A program made the position numbers and the translations under genes. From the NCBI GenBank assembly GCA_017505405.1, contig JAFVPI010000140.1, forward strand, positions 1 through 40,058: DNA of 40,058 nt, given 5' to 3'. The notes below the pieces were generated by a model. That model did not search any database and had not been told where the DNA came from. It saw nothing but the letters and a program-made list of their open reading frames with translations. This stretch comes from Mogibacterium sp. (GTDB lineage Bacteria > Bacillota > Clostridia > Peptostreptococcales > Anaerovoracaceae). Below are positions 1 to 40,058 of the stretch, piece after piece; the stretch's first letter is position 1, and every line of letters starts with the position of its first letter.

Positions 1-344
1 CCATGCTCGCCACCATGTGCGGAAAGGATATCGTCAGGCTCAAGGCAGAGAACCGCGCTCTCAGGAAGCAGCAGATCGCGCTCGAACAGCAGAGGGACGA
101 GCTGCAGAAGGAGCTCAAGAACGCCAATAATCAGGAGTACATAAGAGAGCAGGCCAAGAAGCAGCTCAGGCTCCTGAACCCTGGCGAGATTCTCTTTACT
201 TTCGAAGAGGAAGAGGCTGAAGACAAGGCCGATGAGGCCAAAGAGAAAAAAGAAGAGAAAAAGTCTGACAAGGCCAAAAAGGATAAGGCTGACAAAGAGA
301 AGGACAAGACCGACAAGGATAAGGACGGAGGCTCTGATGGCTAA
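1..344 (+). CDS. Septum formation initiator (FtsB/DivIC family), 5' truncated
   Basis: Family members are small bitopic membrane proteins that link FtsL/FtsQ-type proteins in the divisome. The visible part is the extracytoplasmic coiled coil (KAENRALRKQQIALEQQ and onward) followed by the family's C-terminal signature YIREQAKKQLRLLNPGEILF. The usual N-terminal transmembrane helix is not present, so the gene very probably starts left of the window; the ATG at position 3 is only an internal codon. After the signature comes a highly charged Lys/Asp/Glu-rich tail of about 45 residues, low complexity and probably disordered. The stop overlaps the start of rsmA by 8 nt, which suggests translational coupling. 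Family assignment is firm; which paralogue (FtsB, DivIC or FtsL-like) is not. Confidence 0.85.
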   Translation, partial: MLATMCGKDIVRLKAENRALRKQQIALEQQRDELQKELKNANNQEYIREQAKKQLRLLNPGEILFTFEEEEAEDKADEAKEKKEEKKSDKAKKDKADKEKDKTDKDKDGGSDG

Positions 345-1206
345 AAGGAGCTCCCACAGGGTAAAAACGAGAAAACCGAAGAGCCTTGCCGGAGTCAGGC
401 CTCACAAGAGCCTCGGTCAGAACTTCCTCATCGATGAAGAGGTGATACAGACCATCATTGATGAGAGCGGTGTGACTGAAGATACTCTTGTGCTTGAGAT
501 CGGACCGGGGACAGGCGCGCTGACTCTCCCGCTCGCAGAACGCGCAGGCAGGGTCATTGCCGTCGATCTCGATCCCGATATGATAGACGGCCTCAGGGTC
601 AAGACTTTCGGTATGGACAACGTGGAACTGATCCACGGAGACATACTTCAGCAGGACATCAAGGGGATGACCGGCAAAAGCATGGAGGAGCACGGGCTTT
701 CCGAGCTACGCATCATCGGCAATCTCCCCTATTACATAACGACACCAATTATTATGAAGCTGCTCGAGGCGGGTACCGGCGCAAAAAGCATCACCGTAAT
801 GATGCAAAAGGAGGTCGGCGACAGGATCGCCGCCGAACCGGGAACCAGGGCTTCGGGCGCAATAACATATCCGGTCCATTACTATTCCGAGGTCACCGAG
901 ATCATCGATGTGCCGAGGGAATGCTTCTACCCTGTTCCGGGGGTGGATTCCGTAGTGCTCAGGCTCGATCTCAGGGATAAACCGGCGGTCGAGGTGAAAA
1001 GCGAGGAGATGCTTCTTCGCTGCGTTAAGGCGGGCTTTGCCATGAGGCGTAAGACCCTGCTGAACGCGCTGGCCCCAATGGGCGGATATGATAAAAAAAC
1101 ACTGTCGGAAGCGCTCGAAAGCGCGGGCATCGATCCGGGCCGCAGAGCTGAAAGCCTTACGCTCGAAGAGTTCGCAAAACTTGCCGACAGTTTGCAGGAG
1201 GCTTAA
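337..1206 (+). CDS. rsmA: 16S rRNA dimethyladenosine transferase RsmA (KsgA)
   Basis: Dimethylates two adjacent adenosines near the 3' end of 16S rRNA, using S-adenosylmethionine, late in 30S assembly. Visible motifs are the N-terminal HKSLGQNFLID, the SAM-binding loop EIGPGTGALT and the catalytic NLPYYITTPI. Length with this start is 289-290 residues, normal for the family. The frame is open further upstream to 232, but that stretch is an Arg/Lys-rich shadow of the preceding gene; the ATG at 337 has an AAGGACGGAGG ribosome site just before it. It overlaps the septum-initiator stop codon, and a TTG-started gene follows after 2 nt, so the three form an operon. Confidence 0.95.
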   Translation: MAKRSSHRVKTRKPKSLAGVRPHKSLGQNFLIDEEVIQTIIDESGVTEDTLVLEIGPGTGALTLPLAERAGRVIAVDLDPDMIDGLRVKTFGMDNVELIHGDILQQDIKGMTGKSMEEHGLSELRIIGNLPYYITTPIIMKLLEAGTGAKSITVMMQKEVGDRIAAEPGTRASGAITYPVHYYSEVTEIIDVPRECFYPVPGVDSVVLRLDLRDKPAVEVKSEEMLLRCVKAGFAMRRKTLLNALAPMGGYDKKTLSEALESAGIDPGRRAESLTLEEFAKLADSLQEA

Positions 1207-1208
1207 TT

Positions 1209-3311
1209 TTGCAGGAAAAGATTCGCAGGCTCCTTGCCGTGATCGTTGCTTTCTTAAAGAAGGCCGGTCAGGGCATCAGCAAAGCATTCTATAAGGTCTT
1301 TCCGAGAAGAGCGTCAAAATACTTTGACGCGGATCTTCACGAGGGAAGATATATCGGACTCATGGCACTTAGCGCGCTCGCGATCTATATCTACATAGAG
1401 GAATTCGCGAGACTTACAACGGGTCCGCTCGAGGGAATACGCTGGGTGTTCACTCATCCGGTGGTTTTCATCTACAACACTCTTATAATCTTCGCGACCA
1501 TGACCCTTGCGCTGCTGTTCAAAAGGCGCAGGTTCGTGTGGCTCATGATCTCAGTCGTCTGGCTCGGGCTGGGCACGGCAAACGGCGTGATCCTCATGAA
1601 CAGGATGACACCGTTCACGCTCTATGACTTCACCAATTTCGCAGACGGGCTCACCATTGCAACAACCTACTTCTCAAAGGTCCAGATAGTGCTGTTTCTT
1701 ATTGCCCTGGCGCTCGGCGTTGCGGCCATCGTGATGATATTTATCAGGAGCGAGAAGTGGAAGAACATAAACTATAAAAAGAGCCTGGCCGTGATACTTG
1801 TTGCGGCAGCTGCTGCTTTTGGAGCGACAGCCGGACTTGAAAAAACCGGTGTGATAAGCACCTTCTTCGGAAACCTCAACTACGCGTACAGGGATTTCGG
1901 AATGCCGTACTGCTTCATCTCAACATCCGTGAGCGCAGGCATCTCAAGGCCGAGGGGCTACTCCGAGGCGATGATCACCGGCCTGCTTGATGAAAAGACA
2001 AAGAAGGGCACGCACACCAAGCTGAAGGAAAAGAATGACAGTACTGATCATCCGAATATCATAGTCCTTCAGATGGAGTCCTTCACGGTCGCGCAGGACT
2101 ACTCAAACATTGAGGTCTCAAGGGATCCTACGCCGGTATTCAACAAGCTCTACAAGAACTATACATCCGGCAGTTTTGAGGTCCCAGCCTGCGGCGCAGG
2201 AACTGCCAACACCGAGTTTGAGGTGCTGACGGGGATCAGCGCCAAGTTCTTCGGACCGGGCGAATATCCGTACAAAGGTAAACTGCGCAAGAACGTGCTC
2301 GAGAGCATGGCTTACGTTACCCGCTCACACGGATACAACACCGCTGCGCTCCATGACCACAGGGCTCTCTTCTACAACAGAAATGAGGTCTATGCGAACC
2401 TCGGATTCAATACATTCACTTCCGTTGAGTACATGAACAATGTTTCGTTCACTCCTACCAACTGGTGCAAGGACAAGGTGCTCACCGGAGAGATCATGGA
2501 GATCATGAAGTCGACCAAGGAGAGAGATTTCCTGCATGTCATATCGGTCGAGGGCCACGGCTCGTATCCGACGGAGAGAGTTTTCAAAAAGCCGTATACG
2601 GAAGTCACAGCCGAGGATGAAGAAACCAAGTGGAAGTACGAGTACTACCTCAACGAGTGCCATGAGATGGATACCTTCATCGGAGACCTCATCGACAAGA
2701 TCGAGGATAGCGGCGAACCGACCGTCATGATAATCTACGGCGATCACATCCCTGCCCTCGATGTCAAGGAGGAGAACTACAAGCAGAAGGATCTGTACAC
2801 GACTCGCTACGTAATATGGGATAACATCGGCCTGCCTAAAAAGGACCGTGACATACACTCGTATCAGAGCGGAGCGATACTGCTCAAGGATGCCGGCCTC
2901 AGCCACGAAGGCATAATCTTTGACTATCAGCAGTCAAATAAGCCAAGCAAGGACGAGAATTACCTGTCCAATCAGGAGGCTCTGGCCTATGACATGCTCT
3001 ACGGCAGGCATTACGCTTATGGCGGCGAAGAGCCTTACGAGCCGGTCGACATGAAAATGGGTCACAAGAGCATAAAGATCAAAGACCTTGTGAAGATCGG
3101 AGACCGGTATTACCTGAGGGGCGACAATTTCACAGAGAGGTCGATAATCAGCATTGACGGCAAACAGCTGTCGACAGTATACCTGTCCCCTACTCTGCTG
3201 GCGCTTAACGAGACCATCGATCCGCAGGACGTGGATAAGCTCGAGGTCAGCCAGGTCGACAAATCGAAAGAGACGATACTGACAACAGTAGGAGCAAACG
3301 AAGAGCTGTAA
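1209..3311 (+). CDS. LTA synthase family phosphoglycerol transferase (sulfatase fold)
   Basis: Membrane-anchored enzyme of the LtaS type, which polymerises glycerol phosphate from phosphatidylglycerol on the outer face of the membrane; the true substrate here is not shown. About five hydrophobic segments fill residues 45-215. The extracellular alkaline-phosphatase-like domain runs from about 280 to 600 with LQMESF (metal-binding Glu290), GAGTANTE (candidate nucleophile Thr332), and YGDHIP (metal ligands Asp512, His513). A C-terminal tail of about 90 residues follows. It starts with TTG, 8 nt after an AGGAGG embedded in the end of rsmA. It is 700 residues, somewhat longer than LtaS. The sulfatase fold is certain; LTA synthesis itself is inferred. 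Confidence 0.85.
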   Translation: MQEKIRRLLAVIVAFLKKAGQGISKAFYKVFPRRASKYFDADLHEGRYIGLMALSALAIYIYIEEFARLTTGPLEGIRWVFTHPVVFIYNTLIIFATMTLALLFKRRRFVWLMISVVWLGLGTANGVILMNRMTPFTLYDFTNFADGLTIATTYFSKVQIVLFLIALALGVAAIVMIFIRSEKWKNINYKKSLAVILVAAAAAFGATAGLEKTGVISTFFGNLNYAYRDFGMPYCFISTSVSAGISRPRGYSEAMITGLLDEKTKKGTHTKLKEKNDSTDHPNIIVLQMESFTVAQDYSNIEVSRDPTPVFNKLYKNYTSGSFEVPACGAGTANTEFEVLTGISAKFFGPGEYPYKGKLRKNVLESMAYVTRSHGYNTAALHDHRALFYNRNEVYANLGFNTFTSVEYMNNVSFTPTNWCKDKVLTGEIMEIMKSTKERDFLHVISVEGHGSYPTERVFKKPYTEVTAEDEETKWKYEYYLNECHEMDTFIGDLIDKIEDSGEPTVMIIYGDHIPALDVKEENYKQKDLYTTRYVIWDNIGLPKKDRDIHSYQSGAILLKDAGLSHEGIIFDYQQSNKPSKDENYLSNQEALAYDMLYGRHYAYGGEEPYEPVDMKMGHKSIKIKDLVKIGDRYYLRGDNFTERSIISIDGKQLSTVYLSPTLLALNETIDPQDVDKLEVSQVDKSKETILTTVGANEEL

Positions 3312-3475
3312 CCAAAACAGAGCCTGAGCAGAGGCAGATACAAGGTTTGCTTTCGCTGAAAGAATTGCGGAGGCTTCGGGTAACAGTGATCAGGAGTATA
3401 ACGGCAGCTCAGAAACATTTACAGCACAAATGGAGATGCAATTATCGTAAAGGGACTACTTGAGAGGAATAATAC

Positions 3476-4924
3476 ATGAGAAAAAAGACTGAAACGATCG
3501 AAACAGTGAACGATACAATTAAAGAAACGAAAGCAAAGACCGAGGAGACAGCTGTTGCAGCAGCGGTGCCTGCGGACGGTGCGTCTGAGGCGTTCTCTGC
3601 TGCCAATGCTGCCGCTGCAGTAAAAACCGGTGCCGATGAAGTGGCTCTGGCGGTTGAAACGGCTGCAAAAAAGGCTGCTGCGGCTGAAATAAATGATGAT
3701 GTCAAGGAGGCATCTGATGCCGGAGCAGCCGCTGCTGCAGACGAGGCGCCGGCGGCTTCTGATGGAGAGGCAGCTGCCGATGCGGCTGAAGCTTCACCGG
3801 AAAGCGATGGCAAATACGATGTTGAAGGCATTCTGGAACTGGCGGATGACGGCTTCGGATTCCTCAGGTTCGATAATTTCCTGACTTCAAATAAAGACAT
3901 ATATGTGTCCCCTACTCAGATCAGGCGTTTTGGTCTGAGGACCGGCGACAAGATCCTGGGTATTGCAAGAAAACCGAGGGGAACCGAGAAATTCGGAGCG
4001 CTTCTTTATGTGAAGACGGTCAACGGATTCGATCCTATGACTGCTAAGAGAAGGCCGCATTTCGACAATCTCACCCCTATTTTCCCGGATGAGAAAATCG
4101 TGCTGGAGAACTCGAGCATCGACCTTTCGACGAGGGTCATGGATCTGGTTGCGCCTATCGGCAGAGGCCAGAGAGGTCTCATAGTAGCTCAGCCTAAGGC
4201 CGGAAAGACGGTGCTGCTCAAGAAGATCGCGGCTTCGGTCGAAGACAAGTATCCGGATATTGAGCTGATAGTGCTGCTCGTTGACGAGAGGCCTGAAGAA
4301 GTCACGGACATGAAGAGGAGTCTTAAGCACTCTGAGGTCATATATTCCACTTTTGATGAAGAGACCAAGCATCATGTAAAGGTGGCACAGATGGTGATAG
4401 AGCGCGCGAAGCGCCTCGCTGAAGCCGGCAAGGATGTCATGATACTGCTGGATTCGATCACAAGGCTCGCAAGAGCCTACAATATGGAGGTGCCGGCGTC
4501 CGGAAGGACGCTCTCGGGCGGTCTCGACCCGGGTGCGCTGCACCCGCCGAAGAAATTCTTCGGCACAGCGCGGAACCTCGAAGAAGGCGGCAGCGTAACC
4601 ATACTCGCGACCGCGCTGGTCGAGACCGGATCGCGTATGGACGACGTTATCTACGAGGAATTCAAGGGCACCGGCAACATGGAGCTCCACCTCGACAGGC
4701 AGCTCAGCGAGAGGCGCATCTTTCCTGCCATCGACCTCTACAAGTCGGGCACAAGGCGCGAGGACCTGCTGCTCACACAGGAGGAATATCAGGTTATGTT
4801 CATGCTTCGCAGGGCAATGAGCTCGGGAAGCGTAATGGATGTGACCGAAGAGATAATAGACAATCTTTCGAGCACGAAATGCAACGCAGATTTTGTTAAT
4901 TTCATGCTCAAGAAAATGCACTGA
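3476..4924 (+). CDS. rho: Transcription termination factor Rho
   Basis: Hexameric RNA-dependent ATPase/translocase that ends transcription of untranslated RNA. After a divergent N-terminus of about 110 residues, extremely rich in Ala and Glu, comes the RNA-binding cold-shock domain (GFGFLRF, about 127-133). The ATPase core has Walker A QPKAGKT (239-245), Walker B VMILLDS (321-327), and the conserved GRTLSGGLDPGALHPPKKFF region. The classic N-terminal helix bundle is replaced or masked by the Ala-rich extension, a kind of variable insert known in Rho of several phyla. It starts 164 nt after the LTA-synthase gene with GAGAGG 8 nt upstream. Downstream is a repeat element, not the rpmE gene often seen here in Firmicutes. 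Confidence 0.97.
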   Translation: MRKKTETIETVNDTIKETKAKTEETAVAAAVPADGASEAFSAANAAAAVKTGADEVALAVETAAKKAAAAEINDDVKEASDAGAAAAADEAPAASDGEAAADAAEASPESDGKYDVEGILELADDGFGFLRFDNFLTSNKDIYVSPTQIRRFGLRTGDKILGIARKPRGTEKFGALLYVKTVNGFDPMTAKRRPHFDNLTPIFPDEKIVLENSSIDLSTRVMDLVAPIGRGQRGLIVAQPKAGKTVLLKKIAASVEDKYPDIELIVLLVDERPEEVTDMKRSLKHSEVIYSTFDEETKHHVKVAQMVIERAKRLAEAGKDVMILLDSITRLARAYNMEVPASGRTLSGGLDPGALHPPKKFFGTARNLEEGGSVTILATALVETGSRMDDVIYEEFKGTGNMELHLDRQLSERRIFPAIDLYKSGTRREDLLLTQEEYQVMFMLRRAMSSGSVMDVTEEIIDNLSSTKCNADFVNFMLKKMH

Positions 4925-4946
4925 TTTAGCGCACAGAGCACCTGGA

Positions 4947-5090
4947 CTCGCCTGCTCCTGCGACGGTAATGCAATCTCGTTAGACTTTGCCTCGCGGGGA
5001 AACGATCTGACGCTTTACTTGCGGGACTCGTTCCGGCCGCTCGCCTGCGGTCTCGCTCCGGCATTCCCGGCGTCTTCTGCGCGGCGCTCG
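4947..5090 (+). repeat. Dispersed GC-rich palindromic repeat, copy A
   Basis: About 144 nt of non-coding DNA, 22 nt after the rho stop. It matches the reverse complement of 9817-9961; the best block, around GACTCGTTCC and CTGCGGTCTC, is about 90% identical over 40 nt. The outer flanks are loosely complementary (GCGCACAGAGC at 4930 and GCAGCTCTGCGC at 5096), so the RNA can fold into a long imperfect hairpin. The rest of 4925-5206 holds no gene. No U-run marks it as an ordinary terminator. It may be a non-autonomous mobile element or an mRNA 3'-end structure. Confidence 0.75.
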
Positions 5091-5206
5091 CCTTTGCAGC
5101 TCTGCGCATGTATTTCAAAACTATTCGTTTAATAAAAAACCGGTGCAGCCGGCAGATCCCACGGCTCACGCCCGGGGGAAACGCCCTGCACCTATCAATT
5201 CATAAA

Positions 5207-7390
5207 ATGGCTAAAATCGATTACAACAAAATTTTCATAAAAGGTGCCTGCCCTACAGCTATTGGCGGACAGGCTGTCATGGAAGGTGTCATGATGCAGG
5301 GCCCTGACAGGGTCGCTCTTGCTATGCGCCTGCCTTCAGGTGAGCTCTACCTCAAGACCAAGCTCAAGAAGAAACAGTCGCGTGCTGTGAAGATCCCTTT
5401 CGTCAGAGGGGTCGTTTCGTTTGTTAACGCGCTTGTCGGAGGCATGGGCACGCTGATGGAGTCCGCTGACATTCTGGAGACCTACGCGCCTGAAGAGTAT
5501 GCCGAAGAACCGGGCAAGCTCGAGGCGTGGATCAATAAAAAGTTTGGCGAAAAGGCTGCGTGGAACTTCCTTATGACAACTGCCCTTCTCTTTGCGGTAG
5601 CGGTCTCTCTCATCTTCTTCGTGATCCTGCCGACCTGGGTAGTGAATTTCCTTGGCAAGTGGGTGCAGAGCGCATTCGTGCTCAATCTGGTAGAAGGCAT
5701 ACTCAGGATAGTGATGTTCGTCGCCTATGTCGCGGCGATACGCAAAATGAACGACATAAAAACGCTGTTCCAGTACCACGGCGCCGAGCATAAATCCATA
5801 CACTGTTTTGAGAACAACAGAGTGCTCTGCCCTGAGAACGCGGAAGAGTTCTATACTCTGCATCCGAGATGCGGTACCAGCTTTCTGGTATTCGTACTCA
5901 TTGTGAGCCTGTTGCTCTTCAGCTTCCTGGGCTGGCCGAATCTGGCATGGAGGATCCTTTCGAGGATACTGCTGATCCCGGTGATCGCAGCCATAAGCTT
6001 TGAGCTTCTGAGATGGGCCGGCAGATCGAGCGGCATCGTGGTGAAGATACTCAGCTGGCCGGGGCTCCAGCTCCAGAGGCTGACTACTGCCGAGCCGAAC
6101 AGGGATCAGCTCGAAGTAGCGCTGCTCTCACTTAAGGCAGTCCTTGTGGATCCGGGAGTTCCTGAGATCGAAGGCTTCGTCGACAAGGACGGAAATCCGG
6201 TGAGATCGAAGGCCGAGATGAAAGAGATCGAGCAGGAGACTGAAGCCTGGGCGGCAGATGTTGAGGCACATACCGAGGCCAACAAGAAAGCTGCAGCTGC
6301 AGCGATCGACGACTTCACAAGGATAGAGGAAAGAACGGTATTTGAAGATCCGGCCAACGGAGCCAGCGATGATGAGATCGTAAGCGCGATAGACTTCCTC
6401 GACGGACTCGACAGCGACGGGTACACTATCGTTTCTCCTGAGGAGACGGACGGGCGCACCCTCGTAAGAGCCATCGCAGACAGAGAAGCGATGGAGGCAA
6501 AGGCAAGGACTCTTGCGCGCAGATATACAAAAGACATCAAGACTTATGAGAACGCGCTGAGCTGGGGCAAGGCCGCTCTCAGCATGCTTCCGAACGGTAA
6601 GAATGAAGCAAGAATGATCATGTCGTACGCGACGGGCCTCGGTACCGCCGAGCTCATCACAAGATCAAAAGAGCTCATGCGCGACGACGATTTCGATGAA
6701 TTCCAGAAACGCATTTACTCAAGGATCGAGGGAGTGCCGCTCCAGTACATACTCGGCATGCAGGAGTTCATGGGGCTGCCTTTCAGGGTCAACCCTTCTG
6801 TCCTCATACCGCGTCTCGATTCAGAGATACTGGCAGAGATCGTGATCAGCACTATCAAACAGAAAGGCCTTATAAAGCCTGAGGTCCTGGATCTCTGCAC
6901 GGGAAGCGGAGCTCTCGGCATAAGCATAGCGGCAAAGGTGCCTGATGCGATCGTCACCATGACCGATAAGTCCGAGGCTGCACTCCAGACGGCCATGAGC
7001 AATGCCGGCCTGAACGGAGTGAACCGCCGCTGCATATTCCTTCTTGGGGATATGTTTGCTGCGATCCCGGATGACAAGCATTACGATGTCATAGTGTGCA
7101 ATCCGCCGTATATCCCGAGCGCGGTCATCGACACACTCGATGTGGAGGTAAAGGATCACGAGCCGCGCATGGCTCTCGACGGAGGCAGGGACGGACTCGA
7201 TTACTACAGGATAATCGCTGATCAGGCAGGCATGCACCTCAAGTCGGAAGGCGTGCTCGCTCTCGAGATCGGCGCCGAGCAGGCAACGGACGTAAAGAGG
7301 CTGCTCAACAAGGCAAAGACATACCGCGATACGCGGGTGGTCCGCGACCTGGCGAATCTCGACCGCGTGATCATCGCGATCAGAAAATAG
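5207..7390 (+). CDS. prmC: Fusion of YqhQ-like DUF1385 membrane protein with PrmC release-factor methyltransferase
   Basis: One uninterrupted reading frame of 727 residues carries two proteins that are usually separate neighbours. Residues about 9-320 are DUF1385 (YqhQ): AIGGQAVMEGVMMQGP, several membrane helices, YHGAEHK and LHPRCGTSF. A charged Ala/Glu-rich linker of about 120 residues follows. Residues about 447-727 are PrmC, which methylates the Gln of the GGQ motif in release factors: PLQYILG, the SAM loop DLCTGSGALG (about 561-570) and catalytic NPPY (about 632-635). The ATG at 5207 is chosen because YqhQ-like sequence begins there; the open frame to 5108 lies in repeat DNA. No good ribosome site is seen. 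prfA does not follow. Confidence 0.9.
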   Translation: MAKIDYNKIFIKGACPTAIGGQAVMEGVMMQGPDRVALAMRLPSGELYLKTKLKKKQSRAVKIPFVRGVVSFVNALVGGMGTLMESADILETYAPEEYAEEPGKLEAWINKKFGEKAAWNFLMTTALLFAVAVSLIFFVILPTWVVNFLGKWVQSAFVLNLVEGILRIVMFVAYVAAIRKMNDIKTLFQYHGAEHKSIHCFENNRVLCPENAEEFYTLHPRCGTSFLVFVLIVSLLLFSFLGWPNLAWRILSRILLIPVIAAISFELLRWAGRSSGIVVKILSWPGLQLQRLTTAEPNRDQLEVALLSLKAVLVDPGVPEIEGFVDKDGNPVRSKAEMKEIEQETEAWAADVEAHTEANKKAAAAAIDDFTRIEERTVFEDPANGASDDEIVSAIDFLDGLDSDGYTIVSPEETDGRTLVRAIADREAMEAKARTLARRYTKDIKTYENALSWGKAALSMLPNGKNEARMIMSYATGLGTAELITRSKELMRDDDFDEFQKRIYSRIEGVPLQYILGMQEFMGLPFRVNPSVLIPRLDSEILAEIVISTIKQKGLIKPEVLDLCTGSGALGISIAAKVPDAIVTMTDKSEAALQTAMSNAGLNGVNRRCIFLLGDMFAAIPDDKHYDVIVCNPPYIPSAVIDTLDVEVKDHEPRMALDGGRDGLDYYRIIADQAGMHLKSEGVLALEIGAEQATDVKRLLNKAKTYRDTRVVRDLANLDRVIIAIRK

Positions 7391-7482
7391 AAAAAGGGAT
7401 AAGGGACAGAGCGTGCTTTGGCAGACAAAGAGAACGAAACGGCAGGGACCGTCTGGGTCCCGGAAGGAGTAAAAAAGCATCA

Positions 7483-8277
7483 ATGTCCGGGTTTTTAATA
7501 TTATTTGCAGTCGCGCTGATAGTGAGCGCGATAGGATTCAAAAAGTACGTCTGGTTCATATCGATAGGCTACGGGTTCTCAGTGGCGGCCATAGGAGCTG
7601 CGCTTCTCTGCCTTTATGGCGGTAGGGCTGATGCGGGACTGATCATCGCCTGCGTACTCTTCATGATGTATGGCATTAGACTTGGAGGATACCTTACCTT
7701 CAGGGAAGTCAAGAAAGCTTCGTACAACAAGAAGATGAGATCCGAGATCAAGGACGGCAAGGGCATGTCTGTCATCGCCAAATGCGGCATCTGGATCTCA
7801 GCTGCACTGCTCTATGCATGTGAAGTCTCACCTGTGCTGTTCAGACTGCAGAACGGTAAAGGCACGGACGGATGGGTCATAGCGGGCATCATCATAATGG
7901 CGGCGGGCGTTGTTACCGAGACCAGCGCTGATGTGCAGAAAAGCCTTGCAAAAAGAGAAAGACCGGGAAGATTCGTGGACACCGGACTTTACAGGATCGT
8001 CAGATGCCCTAATTACATGGGCGAGATGACCTTCTGGACCGGAGTGTTCCTTACCGGCATAGGATCAAACAGCGGTGCGCTGCAGTGGACAGCAGCTTTG
8101 CTCGGGTACATCGGCATCATATACGTGATGTTCGGCGGAGCCCGCAGGCTTGAGATCAGACAGGACCGTACATATAAGGACGACCCGGAGTACTGGGCAT
8201 ATAAAAACAAGACGCCTATCATGATACCGTTCATTCCGCTCTACAGTGTTGCGAAATACAAATGGCTGGTCGCCTGA
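7483..8277 (+). CDS. DUF1295 family membrane protein (steroid 5-alpha-reductase/ICMT-like)
   Basis: Polytopic membrane protein of 264 residues with about seven hydrophobic helices. The C-terminal part has the family pattern: a basic segment, GRFVDTGLYRIVRCPNYMGE, then a helix pair and RQDRTYKDDPEYWAYK. This fold is shared by NAD(P)H-dependent reductases of lipid double bonds and by isoprenylcysteine methyltransferases; no substrate can be named. GGAAGGAG lies 13 nt before the ATG, a rather long spacing. A small hairpin, GGGACC-GTCT-GGGTCC, precedes the ribosome site. It begins 92 nt after the YqhQ-PrmC gene and 48 nt before the acetyltransferase gene, so it may start the redox/envelope cluster. 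Confidence 0.8.
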   Translation: MSGFLILFAVALIVSAIGFKKYVWFISIGYGFSVAAIGAALLCLYGGRADAGLIIACVLFMMYGIRLGGYLTFREVKKASYNKKMRSEIKDGKGMSVIAKCGIWISAALLYACEVSPVLFRLQNGKGTDGWVIAGIIIMAAGVVTETSADVQKSLAKRERPGRFVDTGLYRIVRCPNYMGEMTFWTGVFLTGIGSNSGALQWTAALLGYIGIIYVMFGGARRLEIRQDRTYKDDPEYWAYKNKTPIMIPFIPLYSVAKYKWLVA

Positions 8278-8325
8278 AAGCGGGCTTGCAGGGGCTTTGC
8301 TCCTGATTGAAAAAGGACACGGAAA

Positions 8326-8946
8326 ATGACTGAAAAAGAAAGAATGGAAGCCGGGCTGCTTTATGATCCCGGTGATGAAGAGGTGCTGTCCGAGCAGCGG
8401 CAGTTCGCAGAGAAGCTCAGGGAGTTCAATGACCTCAGACCGTCGCAGACAGAAGAGATCATGCGGTACACGAAGGAGATCTTTGCGGAATGCGGAGAGG
8501 AAGTGTATATACAGAGGCCGCTGTATGCAAACTGGGGCGGAAGCCACGTGCACATGGGCTCCAATATTTACGCAAACTTCAACCTGACGCTGGTCGATGA
8601 CGGGCACATTTACATAGGCGACTGGGTCAAGTTCGGCCCTAATGTCACCATAGTGACAGCAGGCCATCCGGTGCTTCCCGAGCTGCGGAAAGACCCTGCG
8701 CTCCAGTTCAACAAGGATGTCCGCATTGAGGAAGGCGTCTGGATAGGAGCCGGCGTAGTGGTGCTCCCCGGTGTGACCATAGGAAAGAACAGCGTCATTG
8801 GCGCGGGCAGCATTGTAACAAGAGACATACCGGAGAATTCCGTTGCGGTCGGAAACCCGTGCAGGGTGATGCGGCCGATCGGTGAAAGAGACAGGGAAAC
8901 TTTTTTCAGGAACGAGAAAATAGATTGGGAGGAACTCAATGGCTAA
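8326..8946 (+). CDS. Maltose/galactoside O-acetyltransferase-like hexapeptide-repeat protein
   Basis: Transfers an acetyl group from acetyl-CoA to a sugar hydroxyl. The N-terminal Maa/LacA cap (ERMEAGLLYDPGDEE) is followed by left-handed beta-helix hexapeptide repeats (ANFNLTLVDDGHIYIGD, VWIGAGVVVLPGVTIGKNS). The catalytic His lies in VTAGHPV, and the end ENSVAVGNPCRVMRPI is typical. At 206 residues it has family length. Its stop overlaps the next gene's ATG by 8 nt. It could detoxify sugars or decorate envelope glycans; the sequence does not decide. Confidence 0.9.
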   Translation: MTEKERMEAGLLYDPGDEEVLSEQRQFAEKLREFNDLRPSQTEEIMRYTKEIFAECGEEVYIQRPLYANWGGSHVHMGSNIYANFNLTLVDDGHIYIGDWVKFGPNVTIVTAGHPVLPELRKDPALQFNKDVRIEEGVWIGAGVVVLPGVTIGKNSVIGAGSIVTRDIPENSVAVGNPCRVMRPIGERDRETFFRNEKIDWEELNG

Positions 8947-9565
8947 GGTGATTCTTATAAACGGAAGCCCGAGGGCTGATCAGTGCACGGCGACTGCGCT
9001 GCAGGAGATGATAAAGACCTTCAATGAAGAGGGAGTTGAGACTGAACTCATCCATATCGGAAACCAAAGCATCAGAGGATGCGCTGCGTGCGGCTACTGC
9101 TCGTCACATGACGGCTGTGTTTTCAAAGACATCGTAAATGAAGTGAATGCAAAGCTTGAGAATGCGGACGGACTTGTAGTAGGTAGCCCGGTATACTACA
9201 GCTCGCCGAACGGAACACTCATCTCGTTCCTCGACAGGCTGTTCTACAGTGCTCAGTACGACATGCATATGAAGGTGGGAGCAGGTGTGGTAAGCGCAAG
9301 GCGCGGAGGTACCACCGCTTCTTTCGACGTGCTCAACAAGTACTTCAGCATCAGCGGAATGCCGATTGCTACATCCACTTACTGGAACAATGTTCACGGA
9401 TTCACGGCAGACGATGTGCTTAAAGATAAAGAGGGCCTCCAGGTCATGAGGAACCTCGCGCGCAACATGGCGTTCATGATAAAAGCCATAGCGGATGCGA
9501 AGGAAAAATACGGACTTCCGAAGGTGGAGCATGACAGCTTCACCAGCTTCCCGGACGGCAAATAA
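8939..9565 (+). CDS. NADPH-dependent FMN reductase / iron-sulfur flavoprotein family
   Basis: Flavodoxin-fold protein of 208 residues. It opens with KVILINGSPR, the phosphate-binding loop for FMN, and has GSPVYYSSPNGTLISFLDR, which contacts the flavin in this family. CAACGYCSSHDGC (about residues 44-56) is a Cys pattern near that of iron-sulfur flavoproteins, so a [4Fe-4S] cluster is possible. The usual substrate is a quinone, metal or another flavin acceptor. Start and ribosome site lie within the end of the acetyltransferase gene (GGGAGG, about 7 nt upstream), so the two are co-translated. Confidence 0.85.
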   Translation: MAKVILINGSPRADQCTATALQEMIKTFNEEGVETELIHIGNQSIRGCAACGYCSSHDGCVFKDIVNEVNAKLENADGLVVGSPVYYSSPNGTLISFLDRLFYSAQYDMHMKVGAGVVSARRGGTTASFDVLNKYFSISGMPIATSTYWNNVHGFTADDVLKDKEGLQVMRNLARNMAFMIKAIADAKEKYGLPKVEHDSFTSFPDGK

Positions 9566-9615
9566 CGGATCTGCGGGCAGGTCAGAAAACTGAGGTAAAA
9601 AAGGAGGGATCGGAT

Positions 9616-9804
9616 ATGTGCCTTTCAACTGTATATAAAAATGAGATAAGCGACGCTAATATGCTCGCTAAAAATGTAGCCGACATAAAGGTGGATGGCG
9701 GCACCATTATTTTCACAGACCTTATGGGTATACGTTACACATTCAACGGAAAGCTCGAAAAAGTGGATCTGATGGATAACTACGTAATCGTAAAAGAAAA
9801 TTGA
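9616..9804 (+). CDS. CooT-like small nickel-binding protein
   Basis: Only 62 residues, starting MCLSTVY. It matches the CooT family (about 60-70 residues), a small beta-barrel Ni(II)-binding accessory protein of carbon monoxide dehydrogenase in which Cys2 is the key residue; Cys2 is present here. Further conserved pattern: KNVADIKVDGGTIIFTDLMG and a LEKVDLMDNY close to the C-terminus. AAGGAGGG precedes the ATG by 7 nt. Such genes also occur in clostridia without a CODH, so nickel delivery to CODH is not proven. It is of interest because CooC-like and His-rich genes lie in the same window. The copy B repeat begins 12 nt after its stop. Confidence 0.75.
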   Translation: MCLSTVYKNEISDANMLAKNVADIKVDGGTIIFTDLMGIRYTFNGKLEKVDLMDNYVIVKEN

Positions 9805-9816
9805 TCATGTGCCGAT

Positions 9817-9961
9817 GCGAGCATTGCGCAGAAGCCGCAAGGGATGCCGGAGAGAGACCGCAGGTGAGCGGCTGGAACGAGTCTCGCAAGCGAAGCGCCA
9901 GAGCCGTTCCCCGCGAAGCAAGGTCGAACGAGATGGTATCACCGGCGACGGAGCAGGCGAG
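9817..9961 (-). repeat. Dispersed GC-rich palindromic repeat, copy B (inverted relative to copy A)
   Basis: Reverse-complement match to 4947-5090, 12 nt after the CooT-like stop and 42 nt before the aldo/keto reductase start. The two copies keep the same order of sub-blocks (CTCGCCTGCTCC, TCGCGGGGAA, GACTCGTTCC, CTGCGGTCTC, CTTCTGCGC) with substitutions and small indels. A frame open through this repeat into the next gene is not a real N-terminus. Its opposite orientation argues against a simple terminator that must face one way. Confidence 0.75.
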
Positions 9962-10003
9962 CAAAGGCATAGGATCAATTTTCTATTAAGAGAAGGAGAA
10001 AGT

Positions 10004-11149
10004 ATGTATTACAACGATTTTAAAGACTTGAAACTGTCCGGGCTTGGTCTCGGCTGCATGAGGCTGCCGTGTATCGACGGCGATGATACCAGACCGGATC
10101 CGCAGGCTGTACAGGAAATGGTCGACTACGCGATGGCTAACGGCATCAACTACTACGATACCGCATGGGGCTATCACGCCGGAAACAGTGAGACAGTCAT
10201 AGGAGAAGCTCTGTCGAAATACGACAGGAGCAGCTTTTACCTGGCAAGCAAATTCCCGGGCTATGACCTGTCCAATTTCGGAAAGCACGAGGAGATCTTC
10301 AATAAACAGCTTGAGAAGTGCAAGACTGATTATTTTGACTTCTATCTTTATCACAATGTCTGCGAGCTGAACATCGATAAGTACCTCGATGACAGCACGG
10401 GACTCACGGAGTTCCTTCTCAGGATGAAAGAGGAAGGAAAGATCCGCCACCTCGGATTCTCGTGCCACGGAAGCCAGGAGACGATGCACCGCTTCATAAT
10501 GAAAAACCACAAGCATCTTGAATTCTGCCAGATACAGCTGAACTACCTTGATTTTGAGTTCCAGAATGCAAAGGACAAGGTCGAAGAGCTCAACAACATC
10601 GGCATGCCTATCTGGGTAATGGAGCCGCTTCGCGGAGGCAAGCTTGCGAAGTCATGCCTCGGCGGAGAGAAGATACTCGCAAAGAGCAACCCTGACTACA
10701 CTCCGGCAAACTGGGCATTCGGATTCGTAGAGTCTGTTCCGGGAGTTACCATGATTCTTTCGGGCATGTCAAACTTTGAACAGCTGAAGCAGAACATCGA
10801 TTTCTTCAGCGAAAGAAGACCTCTTGGCGATGACGATATCGCGACGCTTCTGACAGCAGCGCACTTCGACACTACGGGCAAGAATGCAGGAACGGTACCG
10901 TGCACCGCATGCAGATACTGTACTACGAAGTGCCCTATGGAACTCGACATCCCAAGGCTGCTTTCGCTCTACAACGAGCACGCTTACAGCGAAGGCGGAT
11001 TCATCGCTCCTATGGCGCTCGCTGCGCTTGACGAGAGCAAGCTTCCGTCTGCCTGCATCGGATGCGGAGCCTGCGCAGCGGTATGCCCGCAGCAGATCGA
11101 CATACCGGGAACCATGTCGAAATTTTCTGATCTTCTGAAAAATGCGTAA
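10004..11149 (+). CDS. Aldo/keto reductase with C-terminal 2x[4Fe-4S] ferredoxin domain
   Basis: 381 residues. Residues about 1-285 form an AKR TIM barrel: the catalytic Asp and Tyr lie in NYYDTAWGYHAG, the Lys in YLASKFPG and the His in FDFYLYHN. The last 100 residues carry two cluster motifs, CTACRYCTTKCP and CIGCGACAAVCP, so NADPH- or ferredoxin-linked electron transfer is likely. This architecture is common in anaerobes, and substrates are mostly unknown. The ATG at 10004 is chosen because AGAAGGAGA precedes it by 6 nt and the AKR fold begins there; upstream frame lies in repeat B. A terminator follows at 11156. Confidence 0.9.
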   Translation: MYYNDFKDLKLSGLGLGCMRLPCIDGDDTRPDPQAVQEMVDYAMANGINYYDTAWGYHAGNSETVIGEALSKYDRSSFYLASKFPGYDLSNFGKHEEIFNKQLEKCKTDYFDFYLYHNVCELNIDKYLDDSTGLTEFLLRMKEEGKIRHLGFSCHGSQETMHRFIMKNHKHLEFCQIQLNYLDFEFQNAKDKVEELNNIGMPIWVMEPLRGGKLAKSCLGGEKILAKSNPDYTPANWAFGFVESVPGVTMILSGMSNFEQLKQNIDFFSERRPLGDDDIATLLTAAHFDTTGKNAGTVPCTACRYCTTKCPMELDIPRLLSLYNEHAYSEGGFIAPMALAALDESKLPSACIGCGACAAVCPQQIDIPGTMSKFSDLLKNA

Positions 11150-11155
11150 TTGATA

Positions 11156-11216
11156 AAGCCTCAAAATGTCCCCGATGGAGTACGCCTCCCTCTCAGACAT
11201 TTTGAGGCTTATTTAT
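11156..11216 (+). terminator. Rho-independent-type terminator after the aldo/keto reductase
   Basis: A 15-bp perfect stem, AAGCCTCAAAATGTC (11156-11170) with GACATTTTGAGGCTT (11196-11210), a 25-nt loop and a weak U-rich tail ATTTAT. It separates the redox cluster from dehydratase pair 1. Confidence 0.8.
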
Positions 11217-11266
11217 CATTTGCCTTTTGAAGTGAAACAAAAAAACAATATGCACTTTATAAATTC

Positions 11267-11296
11267 TTGCTTAGGACCCCGTACAGGGGTTAATAT
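11267..11296 (+). promoter_or_regulatory. Candidate promoter of dehydratase pair 1
   Basis: TTGCTT (11267-11272), an 18-nt spacer, and TAATAT (11291-11296). The palindrome at 11275-11291 fills the spacer. The transcript would start near 11303, leaving an untranslated leader of about 80 nt that ends in AAGAGGAGA. The -10 match is only 4 of 6; TATAAA at 11258 is an alternative -10. Confidence 0.45.
11275..11291 (+). promoter_or_regulatory. G-tract palindrome, CsoR/RcnR-like operator candidate, site 1
   Basis: GACCCC-GTACA-GGGGTT, a 6-5-6 inverted repeat. A near-identical site with the same 5-nt centre pattern (RTAYR) is at 22891-22907. C-tract/G-tract palindromes of this kind are typical operators of the CsoR/RcnR/FrmR family, which sense Cu, Ni/Co or formaldehyde. 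The family assignment is inference. Confidence 0.55.
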
Positions 11297-11381
11297 TTTT
11301 ATTAACAGGAAACTGGTAAGAGTATTTTAGTGCTTTTATTGGTATTGAGAGGGATTTATTTAATAAGAAAGAGGAGACAAT

Positions 11382-12584
11382 ATGAAAGACCTCAAGCATC
11401 TTTTGTATTTTGAGAACCTCCTGCAGAATGCAAACAACGAACTGATAGAACAGGCCAAAAAGGACGGCAGAATCTGCGCGGCGTTTACGTGCGAGAATAT
11501 ACCGGAACCTCTGATGAACCTCGGCAACGCGTTCTCAGTTCGTCTTTTTGCGCCTAATACCGGCTCGCTGGATATCGCTACGTACTACATGACGAGCTTT
11601 CTGTGCGAGACGAGCAGGGCGCTGCTGGAGAGAGCGATCGAAGGAGGCTTCAATTTCGCGGACTGTCTGATCGCTGCGGACGGCTGCACCATGATGAACC
11701 GTGCCGCCGAAAACATGGAGCTGCTTCACACCATGGACGAGGGAAAGGACAAATTCTTTTATCAGTTCATGGAGATACCGATGAAGGCGACCGAAAACGG
11801 CGTGGCGCTCCTGAAACTGCAGAGCCAGAACCACATACTCAAACCGCTCCATGAGGCCTACGGCATCGACATATCCGAAGAGGCAATGCTCAAGGCAGTT
11901 GAGGAGCACAATGAGGTGTGCAGGCTCATCCGTGAGATCGGTGAATTCCGCAAGGAAGACGATCCGCGCATCACCGGATATGAGTTCCACGTGATCACGC
12001 TCGCAACTTATCTGGCTCCGAAGTATCTGCTCATCGACAAGCTGAGAGAGACGCTCGAGGAGATAAAGACCAGAGAGCCTGACGGCAAAAAATGGCGCGC
12101 ACGCGTACTCGTTGTCGGCTCCGAAATCGATGACATCGGCATGATAAAGCTGATCGAGGAATGCGGCACTTATGTATGCGCAGACAGATACTGCTTCGGC
12201 TCTTTCCCGGGCAGAGATCCTATCGAGATCGATCCTGATTCGGAAGATGACATCCTTACGCAGATCTGCCGCCACTACACGATGGCAAGCCAGTGCCCTC
12301 GCACGATGAACATGGAGAAGGTCTACGGCCGCAAGAAATACGTCAACGACCTCGCAAAGGAGTACAGGGCGGACGGCATTATTTACGAACAGGTGAAGTT
12401 CTGCGACCCATGGGCTTACGAGCGCATGCTGGGCTCGCACATGCTGAGAGAGGATTACGGATTCCCTGTCCTCTCCGTAGACAGACCTTACAACATCAAT
12501 GCCGGCGCAGGCCAGATGCGTACCCGTGTGCAGGCATTCATTGAAAGTATTGAGATAAAGAAACTGCAGGGAGGTGAGAAGTAA
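11382..12584 (+). CDS. 2-hydroxyacyl-CoA dehydratase-like small subunit, pair 1
   Basis: 400 residues of the HgdB/FldC/BcrB superfamily, whose heterodimers carry [4Fe-4S] clusters and remove water from 2-hydroxyacyl-CoA or reduce benzoyl-CoA after one-electron activation. Alignment with the copies at 23151 and 29377 shows invariant Cys at 37, 75, 102, 271, 305 and 341 (contexts FTCENIPE, LCETSRALLERA, GCTMMNR, DRYCFGS, SQCPR, KFCDPW). These are the candidate cluster ligands. AAGAGGAGA lies before the ATG. The stop overlaps the next start (TAATG), so the two subunits are coupled. Substrate cannot be read from sequence; no CoA-transferase gene is adjacent. Confidence 0.85.
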   Translation: MKDLKHLLYFENLLQNANNELIEQAKKDGRICAAFTCENIPEPLMNLGNAFSVRLFAPNTGSLDIATYYMTSFLCETSRALLERAIEGGFNFADCLIAADGCTMMNRAAENMELLHTMDEGKDKFFYQFMEIPMKATENGVALLKLQSQNHILKPLHEAYGIDISEEAMLKAVEEHNEVCRLIREIGEFRKEDDPRITGYEFHVITLATYLAPKYLLIDKLRETLEEIKTREPDGKKWRARVLVVGSEIDDIGMIKLIEECGTYVCADRYCFGSFPGRDPIEIDPDSEDDILTQICRHYTMASQCPRTMNMEKVYGRKKYVNDLAKEYRADGIIYEQVKFCDPWAYERMLGSHMLREDYGFPVLSVDRPYNINAGAGQMRTRVQAFIESIEIKKLQGGEK

Positions 12585-14188
12585 TGGCATTCAAAACGGT
12601 CAAGAAGATCACTAACCCTAAGAAGAAGAAAGGCGACCAGACGCTTGGCAAGCTGTATCCAACCAACGGAAAGACCAAGGTCTTCGTCCGCCGCGAGTGG
12701 AGAGGCGTAAAGGATACGCTTTATGATTATTCGAGATGGCTCTATATCATGTCCATACTCGCAAGATTCATCGCGAAGCCTCGCAATATCAAGGCGATGT
12801 TCCGCTACAGATGGATGGCCAACTATCTGGCTGTTCCTTACATGATGGATAAGTTCACGCTCGGCCTCAGAGACGAGCCTCTGCGCATCACGCACACTGC
12901 CATGAACTTCGTGATCTACGACGTAGCCAAGACGATGGACAACATCTTCAAGGGCGACCGCCGCACGGGCAACAACGAAGCTTTCTCGAAGACATGCGTG
13001 CTGACAGACGAGAACGCGATGACAGCGTTCATGATGGGATTCAAGGATACGACAGCCATCCTCAGGGAGGTCCCGACCATGTTCGTCGCCAACCTGCTGA
13101 CCCAGAACTCGACAACGCATTATCTCGACGTTGCTCAGGAATTCGGACTTCCGGGCGATGTCTGCCCTATGCCTGAGGCTGAAGCCGGCATCTCGATCGA
13201 CGACGACTTCGCAGTGCTCGGATGCTGCGCAGTACAGGTCAACACGACATGTGACGGCTCCCTCATGGGCAATGGAGTTATCGCTCACAGACTCGAGCGC
13301 GAGTACGGCATCCCTACGTTCCAGCTGACTGCGCCGCTCCGCCACAAGGAGGATGACGTTCAGGAATACGCTGCCAACGACATGAAGGAAGCAGTGAAGT
13401 TCATCGAGGAGCATGCGCACGAGAAGTGGGACTGGAAGCGTTACTTTGAGAGCGCTGCCAGAGTCAACGACGCCACAAAGCACCGCGCATTCTGGCTCGA
13501 CAACAACGCGACGTACTATCCGCAGTTCGTGGGTTCGGTATTCTCGCTCTACAATGACACCAACTACATGGGCAACTGCGGAAGATCAGAGCTCTTCCCG
13601 CCTAAGGACAAGAAGATCAGCAAGCTCGTTGAACAGGGCTACAGAAAGAAGACCATGATCTGCCCTGAGTACAGACACAGATGTATCGTATGGGGCGTAC
13701 AGCCGCAGTACAACATCCACATGCTCTACTGGATGATGCATTGCTGGGGCGTTGTGCCTCTGACAGACATGCTGTCGATGGTCAACACCGACATGATCGC
13801 CGAAGAGGATACTCCTGAGAACAGAGAGAAAGCCTGGTACGACATGGCATGGCTCAACGAGAACATGATCATGCGCAACCGTACACACGGCGGATACAAG
13901 GTTCTCGTCGATGAGCTCTGGGAGTTCTGCGAGATCATGAATGCCGACATGGTAATGATGTGGGAGCACATGAGCTGCAAGGCTCTCGACGGCCTCCACG
14001 GAATGTTCGAGGAGCAGGGCCGCGAGAGAGGCATCCATGTCGTATGGGTATGCCACGACCTTTGCGATCCGAGAGTCTACACAAGACAGGCCATCCGCGA
14101 CGAGTTCAGCCAGTACATGCGTACAGTACTGCGCGAGGAGCCGCTTGACCCGACCATCGAGCATATCCCTGACGAAAACATGTGGTAA
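12584..14188 (+). CDS. 2-hydroxyacyl-CoA dehydratase-like large subunit, pair 1
   Basis: 534 residues, clearly longer than classic HgdA/FldB partners (roughly 400-480). Shared blocks with pairs 2 and 3: TLGKLY, RREWRGVKDTLYDYSRW (about 36-52), GLPGDVCP (Cys194), TTCDGS (Cys223), HCWG (Cys387), MSCK (Cys465) and EEPLDPT at the end. The motif WSC found in pairs 2 and 3 is changed here to WGV (about 370-372), with a Cys four residues earlier (HRCIVW, Cys367). One candidate cluster ligand is thus lost or moved, suggesting different chemistry or a different cluster. GGAGGTGAG lies before the ATG. No TM-protein gene follows this pair. Confidence 0.85.
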   Translation: MAFKTVKKITNPKKKKGDQTLGKLYPTNGKTKVFVRREWRGVKDTLYDYSRWLYIMSILARFIAKPRNIKAMFRYRWMANYLAVPYMMDKFTLGLRDEPLRITHTAMNFVIYDVAKTMDNIFKGDRRTGNNEAFSKTCVLTDENAMTAFMMGFKDTTAILREVPTMFVANLLTQNSTTHYLDVAQEFGLPGDVCPMPEAEAGISIDDDFAVLGCCAVQVNTTCDGSLMGNGVIAHRLEREYGIPTFQLTAPLRHKEDDVQEYAANDMKEAVKFIEEHAHEKWDWKRYFESAARVNDATKHRAFWLDNNATYYPQFVGSVFSLYNDTNYMGNCGRSELFPPKDKKISKLVEQGYRKKTMICPEYRHRCIVWGVQPQYNIHMLYWMMHCWGVVPLTDMLSMVNTDMIAEEDTPENREKAWYDMAWLNENMIMRNRTHGGYKVLVDELWEFCEIMNADMVMMWEHMSCKALDGLHGMFEEQGRERGIHVVWVCHDLCDPRVYTRQAIRDEFSQYMRTVLREEPLDPTIEHIPDENMW

Positions 14189-14199
14189 GATCGTTAATC

Positions 14200-14302
14200 T
14201 TTTCCGCTTGCAGTTTTGTTGGCTGCGCGGTTCTGCGGTGCTCACGTACATCCAGGTATGCTCCGCTCCCCGACCGCCTGCATCCTCGCTGTGAACGGAA
14301 AA
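14200..14302 (+). repeat. Imperfect palindromic intergenic element
   Basis: Non-coding DNA after pair 1. Ends TTTTCCG (14200) and CGGAAAA (14296) are complementary, and an inner imperfect hairpin GCGGTGC...GCTCCGC is centred near 14250. It could stabilise the 3' end of the dehydratase mRNA. The pairing is modest. Confidence 0.4.
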
Positions 14303-14332
14303 TACTTCGCAATCCTGAAATTAATAAATATT

Positions 14333-14361
14333 GGCGCCCCATCACGGGGCGCCTGTTTATT
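14333..14361 (+). terminator. Terminator of dehydratase pair 1
   Basis: Perfect 8-bp GC stem GGCGCCCC-ATCAC-GGGGCGCC followed by TGTTTATTT. Strong intrinsic terminator, 145 nt after the stop codon. Confidence 0.9.
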
Positions 14362-14406
14362 TGTAATTGATGCTTTGGACAGGTGAGGTTTCTTAGAACC
14401 GAAAGC

Positions 14407-14474
14407 AGCTGTACTTCTGAGGCTCGACTTCCGTCCCAAACGCTGAAAAGGAGCCTCCGGGACAGAAGTCAGCT
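14407..14474 (+). promoter_or_regulatory. Leader RNA with mutually exclusive stems upstream of the MATE gene
   Basis: The 3' segment CAGAAGTCAGCT (14463-14474) can pair with AGCTGTACTTCTG (14407-14419), with GAGGCTC/GAGCCTC (14419-14425/14451-14457) stacked inside. Alternatively GGGACAGAAGTC (14459-14470) pairs with GACTTCCGTCCC (14426-14437), one mismatch in 12. The two folds share bases and cannot coexist, which is riboswitch-like behaviour. No known riboswitch consensus was recognised and no terminator U-run follows. Confidence 0.45.
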
Positions 14475-14533
14475 AACCACTTGGAGTATTTACTATAGAA
14501 TTACACTGCCAACAGGTCTAAAATTAAACTGTA

Positions 14534-15901
14534 ATGGAAAGTCATCTCTTGAAAAAAAGAATACCTTCGGATCCGGACCTGACTGTCGGCTCTATAGTCG
14601 ACAAGGTCCTTCTTTTTGCCATTCCGCTCATGCTGACAAGCATGCTGCAGCAGCTTTTCAATGCAACTGATGTTGCTGTTGTCGGCAAGTTTGCAAGCAT
14701 GGAGGCGATGGCTGCAGTGGGAAGCAATACACCGATAGTATCGCTGCTCATCAACTTTTTTGTAGGAATTTCCGTAGGCTCAAATGTGCTGATCGCTCAA
14801 AACATCGGTGCAAGGGAGCCCGAAAAAGCAAAAAGCGCCGTGAGGACATCCATGGCATTTGCCCTTGCGGCCGGCATATTCATCGCGTTGATCGGCAACT
14901 TGATTGCTGTTCCGATCATTGATCTTCTAGGAGTGCCGGCCGAGGTAAAACCGTATTCGGTCATTTACCTCAGGCTTTATTTCAGCGGCGCGCCGTTCAT
15001 ATTGCTTTACAACTTCGAGGCAGCCATCTTCAGGAGCAACGGCAATACAAGGACTCCGCTCATCTGCCTCTTCATCGGGGGCGTGTTCAACGTGGCGGCA
15101 AACCTTTTCTTCGTTCTGGTTCTGGGAATGGATGTGGACGGAGTCGCCATAGCGACTGTGCTCGCAAACGTGATAAGCTCAATGATGCTGCTCCACTTCC
15201 TGCGAAAGGAAGACAGCGTCATACATGTCAATGTCGCAAAGATACGGATAAACAAGGACGATCTCGCAACCATCCTTAAGATCGGCATGCCCGCGGGTCT
15301 GCAGAGCGCGGTCTTCTCCATATCCAACATCTGCATCCAGTCAGCCATAAACAGCCTCGGCGCCACCTACATGGCCGCTTCTTCGGCAGCTTTCAACATA
15401 GAAATATTCGCATTCTTTGTGGTAAACGCGTTCACCCAGACACTGGTAACTTTCATAGGTCAGAACTACGGCGCCGGAAAGTATGCCAGATGCAGGGAGG
15501 TAGTGCGGAAGACCCTGCTCGTGAGCTGGACGTTCACAATGGTGCTTTCGGCGGTATTGCTCATATTCGCAAGACCGCTTCTCGGCCTTTTCACGAACGA
15601 ACCGCAGGTAATCGAGGCGGGCCTTCTGAGGGTCAGACTGCTGCTGTATGCCGAGACGCTCAACGTGCTGATGGACAATCTTTCGGGAGCCATGAGAGGC
15701 CTCGGAAAGTCACTAGTACCAGCGCTTACAACTCTCATCTGCGTATGCGGAGTGCGTATAGTCTGGGTATTCACGGGCTTTAAGATCTATCACACCTGGC
15801 TGTCCATAATGATAGTCTTCCCTGTGAGCTGGGCAGTCAACGCCACTTTCATAATCATCGGCTATATCATTACCCGGAACCGCTTGCTGCCGGCAGAGTA
15901 A
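14534..15901 (+). CDS. MATE family multidrug/metabolite exporter
   Basis: 455 residues with about twelve membrane helices, of the NorM/DinF-like MATE type that exports cationic compounds with Na+ or H+ exchange. N-terminal half: GSIVDKVLLFAIPLMLTSML, LFNATDVAVVGKF, NFFVGISVGSNVLIAQNIGA. C-terminal half: IGMPAGLQSAVFSISN, FIGQNYGAGKYARC. The start is set by family alignment; no Shine-Dalgarno is obvious in the 15 nt before it, so translation may depend on the leader structure at 14407-14474. A terminator follows at once. It may export a product or inhibitor linked to the dehydratases, but nothing shows this. Confidence 0.9.
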   Translation: MESHLLKKRIPSDPDLTVGSIVDKVLLFAIPLMLTSMLQQLFNATDVAVVGKFASMEAMAAVGSNTPIVSLLINFFVGISVGSNVLIAQNIGAREPEKAKSAVRTSMAFALAAGIFIALIGNLIAVPIIDLLGVPAEVKPYSVIYLRLYFSGAPFILLYNFEAAIFRSNGNTRTPLICLFIGGVFNVAANLFFVLVLGMDVDGVAIATVLANVISSMMLLHFLRKEDSVIHVNVAKIRINKDDLATILKIGMPAGLQSAVFSISNICIQSAINSLGATYMAASSAAFNIEIFAFFVVNAFTQTLVTFIGQNYGAGKYARCREVVRKTLLVSWTFTMVLSAVLLIFARPLLGLFTNEPQVIEAGLLRVRLLLYAETLNVLMDNLSGAMRGLGKSLVPALTTLICVCGVRIVWVFTGFKIYHTWLSIMIVFPVSWAVNATFIIIGYIITRNRLLPAE

Positions 15902-15910
15902 CATTATAAC

Positions 15911-15938
15911 CAACCGCCTTCAGCGGTCGTTTCCTTTT
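15911..15938 (+). terminator. Terminator of the MATE gene
   Basis: Stem ACCGC-CTTCA-GCGGT with tail CGTTTCCTTTTAT, lying between the MATE stop and the convergent gene that ends at 15937. Confidence 0.7.
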
Positions 15939-16764
15939 ATATGCCGCGGATATCCGCGATTACCTTGTTTATCTGCATAGAGTCCACATGACCTTCCCTG
16001 TCGCTATAAATGAAAAACACATTAACATTAGGTTTATACCCGTTCTTTATATAGCGGTTAATTCTTCGAGCGAATTTTTGCTGGTAATCCGGCAGATCAA
16101 GGCGTCCTACATATTCGACATAGATTTCAGTCTTCATGTCGACCGGCGATAGTATAGTGATGTCCGGATACATAAGCGGTCCGTGATCTTCAAGCGCTAA
16201 AGGCAGTTCATATATCTGAATGAATCCGGCATCCTTGAACTTTTCATAAAGGAGAAGCTCGCTGACGGTCTTGACTTTCACACCATCCGAGGTCGTCTCT
16301 GTCTTGAACTCCGGATAATTCTCAGGTTGCTGCGCCTGATATTCTAGCTTTTTCGCTTTCCACCTGGCGCCTTCAACTTCATATGCTCTGGAAACAGGCG
16401 GAATATCGCTTCGAAAGGCTTTTCGAAGTGATGAGTTGATAGAGTACTGATCACATGGAAGATACTTGTTTCTAAGAGAACTGATAAGCTTAATATTGAT
16501 ATCGGTTCTCCGTATAGCTTCTTTCAAAAAGTGCGCCTCACATATCCTTTTTACATCAGGTCTTTCCTTGCTCCCCAAATAGGTGTATTTTTTTGCCCCG
16601 CGCTGCTTGGCATAATAGTAATGCTTACCATTTGGATGCTTTGAACTGTAAAGACATACATTTTCGAACCCACGACAAAGCTCAAGCCTGCGTTCATATT
16701 CCTTCTTTTCAGATTTAAGTAGTTTCATTTCATAATTAAGACGATGATTAAGTTCCGCATCCAT
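15937..16764 (-). CDS. Uncharacterised protein with a PD-(D/E)XK nuclease-like C-terminal region
   Basis: 275 residues, no family name recognised. The N-terminal 60 residues look helical and charged. KHYYYAKQRGAKKYTYLGS resembles small beta-rich nucleic-acid-binding segments of integrases. The C-terminal half holds TVSELLLYEKF, YPDITILSP and TEIYVEYVG, an E...D...ExY order like the core of PD-(D/E)XK nucleases, with the final Lys replaced. No signal peptide or TM helix is seen. GGAGGG precedes the ATG by 6 nt. Neighbouring DNA is AT-rich and gene-free, so it may be a mobile-element or phage leftover. Function stays open. Confidence 0.6.
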   Translation of the reverse strand: MDAELNHRLNYEMKLLKSEKKEYERRLELCRGFENVCLYSSKHPNGKHYYYAKQRGAKKYTYLGSKERPDVKRICEAHFLKEAIRRTDINIKLISSLRNKYLPCDQYSINSSLRKAFRSDIPPVSRAYEVEGARWKAKKLEYQAQQPENYPEFKTETTSDGVKVKTVSELLLYEKFKDAGFIQIYELPLALEDHGPLMYPDITILSPVDMKTEIYVEYVGRLDLPDYQQKFARRINRYIKNGYKPNVNVFFIYSDREGHVDSMQINKVIADIRGI

Positions 16765-16792
16765 AAAAGACCCTCCGTTTTCAGTAGGTCAG

Positions 16793-16821
16793 ATTGTATA
16801 TCTCAAACGAAAAATGAGCAA
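16793..16821 (-). promoter_or_regulatory. Candidate promoter of the nuclease-like gene
   Basis: On the minus strand TTGCTC (16821-16816), a 17-nt spacer, and TACAAT (16798-16793), about 29 nt before the start codon. Confidence 0.45.
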
Positions 16822-16829
16822 ACGAGAAA

Positions 16830-17425
16830 TGCACGAAAAACAACAAAGAAAGACCTTTTTTAAAAATTGGACAAATAATACAAATCAGTACAAAATCAGT
16901 CCTATCAAAGTACGATTCTGATGCAGCTAAAATGAAAGATTATTCATGTATGGTGATGACGAGTTTTGAGAAGTTCATAGAAATACTGCTAAAGCTATGA
17001 CGGAAAAGAAGGACTAAGCGGAAAAATCTATCAATGTTTAATCGAAGCAGCCACACTGATCGTTTGCCTAAGACAGCAAAACAGGAGATGAGTGCTTCGG
17101 GGAGCATTGAATCCAGCAGAAAAGTCCGTCATGGCACGGATTTCTCGAAATAGTCATCGAATAAAAAACAAAAGAGCTGTATAAAAATGAAAAACGGCTG
17201 ATACTGGAAAAAAGATTCTACGTTGATGACGGAAATGCAATACATTTTGGTTAAATCTATCAATAAACTGACGGACCTTGGAAAAACATAAAAAAATGGG
17301 TCAACAGCAGAAACAACAACAGAAACCGGATCCGTTGTTGATTGCTTGAGCTTGTGGCTTCACAAGAGGCAGACAGGGTTTTGATAACCAGACTGCGGGG
17401 ATAGACTTAAAACGAACGGCTGCAA
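16830..17425 (+). other. Gene-free AT-rich stretch, possibly decayed coding DNA
   Basis: About 600 nt without a convincing gene in any frame and clearly richer in A+T than the flanking genes. Short broken open stretches (for example one reading FEKFIEILLK near 16960 and one reading GLSGKIYQCLIEAATLIV near 17020, in different frames) suggest a frameshifted remnant. I could not name a parent gene and found no inverted ends of an insertion sequence. Confidence 0.4.
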
Positions 17426-17430
17426 ATTAA

Positions 17431-17458
17431 AAAAGGCGCTCCGCCGGGAGCACCTTTT
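17431..17458 (-). terminator. Terminator of the acyl-CoA-ligase-like gene
   Basis: Read leftward: AAAAGGTGCTCC-CGGC-GGAGCGCCTTTTTT then AATTT. Strong stem with a U-run, about 50 nt beyond the stop at 17510. Confidence 0.85.
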
Positions 17459-17509
17459 CTATATCTAATTCTATCTGTACATATGTGAGTTTATCTATAT
17501 ATAAGATTT

Positions 17510-18868
17510 TTATTCAAACATTTTCTGAAGCTCGTATCTTTTTATCTTTCCGGTCACAGTGCGCGGCAGAGCGTCTGACGTTGTTATGACATCGCTTATC
17601 TGGCGTGAATGCGGGATGCTGCTGTTGAACTTTGCAACTTCCCTGACAAGCTTTTTCTTAATATCCGCCGCAATGGCAGGGTCTTTAGGGAAAGTGCCGG
17701 CCACCAGCACGGCTTCCCCATCCTTAAGGATGACCCCCAGATCAGGCAGGCCGCTCAGCTGTTCAATGGCCTCTTCATATTCAGGGCAGAAGATCTTATC
17801 TCCATCGGAAAGAACCAGCACGTCATTCTTGCGGCCTTTCAGGTGAAGTCTTCCCTTCTCGTCAAACCATCCGATGTCGCCGGTATAGAAGCGTCCGTCC
17901 TCAAACATAGGCTCCCTGCCCAGATAGCCCAGCATCATGCAAGGTGTTGCAACGGAGATCTCACCGTCTTCTTCTATGCGGATATCTGCGCCCGGGCACG
18001 GATACATGGCGTCAGGTTCGTCGAGATCCTGAGTGATCGCGATACCGCTCGATGTTTCCGTAAGTCCATAACCGAGATATACAGCCAGTCCTTTTTCTCT
18101 CAGACTTTCGGCCAGATACTTCGGGCACGGAGCGCCGCCGATCAGAACTACACGGAGCTCAGGATTCAGAGCATTTTTCTGTAGCATATCGGCGATCTGC
18201 GAAGGAACAGCAGGGATAATTGTCGGCTTGAAAAACAGAGCATCTCCGGTAAAACGGTGCACATCCCTTCCAAGCGCTACCGTTGCGCCGTAAGCGAGTC
18301 CCCACAGCATGGAGCATACGAACCCATATGCGTGCGACAGGGAGAGGTTGGACAGTATCAGGTCGCCTTCACCGCATGCGAGCATGCACTGGCCGCTCCA
18401 TGCGCTGGTGCAAAGTGATTTAGACGTGAGCCTTACGATCTTGGAGCTGCTCGTGGTGCCCGATGTGAAGAAGAGAAGCTCGCCTTCCCCTACTTTGCCC
18501 TTTATGCGCCCAAACTCGTCGCGCTGCATTTCGCGGGCATGTCTGGCAGCTTCAGCTGCCGCTGCGGCAAATTCGTTAAAGCCTTCCGGAACACGCGGGT
18601 CGGCGATAATGACATCACATCCGGCTAGGACGTGGGAGAAGATATCTACCAGAGAATCTACGGTCTGCTCGTATCTGACGACTTCGACACTGCTGCATTC
18701 CGCTTTTACATGGAAGGACTCAGAGATGATCATCTCGGCGAAATCCCTGTATGAGACTTCACTGGTATTGCCTTCCATGTCGCCGCAGCGTATCGCGATG
18801 CTGTCACGTGTCAGAAAGTCGTTTACAAGCTCTTCGAAGGATGAAAACTTTCTGCATATGCTATACAT
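17510..18868 (-). CDS. AMP-forming acyl-CoA ligase-like enzyme (ANL superfamily)
   Basis: 452 residues, short for the family (about 500-560). Motifs in order: the P-loop-like LLFFTSGTTSSSKIVRLT (about 131-148), YLGYGLTETSSG, the hinge region FYTGDIGWFDEKGRLHLKGRKND, and PRTVTGKIKRYELQKMF with the catalytic Lys that closes the adenylation step. It would adenylate a carboxylic acid and pass it to CoA or a carrier. It lies inside the dehydratase region, so it might make the acyl-CoA substrate, although this dehydratase class usually gets its CoA by transferase. GAGGG precedes the ATG at 18868. Confidence 0.85.
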   Translation of the reverse strand: MYSICRKFSSFEELVNDFLTRDSIAIRCGDMEGNTSEVSYRDFAEMIISESFHVKAECSSVEVVRYEQTVDSLVDIFSHVLAGCDVIIADPRVPEGFNEFAAAAAEAARHAREMQRDEFGRIKGKVGEGELLFFTSGTTSSSKIVRLTSKSLCTSAWSGQCMLACGEGDLILSNLSLSHAYGFVCSMLWGLAYGATVALGRDVHRFTGDALFFKPTIIPAVPSQIADMLQKNALNPELRVVLIGGAPCPKYLAESLREKGLAVYLGYGLTETSSGIAITQDLDEPDAMYPCPGADIRIEEDGEISVATPCMMLGYLGREPMFEDGRFYTGDIGWFDEKGRLHLKGRKNDVLVLSDGDKIFCPEYEEAIEQLSGLPDLGVILKDGEAVLVAGTFPKDPAIAADIKKKLVREVAKFNSSIPHSRQISDVITTSDALPRTVTGKIKRYELQKMFE

Positions 18869-18977
18869 ACTCGGTACCCTCTTTATATGTCACTTGCGTT
18901 GAAATAGGCTTGTTATGATTATAAAACAATCGCAGCAGAGCCTCTATAAGATTATTCCGCAAATGGCTGAATTACGG

Positions 18978-18997
18978 CATTTTATGCAAAATGTCAA
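18978..18997 (-). promoter_or_regulatory. Palindrome CATTTT-N4-AAAATG with a TTGACA upstream of the ligase gene
   Basis: CATTTTATGCAAAATG (18978-18993) is an interrupted palindrome overlapping a minus-strand TTGACA (18997-18992), about 110 nt before the ligase start. A separate minus-strand TATAAT lies at 18923-18918 without a good -35. The palindrome may be a repressor or activator site; the exact promoter is unclear. Confidence 0.35.
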
Positions 18998-19019
18998 CCT
19001 GCTTTTCAGCAGAACAAAA

Positions 19020-19042
19020 TGCCGGGGAACGATTCCCCGGCA
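19020..19042 (-). terminator. Terminator of the DUF5692 gene
   Basis: Read leftward: TGCCGGGGAA-TCG-TTCCCCGGCA followed by TTTTGTT. Perfect 10-bp stem, 35 nt beyond the stop at 19077. Confidence 0.9.
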
Positions 19043-19076
19043 CTCATTCTGATCTGTTTTGAAATTGTGTCTGAGC

Positions 19077-20198
19077 TTAGGCTCTTGCTCTTGCCATTGC
19101 CTCTTCGAAGTCCTTTGTTCCTTCCCAGACATTGTTGGAGTAAGGATTCTTGCCCATTGCGAGTGAGCGCTTGATGATGACTGCGATGCAGATGACGTTT
19201 GCAGCGATCGAAAGCATTGCGATGACGCCCTGTGCTCTCGGGTCAGCTGTGATCCCCATGTCGGAAATGATCTGGCCGGCCTGTGCAGTCTTGCCTGCTC
19301 CTGCGTTGTAGAGAGCGATAGCCTTCTCGTACAGATCCATCGTTGTGATTCCGTTAGCAGTAGCTCCGCCGTAAACCGAAGGGAGCGCAGCAGCGAATCT
19401 GCTGGAGAGCTGGAATGCTGGAACGACCTGAGCCCACATGCACCAGATGGCAAGTGTGTTTGCACGGTTCTGGATCCATGCACCCTTGTTCCAGAGCGCA
19501 TTCGCGAATGTAGGAGCGAGCAGGAGCGCAACGCCGCAGTACCACGAATGTGTAGGCAGGTTGAGATAAGTGTACTCGAAGTTCCAGATATCGTATGCAA
19601 CGATGAACCAGATCGTCATGTCAGGCCAGAGCATGTCGGACATGTTCTTGTCCTTCGATGTGAGCAGATGTACGCATCCTGTCATGCAGAAGATGTTGAT
19701 CATGCCTGCAAGTGCGTTGAGAAGGTTCCACCAGCCGCCGTAGATGAATACGCCTTCGTTGGATGCCCACCATGCTCCGCTGAAGTCTCCTGTGATGGAG
19801 AACGCAGCAAGTGCGGACTCCATGTCGGATACGTTTGCGATCATGATGTTGGCTGCAACGATGAACCAAGGCCACCATTTGAACCATGTTTTCTTGCCAA
19901 GGCCCCACTCGTACTTGATCATCATGAAACCTACGCAGCCGATGTCAGCAGCATAGAGCTTGAAGTAGTGGAACCAGCCGTCCATGAATGCGACTGTAGG
20001 GTTCTCCGGTCCGCCGAACATTCCGACATGAGCGAGGATGAAATAAACTGTGAGAATAGCCGGGATGATCACGAAGATGATCATGCCGCCTGTCTTGGTT
20101 TTTCTGCCGATCTCGTTCATGATGATCAGTCCGCAGAATACGAGCACCCAGCCAATGATCTGCATCACTGCGTGATTGCTGTAAAGCTGAAATATCAT
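19077..20198 (-). CDS. DUF5692-type polytopic membrane protein
   Basis: 373 residues with roughly nine or ten membrane helices, very rich in Trp (for example WFKWWPWFIV, WWASNEG, GGWWNLLN). I recognise the general look of the clostridial DUF5692 family, which has no known function; the name is from memory and not certain. No ATP-binding or catalytic motif is visible, so a transporter or membrane sensor role is guesswork. AGGAGG lies 6 nt before the ATG. It has its own strong promoter (20290-20318), three 12-nt iterons in the leader, and its own terminator, so it is transcribed alone and regulated. Confidence 0.65.
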   Translation of the reverse strand: MIFQLYSNHAVMQIIGWVLVFCGLIIMNEIGRKTKTGGMIIFVIIPAILTVYFILAHVGMFGGPENPTVAFMDGWFHYFKLYAADIGCVGFMMIKYEWGLGKKTWFKWWPWFIVAANIMIANVSDMESALAAFSITGDFSGAWWASNEGVFIYGGWWNLLNALAGMINIFCMTGCVHLLTSKDKNMSDMLWPDMTIWFIVAYDIWNFEYTYLNLPTHSWYCGVALLLAPTFANALWNKGAWIQNRANTLAIWCMWAQVVPAFQLSSRFAAALPSVYGGATANGITTMDLYEKAIALYNAGAGKTAQAGQIISDMGITADPRAQGVIAMLSIAANVICIAVIIKRSLAMGKNPYSNNVWEGTKDFEEAMARARA

Positions 20199-20220
20199 AT
20201 AATACCTCCTGAAATTATGT

Positions 20221-20254
20221 GCATATTAGTGTGCATATTAATTTGCATATTTAT
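20221..20254 (-). repeat. Three 12-nt iterons in the leader of the DUF5692 gene
   Basis: GCATATTA starts at 20221 and 20233 and GCATATTT at 20245, an exact 12-nt period; wider units are GTGCATATTA, GTGCATATTA, TTGCATATTT. They lie between the promoter and the ribosome site, suiting protein binding to DNA or RNA. Confidence 0.6.
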
Positions 20255-20289
20255 GGAAACTGTTATTATGGCTTGAGTTTCCGCCGCTG

Positions 20290-20318
20290 ATTATAAGACT
20301 TTGTTAACAAGATATCAA
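20290..20318 (-). promoter_or_regulatory. Strong promoter of the DUF5692 gene with a TTGTTAACAA palindrome in the spacer
   Basis: On the minus strand TTGATA (20318-20313), a 17-nt spacer, and a perfect TATAAT (20295-20290). The perfect 10-bp palindrome TTGTTAACAA (20301-20310) fills the spacer. It contains Rex-like half sites but without the usual gap, so a redox regulator is only possible. Confidence 0.7.
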
Positions 20319-20490
20319 GCATATTATTACAGAGAATGAAATTATAGATTTTTATTATGAATCGGCAGGCAGACACCGGTGGATCCCATCGGACTTTATT
20401 TGGTGAAAACAGCATAAACTGCAGCTTTTATACCGGCGTTTTAGTTCTTTAAAATTCATCAATGAATCACAAATCCATGTATAAATGTTC

Positions 20491-20602
20491 TATAATAATC
20501 CTCTGCAGGAAGAGGCGGACATGATCGCCTCAGAACAAAGCAGTAATGATCTTCTGCAGAAAGAGACTGTTATAAACTTCTGCATAAAGAGGCTGCCCAT
20601 CC
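20491..20602 (+). repeat. TATAAT box and a 25-26-nt degenerate tandem repeat in the leader of the small membrane protein
   Basis: TATAAT at 20491-20496 is a candidate -10 with no clear -35. From 20500 follow four imperfect units at about 20500, 20526, 20551 and 20577. Units 1, 3 and 4 read CCTCTGCAGGAAGAGGC, CTTCTGCAGAAAGAGAC and CTTCTGCATAAAGAGGC; unit 2 is degenerate. They would lie in the 5' untranslated RNA. Confidence 0.5.
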
Positions 20603-20648
20603 TGTACAAAAGGGTATGTATTACTCTCTCATGGGAAGGAGAAAAATC

Positions 20649-20951
20649 ATGAATATCAGTAAGAATATATTAGCGGCTGTTGCGTATTTCACATGGATAG
20701 GGTTCTTCATTGCCTATGCGATGGGCGATAAGAACGATCCGTTCATGCGGCATCATCTGAACCAGGCTCTGGTGATAGACCTTGCGGGCCTGATCGGAGG
20801 AGTGTTTGCAGTGATACCGCTTCTCGGCGCACTGGTGGCCGGAGTGGTAAACATTGCAGGTTTTGTTTTAGACATAATGGGTGCCATAAGTGCATATCAG
20901 GGAAGCAGAGCACCGCTTCCTATTATCGGCGACATCCATATCATCGGCTGA
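20649..20951 (+). CDS. Small DUF4870/Tic20-like membrane protein
   Basis: 100 residues with about three hydrophobic helices. The pattern NILAAVAYFTWIGFFIAYAM, then DPFMRHHLNQALVI, then two glycine-rich helices is typical of the DUF4870/Tic20-like family of small bacterial membrane proteins of unknown role. The ATG at 20649 is chosen because GGGAAGGAG lies 8 nt before it; an upstream in-frame ATG at 20616 lacks a site. 417 nt of regulatory DNA lie between it and the divergent DUF5692 gene. Confidence 0.7.
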   Translation: MNISKNILAAVAYFTWIGFFIAYAMGDKNDPFMRHHLNQALVIDLAGLIGGVFAVIPLLGALVAGVVNIAGFVLDIMGAISAYQGSRAPLPIIGDIHIIG

Positions 20952-21090
20952 TAACAGCCCCTTCTGAACGATGCTGCCCGATGACTGGTAAATAAGCATG
21001 AAAAAGCATTCTTATACAAGCTCGTATCAGATAAAGAAGAACATGACAGATGGTAAAACCGACAAGATCTATTCAGAAAGGAACGCGAAA

Positions 21091-22023
21091 ATGAAAAAGA
21101 CTGTAAAGATACTGTCGATCATGATGGCAATGATGATGGTGTTCGCTCTTTGCCTCTCATCCTGCGGAAGCAAGGCTGAAGAGCCGGCGGGTGACAAACA
21201 GAACCCGGTAATGGACTATATCGGCAACTATGTCTGTGACAGGGCTAACATAATGATCTTAGCAACAGATGATGAAAACGGCGCCAGTGCTACGGTCACA
21301 TGGGGCAGCAGTGCATGGGAAAACAGCACATGGACAATGACAGGTACCTTTGATGCTGAAACGCTTCAGCTCGAGTACCATGACTGCGTAAAGACTGACT
21401 ACGTATATGATGACAACGGAGAAGTCAAATCACAGGAAGAAGTATTTACCGGCGGACACGGATTCATGACGTTCACCAAGGGAGATCCTGTGACTCTCGC
21501 ATGGCAGGAGGATCAGGAGCACATAGCTGACGGAATGGTCTTCGAGTATGTAGGCATAGTGCCTGAAGAAGGAGAGGCAGGAATGATAAATCCGTGGAGC
21601 GACGTCGACTCTGCAGAGGCTGCCGCTGAAGGCGCCGGACTTGATACCTTCAGGGTCCCTGACGGAGAAGCCGTGATAAGCCTTGGAGATGTAAACGTGG
21701 ATCAGTACAGATGCATGAAAGGCATGGCTGAGGCAAAGATCGAGTTCCCGGCAGTTTCAATGACCATCCGCAAGGGAGACAAGACGGGCGAGATGGCTGA
21801 GGGAGACATTTCCGGAGATTACGGCGAGTACAAGTATGACTGGACACAGAACATCAAGGGGCTCGAAGTGAAGTGCTTCGGTAATCGTGAAGGCGAATCG
21901 ACAAAGACTATCTGGAGCGTGGAGGATATGGATTACTCGATCACGGTGCAGGGTCTGGGCGGTGATACTGACTACGGACTCTCGCCGGATGACATCAACT
22001 CGCTCATTAACGGCATCCAGTAA
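21091..22023 (+). CDS. Secreted lipoprotein of unknown function
   Basis: 310 residues. The N-terminus is a lipoprotein signal peptide: KK, a Met-rich hydrophobic core, and the lipobox LSSC with Cys25, so the mature protein is anchored on the outer membrane face. The rest is acidic, soluble and rich in Trp and Gly, with no motif I recognise; the WTMTGTFD and EYHDCVKTDYVYDD segments suggest a beta-rich fold. The ATG at 21091 is chosen because the signal peptide begins there and AAAGGA lies about 8 nt upstream; the frame is open to 20998 without a site. Confidence 0.8.
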   Translation: MKKTVKILSIMMAMMMVFALCLSSCGSKAEEPAGDKQNPVMDYIGNYVCDRANIMILATDDENGASATVTWGSSAWENSTWTMTGTFDAETLQLEYHDCVKTDYVYDDNGEVKSQEEVFTGGHGFMTFTKGDPVTLAWQEDQEHIADGMVFEYVGIVPEEGEAGMINPWSDVDSAEAAAEGAGLDTFRVPDGEAVISLGDVNVDQYRCMKGMAEAKIEFPAVSMTIRKGDKTGEMAEGDISGDYGEYKYDWTQNIKGLEVKCFGNREGESTKTIWSVEDMDYSITVQGLGGDTDYGLSPDDINSLINGIQ

Positions 22024-22075
22024 GGGCGCCGCGGTTAAGTCGTAAAAGAACGAAGCGGCAAACAGGACTTTTTTG

Positions 22076-22121
22076 AAAAAAGGTACATTTTCGAACTTTA
22101 AAATCCGTATATGTACCTTTT
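22076..22121 (+). terminator. Hairpin with GGTACAT arms after the lipoprotein gene (twin 1)
   Basis: AAAAAAGGTACAT (22076) pairs with ATGTACCTTTT (22111). Tail CCTTTC on the plus strand and a longer T-run on the minus strand, so it can act in both directions. A second hairpin with the same arms is at 22232-22276. Confidence 0.65.
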
Positions 22122-22231
22122 CCTTTCAGAAACAAGAACAGACGATGCTTTTACTTTACAATAACACCTTGAAAAAGGATTATCGTAAACAAGCAGCAAC
22201 AGGAATCCGGCTTTGAGATGTCTTCCCAAAC

Positions 22232-22276
22232 AAAAAAGGTACATATTTCGATTAAAGTGTTCCAATATGTACCTTT
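22232..22276 (-). terminator. Terminator of the His-rich gene with GGTACAT arms (twin 2)
   Basis: Read leftward: AAAGGTACATATT, loop, AATATGTACC-TTTTTTTG. Strong stem and U-run 60 nt beyond the stop at 22337. Confidence 0.8.
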
Positions 22277-22336
22277 GTTTTAAAAACTCCTCTTTTGAAG
22301 CGCTGCCTGCAATATTGATGCTTGATTCAGAGACGC

Positions 22337-22693
22337 CTACGCGTTTTTGATCAGTGAAAGAGCCTGCTCGATGAGGTCGTTGCTCTCGCCGAGCTTGTCC
22401 ACTGCATCGTGGATCAGGTCGCCTGCCACATCGTCGAAGCAGTGTGCGAGATCGTGCAACTCCTCGGCATGGTGCCTGTTGTGGGCGAGCATGTAGTTGA
22501 GAAGAGCGAGTGCTTCTTCAGGCGATGATGCTGCGGCATGCGAATGAGTGTGAGCGTGTGTATGGACTGTGCCGTCCGCATGGGTGTGCGTATGGCTGTG
22601 TCCGCAGTGCTCGTGCGAATGAGTATGCTCGTGATCGTGCTCGTGGACCTCGTGCTCATGGTCTGCGGCAATATTTTTATTATCTGTGCACAT
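22337..22693 (-). CDS. His-rich metal-binding protein (CooJ-like or cobalt/nickel storage type)
   Basis: 118 residues, about 24 of them His. Residues 12-52 are an almost regular HxH run (HEHDHEHTHSHEHCGHSH) that would bind several Ni, Co or Zn ions. Residues about 57-118 form a predicted helical domain, PEEALALLNYMLAHNRHHAEELHDLAH, with further His and one Cys. Similar short clostridial proteins are often labelled cobalt transporter, but no membrane helix is present here. A soluble metal buffer or chaperone is more likely; CooJ, the His-rich nickel chaperone of CODH, is a functional parallel, not a proven homologue. GGAGG precedes the ATG by 6 nt, and the gene has its own promoter and terminator. 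Confidence 0.8.
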   Translation of the reverse strand: MCTDNKNIAADHEHEVHEHDHEHTHSHEHCGHSHTHTHADGTVHTHAHTHSHAAASSPEEALALLNYMLAHNRHHAEELHDLAHCFDDVAGDLIHDAVDKLGESNDLIEQALSLIKNA

Positions 22694-22853
22694 TTTGAAC
22701 CTCCATGAATGTTACTGGAAAACTGTTGATCAAAAGCTTCTTGCCGTGCCGAAGGGATCATACGGCCGGGATTAAAGCGGCCTGCAGCACCGGTTCCCGC
22801 GGCTGTTTTATTCCCTCCTTCTGCGGCAAAGAGCGGGTATTACTTTCCCGTCT

Positions 22854-22882
22854 ATTGTAAAGGAATATGTGGTGTTTTTAAA
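22854..22882 (-). promoter_or_regulatory. Candidate promoter of the His-rich gene
   Basis: On the minus strand TTTAAA (22882-22877), a 17-nt spacer, and TACAAT (22859-22854). The palindrome at 22891-22907 lies directly upstream of the -35. The leader would be about 155 nt. Confidence 0.45.
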
Positions 22883-22890
22883 GGTGCTGA

Positions 22891-22907
22891 AACCCCATAT
22901 GGGGGTT
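22891..22907 (+). promoter_or_regulatory. G-tract palindrome, CsoR/RcnR-like operator candidate, site 2
   Basis: AACCCC-ATATG-GGGGTT. It shares arms, 5-nt spacing and the following TTA with 11275-11291. It lies between the His-rich gene (leftward) and dehydratase pair 2 (rightward) and could control either or both. Confidence 0.6.
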
Positions 22908-22945
22908 ATTTTTATGTCTGAAATTCTTGTATAAAAAAAATACAA

Positions 22946-22977
22946 AAACGCGGACACTAATAGCAGTTTCCGCGTTT
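22946..22977 (-). terminator. Leftward terminator with no leftward gene feeding it
   Basis: Read leftward: AAACGCGGA, 14-nt loop, TCCGCGTTT, then TTGTATTTTTTTTA. Perfect 9-bp stem and a long U-run on the minus strand only. No minus-strand gene lies to its right within the 23-kb plus-strand block. Confidence 0.7.
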
Positions 22978-22985
22978 CCAATTCG

Positions 22986-23015
22986 TTGACACATTTATAA
23001 CGATAGCCTTAAAAT
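22986..23015 (+). promoter_or_regulatory. Strong promoter of dehydratase pair 2
   Basis: Perfect TTGACA (22986-22991), an 18-nt spacer, and TAAAAT (23010-23015). The leader of about 130 nt includes the hairpin TTCCGC-ATCC-GCGGAA near 23048 and ends with GGGAGAGGTAAGG. Confidence 0.7.
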
Positions 23016-23150
23016 AGAATCAACAATATTATTGTAGAAAAAAGTCTGTTCCGCATCCGCGGAATGCGTGCTTTCGCGCGTTAAAGCGGTACGGAGAGGC
23101 GGTTTTCTATGACAGTTTTTATCAGAGAGGGAGAGGTAAGGTGACACATA

Positions 23151-24341
23151 ATGCGTGACTTAAAGCATCTGATCTACTTTGAGGACCTGCTGCAGGAGGC
23201 TAACAACGAACTCGTGCGCAAGGGCAAGGAAGACGGCAATCTGTGTCTTGGTTACACTTGCTATTTCATGCCTGAGGTCCTTCTCGATCTGCCGGGCTGC
23301 TTTGCAGTCAGACTGAGAGCGCCTAAGTGCACGTCGCCTGACATGGCTTCATACTACATGTCGGGTCGTACATGCCACTATGGCAGATCACTTCTCGAGA
23401 GAGCTCTGGAGGGCGGCTTCAACTTCATCGACGCCCAGCTCGCTACAGAGACCTGCACGGTAACATGCAGATTCCAGGAGCACCTCGAGTACATGGACGA
23501 CATTATCAATAACGCAACGTTCAAGACGTCATTCACCGATGTTCCGTTCAAGAAGAACGAGAACAGCATCGATCACTACAGGAAGCAGCTGAAGATCAAA
23601 GTTCTTGACTTCCTCGAGAAGGAGTACGGCGTAGACGTATCCGACGAGGCCATCCTGAAGGCGATCAAAATCAACAACGAAGTAAACGACATCGTCACTG
23701 AGATCGGCAATTTCCGCAAGCTCGATAACCCTACAATTACCGGTTACGAGTTCAGTGTCATCACACTTGTATCAATGGTATGCCCGAAGTATCTCATCGT
23801 TGACAAACTGAGAGAGACACTCGAGGAGCTTAAGACAAGAGAGCCTGACAAAAAGCCTAACTTCAAGATCAAGGTGCTGCTCGCGGGTTCTGAGAACGAC
23901 GATCCGGACTTCATCAAGCTGATAGAAAGCTGCGGAGCTCTCGTAGTAGCCGACAGACACTGCTACGGCTCACTTGAGGCCAGACAGCATATCGACATCA
24001 AAGAGGGTGAAGATCCTCTGACAGCTGTTGCCAGACATTACCTGCTGACCAGCCAGTGCGCGAGATTCATGGAGCAGCAGGAGATGAGACACCGCAAGAA
24101 AGTTCTCGCCGATTATGCCAAGGAGTACAAGGCAGACGGCATCATCGTGGAATCCAACAAGTTCTGCGAATACTGGAGCTTTGAGAGAATGATCGACACG
24201 ATCGTTCTGCCTAGAGACTTCGGATATCCGGTATGCTCCATCGAGAAGGAGTACATCAACACGGCATCCGGACAGCTCAGAACAAGATTCCAGGCTTTCG
24301 TTGAGAGCGTAGAGCTCAAGAAGATCCAGGAGGTCAAATAA
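23151..24341 (+). CDS. 2-hydroxyacyl-CoA dehydratase-like small subunit, pair 2
   Basis: 396 residues, collinear with the copies at 11382 and 29377 from the first residues (MRDLKHLIYFEDLLQEANNE). Candidate cluster cysteines are kept: Cys37 (GYTCYFMPE), Cys75 (TCHYGRS) and Cys102 (TCTVTCRF, with an extra Cys four residues on), plus DRHCYGS, SQCARF and KFCEYW in the C-terminal half. The second flavodoxin-like half includes VLLAGSENDDPDF. The stop is followed after 1 nt by the partner's ATG, whose ribosome site AGGAGG lies inside this gene. Substrate unknown. Confidence 0.85.
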   Translation: MRDLKHLIYFEDLLQEANNELVRKGKEDGNLCLGYTCYFMPEVLLDLPGCFAVRLRAPKCTSPDMASYYMSGRTCHYGRSLLERALEGGFNFIDAQLATETCTVTCRFQEHLEYMDDIINNATFKTSFTDVPFKKNENSIDHYRKQLKIKVLDFLEKEYGVDVSDEAILKAIKINNEVNDIVTEIGNFRKLDNPTITGYEFSVITLVSMVCPKYLIVDKLRETLEELKTREPDKKPNFKIKVLLAGSENDDPDFIKLIESCGALVVADRHCYGSLEARQHIDIKEGEDPLTAVARHYLLTSQCARFMEQQEMRHRKKVLADYAKEYKADGIIVESNKFCEYWSFERMIDTIVLPRDFGYPVCSIEKEYINTASGQLRTRFQAFVESVELKKIQEVK

Positions 24342-24342
24342 G

Positions 24343-25980
24343 ATGAAAAAACCTGATTTGAAGAAACTCAAAGAAGTCGACTTCAAGAAGGCTGCTAAGG
24401 ATTTCGTCTATGGCAAGCCTCACGGAGAAAGAAGACTCGGAGACCTGTACATCCCAAAGACAGGTCTGTATAAACACAGAGAGTGGCGCGGTATCAAGGA
24501 TACCATGTACTACTTCAACAACATCTGGCTGTACAACTACGGAATGATCGTACGCGACCTCATGGTCTACGGCGGCGGCCCTAAGGGAATGATCCAGTTC
24601 CTCAAGGGAACATGGAGATACAGATGGATGGGTCAGACATACCTGACCGTAATGCACTGGTTCGACAGGTGCCTCGAGGGAATGAGAGGCGAAACACTCA
24701 AAGCTTCCGCATGGCACTTCAGAGGGATCACAAGCGCATGCCTGTACCAGATCACAGGATTCTTCAACAGAGACCTTAACATCGGCGGAGATCCGGCTCT
24801 CAGAGCAAAGACTATCGGTACAGACGAGACAGTATGGGGCGGTGTCATCTATCCGTACATGGATCAGGGTGGCTATTACCTGCCAACACAGATGATCCCG
24901 TACTTCGTAACATGCCACTGCAACAACCACACAGTACTCAACTACATCGACGCGGTACAGGCTTACGGACTCCCGGGCGACCCTTGCCCGATGTGCCAGG
25001 CCGAAGCTGGAATCTATATCGAAGACGATGTTCCTGATGCATACGTCGCGATGGTCACGACAAACGAGGCCTGCGACAGCTCGGTAGGTACATCCGTCAT
25101 TCAGGACTGGATGATGAATAAGCCGCTCTTCGCTATGCCACAGGTAATGCAGTTCGACGACGATTCCGTTCTCGAAAACTGCGCCAAGGAGATCGAGATG
25201 GCGTGGAGGTTCATGGAAGAGCAGACCGGTCTCGAGTTCCACTGGGAAGAGCTCAAGAAGCACATTGAGCTGCAAAACAAGCAGAACCAGTTCGAGAGAG
25301 AAAAATGGGATGTAGCTGCAAATACTCACAGCTATCCTATCAACGGTGTAGCTCAGGCTCTTTACAGGATCTTCTACTCGCAGTACGGTGAAAGGCCGTT
25401 CTGGCATGATGTTGATGCCAAGGTCAGAAAGATCATGGAGAAGTGCGTAGAGGAAGACATCAACACCTTCCCTATGACGAGACACAGAGTGATCGCCTGG
25501 TCATGCGCTCCGCTGTACTACTCAGCATGGTGCACATGGGCTTACAACTGCTGGGGCCTCAACACCATCATCAACATGGACTCGCTGATGTTCGACCTTG
25601 ATATCAGGACAGATACTTACGAGAACTGCCTGCTGGATATCGCTAAATATCACGAGTGGGCTCCGATGAGAAGAATGGCTGTAGGCGGACTGCAGCACAT
25701 CTTCGAGCTCTGGGAGAACATGGAAAAGTTCAACTGCGACATGGTAATGATGTACGACCAGCTGCAGTGCAAGGGCATGCAGGGCGTTGTAGGACTCTTC
25801 GAAGACGAGTTCAGAGCCCGCAACATCCACGCTATCTGGATGCCTCACGCTCTGCCTGACAAGAGAACAGTTCCTAGATCGCAGATCAGACAGATCATCA
25901 ATGACTACATGTTCACAGTAATGGGCGAAGAACCGCTCGATCCGTCACTGCTTGACTTTGACGATATCGACAGCTGGTAG
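24343..25980 (+). CDS. 2-hydroxyacyl-CoA dehydratase-like large subunit, pair 2
   Basis: 545 residues. Family blocks: RRLGDLY, HREWRGIKDTMYYF (about 45-58), GLPGDPCPMCQAEAG (Cys215, Cys218), EACDSS (Cys244), WSCAP (Cys388), NCWG (Cys403), QCKGMQ (Cys476) and EEPLDPS near the end. It has more Cys than the pair 1 partner and keeps the WSC motif. As in pairs 1 and 3, the subunit is longer than HgdA/FldB types, chiefly through an N-terminal region of about 100 residues. A small membrane-protein gene follows 14 nt later with AAAGGAGG between. Confidence 0.85.
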   Translation: MKKPDLKKLKEVDFKKAAKDFVYGKPHGERRLGDLYIPKTGLYKHREWRGIKDTMYYFNNIWLYNYGMIVRDLMVYGGGPKGMIQFLKGTWRYRWMGQTYLTVMHWFDRCLEGMRGETLKASAWHFRGITSACLYQITGFFNRDLNIGGDPALRAKTIGTDETVWGGVIYPYMDQGGYYLPTQMIPYFVTCHCNNHTVLNYIDAVQAYGLPGDPCPMCQAEAGIYIEDDVPDAYVAMVTTNEACDSSVGTSVIQDWMMNKPLFAMPQVMQFDDDSVLENCAKEIEMAWRFMEEQTGLEFHWEELKKHIELQNKQNQFEREKWDVAANTHSYPINGVAQALYRIFYSQYGERPFWHDVDAKVRKIMEKCVEEDINTFPMTRHRVIAWSCAPLYYSAWCTWAYNCWGLNTIINMDSLMFDLDIRTDTYENCLLDIAKYHEWAPMRRMAVGGLQHIFELWENMEKFNCDMVMMYDQLQCKGMQGVVGLFEDEFRARNIHAIWMPHALPDKRTVPRSQIRQIINDYMFTVMGEEPLDPSLLDFDDIDSW

Positions 25981-25994
25981 AAAGGAGGCCGGTG

Positions 25995-26234
25995 ATGAAG
26001 AAGGCTAAAAAGAAAAAAAATAAAGCCGCAGGATTCGTTAAGAAAACGCTCGGCATCGCGGCTCTTGCATATGCCGGACTGTTCTGCGTATTCTACTACG
26101 ATCTCGACGGAAAGCTGCTTTACTACGTTGTTGAGCCGTTCATGAAGAACCACTTCGACAACATGGAGAGAAGAGATCCTCATACAGTACCGTATGAGCA
26201 GATCGACAGCGAATATATGGCAGCTCAGAATTAA
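25995..26234 (+). CDS. Small single-helix membrane protein of the dehydratase cluster, copy 1
   Basis: 79 residues: a very basic N-terminus (KKAKKKKNKAAGFVKK), one hydrophobic helix (LGIAALAYAGLFCVFYY), then DLDGKLLYYVVEPF and a charged tail. It resembles the protein at 33387 in order and detail: LGIA, an aromatic-rich helix end, LDxKLL, and an acidic tail. ATG at 25995 gives a normal 6-nt spacing from AAAGGAGG; a GTG one codon earlier would be too close. Its role is unknown; it might tether the enzyme or the activase to the inner face of the membrane. Confidence 0.75.
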   Translation: MKKAKKKKNKAAGFVKKTLGIAALAYAGLFCVFYYDLDGKLLYYVVEPFMKNHFDNMERRDPHTVPYEQIDSEYMAAQN

Positions 26235-26259
26235 CTATATCAATTGCGGCCGCAGACTC

Positions 26260-26452
26260 TTGCAGAGACAGAGTGCTCGTCTCGACGCTCACGAATCTGT
26301 CATTGCATCCTCAATCGCTCCGTGCCCCGGGGCGTTTGCGGAACTCGCTTCGCTCAGACATCCGCACAACGCCAGCCGGGCCGCGTTCGCTCATTCGGTG
26401 CAGCTGACAAGATTCGCTCGCAACTCTCGACTCGCAGCTCTGCCTCTGCAAA
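26260..26452 (+). repeat. Long imperfect palindrome between the pair 2 operon and htpG
   Basis: The left arm from TTGCAGAGACAGAG (26260) to AATCTGTCA (26302) pairs imperfectly with the right arm from TGACAAGATTCG (26405) to CTCTGCCTCTGCAA (26451). The inner arms GCGTTTGCGGA and TCCGCACAACGC also pair. No gene is contained, and 26235-26495 has no other feature except the htpG ribosome site. Same general type as the repeat at 4947 but not clearly the same sequence. Confidence 0.6.
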
Positions 26453-26495
26453 CATAATAAGCGGTCAAAAAATAAGAAAAGGAAGTTATTACTAA

Positions 26496-28409
26496 ATGAA
26501 AAAGAAGTTCAAAGCCGAATCCCAGCGTCTGCTGGATATGATGATAAATTCGATCTACACGCATAAGGAGATCTTCCTGCGTGAGATCATATCGAATGCG
26601 TCCGATGCCATCGACAAGATGTGCTACCTCGCCCTGACTGACCCGTCGGTCGGAGAGAGCCGCAGCGATTACGAGATCATCATCACTCTTGACAAAGAGA
26701 ACCGCACTCTTACGGTCAGCGACAACGGGATCGGCATGGACGAGCAGGAGCTTGAGAAGAACCTCGGCACCATCGCTTTCTCGGGAAGCAGCAAGTTCAG
26801 CGAGCAGCTCGAGAAGGATTCGAAGTCGGCAGAGAGCGCAGCTGCAGATCACACCTCCGAGGTGGACATCATCGGACAGTTCGGCGTGGGATTCTACTCC
26901 GCGTTCATGGTCTCCGACAAGGTCGAGGTAGTCAGCAAGCGCTATGGATCCGACAAGGCCTACAGATGGGTCTCCGAAGGAGCCGGCGGCTACAGCATCG
27001 AGGAGGCGGAAAGAGACGGCCACGGAACTGATGTCATCATGCACATCAGACAGGACGGCGAGGAAGAGGACGAGTTCAGCCAGTACATGAGGGAATACCC
27101 TATTTACAAGCTGGTCAAGAAGTACTCCGACTACATCCGCTTCCCTATCAAGATGCTCATGCCTCAGCCGCGCATCAAAGAGGGCTCGGATCCTGAGAAT
27201 CCTGAGTACGAGGAAGTCTGGGAATACGAAGTGTTCAACTCCATGGTGCCGCTCTGGCAGCGCAGAAAGACGGAAGTCACCAAGGAAGAGTACGATAATT
27301 TCTACAAGACCACCTTCCAGGACGACACACCTCCGCTCGAGACTCTCACAGTCTCGGTCGAAGGCATCGTAAGCTACGACGCCCTGATGTTCATCCCTGA
27401 GCTTGTGCCTAACAAGTACTACACGGATGACTACACAGGCGGACTGCAGCTCTACAGCTCGGGCGTCCTCATCATGGACAAGTGCAAGGAGCTCCTGCCG
27501 GAATATTTCAACTTTGTCAGAGGCGTTGTCGACTCCCCTGACCTGTCGCTCAACATTTCGAGAGAGATGCTGCAGCACGACAGGCAGCTGAAGCTGATCT
27601 CAAACAATCTTGAAAAGAAGATCAGATCGAAGCTCGAGGAGATGCGCGACAAGAACAGAGAAGAGTACGAGAAGTTTTACAAGAGCTTCGGACGTCAGCT
27701 CAAGCTCTGCGCGCTCGATGACTACGGCAAATACAAGGAACAGCTGCAGGATCTGCTGATGTTCTGGTCATCCACAGAGGGAAAGCTCGTCACGCTGGCT
27801 GAATACGTAAGCCGCATGAAGGAGGATCAGGAGTACATCTACTACGCAACGGGCGACAGCTTTGAGGCGGTAGACAAGATGCCGCAGACTGAGGTGCTCA
27901 AGGACAGAGGCATAGAGATCCTCTACTTCACAGACAGCACGGACGGATTCATCCCTGACATGTTCGGCAGCTACAAAGAGAAGAAGTACATGTCTGTCAT
28001 CGACGGAGACTTCGATCTCGGCGACGGCAAGGACGAGGAAAAGATGAACAAGGCGTTCAAGGACACCTTCGATTTCGTCAAGGAGACCCTGGGCGACAGA
28101 GTGGATGTCGTAAAGGCGACCACAAAGCTCAAGACTCATCCGGTATGCCTCTCCAGCGGCGAGGGCATCACCTTCGAGATGGAGAAGTACTTCACGGCTG
28201 TCAATCCTGATCTGGGAATGAAGGCAAAGCGCATTCTCGAGCTCAATGTTGATCACGACGCGTTCCTGGCTCTCGACAGAGCCCGCATCGATGATCCGGA
28301 GAGAGCGAAGAAGATGTGTGAGGTGCTGCTCAACCAGGCACTGCTGATCGCAGGCCTGCCTATCCAGGATCCAAGCGCCTATACCGACGTTATTTGTTCG
28401 TTATTCTGA
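26496..28409 (+). CDS. htpG: Molecular chaperone HtpG (Hsp90)
   Basis: ATP-dependent dimeric chaperone of the cytoplasm, 637 residues, a normal bacterial length. N-terminal GHKL ATPase signatures: YTHKEIFLREIISNASDA, SDNGIGMD and IGQFGVGFYSAFMV. The middle domain has the catalytic Arg region GVVDSPDLSLNISREMLQ, and the C-terminal dimerisation domain follows. AAGGAAG precedes the ATG. It lies in one direction between dehydratase genes and the CooC-like gene, flanked on both sides by long palindromes, so it may be an inserted or insulated transcription unit. Folding help for oxygen-sensitive metalloenzymes is conceivable but unproven. Confidence 0.97.
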   Translation: MKKKFKAESQRLLDMMINSIYTHKEIFLREIISNASDAIDKMCYLALTDPSVGESRSDYEIIITLDKENRTLTVSDNGIGMDEQELEKNLGTIAFSGSSKFSEQLEKDSKSAESAAADHTSEVDIIGQFGVGFYSAFMVSDKVEVVSKRYGSDKAYRWVSEGAGGYSIEEAERDGHGTDVIMHIRQDGEEEDEFSQYMREYPIYKLVKKYSDYIRFPIKMLMPQPRIKEGSDPENPEYEEVWEYEVFNSMVPLWQRRKTEVTKEEYDNFYKTTFQDDTPPLETLTVSVEGIVSYDALMFIPELVPNKYYTDDYTGGLQLYSSGVLIMDKCKELLPEYFNFVRGVVDSPDLSLNISREMLQHDRQLKLISNNLEKKIRSKLEEMRDKNREEYEKFYKSFGRQLKLCALDDYGKYKEQLQDLLMFWSSTEGKLVTLAEYVSRMKEDQEYIYYATGDSFEAVDKMPQTEVLKDRGIEILYFTDSTDGFIPDMFGSYKEKKYMSVIDGDFDLGDGKDEEKMNKAFKDTFDFVKETLGDRVDVVKATTKLKTHPVCLSSGEGITFEMEKYFTAVNPDLGMKAKRILELNVDHDAFLALDRARIDDPERAKKMCEVLLNQALLIAGLPIQDPSAYTDVICSLF

Positions 28410-28418
28410 CAAAAGAGA

Positions 28419-28556
28419 GAGCGGTTTTATAACCCTGTCGGGCCCGCTCTCGCTAACATTCGCACGCAGCGGTACTAAGCTCTGTCTGCGCTGGCGCTTG
28501 CCAATCTCTAAGTGCCGGCGTGCTCGAGTTACCCGACCAGGGTTACAAAACCGCTC
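28419..28556 (+). repeat. 138-nt element with near-perfect 24-bp terminal inverted repeats between htpG and the CooC gene
   Basis: The left arm GAGCGGTTTTATAACCCTGT plus CGGG (28419-28442) pairs with the right arm CCCGACCAGGGTTACAAAAC plus CGCTC (28532-28556), two or three mismatches. The 89-nt interior also has GC-rich partial pairing (CGCACGCAGCG, GTCTGCGCTGG). It begins 10 nt after the htpG stop and ends 19 nt before the CooC-like start. It may be a MITE-like element or a terminator/attenuator; no U-run follows. Confidence 0.75.
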
Positions 28557-28575
28557 ATAAAAATTGGTGCAGCTA

Positions 28576-29343
28576 ATGGAAGAAAAGAGAGATACTAAAA
28601 TTTTAACAGTAGCCGGTAAAGGCGGCGTCGGAAAAACGTCGATCAGCTCCGCGATGGTCAGGATCCTCACAGAGGAATATCCTGACGCCAGGATCCTTGC
28701 GATCGATGCCGACCCTGCGATCGGACTTACGACGGCGCTCGGCGTTGAGCCGACCGATACGCTCGACGGCATCCGTAAAAAGATCGTCGGAAGCGTTGAG
28801 GAAGGCCGCCCTAAGGAAGCCATCGAAATGCTCAATGAAGCAAGGTTCCGTATTTTCGACACCATGCTCGAGGAGCAGAAGTTCAGCTTCCTGGCCATCG
28901 GAAGGCCTGAGGCTGCCGGCTGCTACTGCAAGGTGAACGCCTACCTTAAAGAGGTCATCAGCCTGCTGGCCAACGACTTCGACTATGTAGTCATTGACGG
29001 CGAAGCGGGTATTGAGCAGATCAACAGAAGAGTAATGGAAAAAGTCACGCATCTCTTCCTGATCACCGACCCGAGCCGCAAGGGCTGCCAGGTGGTGGAC
29101 ACCATCAAACAGGTTGCCGATGAGCTCGTAATGTACGACAAGTGCGGAGTCATCGTCAACAGAGTCAAGGAGGAATCGATTCCTCATATCAAGATCGAAT
29201 CGGCAGAAGTGCTTGCCTACATCCCTGATGACAGGACACATGCCGAGAACGATATACTGGGCGTAAGCGTATTCGACCTGCCGGAGAATTCCCCGGTAAT
29301 GGCCGGTACACGCGAAGCGCTCCGCAAGATGCAACTGATATAA
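28576..29343 (+). CDS. cooC: CooC/AcsF-type nickel-insertion ATPase
   Basis: P-loop NTPase of the MinD/SIMIBI class that helps load nickel into CODH or acetyl-CoA synthase. In the 255-residue form: deviant Walker A GKGGVGKT (14-21), DADP (44-47), GRPEAAGCYCKVN with the CxC pair Cys116/Cys118 that binds metal at the CooC dimer interface, and VVIDGEAGIEQINRR (138-152). The ATG at 28576 is chosen because the family fold starts a few residues later; TTG 28564 and GTG 28567 in frame are alternatives, and no good ribosome site marks any of them. Dehydratase pair 3 follows 33 nt on, so the ATPase is co-transcribed with it, an unusual context. Confidence 0.85.
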   Translation: MEEKRDTKILTVAGKGGVGKTSISSAMVRILTEEYPDARILAIDADPAIGLTTALGVEPTDTLDGIRKKIVGSVEEGRPKEAIEMLNEARFRIFDTMLEEQKFSFLAIGRPEAAGCYCKVNAYLKEVISLLANDFDYVVIDGEAGIEQINRRVMEKVTHLFLITDPSRKGCQVVDTIKQVADELVMYDKCGVIVNRVKEESIPHIKIESAEVLAYIPDDRTHAENDILGVSVFDLPENSPVMAGTREALRKMQLI

Positions 29344-29376
29344 CGATATATATAAGTTGAGAGGGAGGTTTTAACA

Positions 29377-30573
29377 TTGAAAGACTTGAAGCATTTGATC
29401 TACTTCGAGAGCCTTCTGGACAACGCAGACAACGAACTGGTAGAACAGGCGAAAAAGGACGGCAAGCTCATCATGGGCTATACATGCTATCACATTCCTG
29501 AAGTTCTGCTGAACGTTGACAACTGCGTATCGGTCAGACTCCGCGCACCGAGAACGGGTTCAATCGACATTTCTACCTATTACATGTCGAACTACGTATG
29601 CGAATACGCCCGTGCTCTGCTTGAAAGAGCTATCGAAGGCGGATTCCAGTTCCTGGACGGACTCGCAGGTGTGGATGCGTGCTCAATGATGAACAGATTC
29701 TACGAGCATTTCAGCATCCTTAAGTGCAACACCAAGGAAAACTTCTTCGTTACACACCTGGATGTTCCGTACAAGACAGAGGAATTCTCATTCAATCACA
29801 TGCAGAGACAGCTCGAAGTAAGGCTTCTTGATGTTATGTATGACAAGCTGGGCGTAGATGTTTCGGACAAGGCCATCAGAAAGGCCGTTAAGGAGCACAA
29901 TGAAGTCTGCAAGATCATGCAGCAGATCAGTGAAATGCGTAAGGCAGACAACCCTGTGATCACGGGATACGAATTCCACGTTCTGAACCTCGTGACCTAC
30001 ACATGCCCGAAGTATCTGATCCTGCCTTATCTCAAGGAGACACTGGCAGAGCTCAAGAAGAGGAAACCGGACGAGAAGCTGCCTAGATGCAGAGTGGGAA
30101 TCGTAGGTTCCGAGATCGATGACCCTGAGTTCACAAAGATGATCGAAGATGCCGGCGCAAGAGTCGTATTCGACAGACACTGCTTCGGAGCGATCCCTGG
30201 CAGAGAAGTCATCGAACTCACAGACGACGAGGATGCACTTCCGCAGATCGTACGCCACTACATGAACACATCAGAGTGCGCACGATACATCGCTGACAAC
30301 AAGGTGCTGCAGAGAAGAGAGACAGCAGACAGACTTGCCAGGGAGTTCAAGGCAGACGGCATCATCTATGAGCAGATGAAATACTGCGACTTCTGGGGAT
30401 TCGAAAGAGCTCTCGTAAGCCACATCATGTCAGAGGAATACGGCTGGCCGGTCCTTTCGATCGACAGACTGTATAACGCTAAGGGATCCGGACAGCTCAG
30501 AACAAGATTCCAGGCTTTCGTGGAATCGCTTGAGATCAAGAAGATCCAGAAAGCAAGGAAAGGAGGCAAGTAA
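29377..30573 (+). CDS. 2-hydroxyacyl-CoA dehydratase-like small subunit, pair 3
   Basis: 398 residues; starts with TTG 6-7 nt after GAGGGAGG, and MKDLKHLIYFESLL matches the starts of the other copies. Conserved cysteines at 37 (GYTCYHIPE), 75 (VCEYARALLERA) and 102 (ACSMMNR), and in DRHCFGA, SECARY and KYCDFW. Like copy 1 and unlike copy 2 it has the GSxDI(A/S)TYYM block after the first Cys region. It is coupled to its partner (3-nt gap, AAAGGAGGC inside its end) and to the upstream CooC-like gene. Substrate unknown. Confidence 0.85.
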   Translation: MKDLKHLIYFESLLDNADNELVEQAKKDGKLIMGYTCYHIPEVLLNVDNCVSVRLRAPRTGSIDISTYYMSNYVCEYARALLERAIEGGFQFLDGLAGVDACSMMNRFYEHFSILKCNTKENFFVTHLDVPYKTEEFSFNHMQRQLEVRLLDVMYDKLGVDVSDKAIRKAVKEHNEVCKIMQQISEMRKADNPVITGYEFHVLNLVTYTCPKYLILPYLKETLAELKKRKPDEKLPRCRVGIVGSEIDDPEFTKMIEDAGARVVFDRHCFGAIPGREVIELTDDEDALPQIVRHYMNTSECARYIADNKVLQRRETADRLAREFKADGIIYEQMKYCDFWGFERALVSHIMSEEYGWPVLSIDRLYNAKGSGQLRTRFQAFVESLEIKKIQKARKGGK

Positions 30574-30576
30574 GCT

Positions 30577-32442
30577 ATGGTACTGACAACTGAAATTCTC
30601 GGCATCAAAAACGCTCTTGCCGAAAAGAGAGAAAAGAAAATCAAGGCAGATAATGCCAAAGGCAAATTCCACTATCCGAATCCTGTATTCTGGCGCACTA
30701 AAGACAACATGGACTTAAAGGCGCAGGGAAAGAATCTGATGGAAATCGGAAAGATCTGCGTTGAGATGTTCAAGGAAGCAGACAAAAAAGGCTTCTGCAT
30801 GAAGCAGGTCGAGAGATGCAGAGACGACCTTGCAAGATGCGCTCTCGAGTTCAGGCAGGCTACAGAGATGAGCAACGCAGAGCTCAGAGAGGTGTTCTTC
30901 TACGGAGAGCGGACTCTCGGCAAGCTCTATCGCAAGGGAGACATGGTTCCTGTAAGAAGAGAGTGGAGAGGTGTTGCGGACACTGCGTACGACTTCTACA
31001 GATGGGGCAAGATGTGGCTCATGCTTCTCATGACATTCAGCAGAGACCTCGTTCCGGCGCTCAACTCGACATTCCACTACAGATGGATGATCTCGTACAT
31101 GTGCTGCGTAGGCTTCATGGACAAGAACACATCCGGTCAGAAGGGCAGCGCCCTGAAGATGTCGCACCTGATGACATACGATATCTTCCGCTATGTAGCT
31201 GAGAACCTGGTATTCCTCGCAAAGGGCGACAAGAAGAACGGTAACTCCTCAGAGCTCAACAAGAAAGTCGTTCTCTTCGACGAGATGACCATGGGACAGA
31301 TCATGGCAGGATTCCCGGATCTCCTGGGTATCCCTTACCAGCTGATGCCGGTATTCCTGGTATCCGAGATCGACCAGCTCACATGCGTACCGTATATCGA
31401 CGCTGTAGAGAGCTTCGGACTCCCTGCTGATACATGCCCGGTACCTTCGTCTGAGTGCGGCGCTCTGGTAGTAGACGCGCTTCCTCACATGGGATCGTGC
31501 TTCATTTCCAGCTCGATGCCTTGCGACGGATCGACAATGGCTTCCGAGTACATGAGCAGAAGATTCCCGGATCTGCCGGTCTATCACCTGACATTCCCGG
31601 TAAGATACGAGGACGAAGAGACTACACGCTACGCTGTTGATGACATCAAGGGATGCATCAAGTTCGTAGAAGAAGTCACTGGCGCTAAGTGGAGCTGGGA
31701 CGCTTACTTCAAGCAGATGAAGCGCTTCAACGAGGAGACTGCTTACGAGCTGCAGAAGTGGGAAGTCAACAAGACCGACTATCCGCAGATCATCGGGCCG
31801 TCATACGAGCTCTTCCGTAAGTGGAACTACGAGATGGACGGCGGCGCAGACCCTAGAGTCATGAAGACCTTCAAGAAGGTCAATGAGATCATGATGAAGG
31901 CTTACGAGAAACGTGAACAGGCATGGCGCAACAAGATGAGGTACAGAGGAATCGTCTGGTCCTGCCCTGCTCACTACTACGCAAACTTCTCCAACTGGCT
32001 TGCTAACTGCTGGGGTATCGACATCCTCGTTGAGATGGAGTCCCTGAACTTCACAAAGGTCCTCGAAACAGAGGACAAGGAAGAAGCTCTCATGGACCTC
32101 GCAAGACTCTACGAGCGCATGGTAATGAGAAGACACACAAACGGCGGTTACCAGAACGTTGTCGACGAGATGTGGAGACAGGTCGAAGACTGGAGAGCCG
32201 AGATCATCATCATGTACCAGAACGTTGCCTGCAAGAACATGGCTACCCTCCAGGGTATCCTTGATGATACATGCAGAGACAGAAATCATCACATGATCTG
32301 GATCGAGCATGACCTGATGGACCCTAGAACGGTATCCAGAAAGACCATGAGAGACAAGGTCAACGAGTACATGAGAACAGTAATGAAGGCTGAGCCGGTA
32401 GACCCGACACTCTGCGACTTCGACGACGAACTCGGAATGTAA
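30577..32442 (+). CDS. 2-hydroxyacyl-CoA dehydratase-like large subunit, pair 3 (extended)
   Basis: 621 residues, the longest of the three. An extra N-terminal segment of about 90 residues (helical, Lys-rich, with Cys61, Cys74, Cys81 and Cys88) precedes the shared part: RTLGKLY (about 112-118), RREWRGVADTAYDFYRW, GLPADTCP (Cys287), MPCDGS (Cys316), WSCPAHYY (Cys463), NCWG (Cys478), ACKNM (about 552) and AEPVDPT. The extension might hold another Fe-S cluster or a docking site. The downstream leader at 32462 separates it from the activase gene. Confidence 0.85.
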   Translation: MVLTTEILGIKNALAEKREKKIKADNAKGKFHYPNPVFWRTKDNMDLKAQGKNLMEIGKICVEMFKEADKKGFCMKQVERCRDDLARCALEFRQATEMSNAELREVFFYGERTLGKLYRKGDMVPVRREWRGVADTAYDFYRWGKMWLMLLMTFSRDLVPALNSTFHYRWMISYMCCVGFMDKNTSGQKGSALKMSHLMTYDIFRYVAENLVFLAKGDKKNGNSSELNKKVVLFDEMTMGQIMAGFPDLLGIPYQLMPVFLVSEIDQLTCVPYIDAVESFGLPADTCPVPSSECGALVVDALPHMGSCFISSSMPCDGSTMASEYMSRRFPDLPVYHLTFPVRYEDEETTRYAVDDIKGCIKFVEEVTGAKWSWDAYFKQMKRFNEETAYELQKWEVNKTDYPQIIGPSYELFRKWNYEMDGGADPRVMKTFKKVNEIMMKAYEKREQAWRNKMRYRGIVWSCPAHYYANFSNWLANCWGIDILVEMESLNFTKVLETEDKEEALMDLARLYERMVMRRHTNGGYQNVVDEMWRQVEDWRAEIIIMYQNVACKNMATLQGILDDTCRDRNHHMIWIEHDLMDPRTVSRKTMRDKVNEYMRTVMKAEPVDPTLCDFDDELGM

Positions 32443-32461
32443 TATATATTCATAAAAAACA

Positions 32462-32533
32462 CAGCAAAACATTAAAATTCCAAGGTTTTGCTGGCGTAAG
32501 GAAACTTAATAGTGTAGAATAGTTTACGCAAAA
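32462..32533 (+). promoter_or_regulatory. Competing hairpins between pair 3 and the activase gene
   Basis: CAGCAAAAC (32462) pairs with GTTTTGCTG (32484). The same GTTTTG can instead pair with CAAAAC at 32528, extended by GCGTAA (32494) with TTACGC (32524). The choice looks like an attenuator or processing switch. TAGAAT at 32515 is a possible -10 for separate activase transcription. No U-run follows on the plus strand. Confidence 0.45.
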
Positions 32534-32573
32534 CTGCACTTCAATTTCAGAAGTTAAATAAAGGAGAAAAGAA

Positions 32574-33365
32574 ATGAAATATTATGGCGGCTGTGATGTA
32601 GGTTCAACTTATACCAAGGCAGTTATTCTCGATGAGGATGGCAAGATCGTTGCTGATACCACTATCAAGAGCAAGATCAATTCCGAAGCTTCCGCTAAGC
32701 TGGCTATGGAAGAAGTACTCAAGAAGGTAGGCCTCAAGTCCTCCAAGGACCTCGCTTATCTGATCGGAACAGGATACGGACGTAACAAGGTTCCTTTCGC
32801 TGACGAGAACATCTCCGAGATCTCCTGCCACGCTATGGGCGTACACGTAACAGACCCAAGCGTAAAGGCTATCATCGATATCGGCGGACAGGACGTCAAG
32901 GGCATCGCTGTTGATACAGACGGAACAGTTAAGAACTTCGCTATGAACGATAAGTGCGCTGCCGGAACAGGCAGATTCTACGAGGCTATGGCAAGATCGT
33001 TCGAGATGACTCTCCCTGAGTTCTCGAAGCTGTCCCTGACTGCTAAGAACGTTATTCCTATCACTGCTCAGTGCACAGTATTCGCTGAGTCCGAAGTAAT
33101 CACACTCGTTGGTGAAAACAAGCCAATGGATGAGATCGCTGCAGGAATCCAGATGGCTGTTGCTAAGAGATGCTTCGTAATGGCTAAGAAGGCCGGCGCT
33201 ACAGACTCCATCACACTTACAGGCGGATGTGCTAAGAACGATGGTCTCAAGGACGCTATCGAGCATGTACTCAAGCTGAAGGTCATCAACCTCAAGACAG
33301 ACCCGCAGCTGATGGGAGCACTCGGTGCTGCTGAATTCGCTCGTCAGAAGGGACAGGCTAAGTAA
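32574..33365 (+). CDS. 2-hydroxyacyl-CoA dehydratase activase (HgdC/FldI family ATPase)
   Basis: 263 residues, normal family length. Homodimeric ASKHA ATPase with one [4Fe-4S] cluster between subunits that injects a low-potential electron into the dehydratase at the cost of ATP. Visible: phosphate loop GGCDVGSTYTKAVI, IDIGGQDVKGI, cluster cysteines Cys128 (NDKCAAGTGRF) and Cys167 (AQCTVFAESEV), and adenosine motif LTGGCAKNDGL. It is the only activase in the window and must serve all three pairs unless others lie elsewhere. AAAGGAG precedes the ATG. A small membrane-protein gene follows 21 nt on. Confidence 0.95.
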   Translation: MKYYGGCDVGSTYTKAVILDEDGKIVADTTIKSKINSEASAKLAMEEVLKKVGLKSSKDLAYLIGTGYGRNKVPFADENISEISCHAMGVHVTDPSVKAIIDIGGQDVKGIAVDTDGTVKNFAMNDKCAAGTGRFYEAMARSFEMTLPEFSKLSLTAKNVIPITAQCTVFAESEVITLVGENKPMDEIAAGIQMAVAKRCFVMAKKAGATDSITLTGGCAKNDGLKDAIEHVLKLKVINLKTDPQLMGALGAAEFARQKGQAK

Positions 33366-33386
33366 TCCAGAAAAAGGAGTACTACT

Positions 33387-33569
33387 ATGAAAAACAAGAA
33401 GAAATGCCCTGTTTGCAAGGCGCTGAAGCTCGTCACAACGATCCTCGGCATCGCAACAGGAACACTCTTCGTGGTCTATTTCCTCAACCTCGACCAGAAG
33501 CTCCTTGCATGGGCTTATGCCAGAGTAAATGAGATCTTCGACCGCAAAGAGGTAGATATCAAATTCTAA
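33387..33569 (+). CDS. Small single-helix membrane protein of the dehydratase cluster, copy 2
   Basis: 60 residues: basic start with a CPVC motif (KKKCPVCKALK), a hydrophobic helix (ILGIATGTLFVVYFL), then NLDQKLLAWAYARVNEIFDRKEVD. It resembles the 79-residue protein at 25995 (LGIA, LDxKLL, acidic C-terminus). Coupled to the activase gene with AAAAAGGAG before the ATG. The two Cys could bind a metal or cluster. Function unknown. Confidence 0.75.
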   Translation: MKNKKKCPVCKALKLVTTILGIATGTLFVVYFLNLDQKLLAWAYARVNEIFDRKEVDIKF

Positions 33570-33582
33570 CTGCACTTATGAT

Positions 33583-33610
33583 AATGCCCCTGTGGAAGCG
33601 CAGGGGCATT
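33583..33610 (+). terminator. Strong hairpin after the activase operon
   Basis: AATGCCCCTG-TGGAAGCG-CAGGGGCATT, perfect 10-bp stem. The tail ACAATAATAA lacks a U-run, so it is an imperfect terminator or an mRNA 3'-end stabiliser. Confidence 0.6.
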
Positions 33611-33640
33611 ACAATAATAATCAAGACAATCCAAGTCGTA

Positions 33641-33808
33641 TGTGAGCCGCAGCTACCCCCGGACATATTCCATCCGGAGTATGATGCTCAATAGCATGCG
33701 ATAGCTGGTATAGGCTTAAGGGCCGTAACTTCGAAAGCGTGCGTAAGTTAACAGCTGCGGTACAGTCCGCACGTTCCGGATGAAATACGTCCGGGCGCGC
33801 GGCTCAAA
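33641..33808 (+). ncRNA. Highly structured RNA, possible raiA-type motif, upstream of the ACS-beta-like gene
   Basis: About 168 nt closed by GAGCCGC (33644-33650) with GCGGCTC (33799-33805). Inside are AGCTA/TAGCT, CCGGA-N9-TCCGG twice, ATGCT-CAAT-AGCAT, AACTT/AAGTT, and GCGG-TACAGT-CCGC. Nearly every segment pairs, and single-stranded joints such as GGTATAGGCTTAAG look conserved. The layout reminds me of the clostridial raiA RNA motif, from memory only. It ends 4 nt before the GAGAGGG ribosome site of the next gene, so a cis-regulatory role is also possible. Confidence 0.65.
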
Positions 33809-33822
33809 TAGAGAGGGATTTA

Positions 33823-34563
33823 ATGGAACTTTATAATTCAATTATCGAAAAAGTCGATGGGCTGCTCGGCTCTGCACAGCCTAAGCGGTATGATTTTAAT
33901 CCGGCTAAGTGCTGGGAAGATGTCGGCGGAAATCAGCTGGTCATGATGAAGGAATCCGCGTATGAGCTCGGCGGCGACAGCAAGCCTGCAGTAAATTACG
34001 CGTGTGTTACTTCGACGGATGGTTTTGCGGACAAGGATGAGATACTGGTCTACGGAAAGGATCTGAATCAGATCAGCGGCAGCGTATCCTTCGCCAGGAT
34101 CGTTATCGTAAAGGTAAACATCCTTGACGGCGAAGGCGAAGAGGATACGGAGCCGCTGTTCAGGGCCATCCAGGACATCGATTTCGTAAAGTATCACGTT
34201 TATCCTAAGGGATACATGATCAGGTCCTCTTCAGACAGCTACCGCGAGCAGGTCAGAGTCTCGAAGGAAGCTGTCCGCAGGGGGATCACCTTTGAGCAGG
34301 TCGGCAACTCATACATCGCTCAGTATAAGAAGAACCCTAACATCGTATCGGTAAAGGTGATCTTCGTAACGGCTGACGACGCGGATTACGCCGGAATGAG
34401 AGCTGATGCCAAGAAGACAAGAGACATCACGATGACCTTGTCGAAGATCCTTGAAGGAATGGCGACTGACTGCCACAGCTGCAGCCTTAGGGAGATCTGC
34501 GACGAGGTAGAGGGCCTAAAGGAACTCCACTTCGGTAAGGAGAAGAAAGAGTTCAAGGGCTAG
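33823..34563 (+). CDS. Stand-alone acetyl-CoA synthase beta (CdhC/AcsB)-like protein
   Basis: 246 residues. From family memory, YELGGDSKPAV, EQVRVSKEAVRRGITFEQVG and SVKVIFVTADD correspond to the ACS-beta segment before the A-cluster, in enzymes that join CO, a methyl group and CoA. Full bacterial ACS is about 730 residues and archaeal CdhC about 400-470. The sequence ends soon after C217HSC220SLREIC226, a CxxCx5C motif where ACS has the first A-cluster cysteines; the later CGC motif is missing. It is therefore not a complete ACS. It could be a metal- or Fe-S-binding partner of the CooC-like ATPase or dehydratases. GAGAGGG precedes the ATG; a terminator follows. Confidence 0.65.
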   Translation: MELYNSIIEKVDGLLGSAQPKRYDFNPAKCWEDVGGNQLVMMKESAYELGGDSKPAVNYACVTSTDGFADKDEILVYGKDLNQISGSVSFARIVIVKVNILDGEGEEDTEPLFRAIQDIDFVKYHVYPKGYMIRSSSDSYREQVRVSKEAVRRGITFEQVGNSYIAQYKKNPNIVSVKVIFVTADDADYAGMRADAKKTRDITMTLSKILEGMATDCHSCSLREICDEVEGLKELHFGKEKKEFKG

Positions 34564-34584
34564 CAACTGCATGCATATAGGATC

Positions 34585-34610
34585 GCGGGCGTACTGCGCC
34601 CGCTTTTTTT
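34585..34610 (+). terminator. Terminator of the ACS-beta-like gene
   Basis: GCGGGCG-TACT-GCGCCCGC followed by TTTTTTT, a textbook intrinsic terminator that closes the accessory core. Confidence 0.95.
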
Positions 34611-34745
34611 GTCCGACATGCCGATTAAGCAGACTTTATTTATGTGTAGAAAAGGCGTCAATTACCCTGCCGTATGTGCACTTTTGTTATCAATAATGTT
34701 AAAATATACTGTGGAGAAATATAGACCAGAAAACGGAGACCTTGT

Positions 34746-35975
34746 ATGAAATCGCTTAACATCAAAGATATGGATACAATGCATGTCCAGATCCTCTGGC
34801 AGGTGATGGAACAGCTTCGCGACGCGAACCAGCTCGAGGAAGCCCTTTCGCGCTGTCTTGATCTGTTCTGTAACGGAACAAGGAGCACAAAAGGATCCAT
34901 CTGGATGCTTGACGAACAGAGCGGCAGAACTATAGCCACCAATGTGTATGGCACCGATGACGCCACGGGAGAAAGTGCCGGGCCTGACGAAGGCCTTGTC
35001 GGCCGTGTCGTATCATCAGGCAAGAGCGAGATGTATAAGGCAGAGGAAGTGCAGAACATGAAGCTGGCAGGTGTTGACAGTCCTGCGCTGAATAACAAGA
35101 CTGTTCTCTGCGTGCCTATAAGCACACCGAAACACACAACAGGCTGTCTGCTGCTTACGGGTAAGGAGACTCCTTACACAGAAGAAGAGGCGACTTTGTG
35201 CGAGCAGTGCTGCTCCATCCTCGCGCTTGACATACAGGATAAAGGTTTCACATTCAGGCCTTTCGAGGACCGCGAGCCGTTGGTGCAGGTGCGTGGTGTC
35301 ATCAAGGAATTCCTTAGCGGTGAAGAGATAAGACGGATCCTGAAAGGAGTCGACCTTGACATTTATCCGGGAGAACTTGTTGTGGTGCTCGGCGAAAGCG
35401 GCTGCGGCAAGAGTACCCTTCTCAACATTATCGGCGGCATGGACAGGATGACAGAGGGAGCGGTAATAGTCGAAGGAAAGGACATGTCCAATCCGACTGA
35501 GCAGGAGCTGACGGAATACCGCAGAGAGTACGTAGGATTCATATTCCAGGCATACAATCTGATGCCTAACCTTTCAGCATATGAAAATGTAGAGTTCATA
35601 GCGGAGATCGCTGACGATCCGATGGATTCAATGGAGGCTCTGGCGCTTGTAGGACTCGATTCGAAGGCAGATAATCTGCCGGTTGCCCTTTCGGGCGGCC
35701 AGATGCAGAGGATATCGATTGCGAGAGCTCTCGTAAAGAATCCTAAGATCATTCTGGCTGACGAGCCTACGGCTGCCCTTGACTATGACACTTCGATCAA
35801 GGTTCTCAGCGTTATCGAAAAGATATCCAAGGAAAACAACACCACTATACTTATGGTTACCCACAATCCTGAGATTGCCAAGATGGCAAACAGGGTAGTA
35901 AAACTGAGAGACGGCAAAATATCAAGTATCAGGGTCAACCTGAAACCGCTTAAGGCAACAGAACTCGTCTGGTAA
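34746..35975 (+). CDS. GAF domain-ABC transporter ATPase fusion (MacB/LolD type)
   Basis: 409 residues. Residues about 10-175 form a GAF-like sensor (CLDLFCNGTRSTKGSIWML, GLVGRVVSSGKSEMY, SIWMLDE, LCVPISTP). About 178-400 form the ATPase: Walker A GESGCGKST, Q-loop FIFQAYNLMP, signature LSGGQMQRISIARAL, Walker B KIILADEPTAALD and the switch His in MVTHNPE. It would power the FtsX-type permease encoded 15 nt downstream. A GAF domain on an ABC ATPase suggests control by a small ligand or redox state. A TATACT box (34705) is a possible -10. GGAGACC lies before the ATG. Confidence 0.9.
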   Translation: MKSLNIKDMDTMHVQILWQVMEQLRDANQLEEALSRCLDLFCNGTRSTKGSIWMLDEQSGRTIATNVYGTDDATGESAGPDEGLVGRVVSSGKSEMYKAEEVQNMKLAGVDSPALNNKTVLCVPISTPKHTTGCLLLTGKETPYTEEEATLCEQCCSILALDIQDKGFTFRPFEDREPLVQVRGVIKEFLSGEEIRRILKGVDLDIYPGELVVVLGESGCGKSTLLNIIGGMDRMTEGAVIVEGKDMSNPTEQELTEYRREYVGFIFQAYNLMPNLSAYENVEFIAEIADDPMDSMEALALVGLDSKADNLPVALSGGQMQRISIARALVKNPKIILADEPTAALDYDTSIKVLSVIEKISKENNTTILMVTHNPEIAKMANRVVKLRDGKISSIRVNLKPLKATELVW

Positions 35976-35990
35976 TGCATATATAAAAAT

Positions 35991-38900
35991 ATGAAGAAAA
36001 TTCAGGGAAAAGACGCGTTCAGAAATATACGCAAGCGTATAGTGTCATATCTTTCGATATGCCTTGTTATCATGCTTGGACTTGGCGGATTGTTCATAAC
36101 ACGTTACATGGCGGCCGGCATAAATAAGGCAGCGACAAATTTCTATAATGATTTGAATTTCAAGAATTTTGAACTCATATCATCGCTTGGCATCACGGAT
36201 GAAGACATAGCGCAGATCAAGGAGACAGAAGGCGTCACCGATGCGGAGGGCGTCATCAGGGCAGGCGGTTCACTGACAAATGGAAGCATTAACCGCGATG
36301 TAACTATTATCAGTCTTACCGAAAGGATCAGTACGCCTGAAATCATAGAGGGCAATCCTCCCGCCGCAAAGGATGAGTGCATGATTGGCGAGGATTTTGC
36401 ATTCCTTACAGGCCTCAGGACAGGTGACAGGGTAAGGATCAAAATGGATGACATTCAATCTTCTGAAATGGCCTCTGACGAGAAGTTTATGGAAGAATAT
36501 GCCGATGAGGAGGCAGAAGCTGTAAAAACTGCTGCGGAAGAGGAAGCTGATAATGTTCTCAATTCGGAGGAGTTCACTATTACAGGCATCATGAAGCATC
36601 CGGATCATGTCAGGCGTAAGTCTGTGGATACTGTAGTACTGCCAAAGGCGGCATATAACAAGGAAGTGACCAGAGGCTATTACACACATGCTTTCGTAAA
36701 GTCTGAAGAACCGAAAGGCGAAGATCTCTTCAAGGACAGCTATTTTGAAAAAACCGCAGGCACAAAGAAGAATCTTGAGGAACTTACTGAGACTCTTGCC
36801 GTCGATTCCGCGGCAAGAGCCAAGCAGGCTGCGTACGACAAGATAGATGAGGAATGGCAGAAAGCGCTGAAAGAACTCGAGGACGCTCAGAATGAGATCG
36901 ATGACAACGAGGCAACTCTGAACAGTGAGCTTGCGAAGGCAAGGAAAGATCTGGCGGATGCTCAGAGGAAGCTCGACGAAAAAGTCGGGGACTACAATAA
37001 AAAGATCAAGGATGCCGAAGAAAAGATCAGGAACGGCGAGAAAGAGCTCAGGGACGGCGAGAAAGAGATAAAGGATGGCGAGAAAGAGCTTAAAGACGGC
37101 GAGAAAAAGATCAGGGACGGCGAGAAAGAACTCAAGGAATACAGGGACTATCTCAAAATGGCAGATGAGTATCTGCCTGAGGCAGAGAAGTATATTGCGG
37201 ATACAAGAAAAATAAGAGAGACTGAACTCAAGGAAGCGTACAATAAGCTCGCCTACGCACAGAGTATTCTTGACGCCCTCAGCAAGATAAAGGACAAGGA
37301 CTCTCAGGAGTACAAGGATAAGGTCGTTGAACTTGCCAAAGTAATATCGGACAATCAGGCGGTGCTTCTTGCCGGTCAGGAATACTTCAAGAAAGATGAT
37401 GTGATGGAGACCACAAAGAAAATCAATGACCGCACGGGAATCGATGCTGCGGGTGCCGTCACAAAGATCAGGGACTTCGATCTTCTGGCACTGTTCCTTT
37501 TCGCCAAGGAGATCCAGGAAGACGGCGGTGACTATGAGAAATTCGCGGCTGATACGAATGCCTATATAACCAGTGTCAACGATGAGCTCAAAAAGCTCGA
37601 TGAATACCAGGGATATATAGATGAGTATAAAGCCAACCGCGACGATCTGTATAAGGAGCTCGATAAAAAGGAAAAGGAGCTGGAAAAAGGAAAGAAAGAT
37701 CTGGAAAAAGGAAAGAAGGATCTGGAAAAAGCAAAGGAAGAGCCGGCTGCCGGTAAGAAAGAGCTTGCAGCAGCAAAGGAAAAGCTGGCTGCCGGTAAGA
37801 AAGAGCTTGCGGCTGAGAAAAAGAAATATGAAGCTCAGATAAGAGACGGATGGAATCTGTACTACTCAAAAAAGGCGGATTACGATAGCAAGCTTGAGGA
37901 GGCAAAGGCGCTGCTGGCCGAGAACCGTGAAGCCGCAGAGGAGAAGCTTGCAGAAGCCAGAGCCGAGGTCGAGAAGATCGAGTGCAAGTGGCTGGTGTTC
38001 GACAGGCGCGCAAATGCGGGCTACGTTGATATTAAATCTACCCTCAGGGCAATCGGCAGCGCGAGCCTTGTATTCGGCTTACTATTCATGCTGATCAGCG
38101 CGATCGTATGCTTCTCAACGCTTACAATAATGATCGACGAACAAAAGAAGATGGTAGGTACGGTGAAGGCCTTCGGCTTCCACAAGAGCGAGATCCTGGG
38201 CAAGTATCTTGTGTTCGGCGTGACGGCCGGCATCATCGGAAGCCTCGCGGGCATCCTGGTGGCGCTTGGCCTGTCGGGAATCGTGCTTAATGCATTCAAC
38301 AATACCGCCATGTATCACATCGGGACGGTCAGAAGTGTCATAACTCCTGGAATGACCATAATAGCGAGCCTGCTGATGATCGGCGTATGCGCTCTCGCTA
38401 CAACCATAGCATGCACAGACATACTCAGGAGCCCGGCATCAATACTGATGAAAGGCGGCACATCGAAGAAAAAGAATAACAGTAACGGCAAGAAGACTTC
38501 ATCAAGCAGAGGCGGCTCGTTGTATTCACGGCTTATAATCCGCAACATGCTTGATGACAAGGTCCGCGTAATTATTTCGATCATCATAATCGCGTTCAGC
38601 ACGCTTCTTGTAGGCACAGGCCTGTCGATGAAGCTCGGCTTTGACGGCATGGTCAAGAAGCAGCTCAGTGACGTACATCACTATGATTTCAAGGTAGATC
38701 TCGGCAACAAGGTCACGGGTGCAGACAAGGCTAAGCTCGAAGCAGCCATGACGAATGACGGGGCAGAATTCCTTCCTGCTTCATATGAGTCACACATATT
38801 CCACCTTGAAGACAGACTCGACATGCTGAACGTGCTGACGGCCGATCCGGAAAAACTGGACGAATTCTTCGCCGTAAGGGATCTGAAGAAGGGCACTCCG

Positions 38901-39629
38901 CTTACGATACCTGATGATGGTGTGCTTGCGCAGAAGAAGATGAAAGAGAGTTACGGCTTCGGTGAAGGGAGCACTATAACCGCGCTCAATACAGACCTTC
39001 ACGAGTGCAATGCTGACGTCAGGGGCGTATTCCAGAACTATGTAGGAAGGATAGCCATCACCTCACCAACGGGATACCGTACAGTATTCGGAGAGGATCC
39101 GACATACAACTGCTACTATGTAAAAGCGGCCGGAGGAGACAGCGAAAAGCTGCAGAAAGAGCTTCTCGCGGTGAGCGGAGATATATCATTCGAAGAGTCT
39201 TCGGCGTTTGCGTCGACATTTGAGAGTGTAACGTTCATGTATAATCTGATCGTGATCGTGACGACAGCCATCGCCATACTCATGTCAGCCATGATACTCA
39301 GCAATCTTGCAAACATATTCCTGAACCGCAAGAAGACAGAACTTACTGTAATGCGTATCAACGGCTTCAGTATCAAGCAGACCAAGGGGTACCTTACAAG
39401 AGAGACCGTTGTGACCACTGCTATCGGAATCCTGCTCGGTGTTATTGCAGGAGTGATAGCCGCGCCTTTGATCATCAGAGCGCTGGAGCAGCCGGATCTT
39501 CAGTTTGTAAGAACGTTCCACCTTCTTGCCTGGGTGGCCGCCATAGCCATCGAAGGACTGTTCTCGCTTGTGATCTACAGCATCGTATTCAGGAAGGTCA
39601 AAGATCTCAACTTCCGGGACGTGGCATAA
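35991..39629 (+). CDS. Giant FtsX-type ABC permease with a long extracellular coiled coil
   Basis: 1212 residues. The N-terminal TM helix (about 15-35) is followed by a MacB-like periplasmic-type domain. A very long Lys/Glu-rich coiled coil follows (about 285-660) with heptads such as DGEKELK five times and LEKGKKD. Three helices (about 690-800) make one FtsX core; a second TM (about 860-885), a second extracellular domain and a final three-helix FtsX core (about 1080-1195) end the protein. Such proteins move lipids or peptides or send a mechanical signal across the envelope. No strong ribosome site is seen, so translation is probably coupled to the ATPase gene. Confidence 0.9.
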   Translation: MKKIQGKDAFRNIRKRIVSYLSICLVIMLGLGGLFITRYMAAGINKAATNFYNDLNFKNFELISSLGITDEDIAQIKETEGVTDAEGVIRAGGSLTNGSINRDVTIISLTERISTPEIIEGNPPAAKDECMIGEDFAFLTGLRTGDRVRIKMDDIQSSEMASDEKFMEEYADEEAEAVKTAAEEEADNVLNSEEFTITGIMKHPDHVRRKSVDTVVLPKAAYNKEVTRGYYTHAFVKSEEPKGEDLFKDSYFEKTAGTKKNLEELTETLAVDSAARAKQAAYDKIDEEWQKALKELEDAQNEIDDNEATLNSELAKARKDLADAQRKLDEKVGDYNKKIKDAEEKIRNGEKELRDGEKEIKDGEKELKDGEKKIRDGEKELKEYRDYLKMADEYLPEAEKYIADTRKIRETELKEAYNKLAYAQSILDALSKIKDKDSQEYKDKVVELAKVISDNQAVLLAGQEYFKKDDVMETTKKINDRTGIDAAGAVTKIRDFDLLALFLFAKEIQEDGGDYEKFAADTNAYITSVNDELKKLDEYQGYIDEYKANRDDLYKELDKKEKELEKGKKDLEKGKKDLEKAKEEPAAGKKELAAAKEKLAAGKKELAAEKKKYEAQIRDGWNLYYSKKADYDSKLEEAKALLAENREAAEEKLAEARAEVEKIECKWLVFDRRANAGYVDIKSTLRAIGSASLVFGLLFMLISAIVCFSTLTIMIDEQKKMVGTVKAFGFHKSEILGKYLVFGVTAGIIGSLAGILVALGLSGIVLNAFNNTAMYHIGTVRSVITPGMTIIASLLMIGVCALATTIACTDILRSPASILMKGGTSKKKNNSNGKKTSSSRGGSLYSRLIIRNMLDDKVRVIISIIIIAFSTLLVGTGLSMKLGFDGMVKKQLSDVHHYDFKVDLGNKVTGADKAKLEAAMTNDGAEFLPASYESHIFHLEDRLDMLNVLTADPEKLDEFFAVRDLKKGTPLTIPDDGVLAQKKMKESYGFGEGSTITALNTDLHECNADVRGVFQNYVGRIAITSPTGYRTVFGEDPTYNCYYVKAAGGDSEKLQKELLAVSGDISFEESSAFASTFESVTFMYNLIVIVTTAIAILMSAMILSNLANIFLNRKKTELTVMRINGFSIKQTKGYLTRETVVTTAIGILLGVIAGVIAAPLIIRALEQPDLQFVRTFHLLAWVAAIAIEGLFSLVIYSIVFRKVKDLNFRDVA
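37032..37136 (+). repeat. Five 21-bp tandem repeats within the permease gene
   Basis: Units start at 37032, 37053, 37074, 37095 and 37116, each close to GACGGCGAGAAAGAGCTCAG plus one base, and each encodes one heptad (DGEKELK type). In frame, so copy number can vary without breaking the gene. Confidence 0.9.
37680..37811 (+). repeat. Second set of in-frame coiled-coil repeats in the permease gene
   Basis: CTGGAAAAAGGAAAGAA recurs every 21 bp at 37680 and 37701, with a variant at 37722; GCTGCCGGTAAGAAAGAGCT then recurs 42 bp apart (37746 and 37788). They encode the LEKGKKD and AAGKKELA heptads. Confidence 0.85.
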
Positions 39630-39636
39630 AGGAACA

Positions 39637-40058
39637 ATGGCCGGGAAAGACAGCAATAAAGACAAAGAAAGAGAAAAAGCGGACAGGAGGCGGCAGAGGT
39701 TCTGGGACACTGCCCAGCTTCTGCTGCACTGCTGGTTAGGCGGCAAGTTCAATTTCTCTTACGATGAGAGCTTCGAACCCGCGGACATAAACGGACCGGT
39801 GCTGGTGGCGGTCAACCACGCCAGCGCCTATGATCCGCTGTTTGTAGGGCGGGCATTCAAAAACAAGCCGCTCACCTTTATCGCGAGCGAACACATACTT
39901 AGAGGCAAGTGGGGTCCTTTCCTCGATAAACACATCTCGTTTATCCCTCACCAGAAGGGAGCCCGGGGAAGCCGCACAGCGCTGGTCGCGATGAAGAGGA
40001 TCAGGAAAGGCGAATCCATTTTCCTCGCCGTCGAGGGCGAGCAGACATGGAACGGCCG
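39637..40058 (+). CDS. PlsC-type 1-acylglycerol-3-phosphate acyltransferase, 3' truncated by the window
   Basis: 140 codons visible; no stop before the edge. A basic start (MAGKDSNKDKEREKADRRR) leads to the acyltransferase box NHASAYD (HX4D catalytic pair), then IASEHILRGKWGPFLDK and the second motif region IFLAVEGEQTWNG, an EG-containing variant of the usual FPEG. It would transfer a fatty acyl group to lysophosphatidic acid or a similar lipid at the inner membrane face. The ATG is 7 nt after the permease stop with AAAGGAAC overlapping, so it belongs to that operon. Confidence 0.85.
   Translation, partial: MAGKDSNKDKEREKADRRRQRFWDTAQLLLHCWLGGKFNFSYDESFEPADINGPVLVAVNHASAYDPLFVGRAFKNKPLTFIASEHILRGKWGPFLDKHISFIPHQKGARGSRTALVAMKRIRKGESIFLAVEGEQTWNG

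Follow-up and report, generated by a model that had tools for sequence, protein, structure and literature searches.

The nickel proteins CooC and CooT and their His-rich companions are commonly taken as signs of carbon monoxide metabolism. Which enzyme do they serve where they stand among paired subunits of the HGD-D family? The stretch of DNA analysed here (40,058 nucleotides, hereafter the window) comes from a Mogibacterium-like gut MAG of 2.3 Mb that is 95% complete, and it holds three of the five HGD-D pairs of the whole genome. A sequence-only reading had described these pairs as dehydratases with one activase among counterparts of nickel-handling proteins, possibly with a non-standard cluster. 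We put the probability at about 50% that the product of the locus is a two-subunit reductase driven by ATP, belonging to the benzoyl-CoA reductase/HAD superfamily and served by a dedicated metal-maturation module. The features of the window are given in Table 1.

Table 1. Features of the window with their positions, strands and supporting matches.
Feature	Position	Strand	Evidence
CooT-like protein, 62 aa, N-terminal MC	9616..9804	+	PF10133 59.3 bits, E 4.7e-16
Pair 1 small subunit (satellite)	11382..12584	+	PF06050 E 3.6e-84; six double-cubane cysteines
Pair 1 large subunit, 534 aa (satellite)	12584..14188	+	PF06050 E 3.2e-24
His-rich protein, CooJ-like in composition alone	22337..22693	-	sequence
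Pair 2 small subunit (satellite)	23151..24341	+	PF06050 E 5.1e-87
Pair 2 large subunit, 545 aa (satellite)	24343..25980	+	PF06050 E 1.1e-27
Small membrane peptide, 3' of pair 2	25992..26234	+	family profile; mean Kyte-Doolittle 1.63 over 19 aa
Presumed HtpG (Hsp90-like), between pair 2 and CooC	26496..28409	+	
CooC-type P-loop ATPase with CxC	28564 (or 28576)..29343	+	CooC 3kje E 6.6e-17
Pair 3 (core) small subunit	29377..30573	+	predicted [8Fe-9S] site C37, C75, C102, C269, C301, C337
Pair 3 (core) large subunit, 621 aa	30577..32442	+	predicted open-site [4Fe-4S] C287, C316, C552
ATP-dependent activase, BadF/HgdC family	32574..33365	+	PF01869 E 9.2e-57; TIGR00241 E 1.2e-64
Small membrane peptide, 60 aa, core cassette	33387..33569	+	mean Kyte-Doolittle 2.07 over 19 aa
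Mini-ACS (ACS domain 2-like + Cys3His tail)	33823..34563	+	PF03598 E 3.5e-8

All three pairs are present with the large-subunit lengths first described, and the PF06050 matches of the large subunits range from E 3e-24 to 8e-37. The CooC-type ATPase carries an intact CxC (CYC), as the sequence-only reading had it, and CooT lies 1.6 kb 5' of pair 1. The single activase (218 bits against TIGR00241, cut-off 125) is true of the window, but satellite pairs elsewhere (L032, L095) can carry their own. The proposed CooJ counterpart is a His-rich protein whose likeness to CooJ is one of composition, with no Pfam family matched at a meaningful score. The supposed ACS-beta-like fragment does match PF03598 (33.9 bits, cut-off 24) but belongs to a conserved short family of ~240 aa and is not a broken gene; we will use the term “mini-ACS” for it. 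The sequence-only reading had overlooked a small membrane peptide encoded 3' of both pair 2 and pair 3. No such peptide has been found behind pair 1, whose large subunit falls in one group with those of the satellites C23 and L093.

The core cassette is a compact set of six genes around pair 3, namely CooC, small subunit, large subunit, activase, membrane peptide and mini-ACS. One scan returned 525 related stretches, of which 80, mostly from gut or rumen MAGs of Clostridia, have been examined. In these 80 of the 525 related loci each gene was counted only where the contig reaches, and many of the loci come from closely related MAGs, so the counts are not independent. The matched large subunit is accompanied by a small subunit in 76/76 cases, by CooC upstream in 69/70 and by an activase downstream in 46/46, while the membrane peptide is present in 38/39 and mini-ACS follows in 29/31. 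The six-gene order is identical in all seven sufficiently long core loci of other genomes that bear a G handle (L087, L088, L089, L091, L092, L095, L096), a count that excludes L094, which is cut by a contig end. Of 391 Clostridia-class genomes, 7 have mini-ACS, and exactly these 7 also have the long large subunit. The corresponding p of ~2e-13, for both families hitting the same 6 of the remaining 390 genomes, assumes independence and is overstated, since two of the six genomes share a genus and three a family, and this kinship makes the true figure weaker. The linkage of the cassette is nevertheless far beyond chance, and the core pair is conserved as one unit with its metal-accessory genes, as had been proposed.

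The looser members of the neighbourhood behave differently from the six fixed genes. CooT adjoins a His-rich gene in 15/15 loci that have CooT (among the 80 of 525 related loci), and the two are 12.5 kb apart in the window. Among 29 core loci, CooT and the His-rich gene lie together within 3.5 kb downstream, on either strand, in 8, and CooT occurs anywhere in the stretch in 13. They are a facultative part of the system and not a fixed one. The genome has one CooC and one CdhC-family gene for its five pairs. Neither CooC nor mini-ACS stands beside the satellite pairs C23 and C66, and the link of these pairs to the maturation module rests on the single copies of both genes in the genome. As a weak control, CooC, mini-ACS and the membrane peptide are all absent from the stretches read at L003 and L004, the two HGD-D loci of ordinary type in this genome, the latter stretch starting near a contig end.

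The cysteines of the small subunit are observed to be invariant. C37, C75, C102, C269, C301 and C337 are all kept in 113/113 small subunits of at least 350 aa, and they align with Cys36, Cys73, Cys100, Cys263, Cys293 and Cys327 of BzdN, which are given as ligands in the accessible part of the structural report (PMC11971306). This six-of-six pattern supports an [8Fe-9S] double cubane in the small subunit, in keeping with the non-standard cluster suggested at the outset, and favours an ATP-driven reductase like BzdNO or DCCP over a 2-hydroxyacyl-CoA dehydratase. The large subunit has an N-terminal REWRG..DT extension and four invariant cysteines. Two of these align with ligands of DCCP, and a third with BzdO Cys380 through a weak stretch. 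C287 and C316 align with BzdO Cys95 and Cys128, and C552 is the residue at the Cys380 position. The extra cysteine, C478, is kept in 118/118 large subunits, and there is no fifth invariant cysteine.

BzdNO (8s02) resembles the core pair in being a heterodimer of two HGD-D subunits with an activase, and in the number of cluster cysteines, six for the small subunit and three for the large one. The six-cysteine feature is of the Bzd type, since MbdN (9g87), a methylbenzoyl-CoA reductase subunit, aligns at only ~3 of the six as we read the alignment. The cassette differs from BzdNO in the REWRG extension and in having CooC, mini-ACS and the membrane peptide in its operon. The catalytic residues of BzdO are given as His131 and Tyr97 in the part of the report available to us (PMC11971306). 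In 20 aligned large subunits, the His131 position is Ser319 (Cys+3) in all 20, and the Tyr97 position (Cys+2, residue 289) is Met in 12, Val in 7 and Arg in 1; for Cys+3 we counted from the ligand cysteine, because the profile alignment is shifted there by one residue. Benzoyl-CoA reductase models reach at most 97 bits against the cut-off of 454 for BzdN. With His131 and Tyr97 absent and the model score under its cut-off, the pair falls outside the class I benzoyl-CoA reductases on these two counts.

DCCP (6eno) shares the six double-cubane cysteines and the ATP-dependent activase, and among NCBIfam models the one closest to the small subunit is that of DCCP, NF040772 (129-142 bits, cut-off 350; large subunits 16-44 bits). 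On the other hand, DCCP consists of two identical subunits that each hold a cluster, according to the part of the source consulted (PMC11971306), whereas the cassette pair is a heterodimer whose large subunit keeps ~3 of the six cysteines. Two unlike subunits and a score under 350 place the pair outside DCCP. This genome has a separate DCCP-like gene in C86 (L003).

The locus could also be read as an ordinary 2-hydroxyacyl-CoA dehydratase set of the HgdAB, HadBC or FldBC type, with substrate-specific pairs sharing one activase. HadBC, the 2-hydroxyisocaproyl-CoA dehydratase, has the same fold family, heterodimer and activase; the Pfam HGD-D and activase families fit, as does the presence in the window of a single activase for several pairs. 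In 11 loci OYE/2-enoate-reductase-like genes directly follow the cassette, as they could follow a dehydratase, and the window has an AMP-binding, acyl-CoA-ligase-like gene (17510-18868), though its relatives number 0 in 92 other loci. We nevertheless regard a dehydratase set as improbable. HadC has four of the six cysteines, with Pro and Ala at the positions of C37 and C269, which are Cys in 113/113 small subunits here; the small subunits score 68-84 bits against a HadC cut-off of 700, and CooC, mini-ACS and the membrane peptide would be left unexplained. The name “dehydratase” given to the pairs by the sequence-only reading is therefore not supported; the catalytic-site positions of BzdO differ as well.

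The maturation module resembles that of CODH/ACS in the fold and CxC of CooC, in CooT and in a His-rich protein. The GKGGVGKT P-loop expected of CooC is invariant in 12 aligned sequences, and CxC is kept in 79/79. The cassette CooC is the sole CooC-profile match in this genome at E <= 1e-8; G324 and G430 have further CooC genes (at most 195 bits, against 424-425 bits for the cassette copy), and by these scores the cassette CooC is a separate subfamily. The CGC motif binds nickel in ACS. Mini-ACS resembles ACS domain 2 but lacks this motif (0/45) and most of domain 3, and its tail is C-x2-C-x5-C-x9-H where that of ACS is C-x2-C-x8-C-x9-C. The three cysteines and the histidine stand in ACS-like order in 40/45 mini-ACS (32 by pattern, 8 by reading), the remaining 5 being cut at contig ends. 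Mini-ACS thus differs from AcsB/CdhC, whose A-cluster has four cysteines and CGC.

In contrast to CODH/ACS systems, no CODH (PF03063) was found in the 95%-complete genome, and no CdhC-family gene beyond mini-ACS. Of the two findings named beforehand as speaking against the proposal, a CODH/ACS operon elsewhere and an unconserved linkage, neither was observed. Prismane (CODH/HCP), NiFe hydrogenase, LarA and urease have no match in this genome or in G136; among eight other cassette genomes, a Prismane match (CODH or HCP) is present in four and absent from four.

The nickel genes might instead serve another nickel enzyme, chiefly an IsrA-like oxidoreductase, and merely neighbour the HGD-D pairs. 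The C66 pair (L002) is followed by a 949-aa protein with Fer4_20, FAD/NAD and Fer4 domains, called IsrA-like by its domain make-up, length and neighbours, which is a possible nickel client. Its relatives adjoin HypA in L089 and L049, and a DUF5692 gene, of a family reported beside IsrA, lies in the window at 19077-20198. In the part of the source consulted, the putative isoprene reductase IsrA is from an anaerobe reported to lack NiFe hydrogenase, and its listed neighbours are HypA, HypB, TetR and DUF5692 (frequency 0.4), not CooC (PMC10134865). The IsrA operon, as described there, attaches nickel chaperones to a double-bond reductase, but IsrA is a single flavo-iron-sulphur protein with HypA/HypB and ferredoxin, and its operon has no activase or HGD-D subunits. 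CooC stands upstream of the core pair in 69/70 cases, against IsrA-like genes (>700 bits) in just 3 of 92 loci (L002, L049, L089), many of which are short, and the G324 and G430 cassettes keep their own CooC. We consider service to such a client quite unlikely.

The reading that we prefer remains a double-cubane reductase with its own maturation module. The gene unit and the cysteine pattern are observed directly, while we infer a metal, an electron path, a membrane role and a substrate. The activase would hydrolyse ATP and drive electrons into the small subunit, whose fully conserved cysteines suggest an [8Fe-9S] double cubane acting as an electron store; the electrons would then pass to the open-site [4Fe-4S] of the large subunit, the likely place of substrate reduction. 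The reaction is most likely the reduction of unsaturated substrates. The membrane peptide may tether the pair to the membrane, so that the unsaturated substrate might be a hydrophobic one, and a neighbouring OYE-type or IsrA-like enoate reductase might process the product onward. CooC would mature the enzyme, with CooT and the His-rich protein added in some loci and HypA, HypB or a CbiM-type transporter in one or two. Since there is a single CooC and a single mini-ACS for all five pairs, mini-ACS could be the partner for docking or cluster transfer that they have in common.

The module probably inserts nickel, the likeliest cargo, either at the large-subunit cluster (C478) or at the Cys3His site of mini-ACS. 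Nickel is suggested by the invariant CxC of CooC and by the CooT genes, whose products start with MC and whose neighbours are His-rich genes. HypA is found at L089 and L049; in L049 HypB and CbiM are above cut-off, with CbiQ and the ATPase partners below theirs. Neither the window nor any of 23 other loci contains a metal riboswitch that reaches Rfam's gathering score. A more specific and tentative version, which we hold to be less likely than not, is a Ni-Fe-S reductase on the benzoyl-CoA reductase/dehydratase fold, in which CooC and mini-ACS would place nickel at the C478 cluster and ATP would drive it through the double cubane. Alternatively, the reductase could be iron-only, with CooC and mini-ACS as an Fe-S assembly ATPase and scaffold or as low-potential electron delivery, and CooT and the His-rich protein as loose neighbours. 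Known Fe-S sites explain every predicted catalytic ligand except C478, CooT and the His-rich gene are facultative, and the CooC ATPase may be a folding chaperone and not a nickel donor, going by the portion of the source seen (PMC6006190). However, a plasmid said to carry bzdNO was enough to produce BzdNO with its double cubane in E. coli, going by the accessible part of the report (PMC11971306), so that this cluster has no obvious need for CooC or mini-ACS. The invariant CxC metal site, HypA in two loci and HypB in one also weigh against iron alone, which we find doubtful.

No description of a reductase pair combined with CooC and mini-ACS was found in the open literature searched. The cassette joins ATP-driven double-cubane reductases with the CODH/ACS nickel enzymes, a link for which we found no precedent, and it may represent an unknown kind of metalloenzyme. 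If the nickel version is true, it would be a further biological Ni-Fe-S catalyst beside CODH, ACS and NiFe hydrogenase, with up to five pairs in a genome of gut Clostridia. That one genome can hold several pairs suggests that animal gut microbes perform a family of hard reductions. CooC, CooT and His-rich genes here mark something other than carbon monoxide metabolism, and genomes may be misannotated as a result. The product between pair 2 and CooC, which we take to be HtpG from its sequence, has relatives in 22/92 other loci examined and is a possible chaperone partner.

The core cassette, which holds pair 3 of the window, consists, in this order, of CooC, a small subunit, a large subunit, an activase, a membrane peptide, and a short ACS domain 2-like protein (mini-ACS), and this set recurs in other genomes. 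A scan of genome contigs with the five large subunits of the window's own genome (G000) gave at least 525 confirmed relatives from at least 591 pattern matches, and among the relatives listed, Mogibacterium MAGs from the gut of goats and sheep match best. For the lineage, a search for bacterial 16S rRNA gave no match. Neighbours were counted in the best 80 of these at least 525 relatives, using only loci whose contig extends far enough. The small subunit lies directly upstream of the matched large subunit in all 76 such loci and CooC lies upstream in 69 of 70 (it is absent in L064). Downstream, the activase is present in 46 of 46, the membrane peptide in 38 of 39 (exception, L076), and the mini-ACS in 29 of 31 (exceptions, L015 and L076). 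Many of the 80 loci come from related rumen and gut MAGs, and the counts are therefore not independent.

A less biased test was made with 391 genomes sampled evenly across the class. Seven of them have the mini-ACS (E <= 1e-20), and exactly the same seven have the large subunit at E <= 1e-40 (G000, G153, G324, G341, G361, G430, and G446). An order-level set of 148 genomes gave strong mini-ACS matches in three (G000, G136, and G143). Thirteen more order genomes gave matches of 26–30 bits within frames of 715–726 residues, which were taken for true ACS; all four sequences retrieved from these genomes carry the full ACS motif. Genomes of the class and order sets may overlap with the 80 loci. The six cassette genes stand in order in 7/7 sufficiently long core loci from other genomes, a count that leaves aside the L094 core locus, which is cut by a contig end. 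A chance neighbourhood is ruled out by the gene order in the 80 loci and the identical 7/391 genome sets, and the conserved linkage between the accessory genes and the subunit pair backs the undescribed metal-linked reductive system proposed in the sequence-only reading.

That reading had named a full CODH/ACS operon elsewhere, together with a lack of conserved linkage to the dehydratases in related genomes, as what would count against it; such an operon was looked for in G000 (2,305,637 bases in 148 contigs, 95.3% complete) and none was found. Genome searches of G000 returned no match to the Prismane family (CODH and HCP) and no CdhC-family gene besides the mini-ACS, and a CODH operon is thus rejected as the reason for the accessory genes. 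The Prismane family is matched in four of the eight other cassette genomes. Among all nine, LarA is matched in four (in one of them barely), NiFe hydrogenase in two, each match covering only 69–70 of 508 model positions, and urease in none. None of these four families is matched in G000 or G136, so no nickel client from among these known families was found in those two genomes. Judged by gene content, the cassette is no CODH appendix.

Every item listed in the sequence-only reading was recovered in the window by gene reading and by family and profile searches. Two more long HGD-D pairs lie on contigs C23 and C66 of G000, giving five in total; these two and window pairs 1 and 2 are satellites of the core pair. 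Contig C64 has an isolated small-subunit C-terminus (see the table), apparently left from a sixth pair that has decayed. Contig C86 carries a DCCP-like gene together with an activase of its own. A further HGD-D gene on contig C87 (L004) adjoins genes that by eye resemble MtaA/UroD-like methyltransferases, a cluster that may be of the type reported in PMC10418091. In a large-subunit tree (FastTree, 118 sequences, midpoint rooted), the 79 core-linked sequences fall within a single half, which they share with the group of C23, C66, and window pair 1; the pair-2 type stands apart. Because of this grouping, the satellite pairs outside the core cassette look like old paralogues, not recent copies.

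Coordinates of features in the window and in other loci
Feature	Locus	Position	Remark
Small-subunit C-terminal piece, 62 residues, standing alone	L005 (G000, contig C64)	1882-2070	
949-aa IsrA-like flavo-iron-sulphur oxidoreductase	L002 (G000, contig C66)	12548-15397	follows fifth pair and nitroreductase-like gene
DUF5692 membrane protein	window	19077-20198	between pairs 1 and 2; PF18948, 412 bits
AMP-binding gene	window	17510-18868	
Presumed HtpG (Hsp90-like) gene	window	26496-28409	between pair 2 and CooC
DUF1295 (PF06966) membrane gene	window	7483-8277	
DUF1295 (PF06966) membrane gene	L090 (G446)	4991-5791	
Clostridiales-1 RNA (RF01699)	L081	4793-4956	
Clostridiales-1 RNA (RF01699)	L086	4553-4718	
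Intergenic, repeat-like and palindromic by eye	window	26234-26495, 28409-28563, 33576-33822	

The [8Fe-9S] cluster of BzdN is bound by Cys36/73/100/263/293/327 (PMC11971306), and all six cysteines are kept in 113/113 small subunits of at least 350 aa. Profile alignments show the full set of six in BzdN and DCCP too, and about three in MbdN. HadC, on the other hand, has four, with Pro and Ala where the cassette small subunits have C37 and C269. On this pattern of six against four, a 2-hydroxyacyl-CoA dehydratase is rejected as improbable, and the "dehydratase" of the sequence-only reading is not supported. In the large subunits, which carry an N-terminal extension with REWRG..DT, C287 and C316 align with BzdO Cys95 and Cys128. 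C552 aligns with BzdO Cys380 in a weak stretch only and falls in a gap in 3/118. A fourth invariant cysteine, C478, is present in 118/118, and a comparison of the large and small subunit profiles (probability 19%) is too weak to place it. In 20 aligned large subunits, Met or Val289 (Arg in one) stands in place of the active-site Tyr97 of BzdO, and Ser319 in place of its active-site His131 (PMC11971306). Scores against the BzdN, HadC, and DCCP equivalog models of NCBIfam are far below the cut-offs. Because the cysteines are kept and the active-site residues and model scores differ, the cassette enzyme should work like a double-cubane reductase, yet it is none of the named ones. On these alignments it is best placed, as a new form, in the superfamily of benzoyl-CoA reductase, HAD, and DCCP, equipped with a maturation module of the CODH/ACS type. 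In the open-access literature, no paper was found that connects CooC, CooT, or ACS-like genes with either HGD-D dehydratases or double-cubane proteins. Should the enzyme contain nickel, it would represent a new type of catalyst.

Exactly one CooC-like gene (E <= 1e-8) is present in G000, G136, G143, G341, G361, and G446, inside the cassette. G153 has none at this threshold, and its cassette contig stops within the large subunit. Of the four CooC-like genes in G324 and the five in G430, the cassette copies reach 424–425 bits and none of the rest exceeds 195; by score, the cassette CooC is a dedicated subfamily. Putative signs of nickel are the CooC CxC (kept in 79/79 sequences), the MCL start of CooT (15 sequences), the His-rich gene, HypA, HypB, and CbiM. 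CooT Cys2 takes part in nickel binding (PMC6006190). CooT is present in 15/80 loci (best 80 of at least 525) and adjoins the His-rich gene in all 15, as also in L092, L095, and L096; in the window, the two are not adjacent. Of 29 loci that extend far enough, only 8 have both genes in the 3.5 kb downstream, on whichever strand. According to an eLife 2026 survey that looked at CODH and HCP neighbourhoods (PMC13056359), CooT and CooJ occur exclusively in clade E/F CODH operons. HypA adjoins IsrA-like genes in L089 and L049. The latter locus also has HypB and CbiM, of a family named as cobalt transporter, with CbiQ and its ATPase below their own cut-offs. L049 has an FeFe hydrogenase nearby as well, an enzyme that HypB is not known to serve. 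No metal riboswitch reached the Rfam gathering score in the window and 23 other loci (21 from other genomes). The window gave no Rfam match, and the other loci matched nothing but tRNAs, glycine riboswitches, and Clostridiales-1 RNA. In L081, a locus of Lachnospiraceae bacterium FE2018, and in L086, Clostridiales-1 RNA, for which no function is known, separates the large-subunit gene of a satellite pair from the gene of its membrane peptide.

It is improbable, in our judgement, that the nickel proteins serve an IsrA-like oxidoreductase which merely neighbours the HGD-D pairs. This explanation, which would count against nickel in the cassette enzyme, would draw on the protein after the C66 pair, which is IsrA-like by domain make-up, and on the abundance of HypA and HypB in IsrA neighbourhoods (PMC10134865). 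The same source gives DUF5692 as an IsrA neighbour with a frequency of 0.4, and the DUF5692 gene of the window has no relative in the other loci read.

Within the proposed CODH/ACS-type maturation module, the first 200 residues of the mini-ACS match ACS domain 2 (PF03598). The best profile match to solved ACS chains has E 2.6e-6, and hhalign against four AcsB proteins gives a probability of 85% (E 6e-6). The C-terminal tail reads C-x2-C-x5-C-x9-H, whereas ACS at the corresponding place has C-x2-C-x8-C-x9-C, with CGC later; CGC occurs in 0/45 mini-ACS. From the order and spacing of these residues we infer that the tails are homologous, the profile alignment itself ending before them. The pattern DC-x2-C-x5-CDEV.G..E.H.G is found in 32/32 aligned mini-ACS and in 32 of the 45 mini-ACS genes of the loci. 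Eight from more distant genomes deviate from the full pattern but retain its three Cys and its His with unchanged spacing, and the remaining five are cut at contig ends. A broken ACS gene is ruled out by the conservation of the short form in the 32 aligned sequences. A single mini-ACS copy accompanies five pairs in G000, at least three in G361, and at least two in G446; one copy for several pairs argues for a maturation or activation factor common to them and against a catalytic subunit.

The membrane peptide is hydrophobic, with a 19-residue Kyte-Doolittle mean of 1.6 or more in 69/76 family members. It stands behind 63 of the 82 large subunits that are followed by 350 bases or more. Among the 19 without it, many are core pairs on contigs that stop short of the activase end; window pair 1 and the C66 pair seem really to lack the peptide. 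In 11/92 loci, an OYE-type reductase stands directly behind the mini-ACS, or behind the mini-ACS and His-rich/CooT genes, at a distance of -3 to 89 bases; in L035 and L095, one follows a satellite pair. Altogether, 20 loci have OYE-like genes. Four OYE-like proteins scanned resemble BaiCD and bilirubin reductase, below the cut-offs. An unsaturated, perhaps hydrophobic, substrate would fit. The AMP-binding gene of the window, which has no relative in the other loci read, is the one hint of an acyl-CoA substrate. Depending on the lineage, the neighbours include OYE/BaiCD-like, aldehyde ferredoxin oxidoreductase, LarA/Etf, and URO-D/B12 genes. In L087 and L088, from the related G324 and G430, the aldehyde ferredoxin oxidoreductase genes are a few kb upstream of the cassette, and LarA-like genes lie near it in L069, L081, and L086, with Etf-type genes too in the last two. 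Related DUF1295 membrane genes are found near long HGD-D pairs in the window and in G446.

The presumed HtpG gene has relatives in 22/92 other loci of several lineages, and its product is possibly a chaperone of the large subunits. An inverted-repeat search of the cassette gave four weak pairs.
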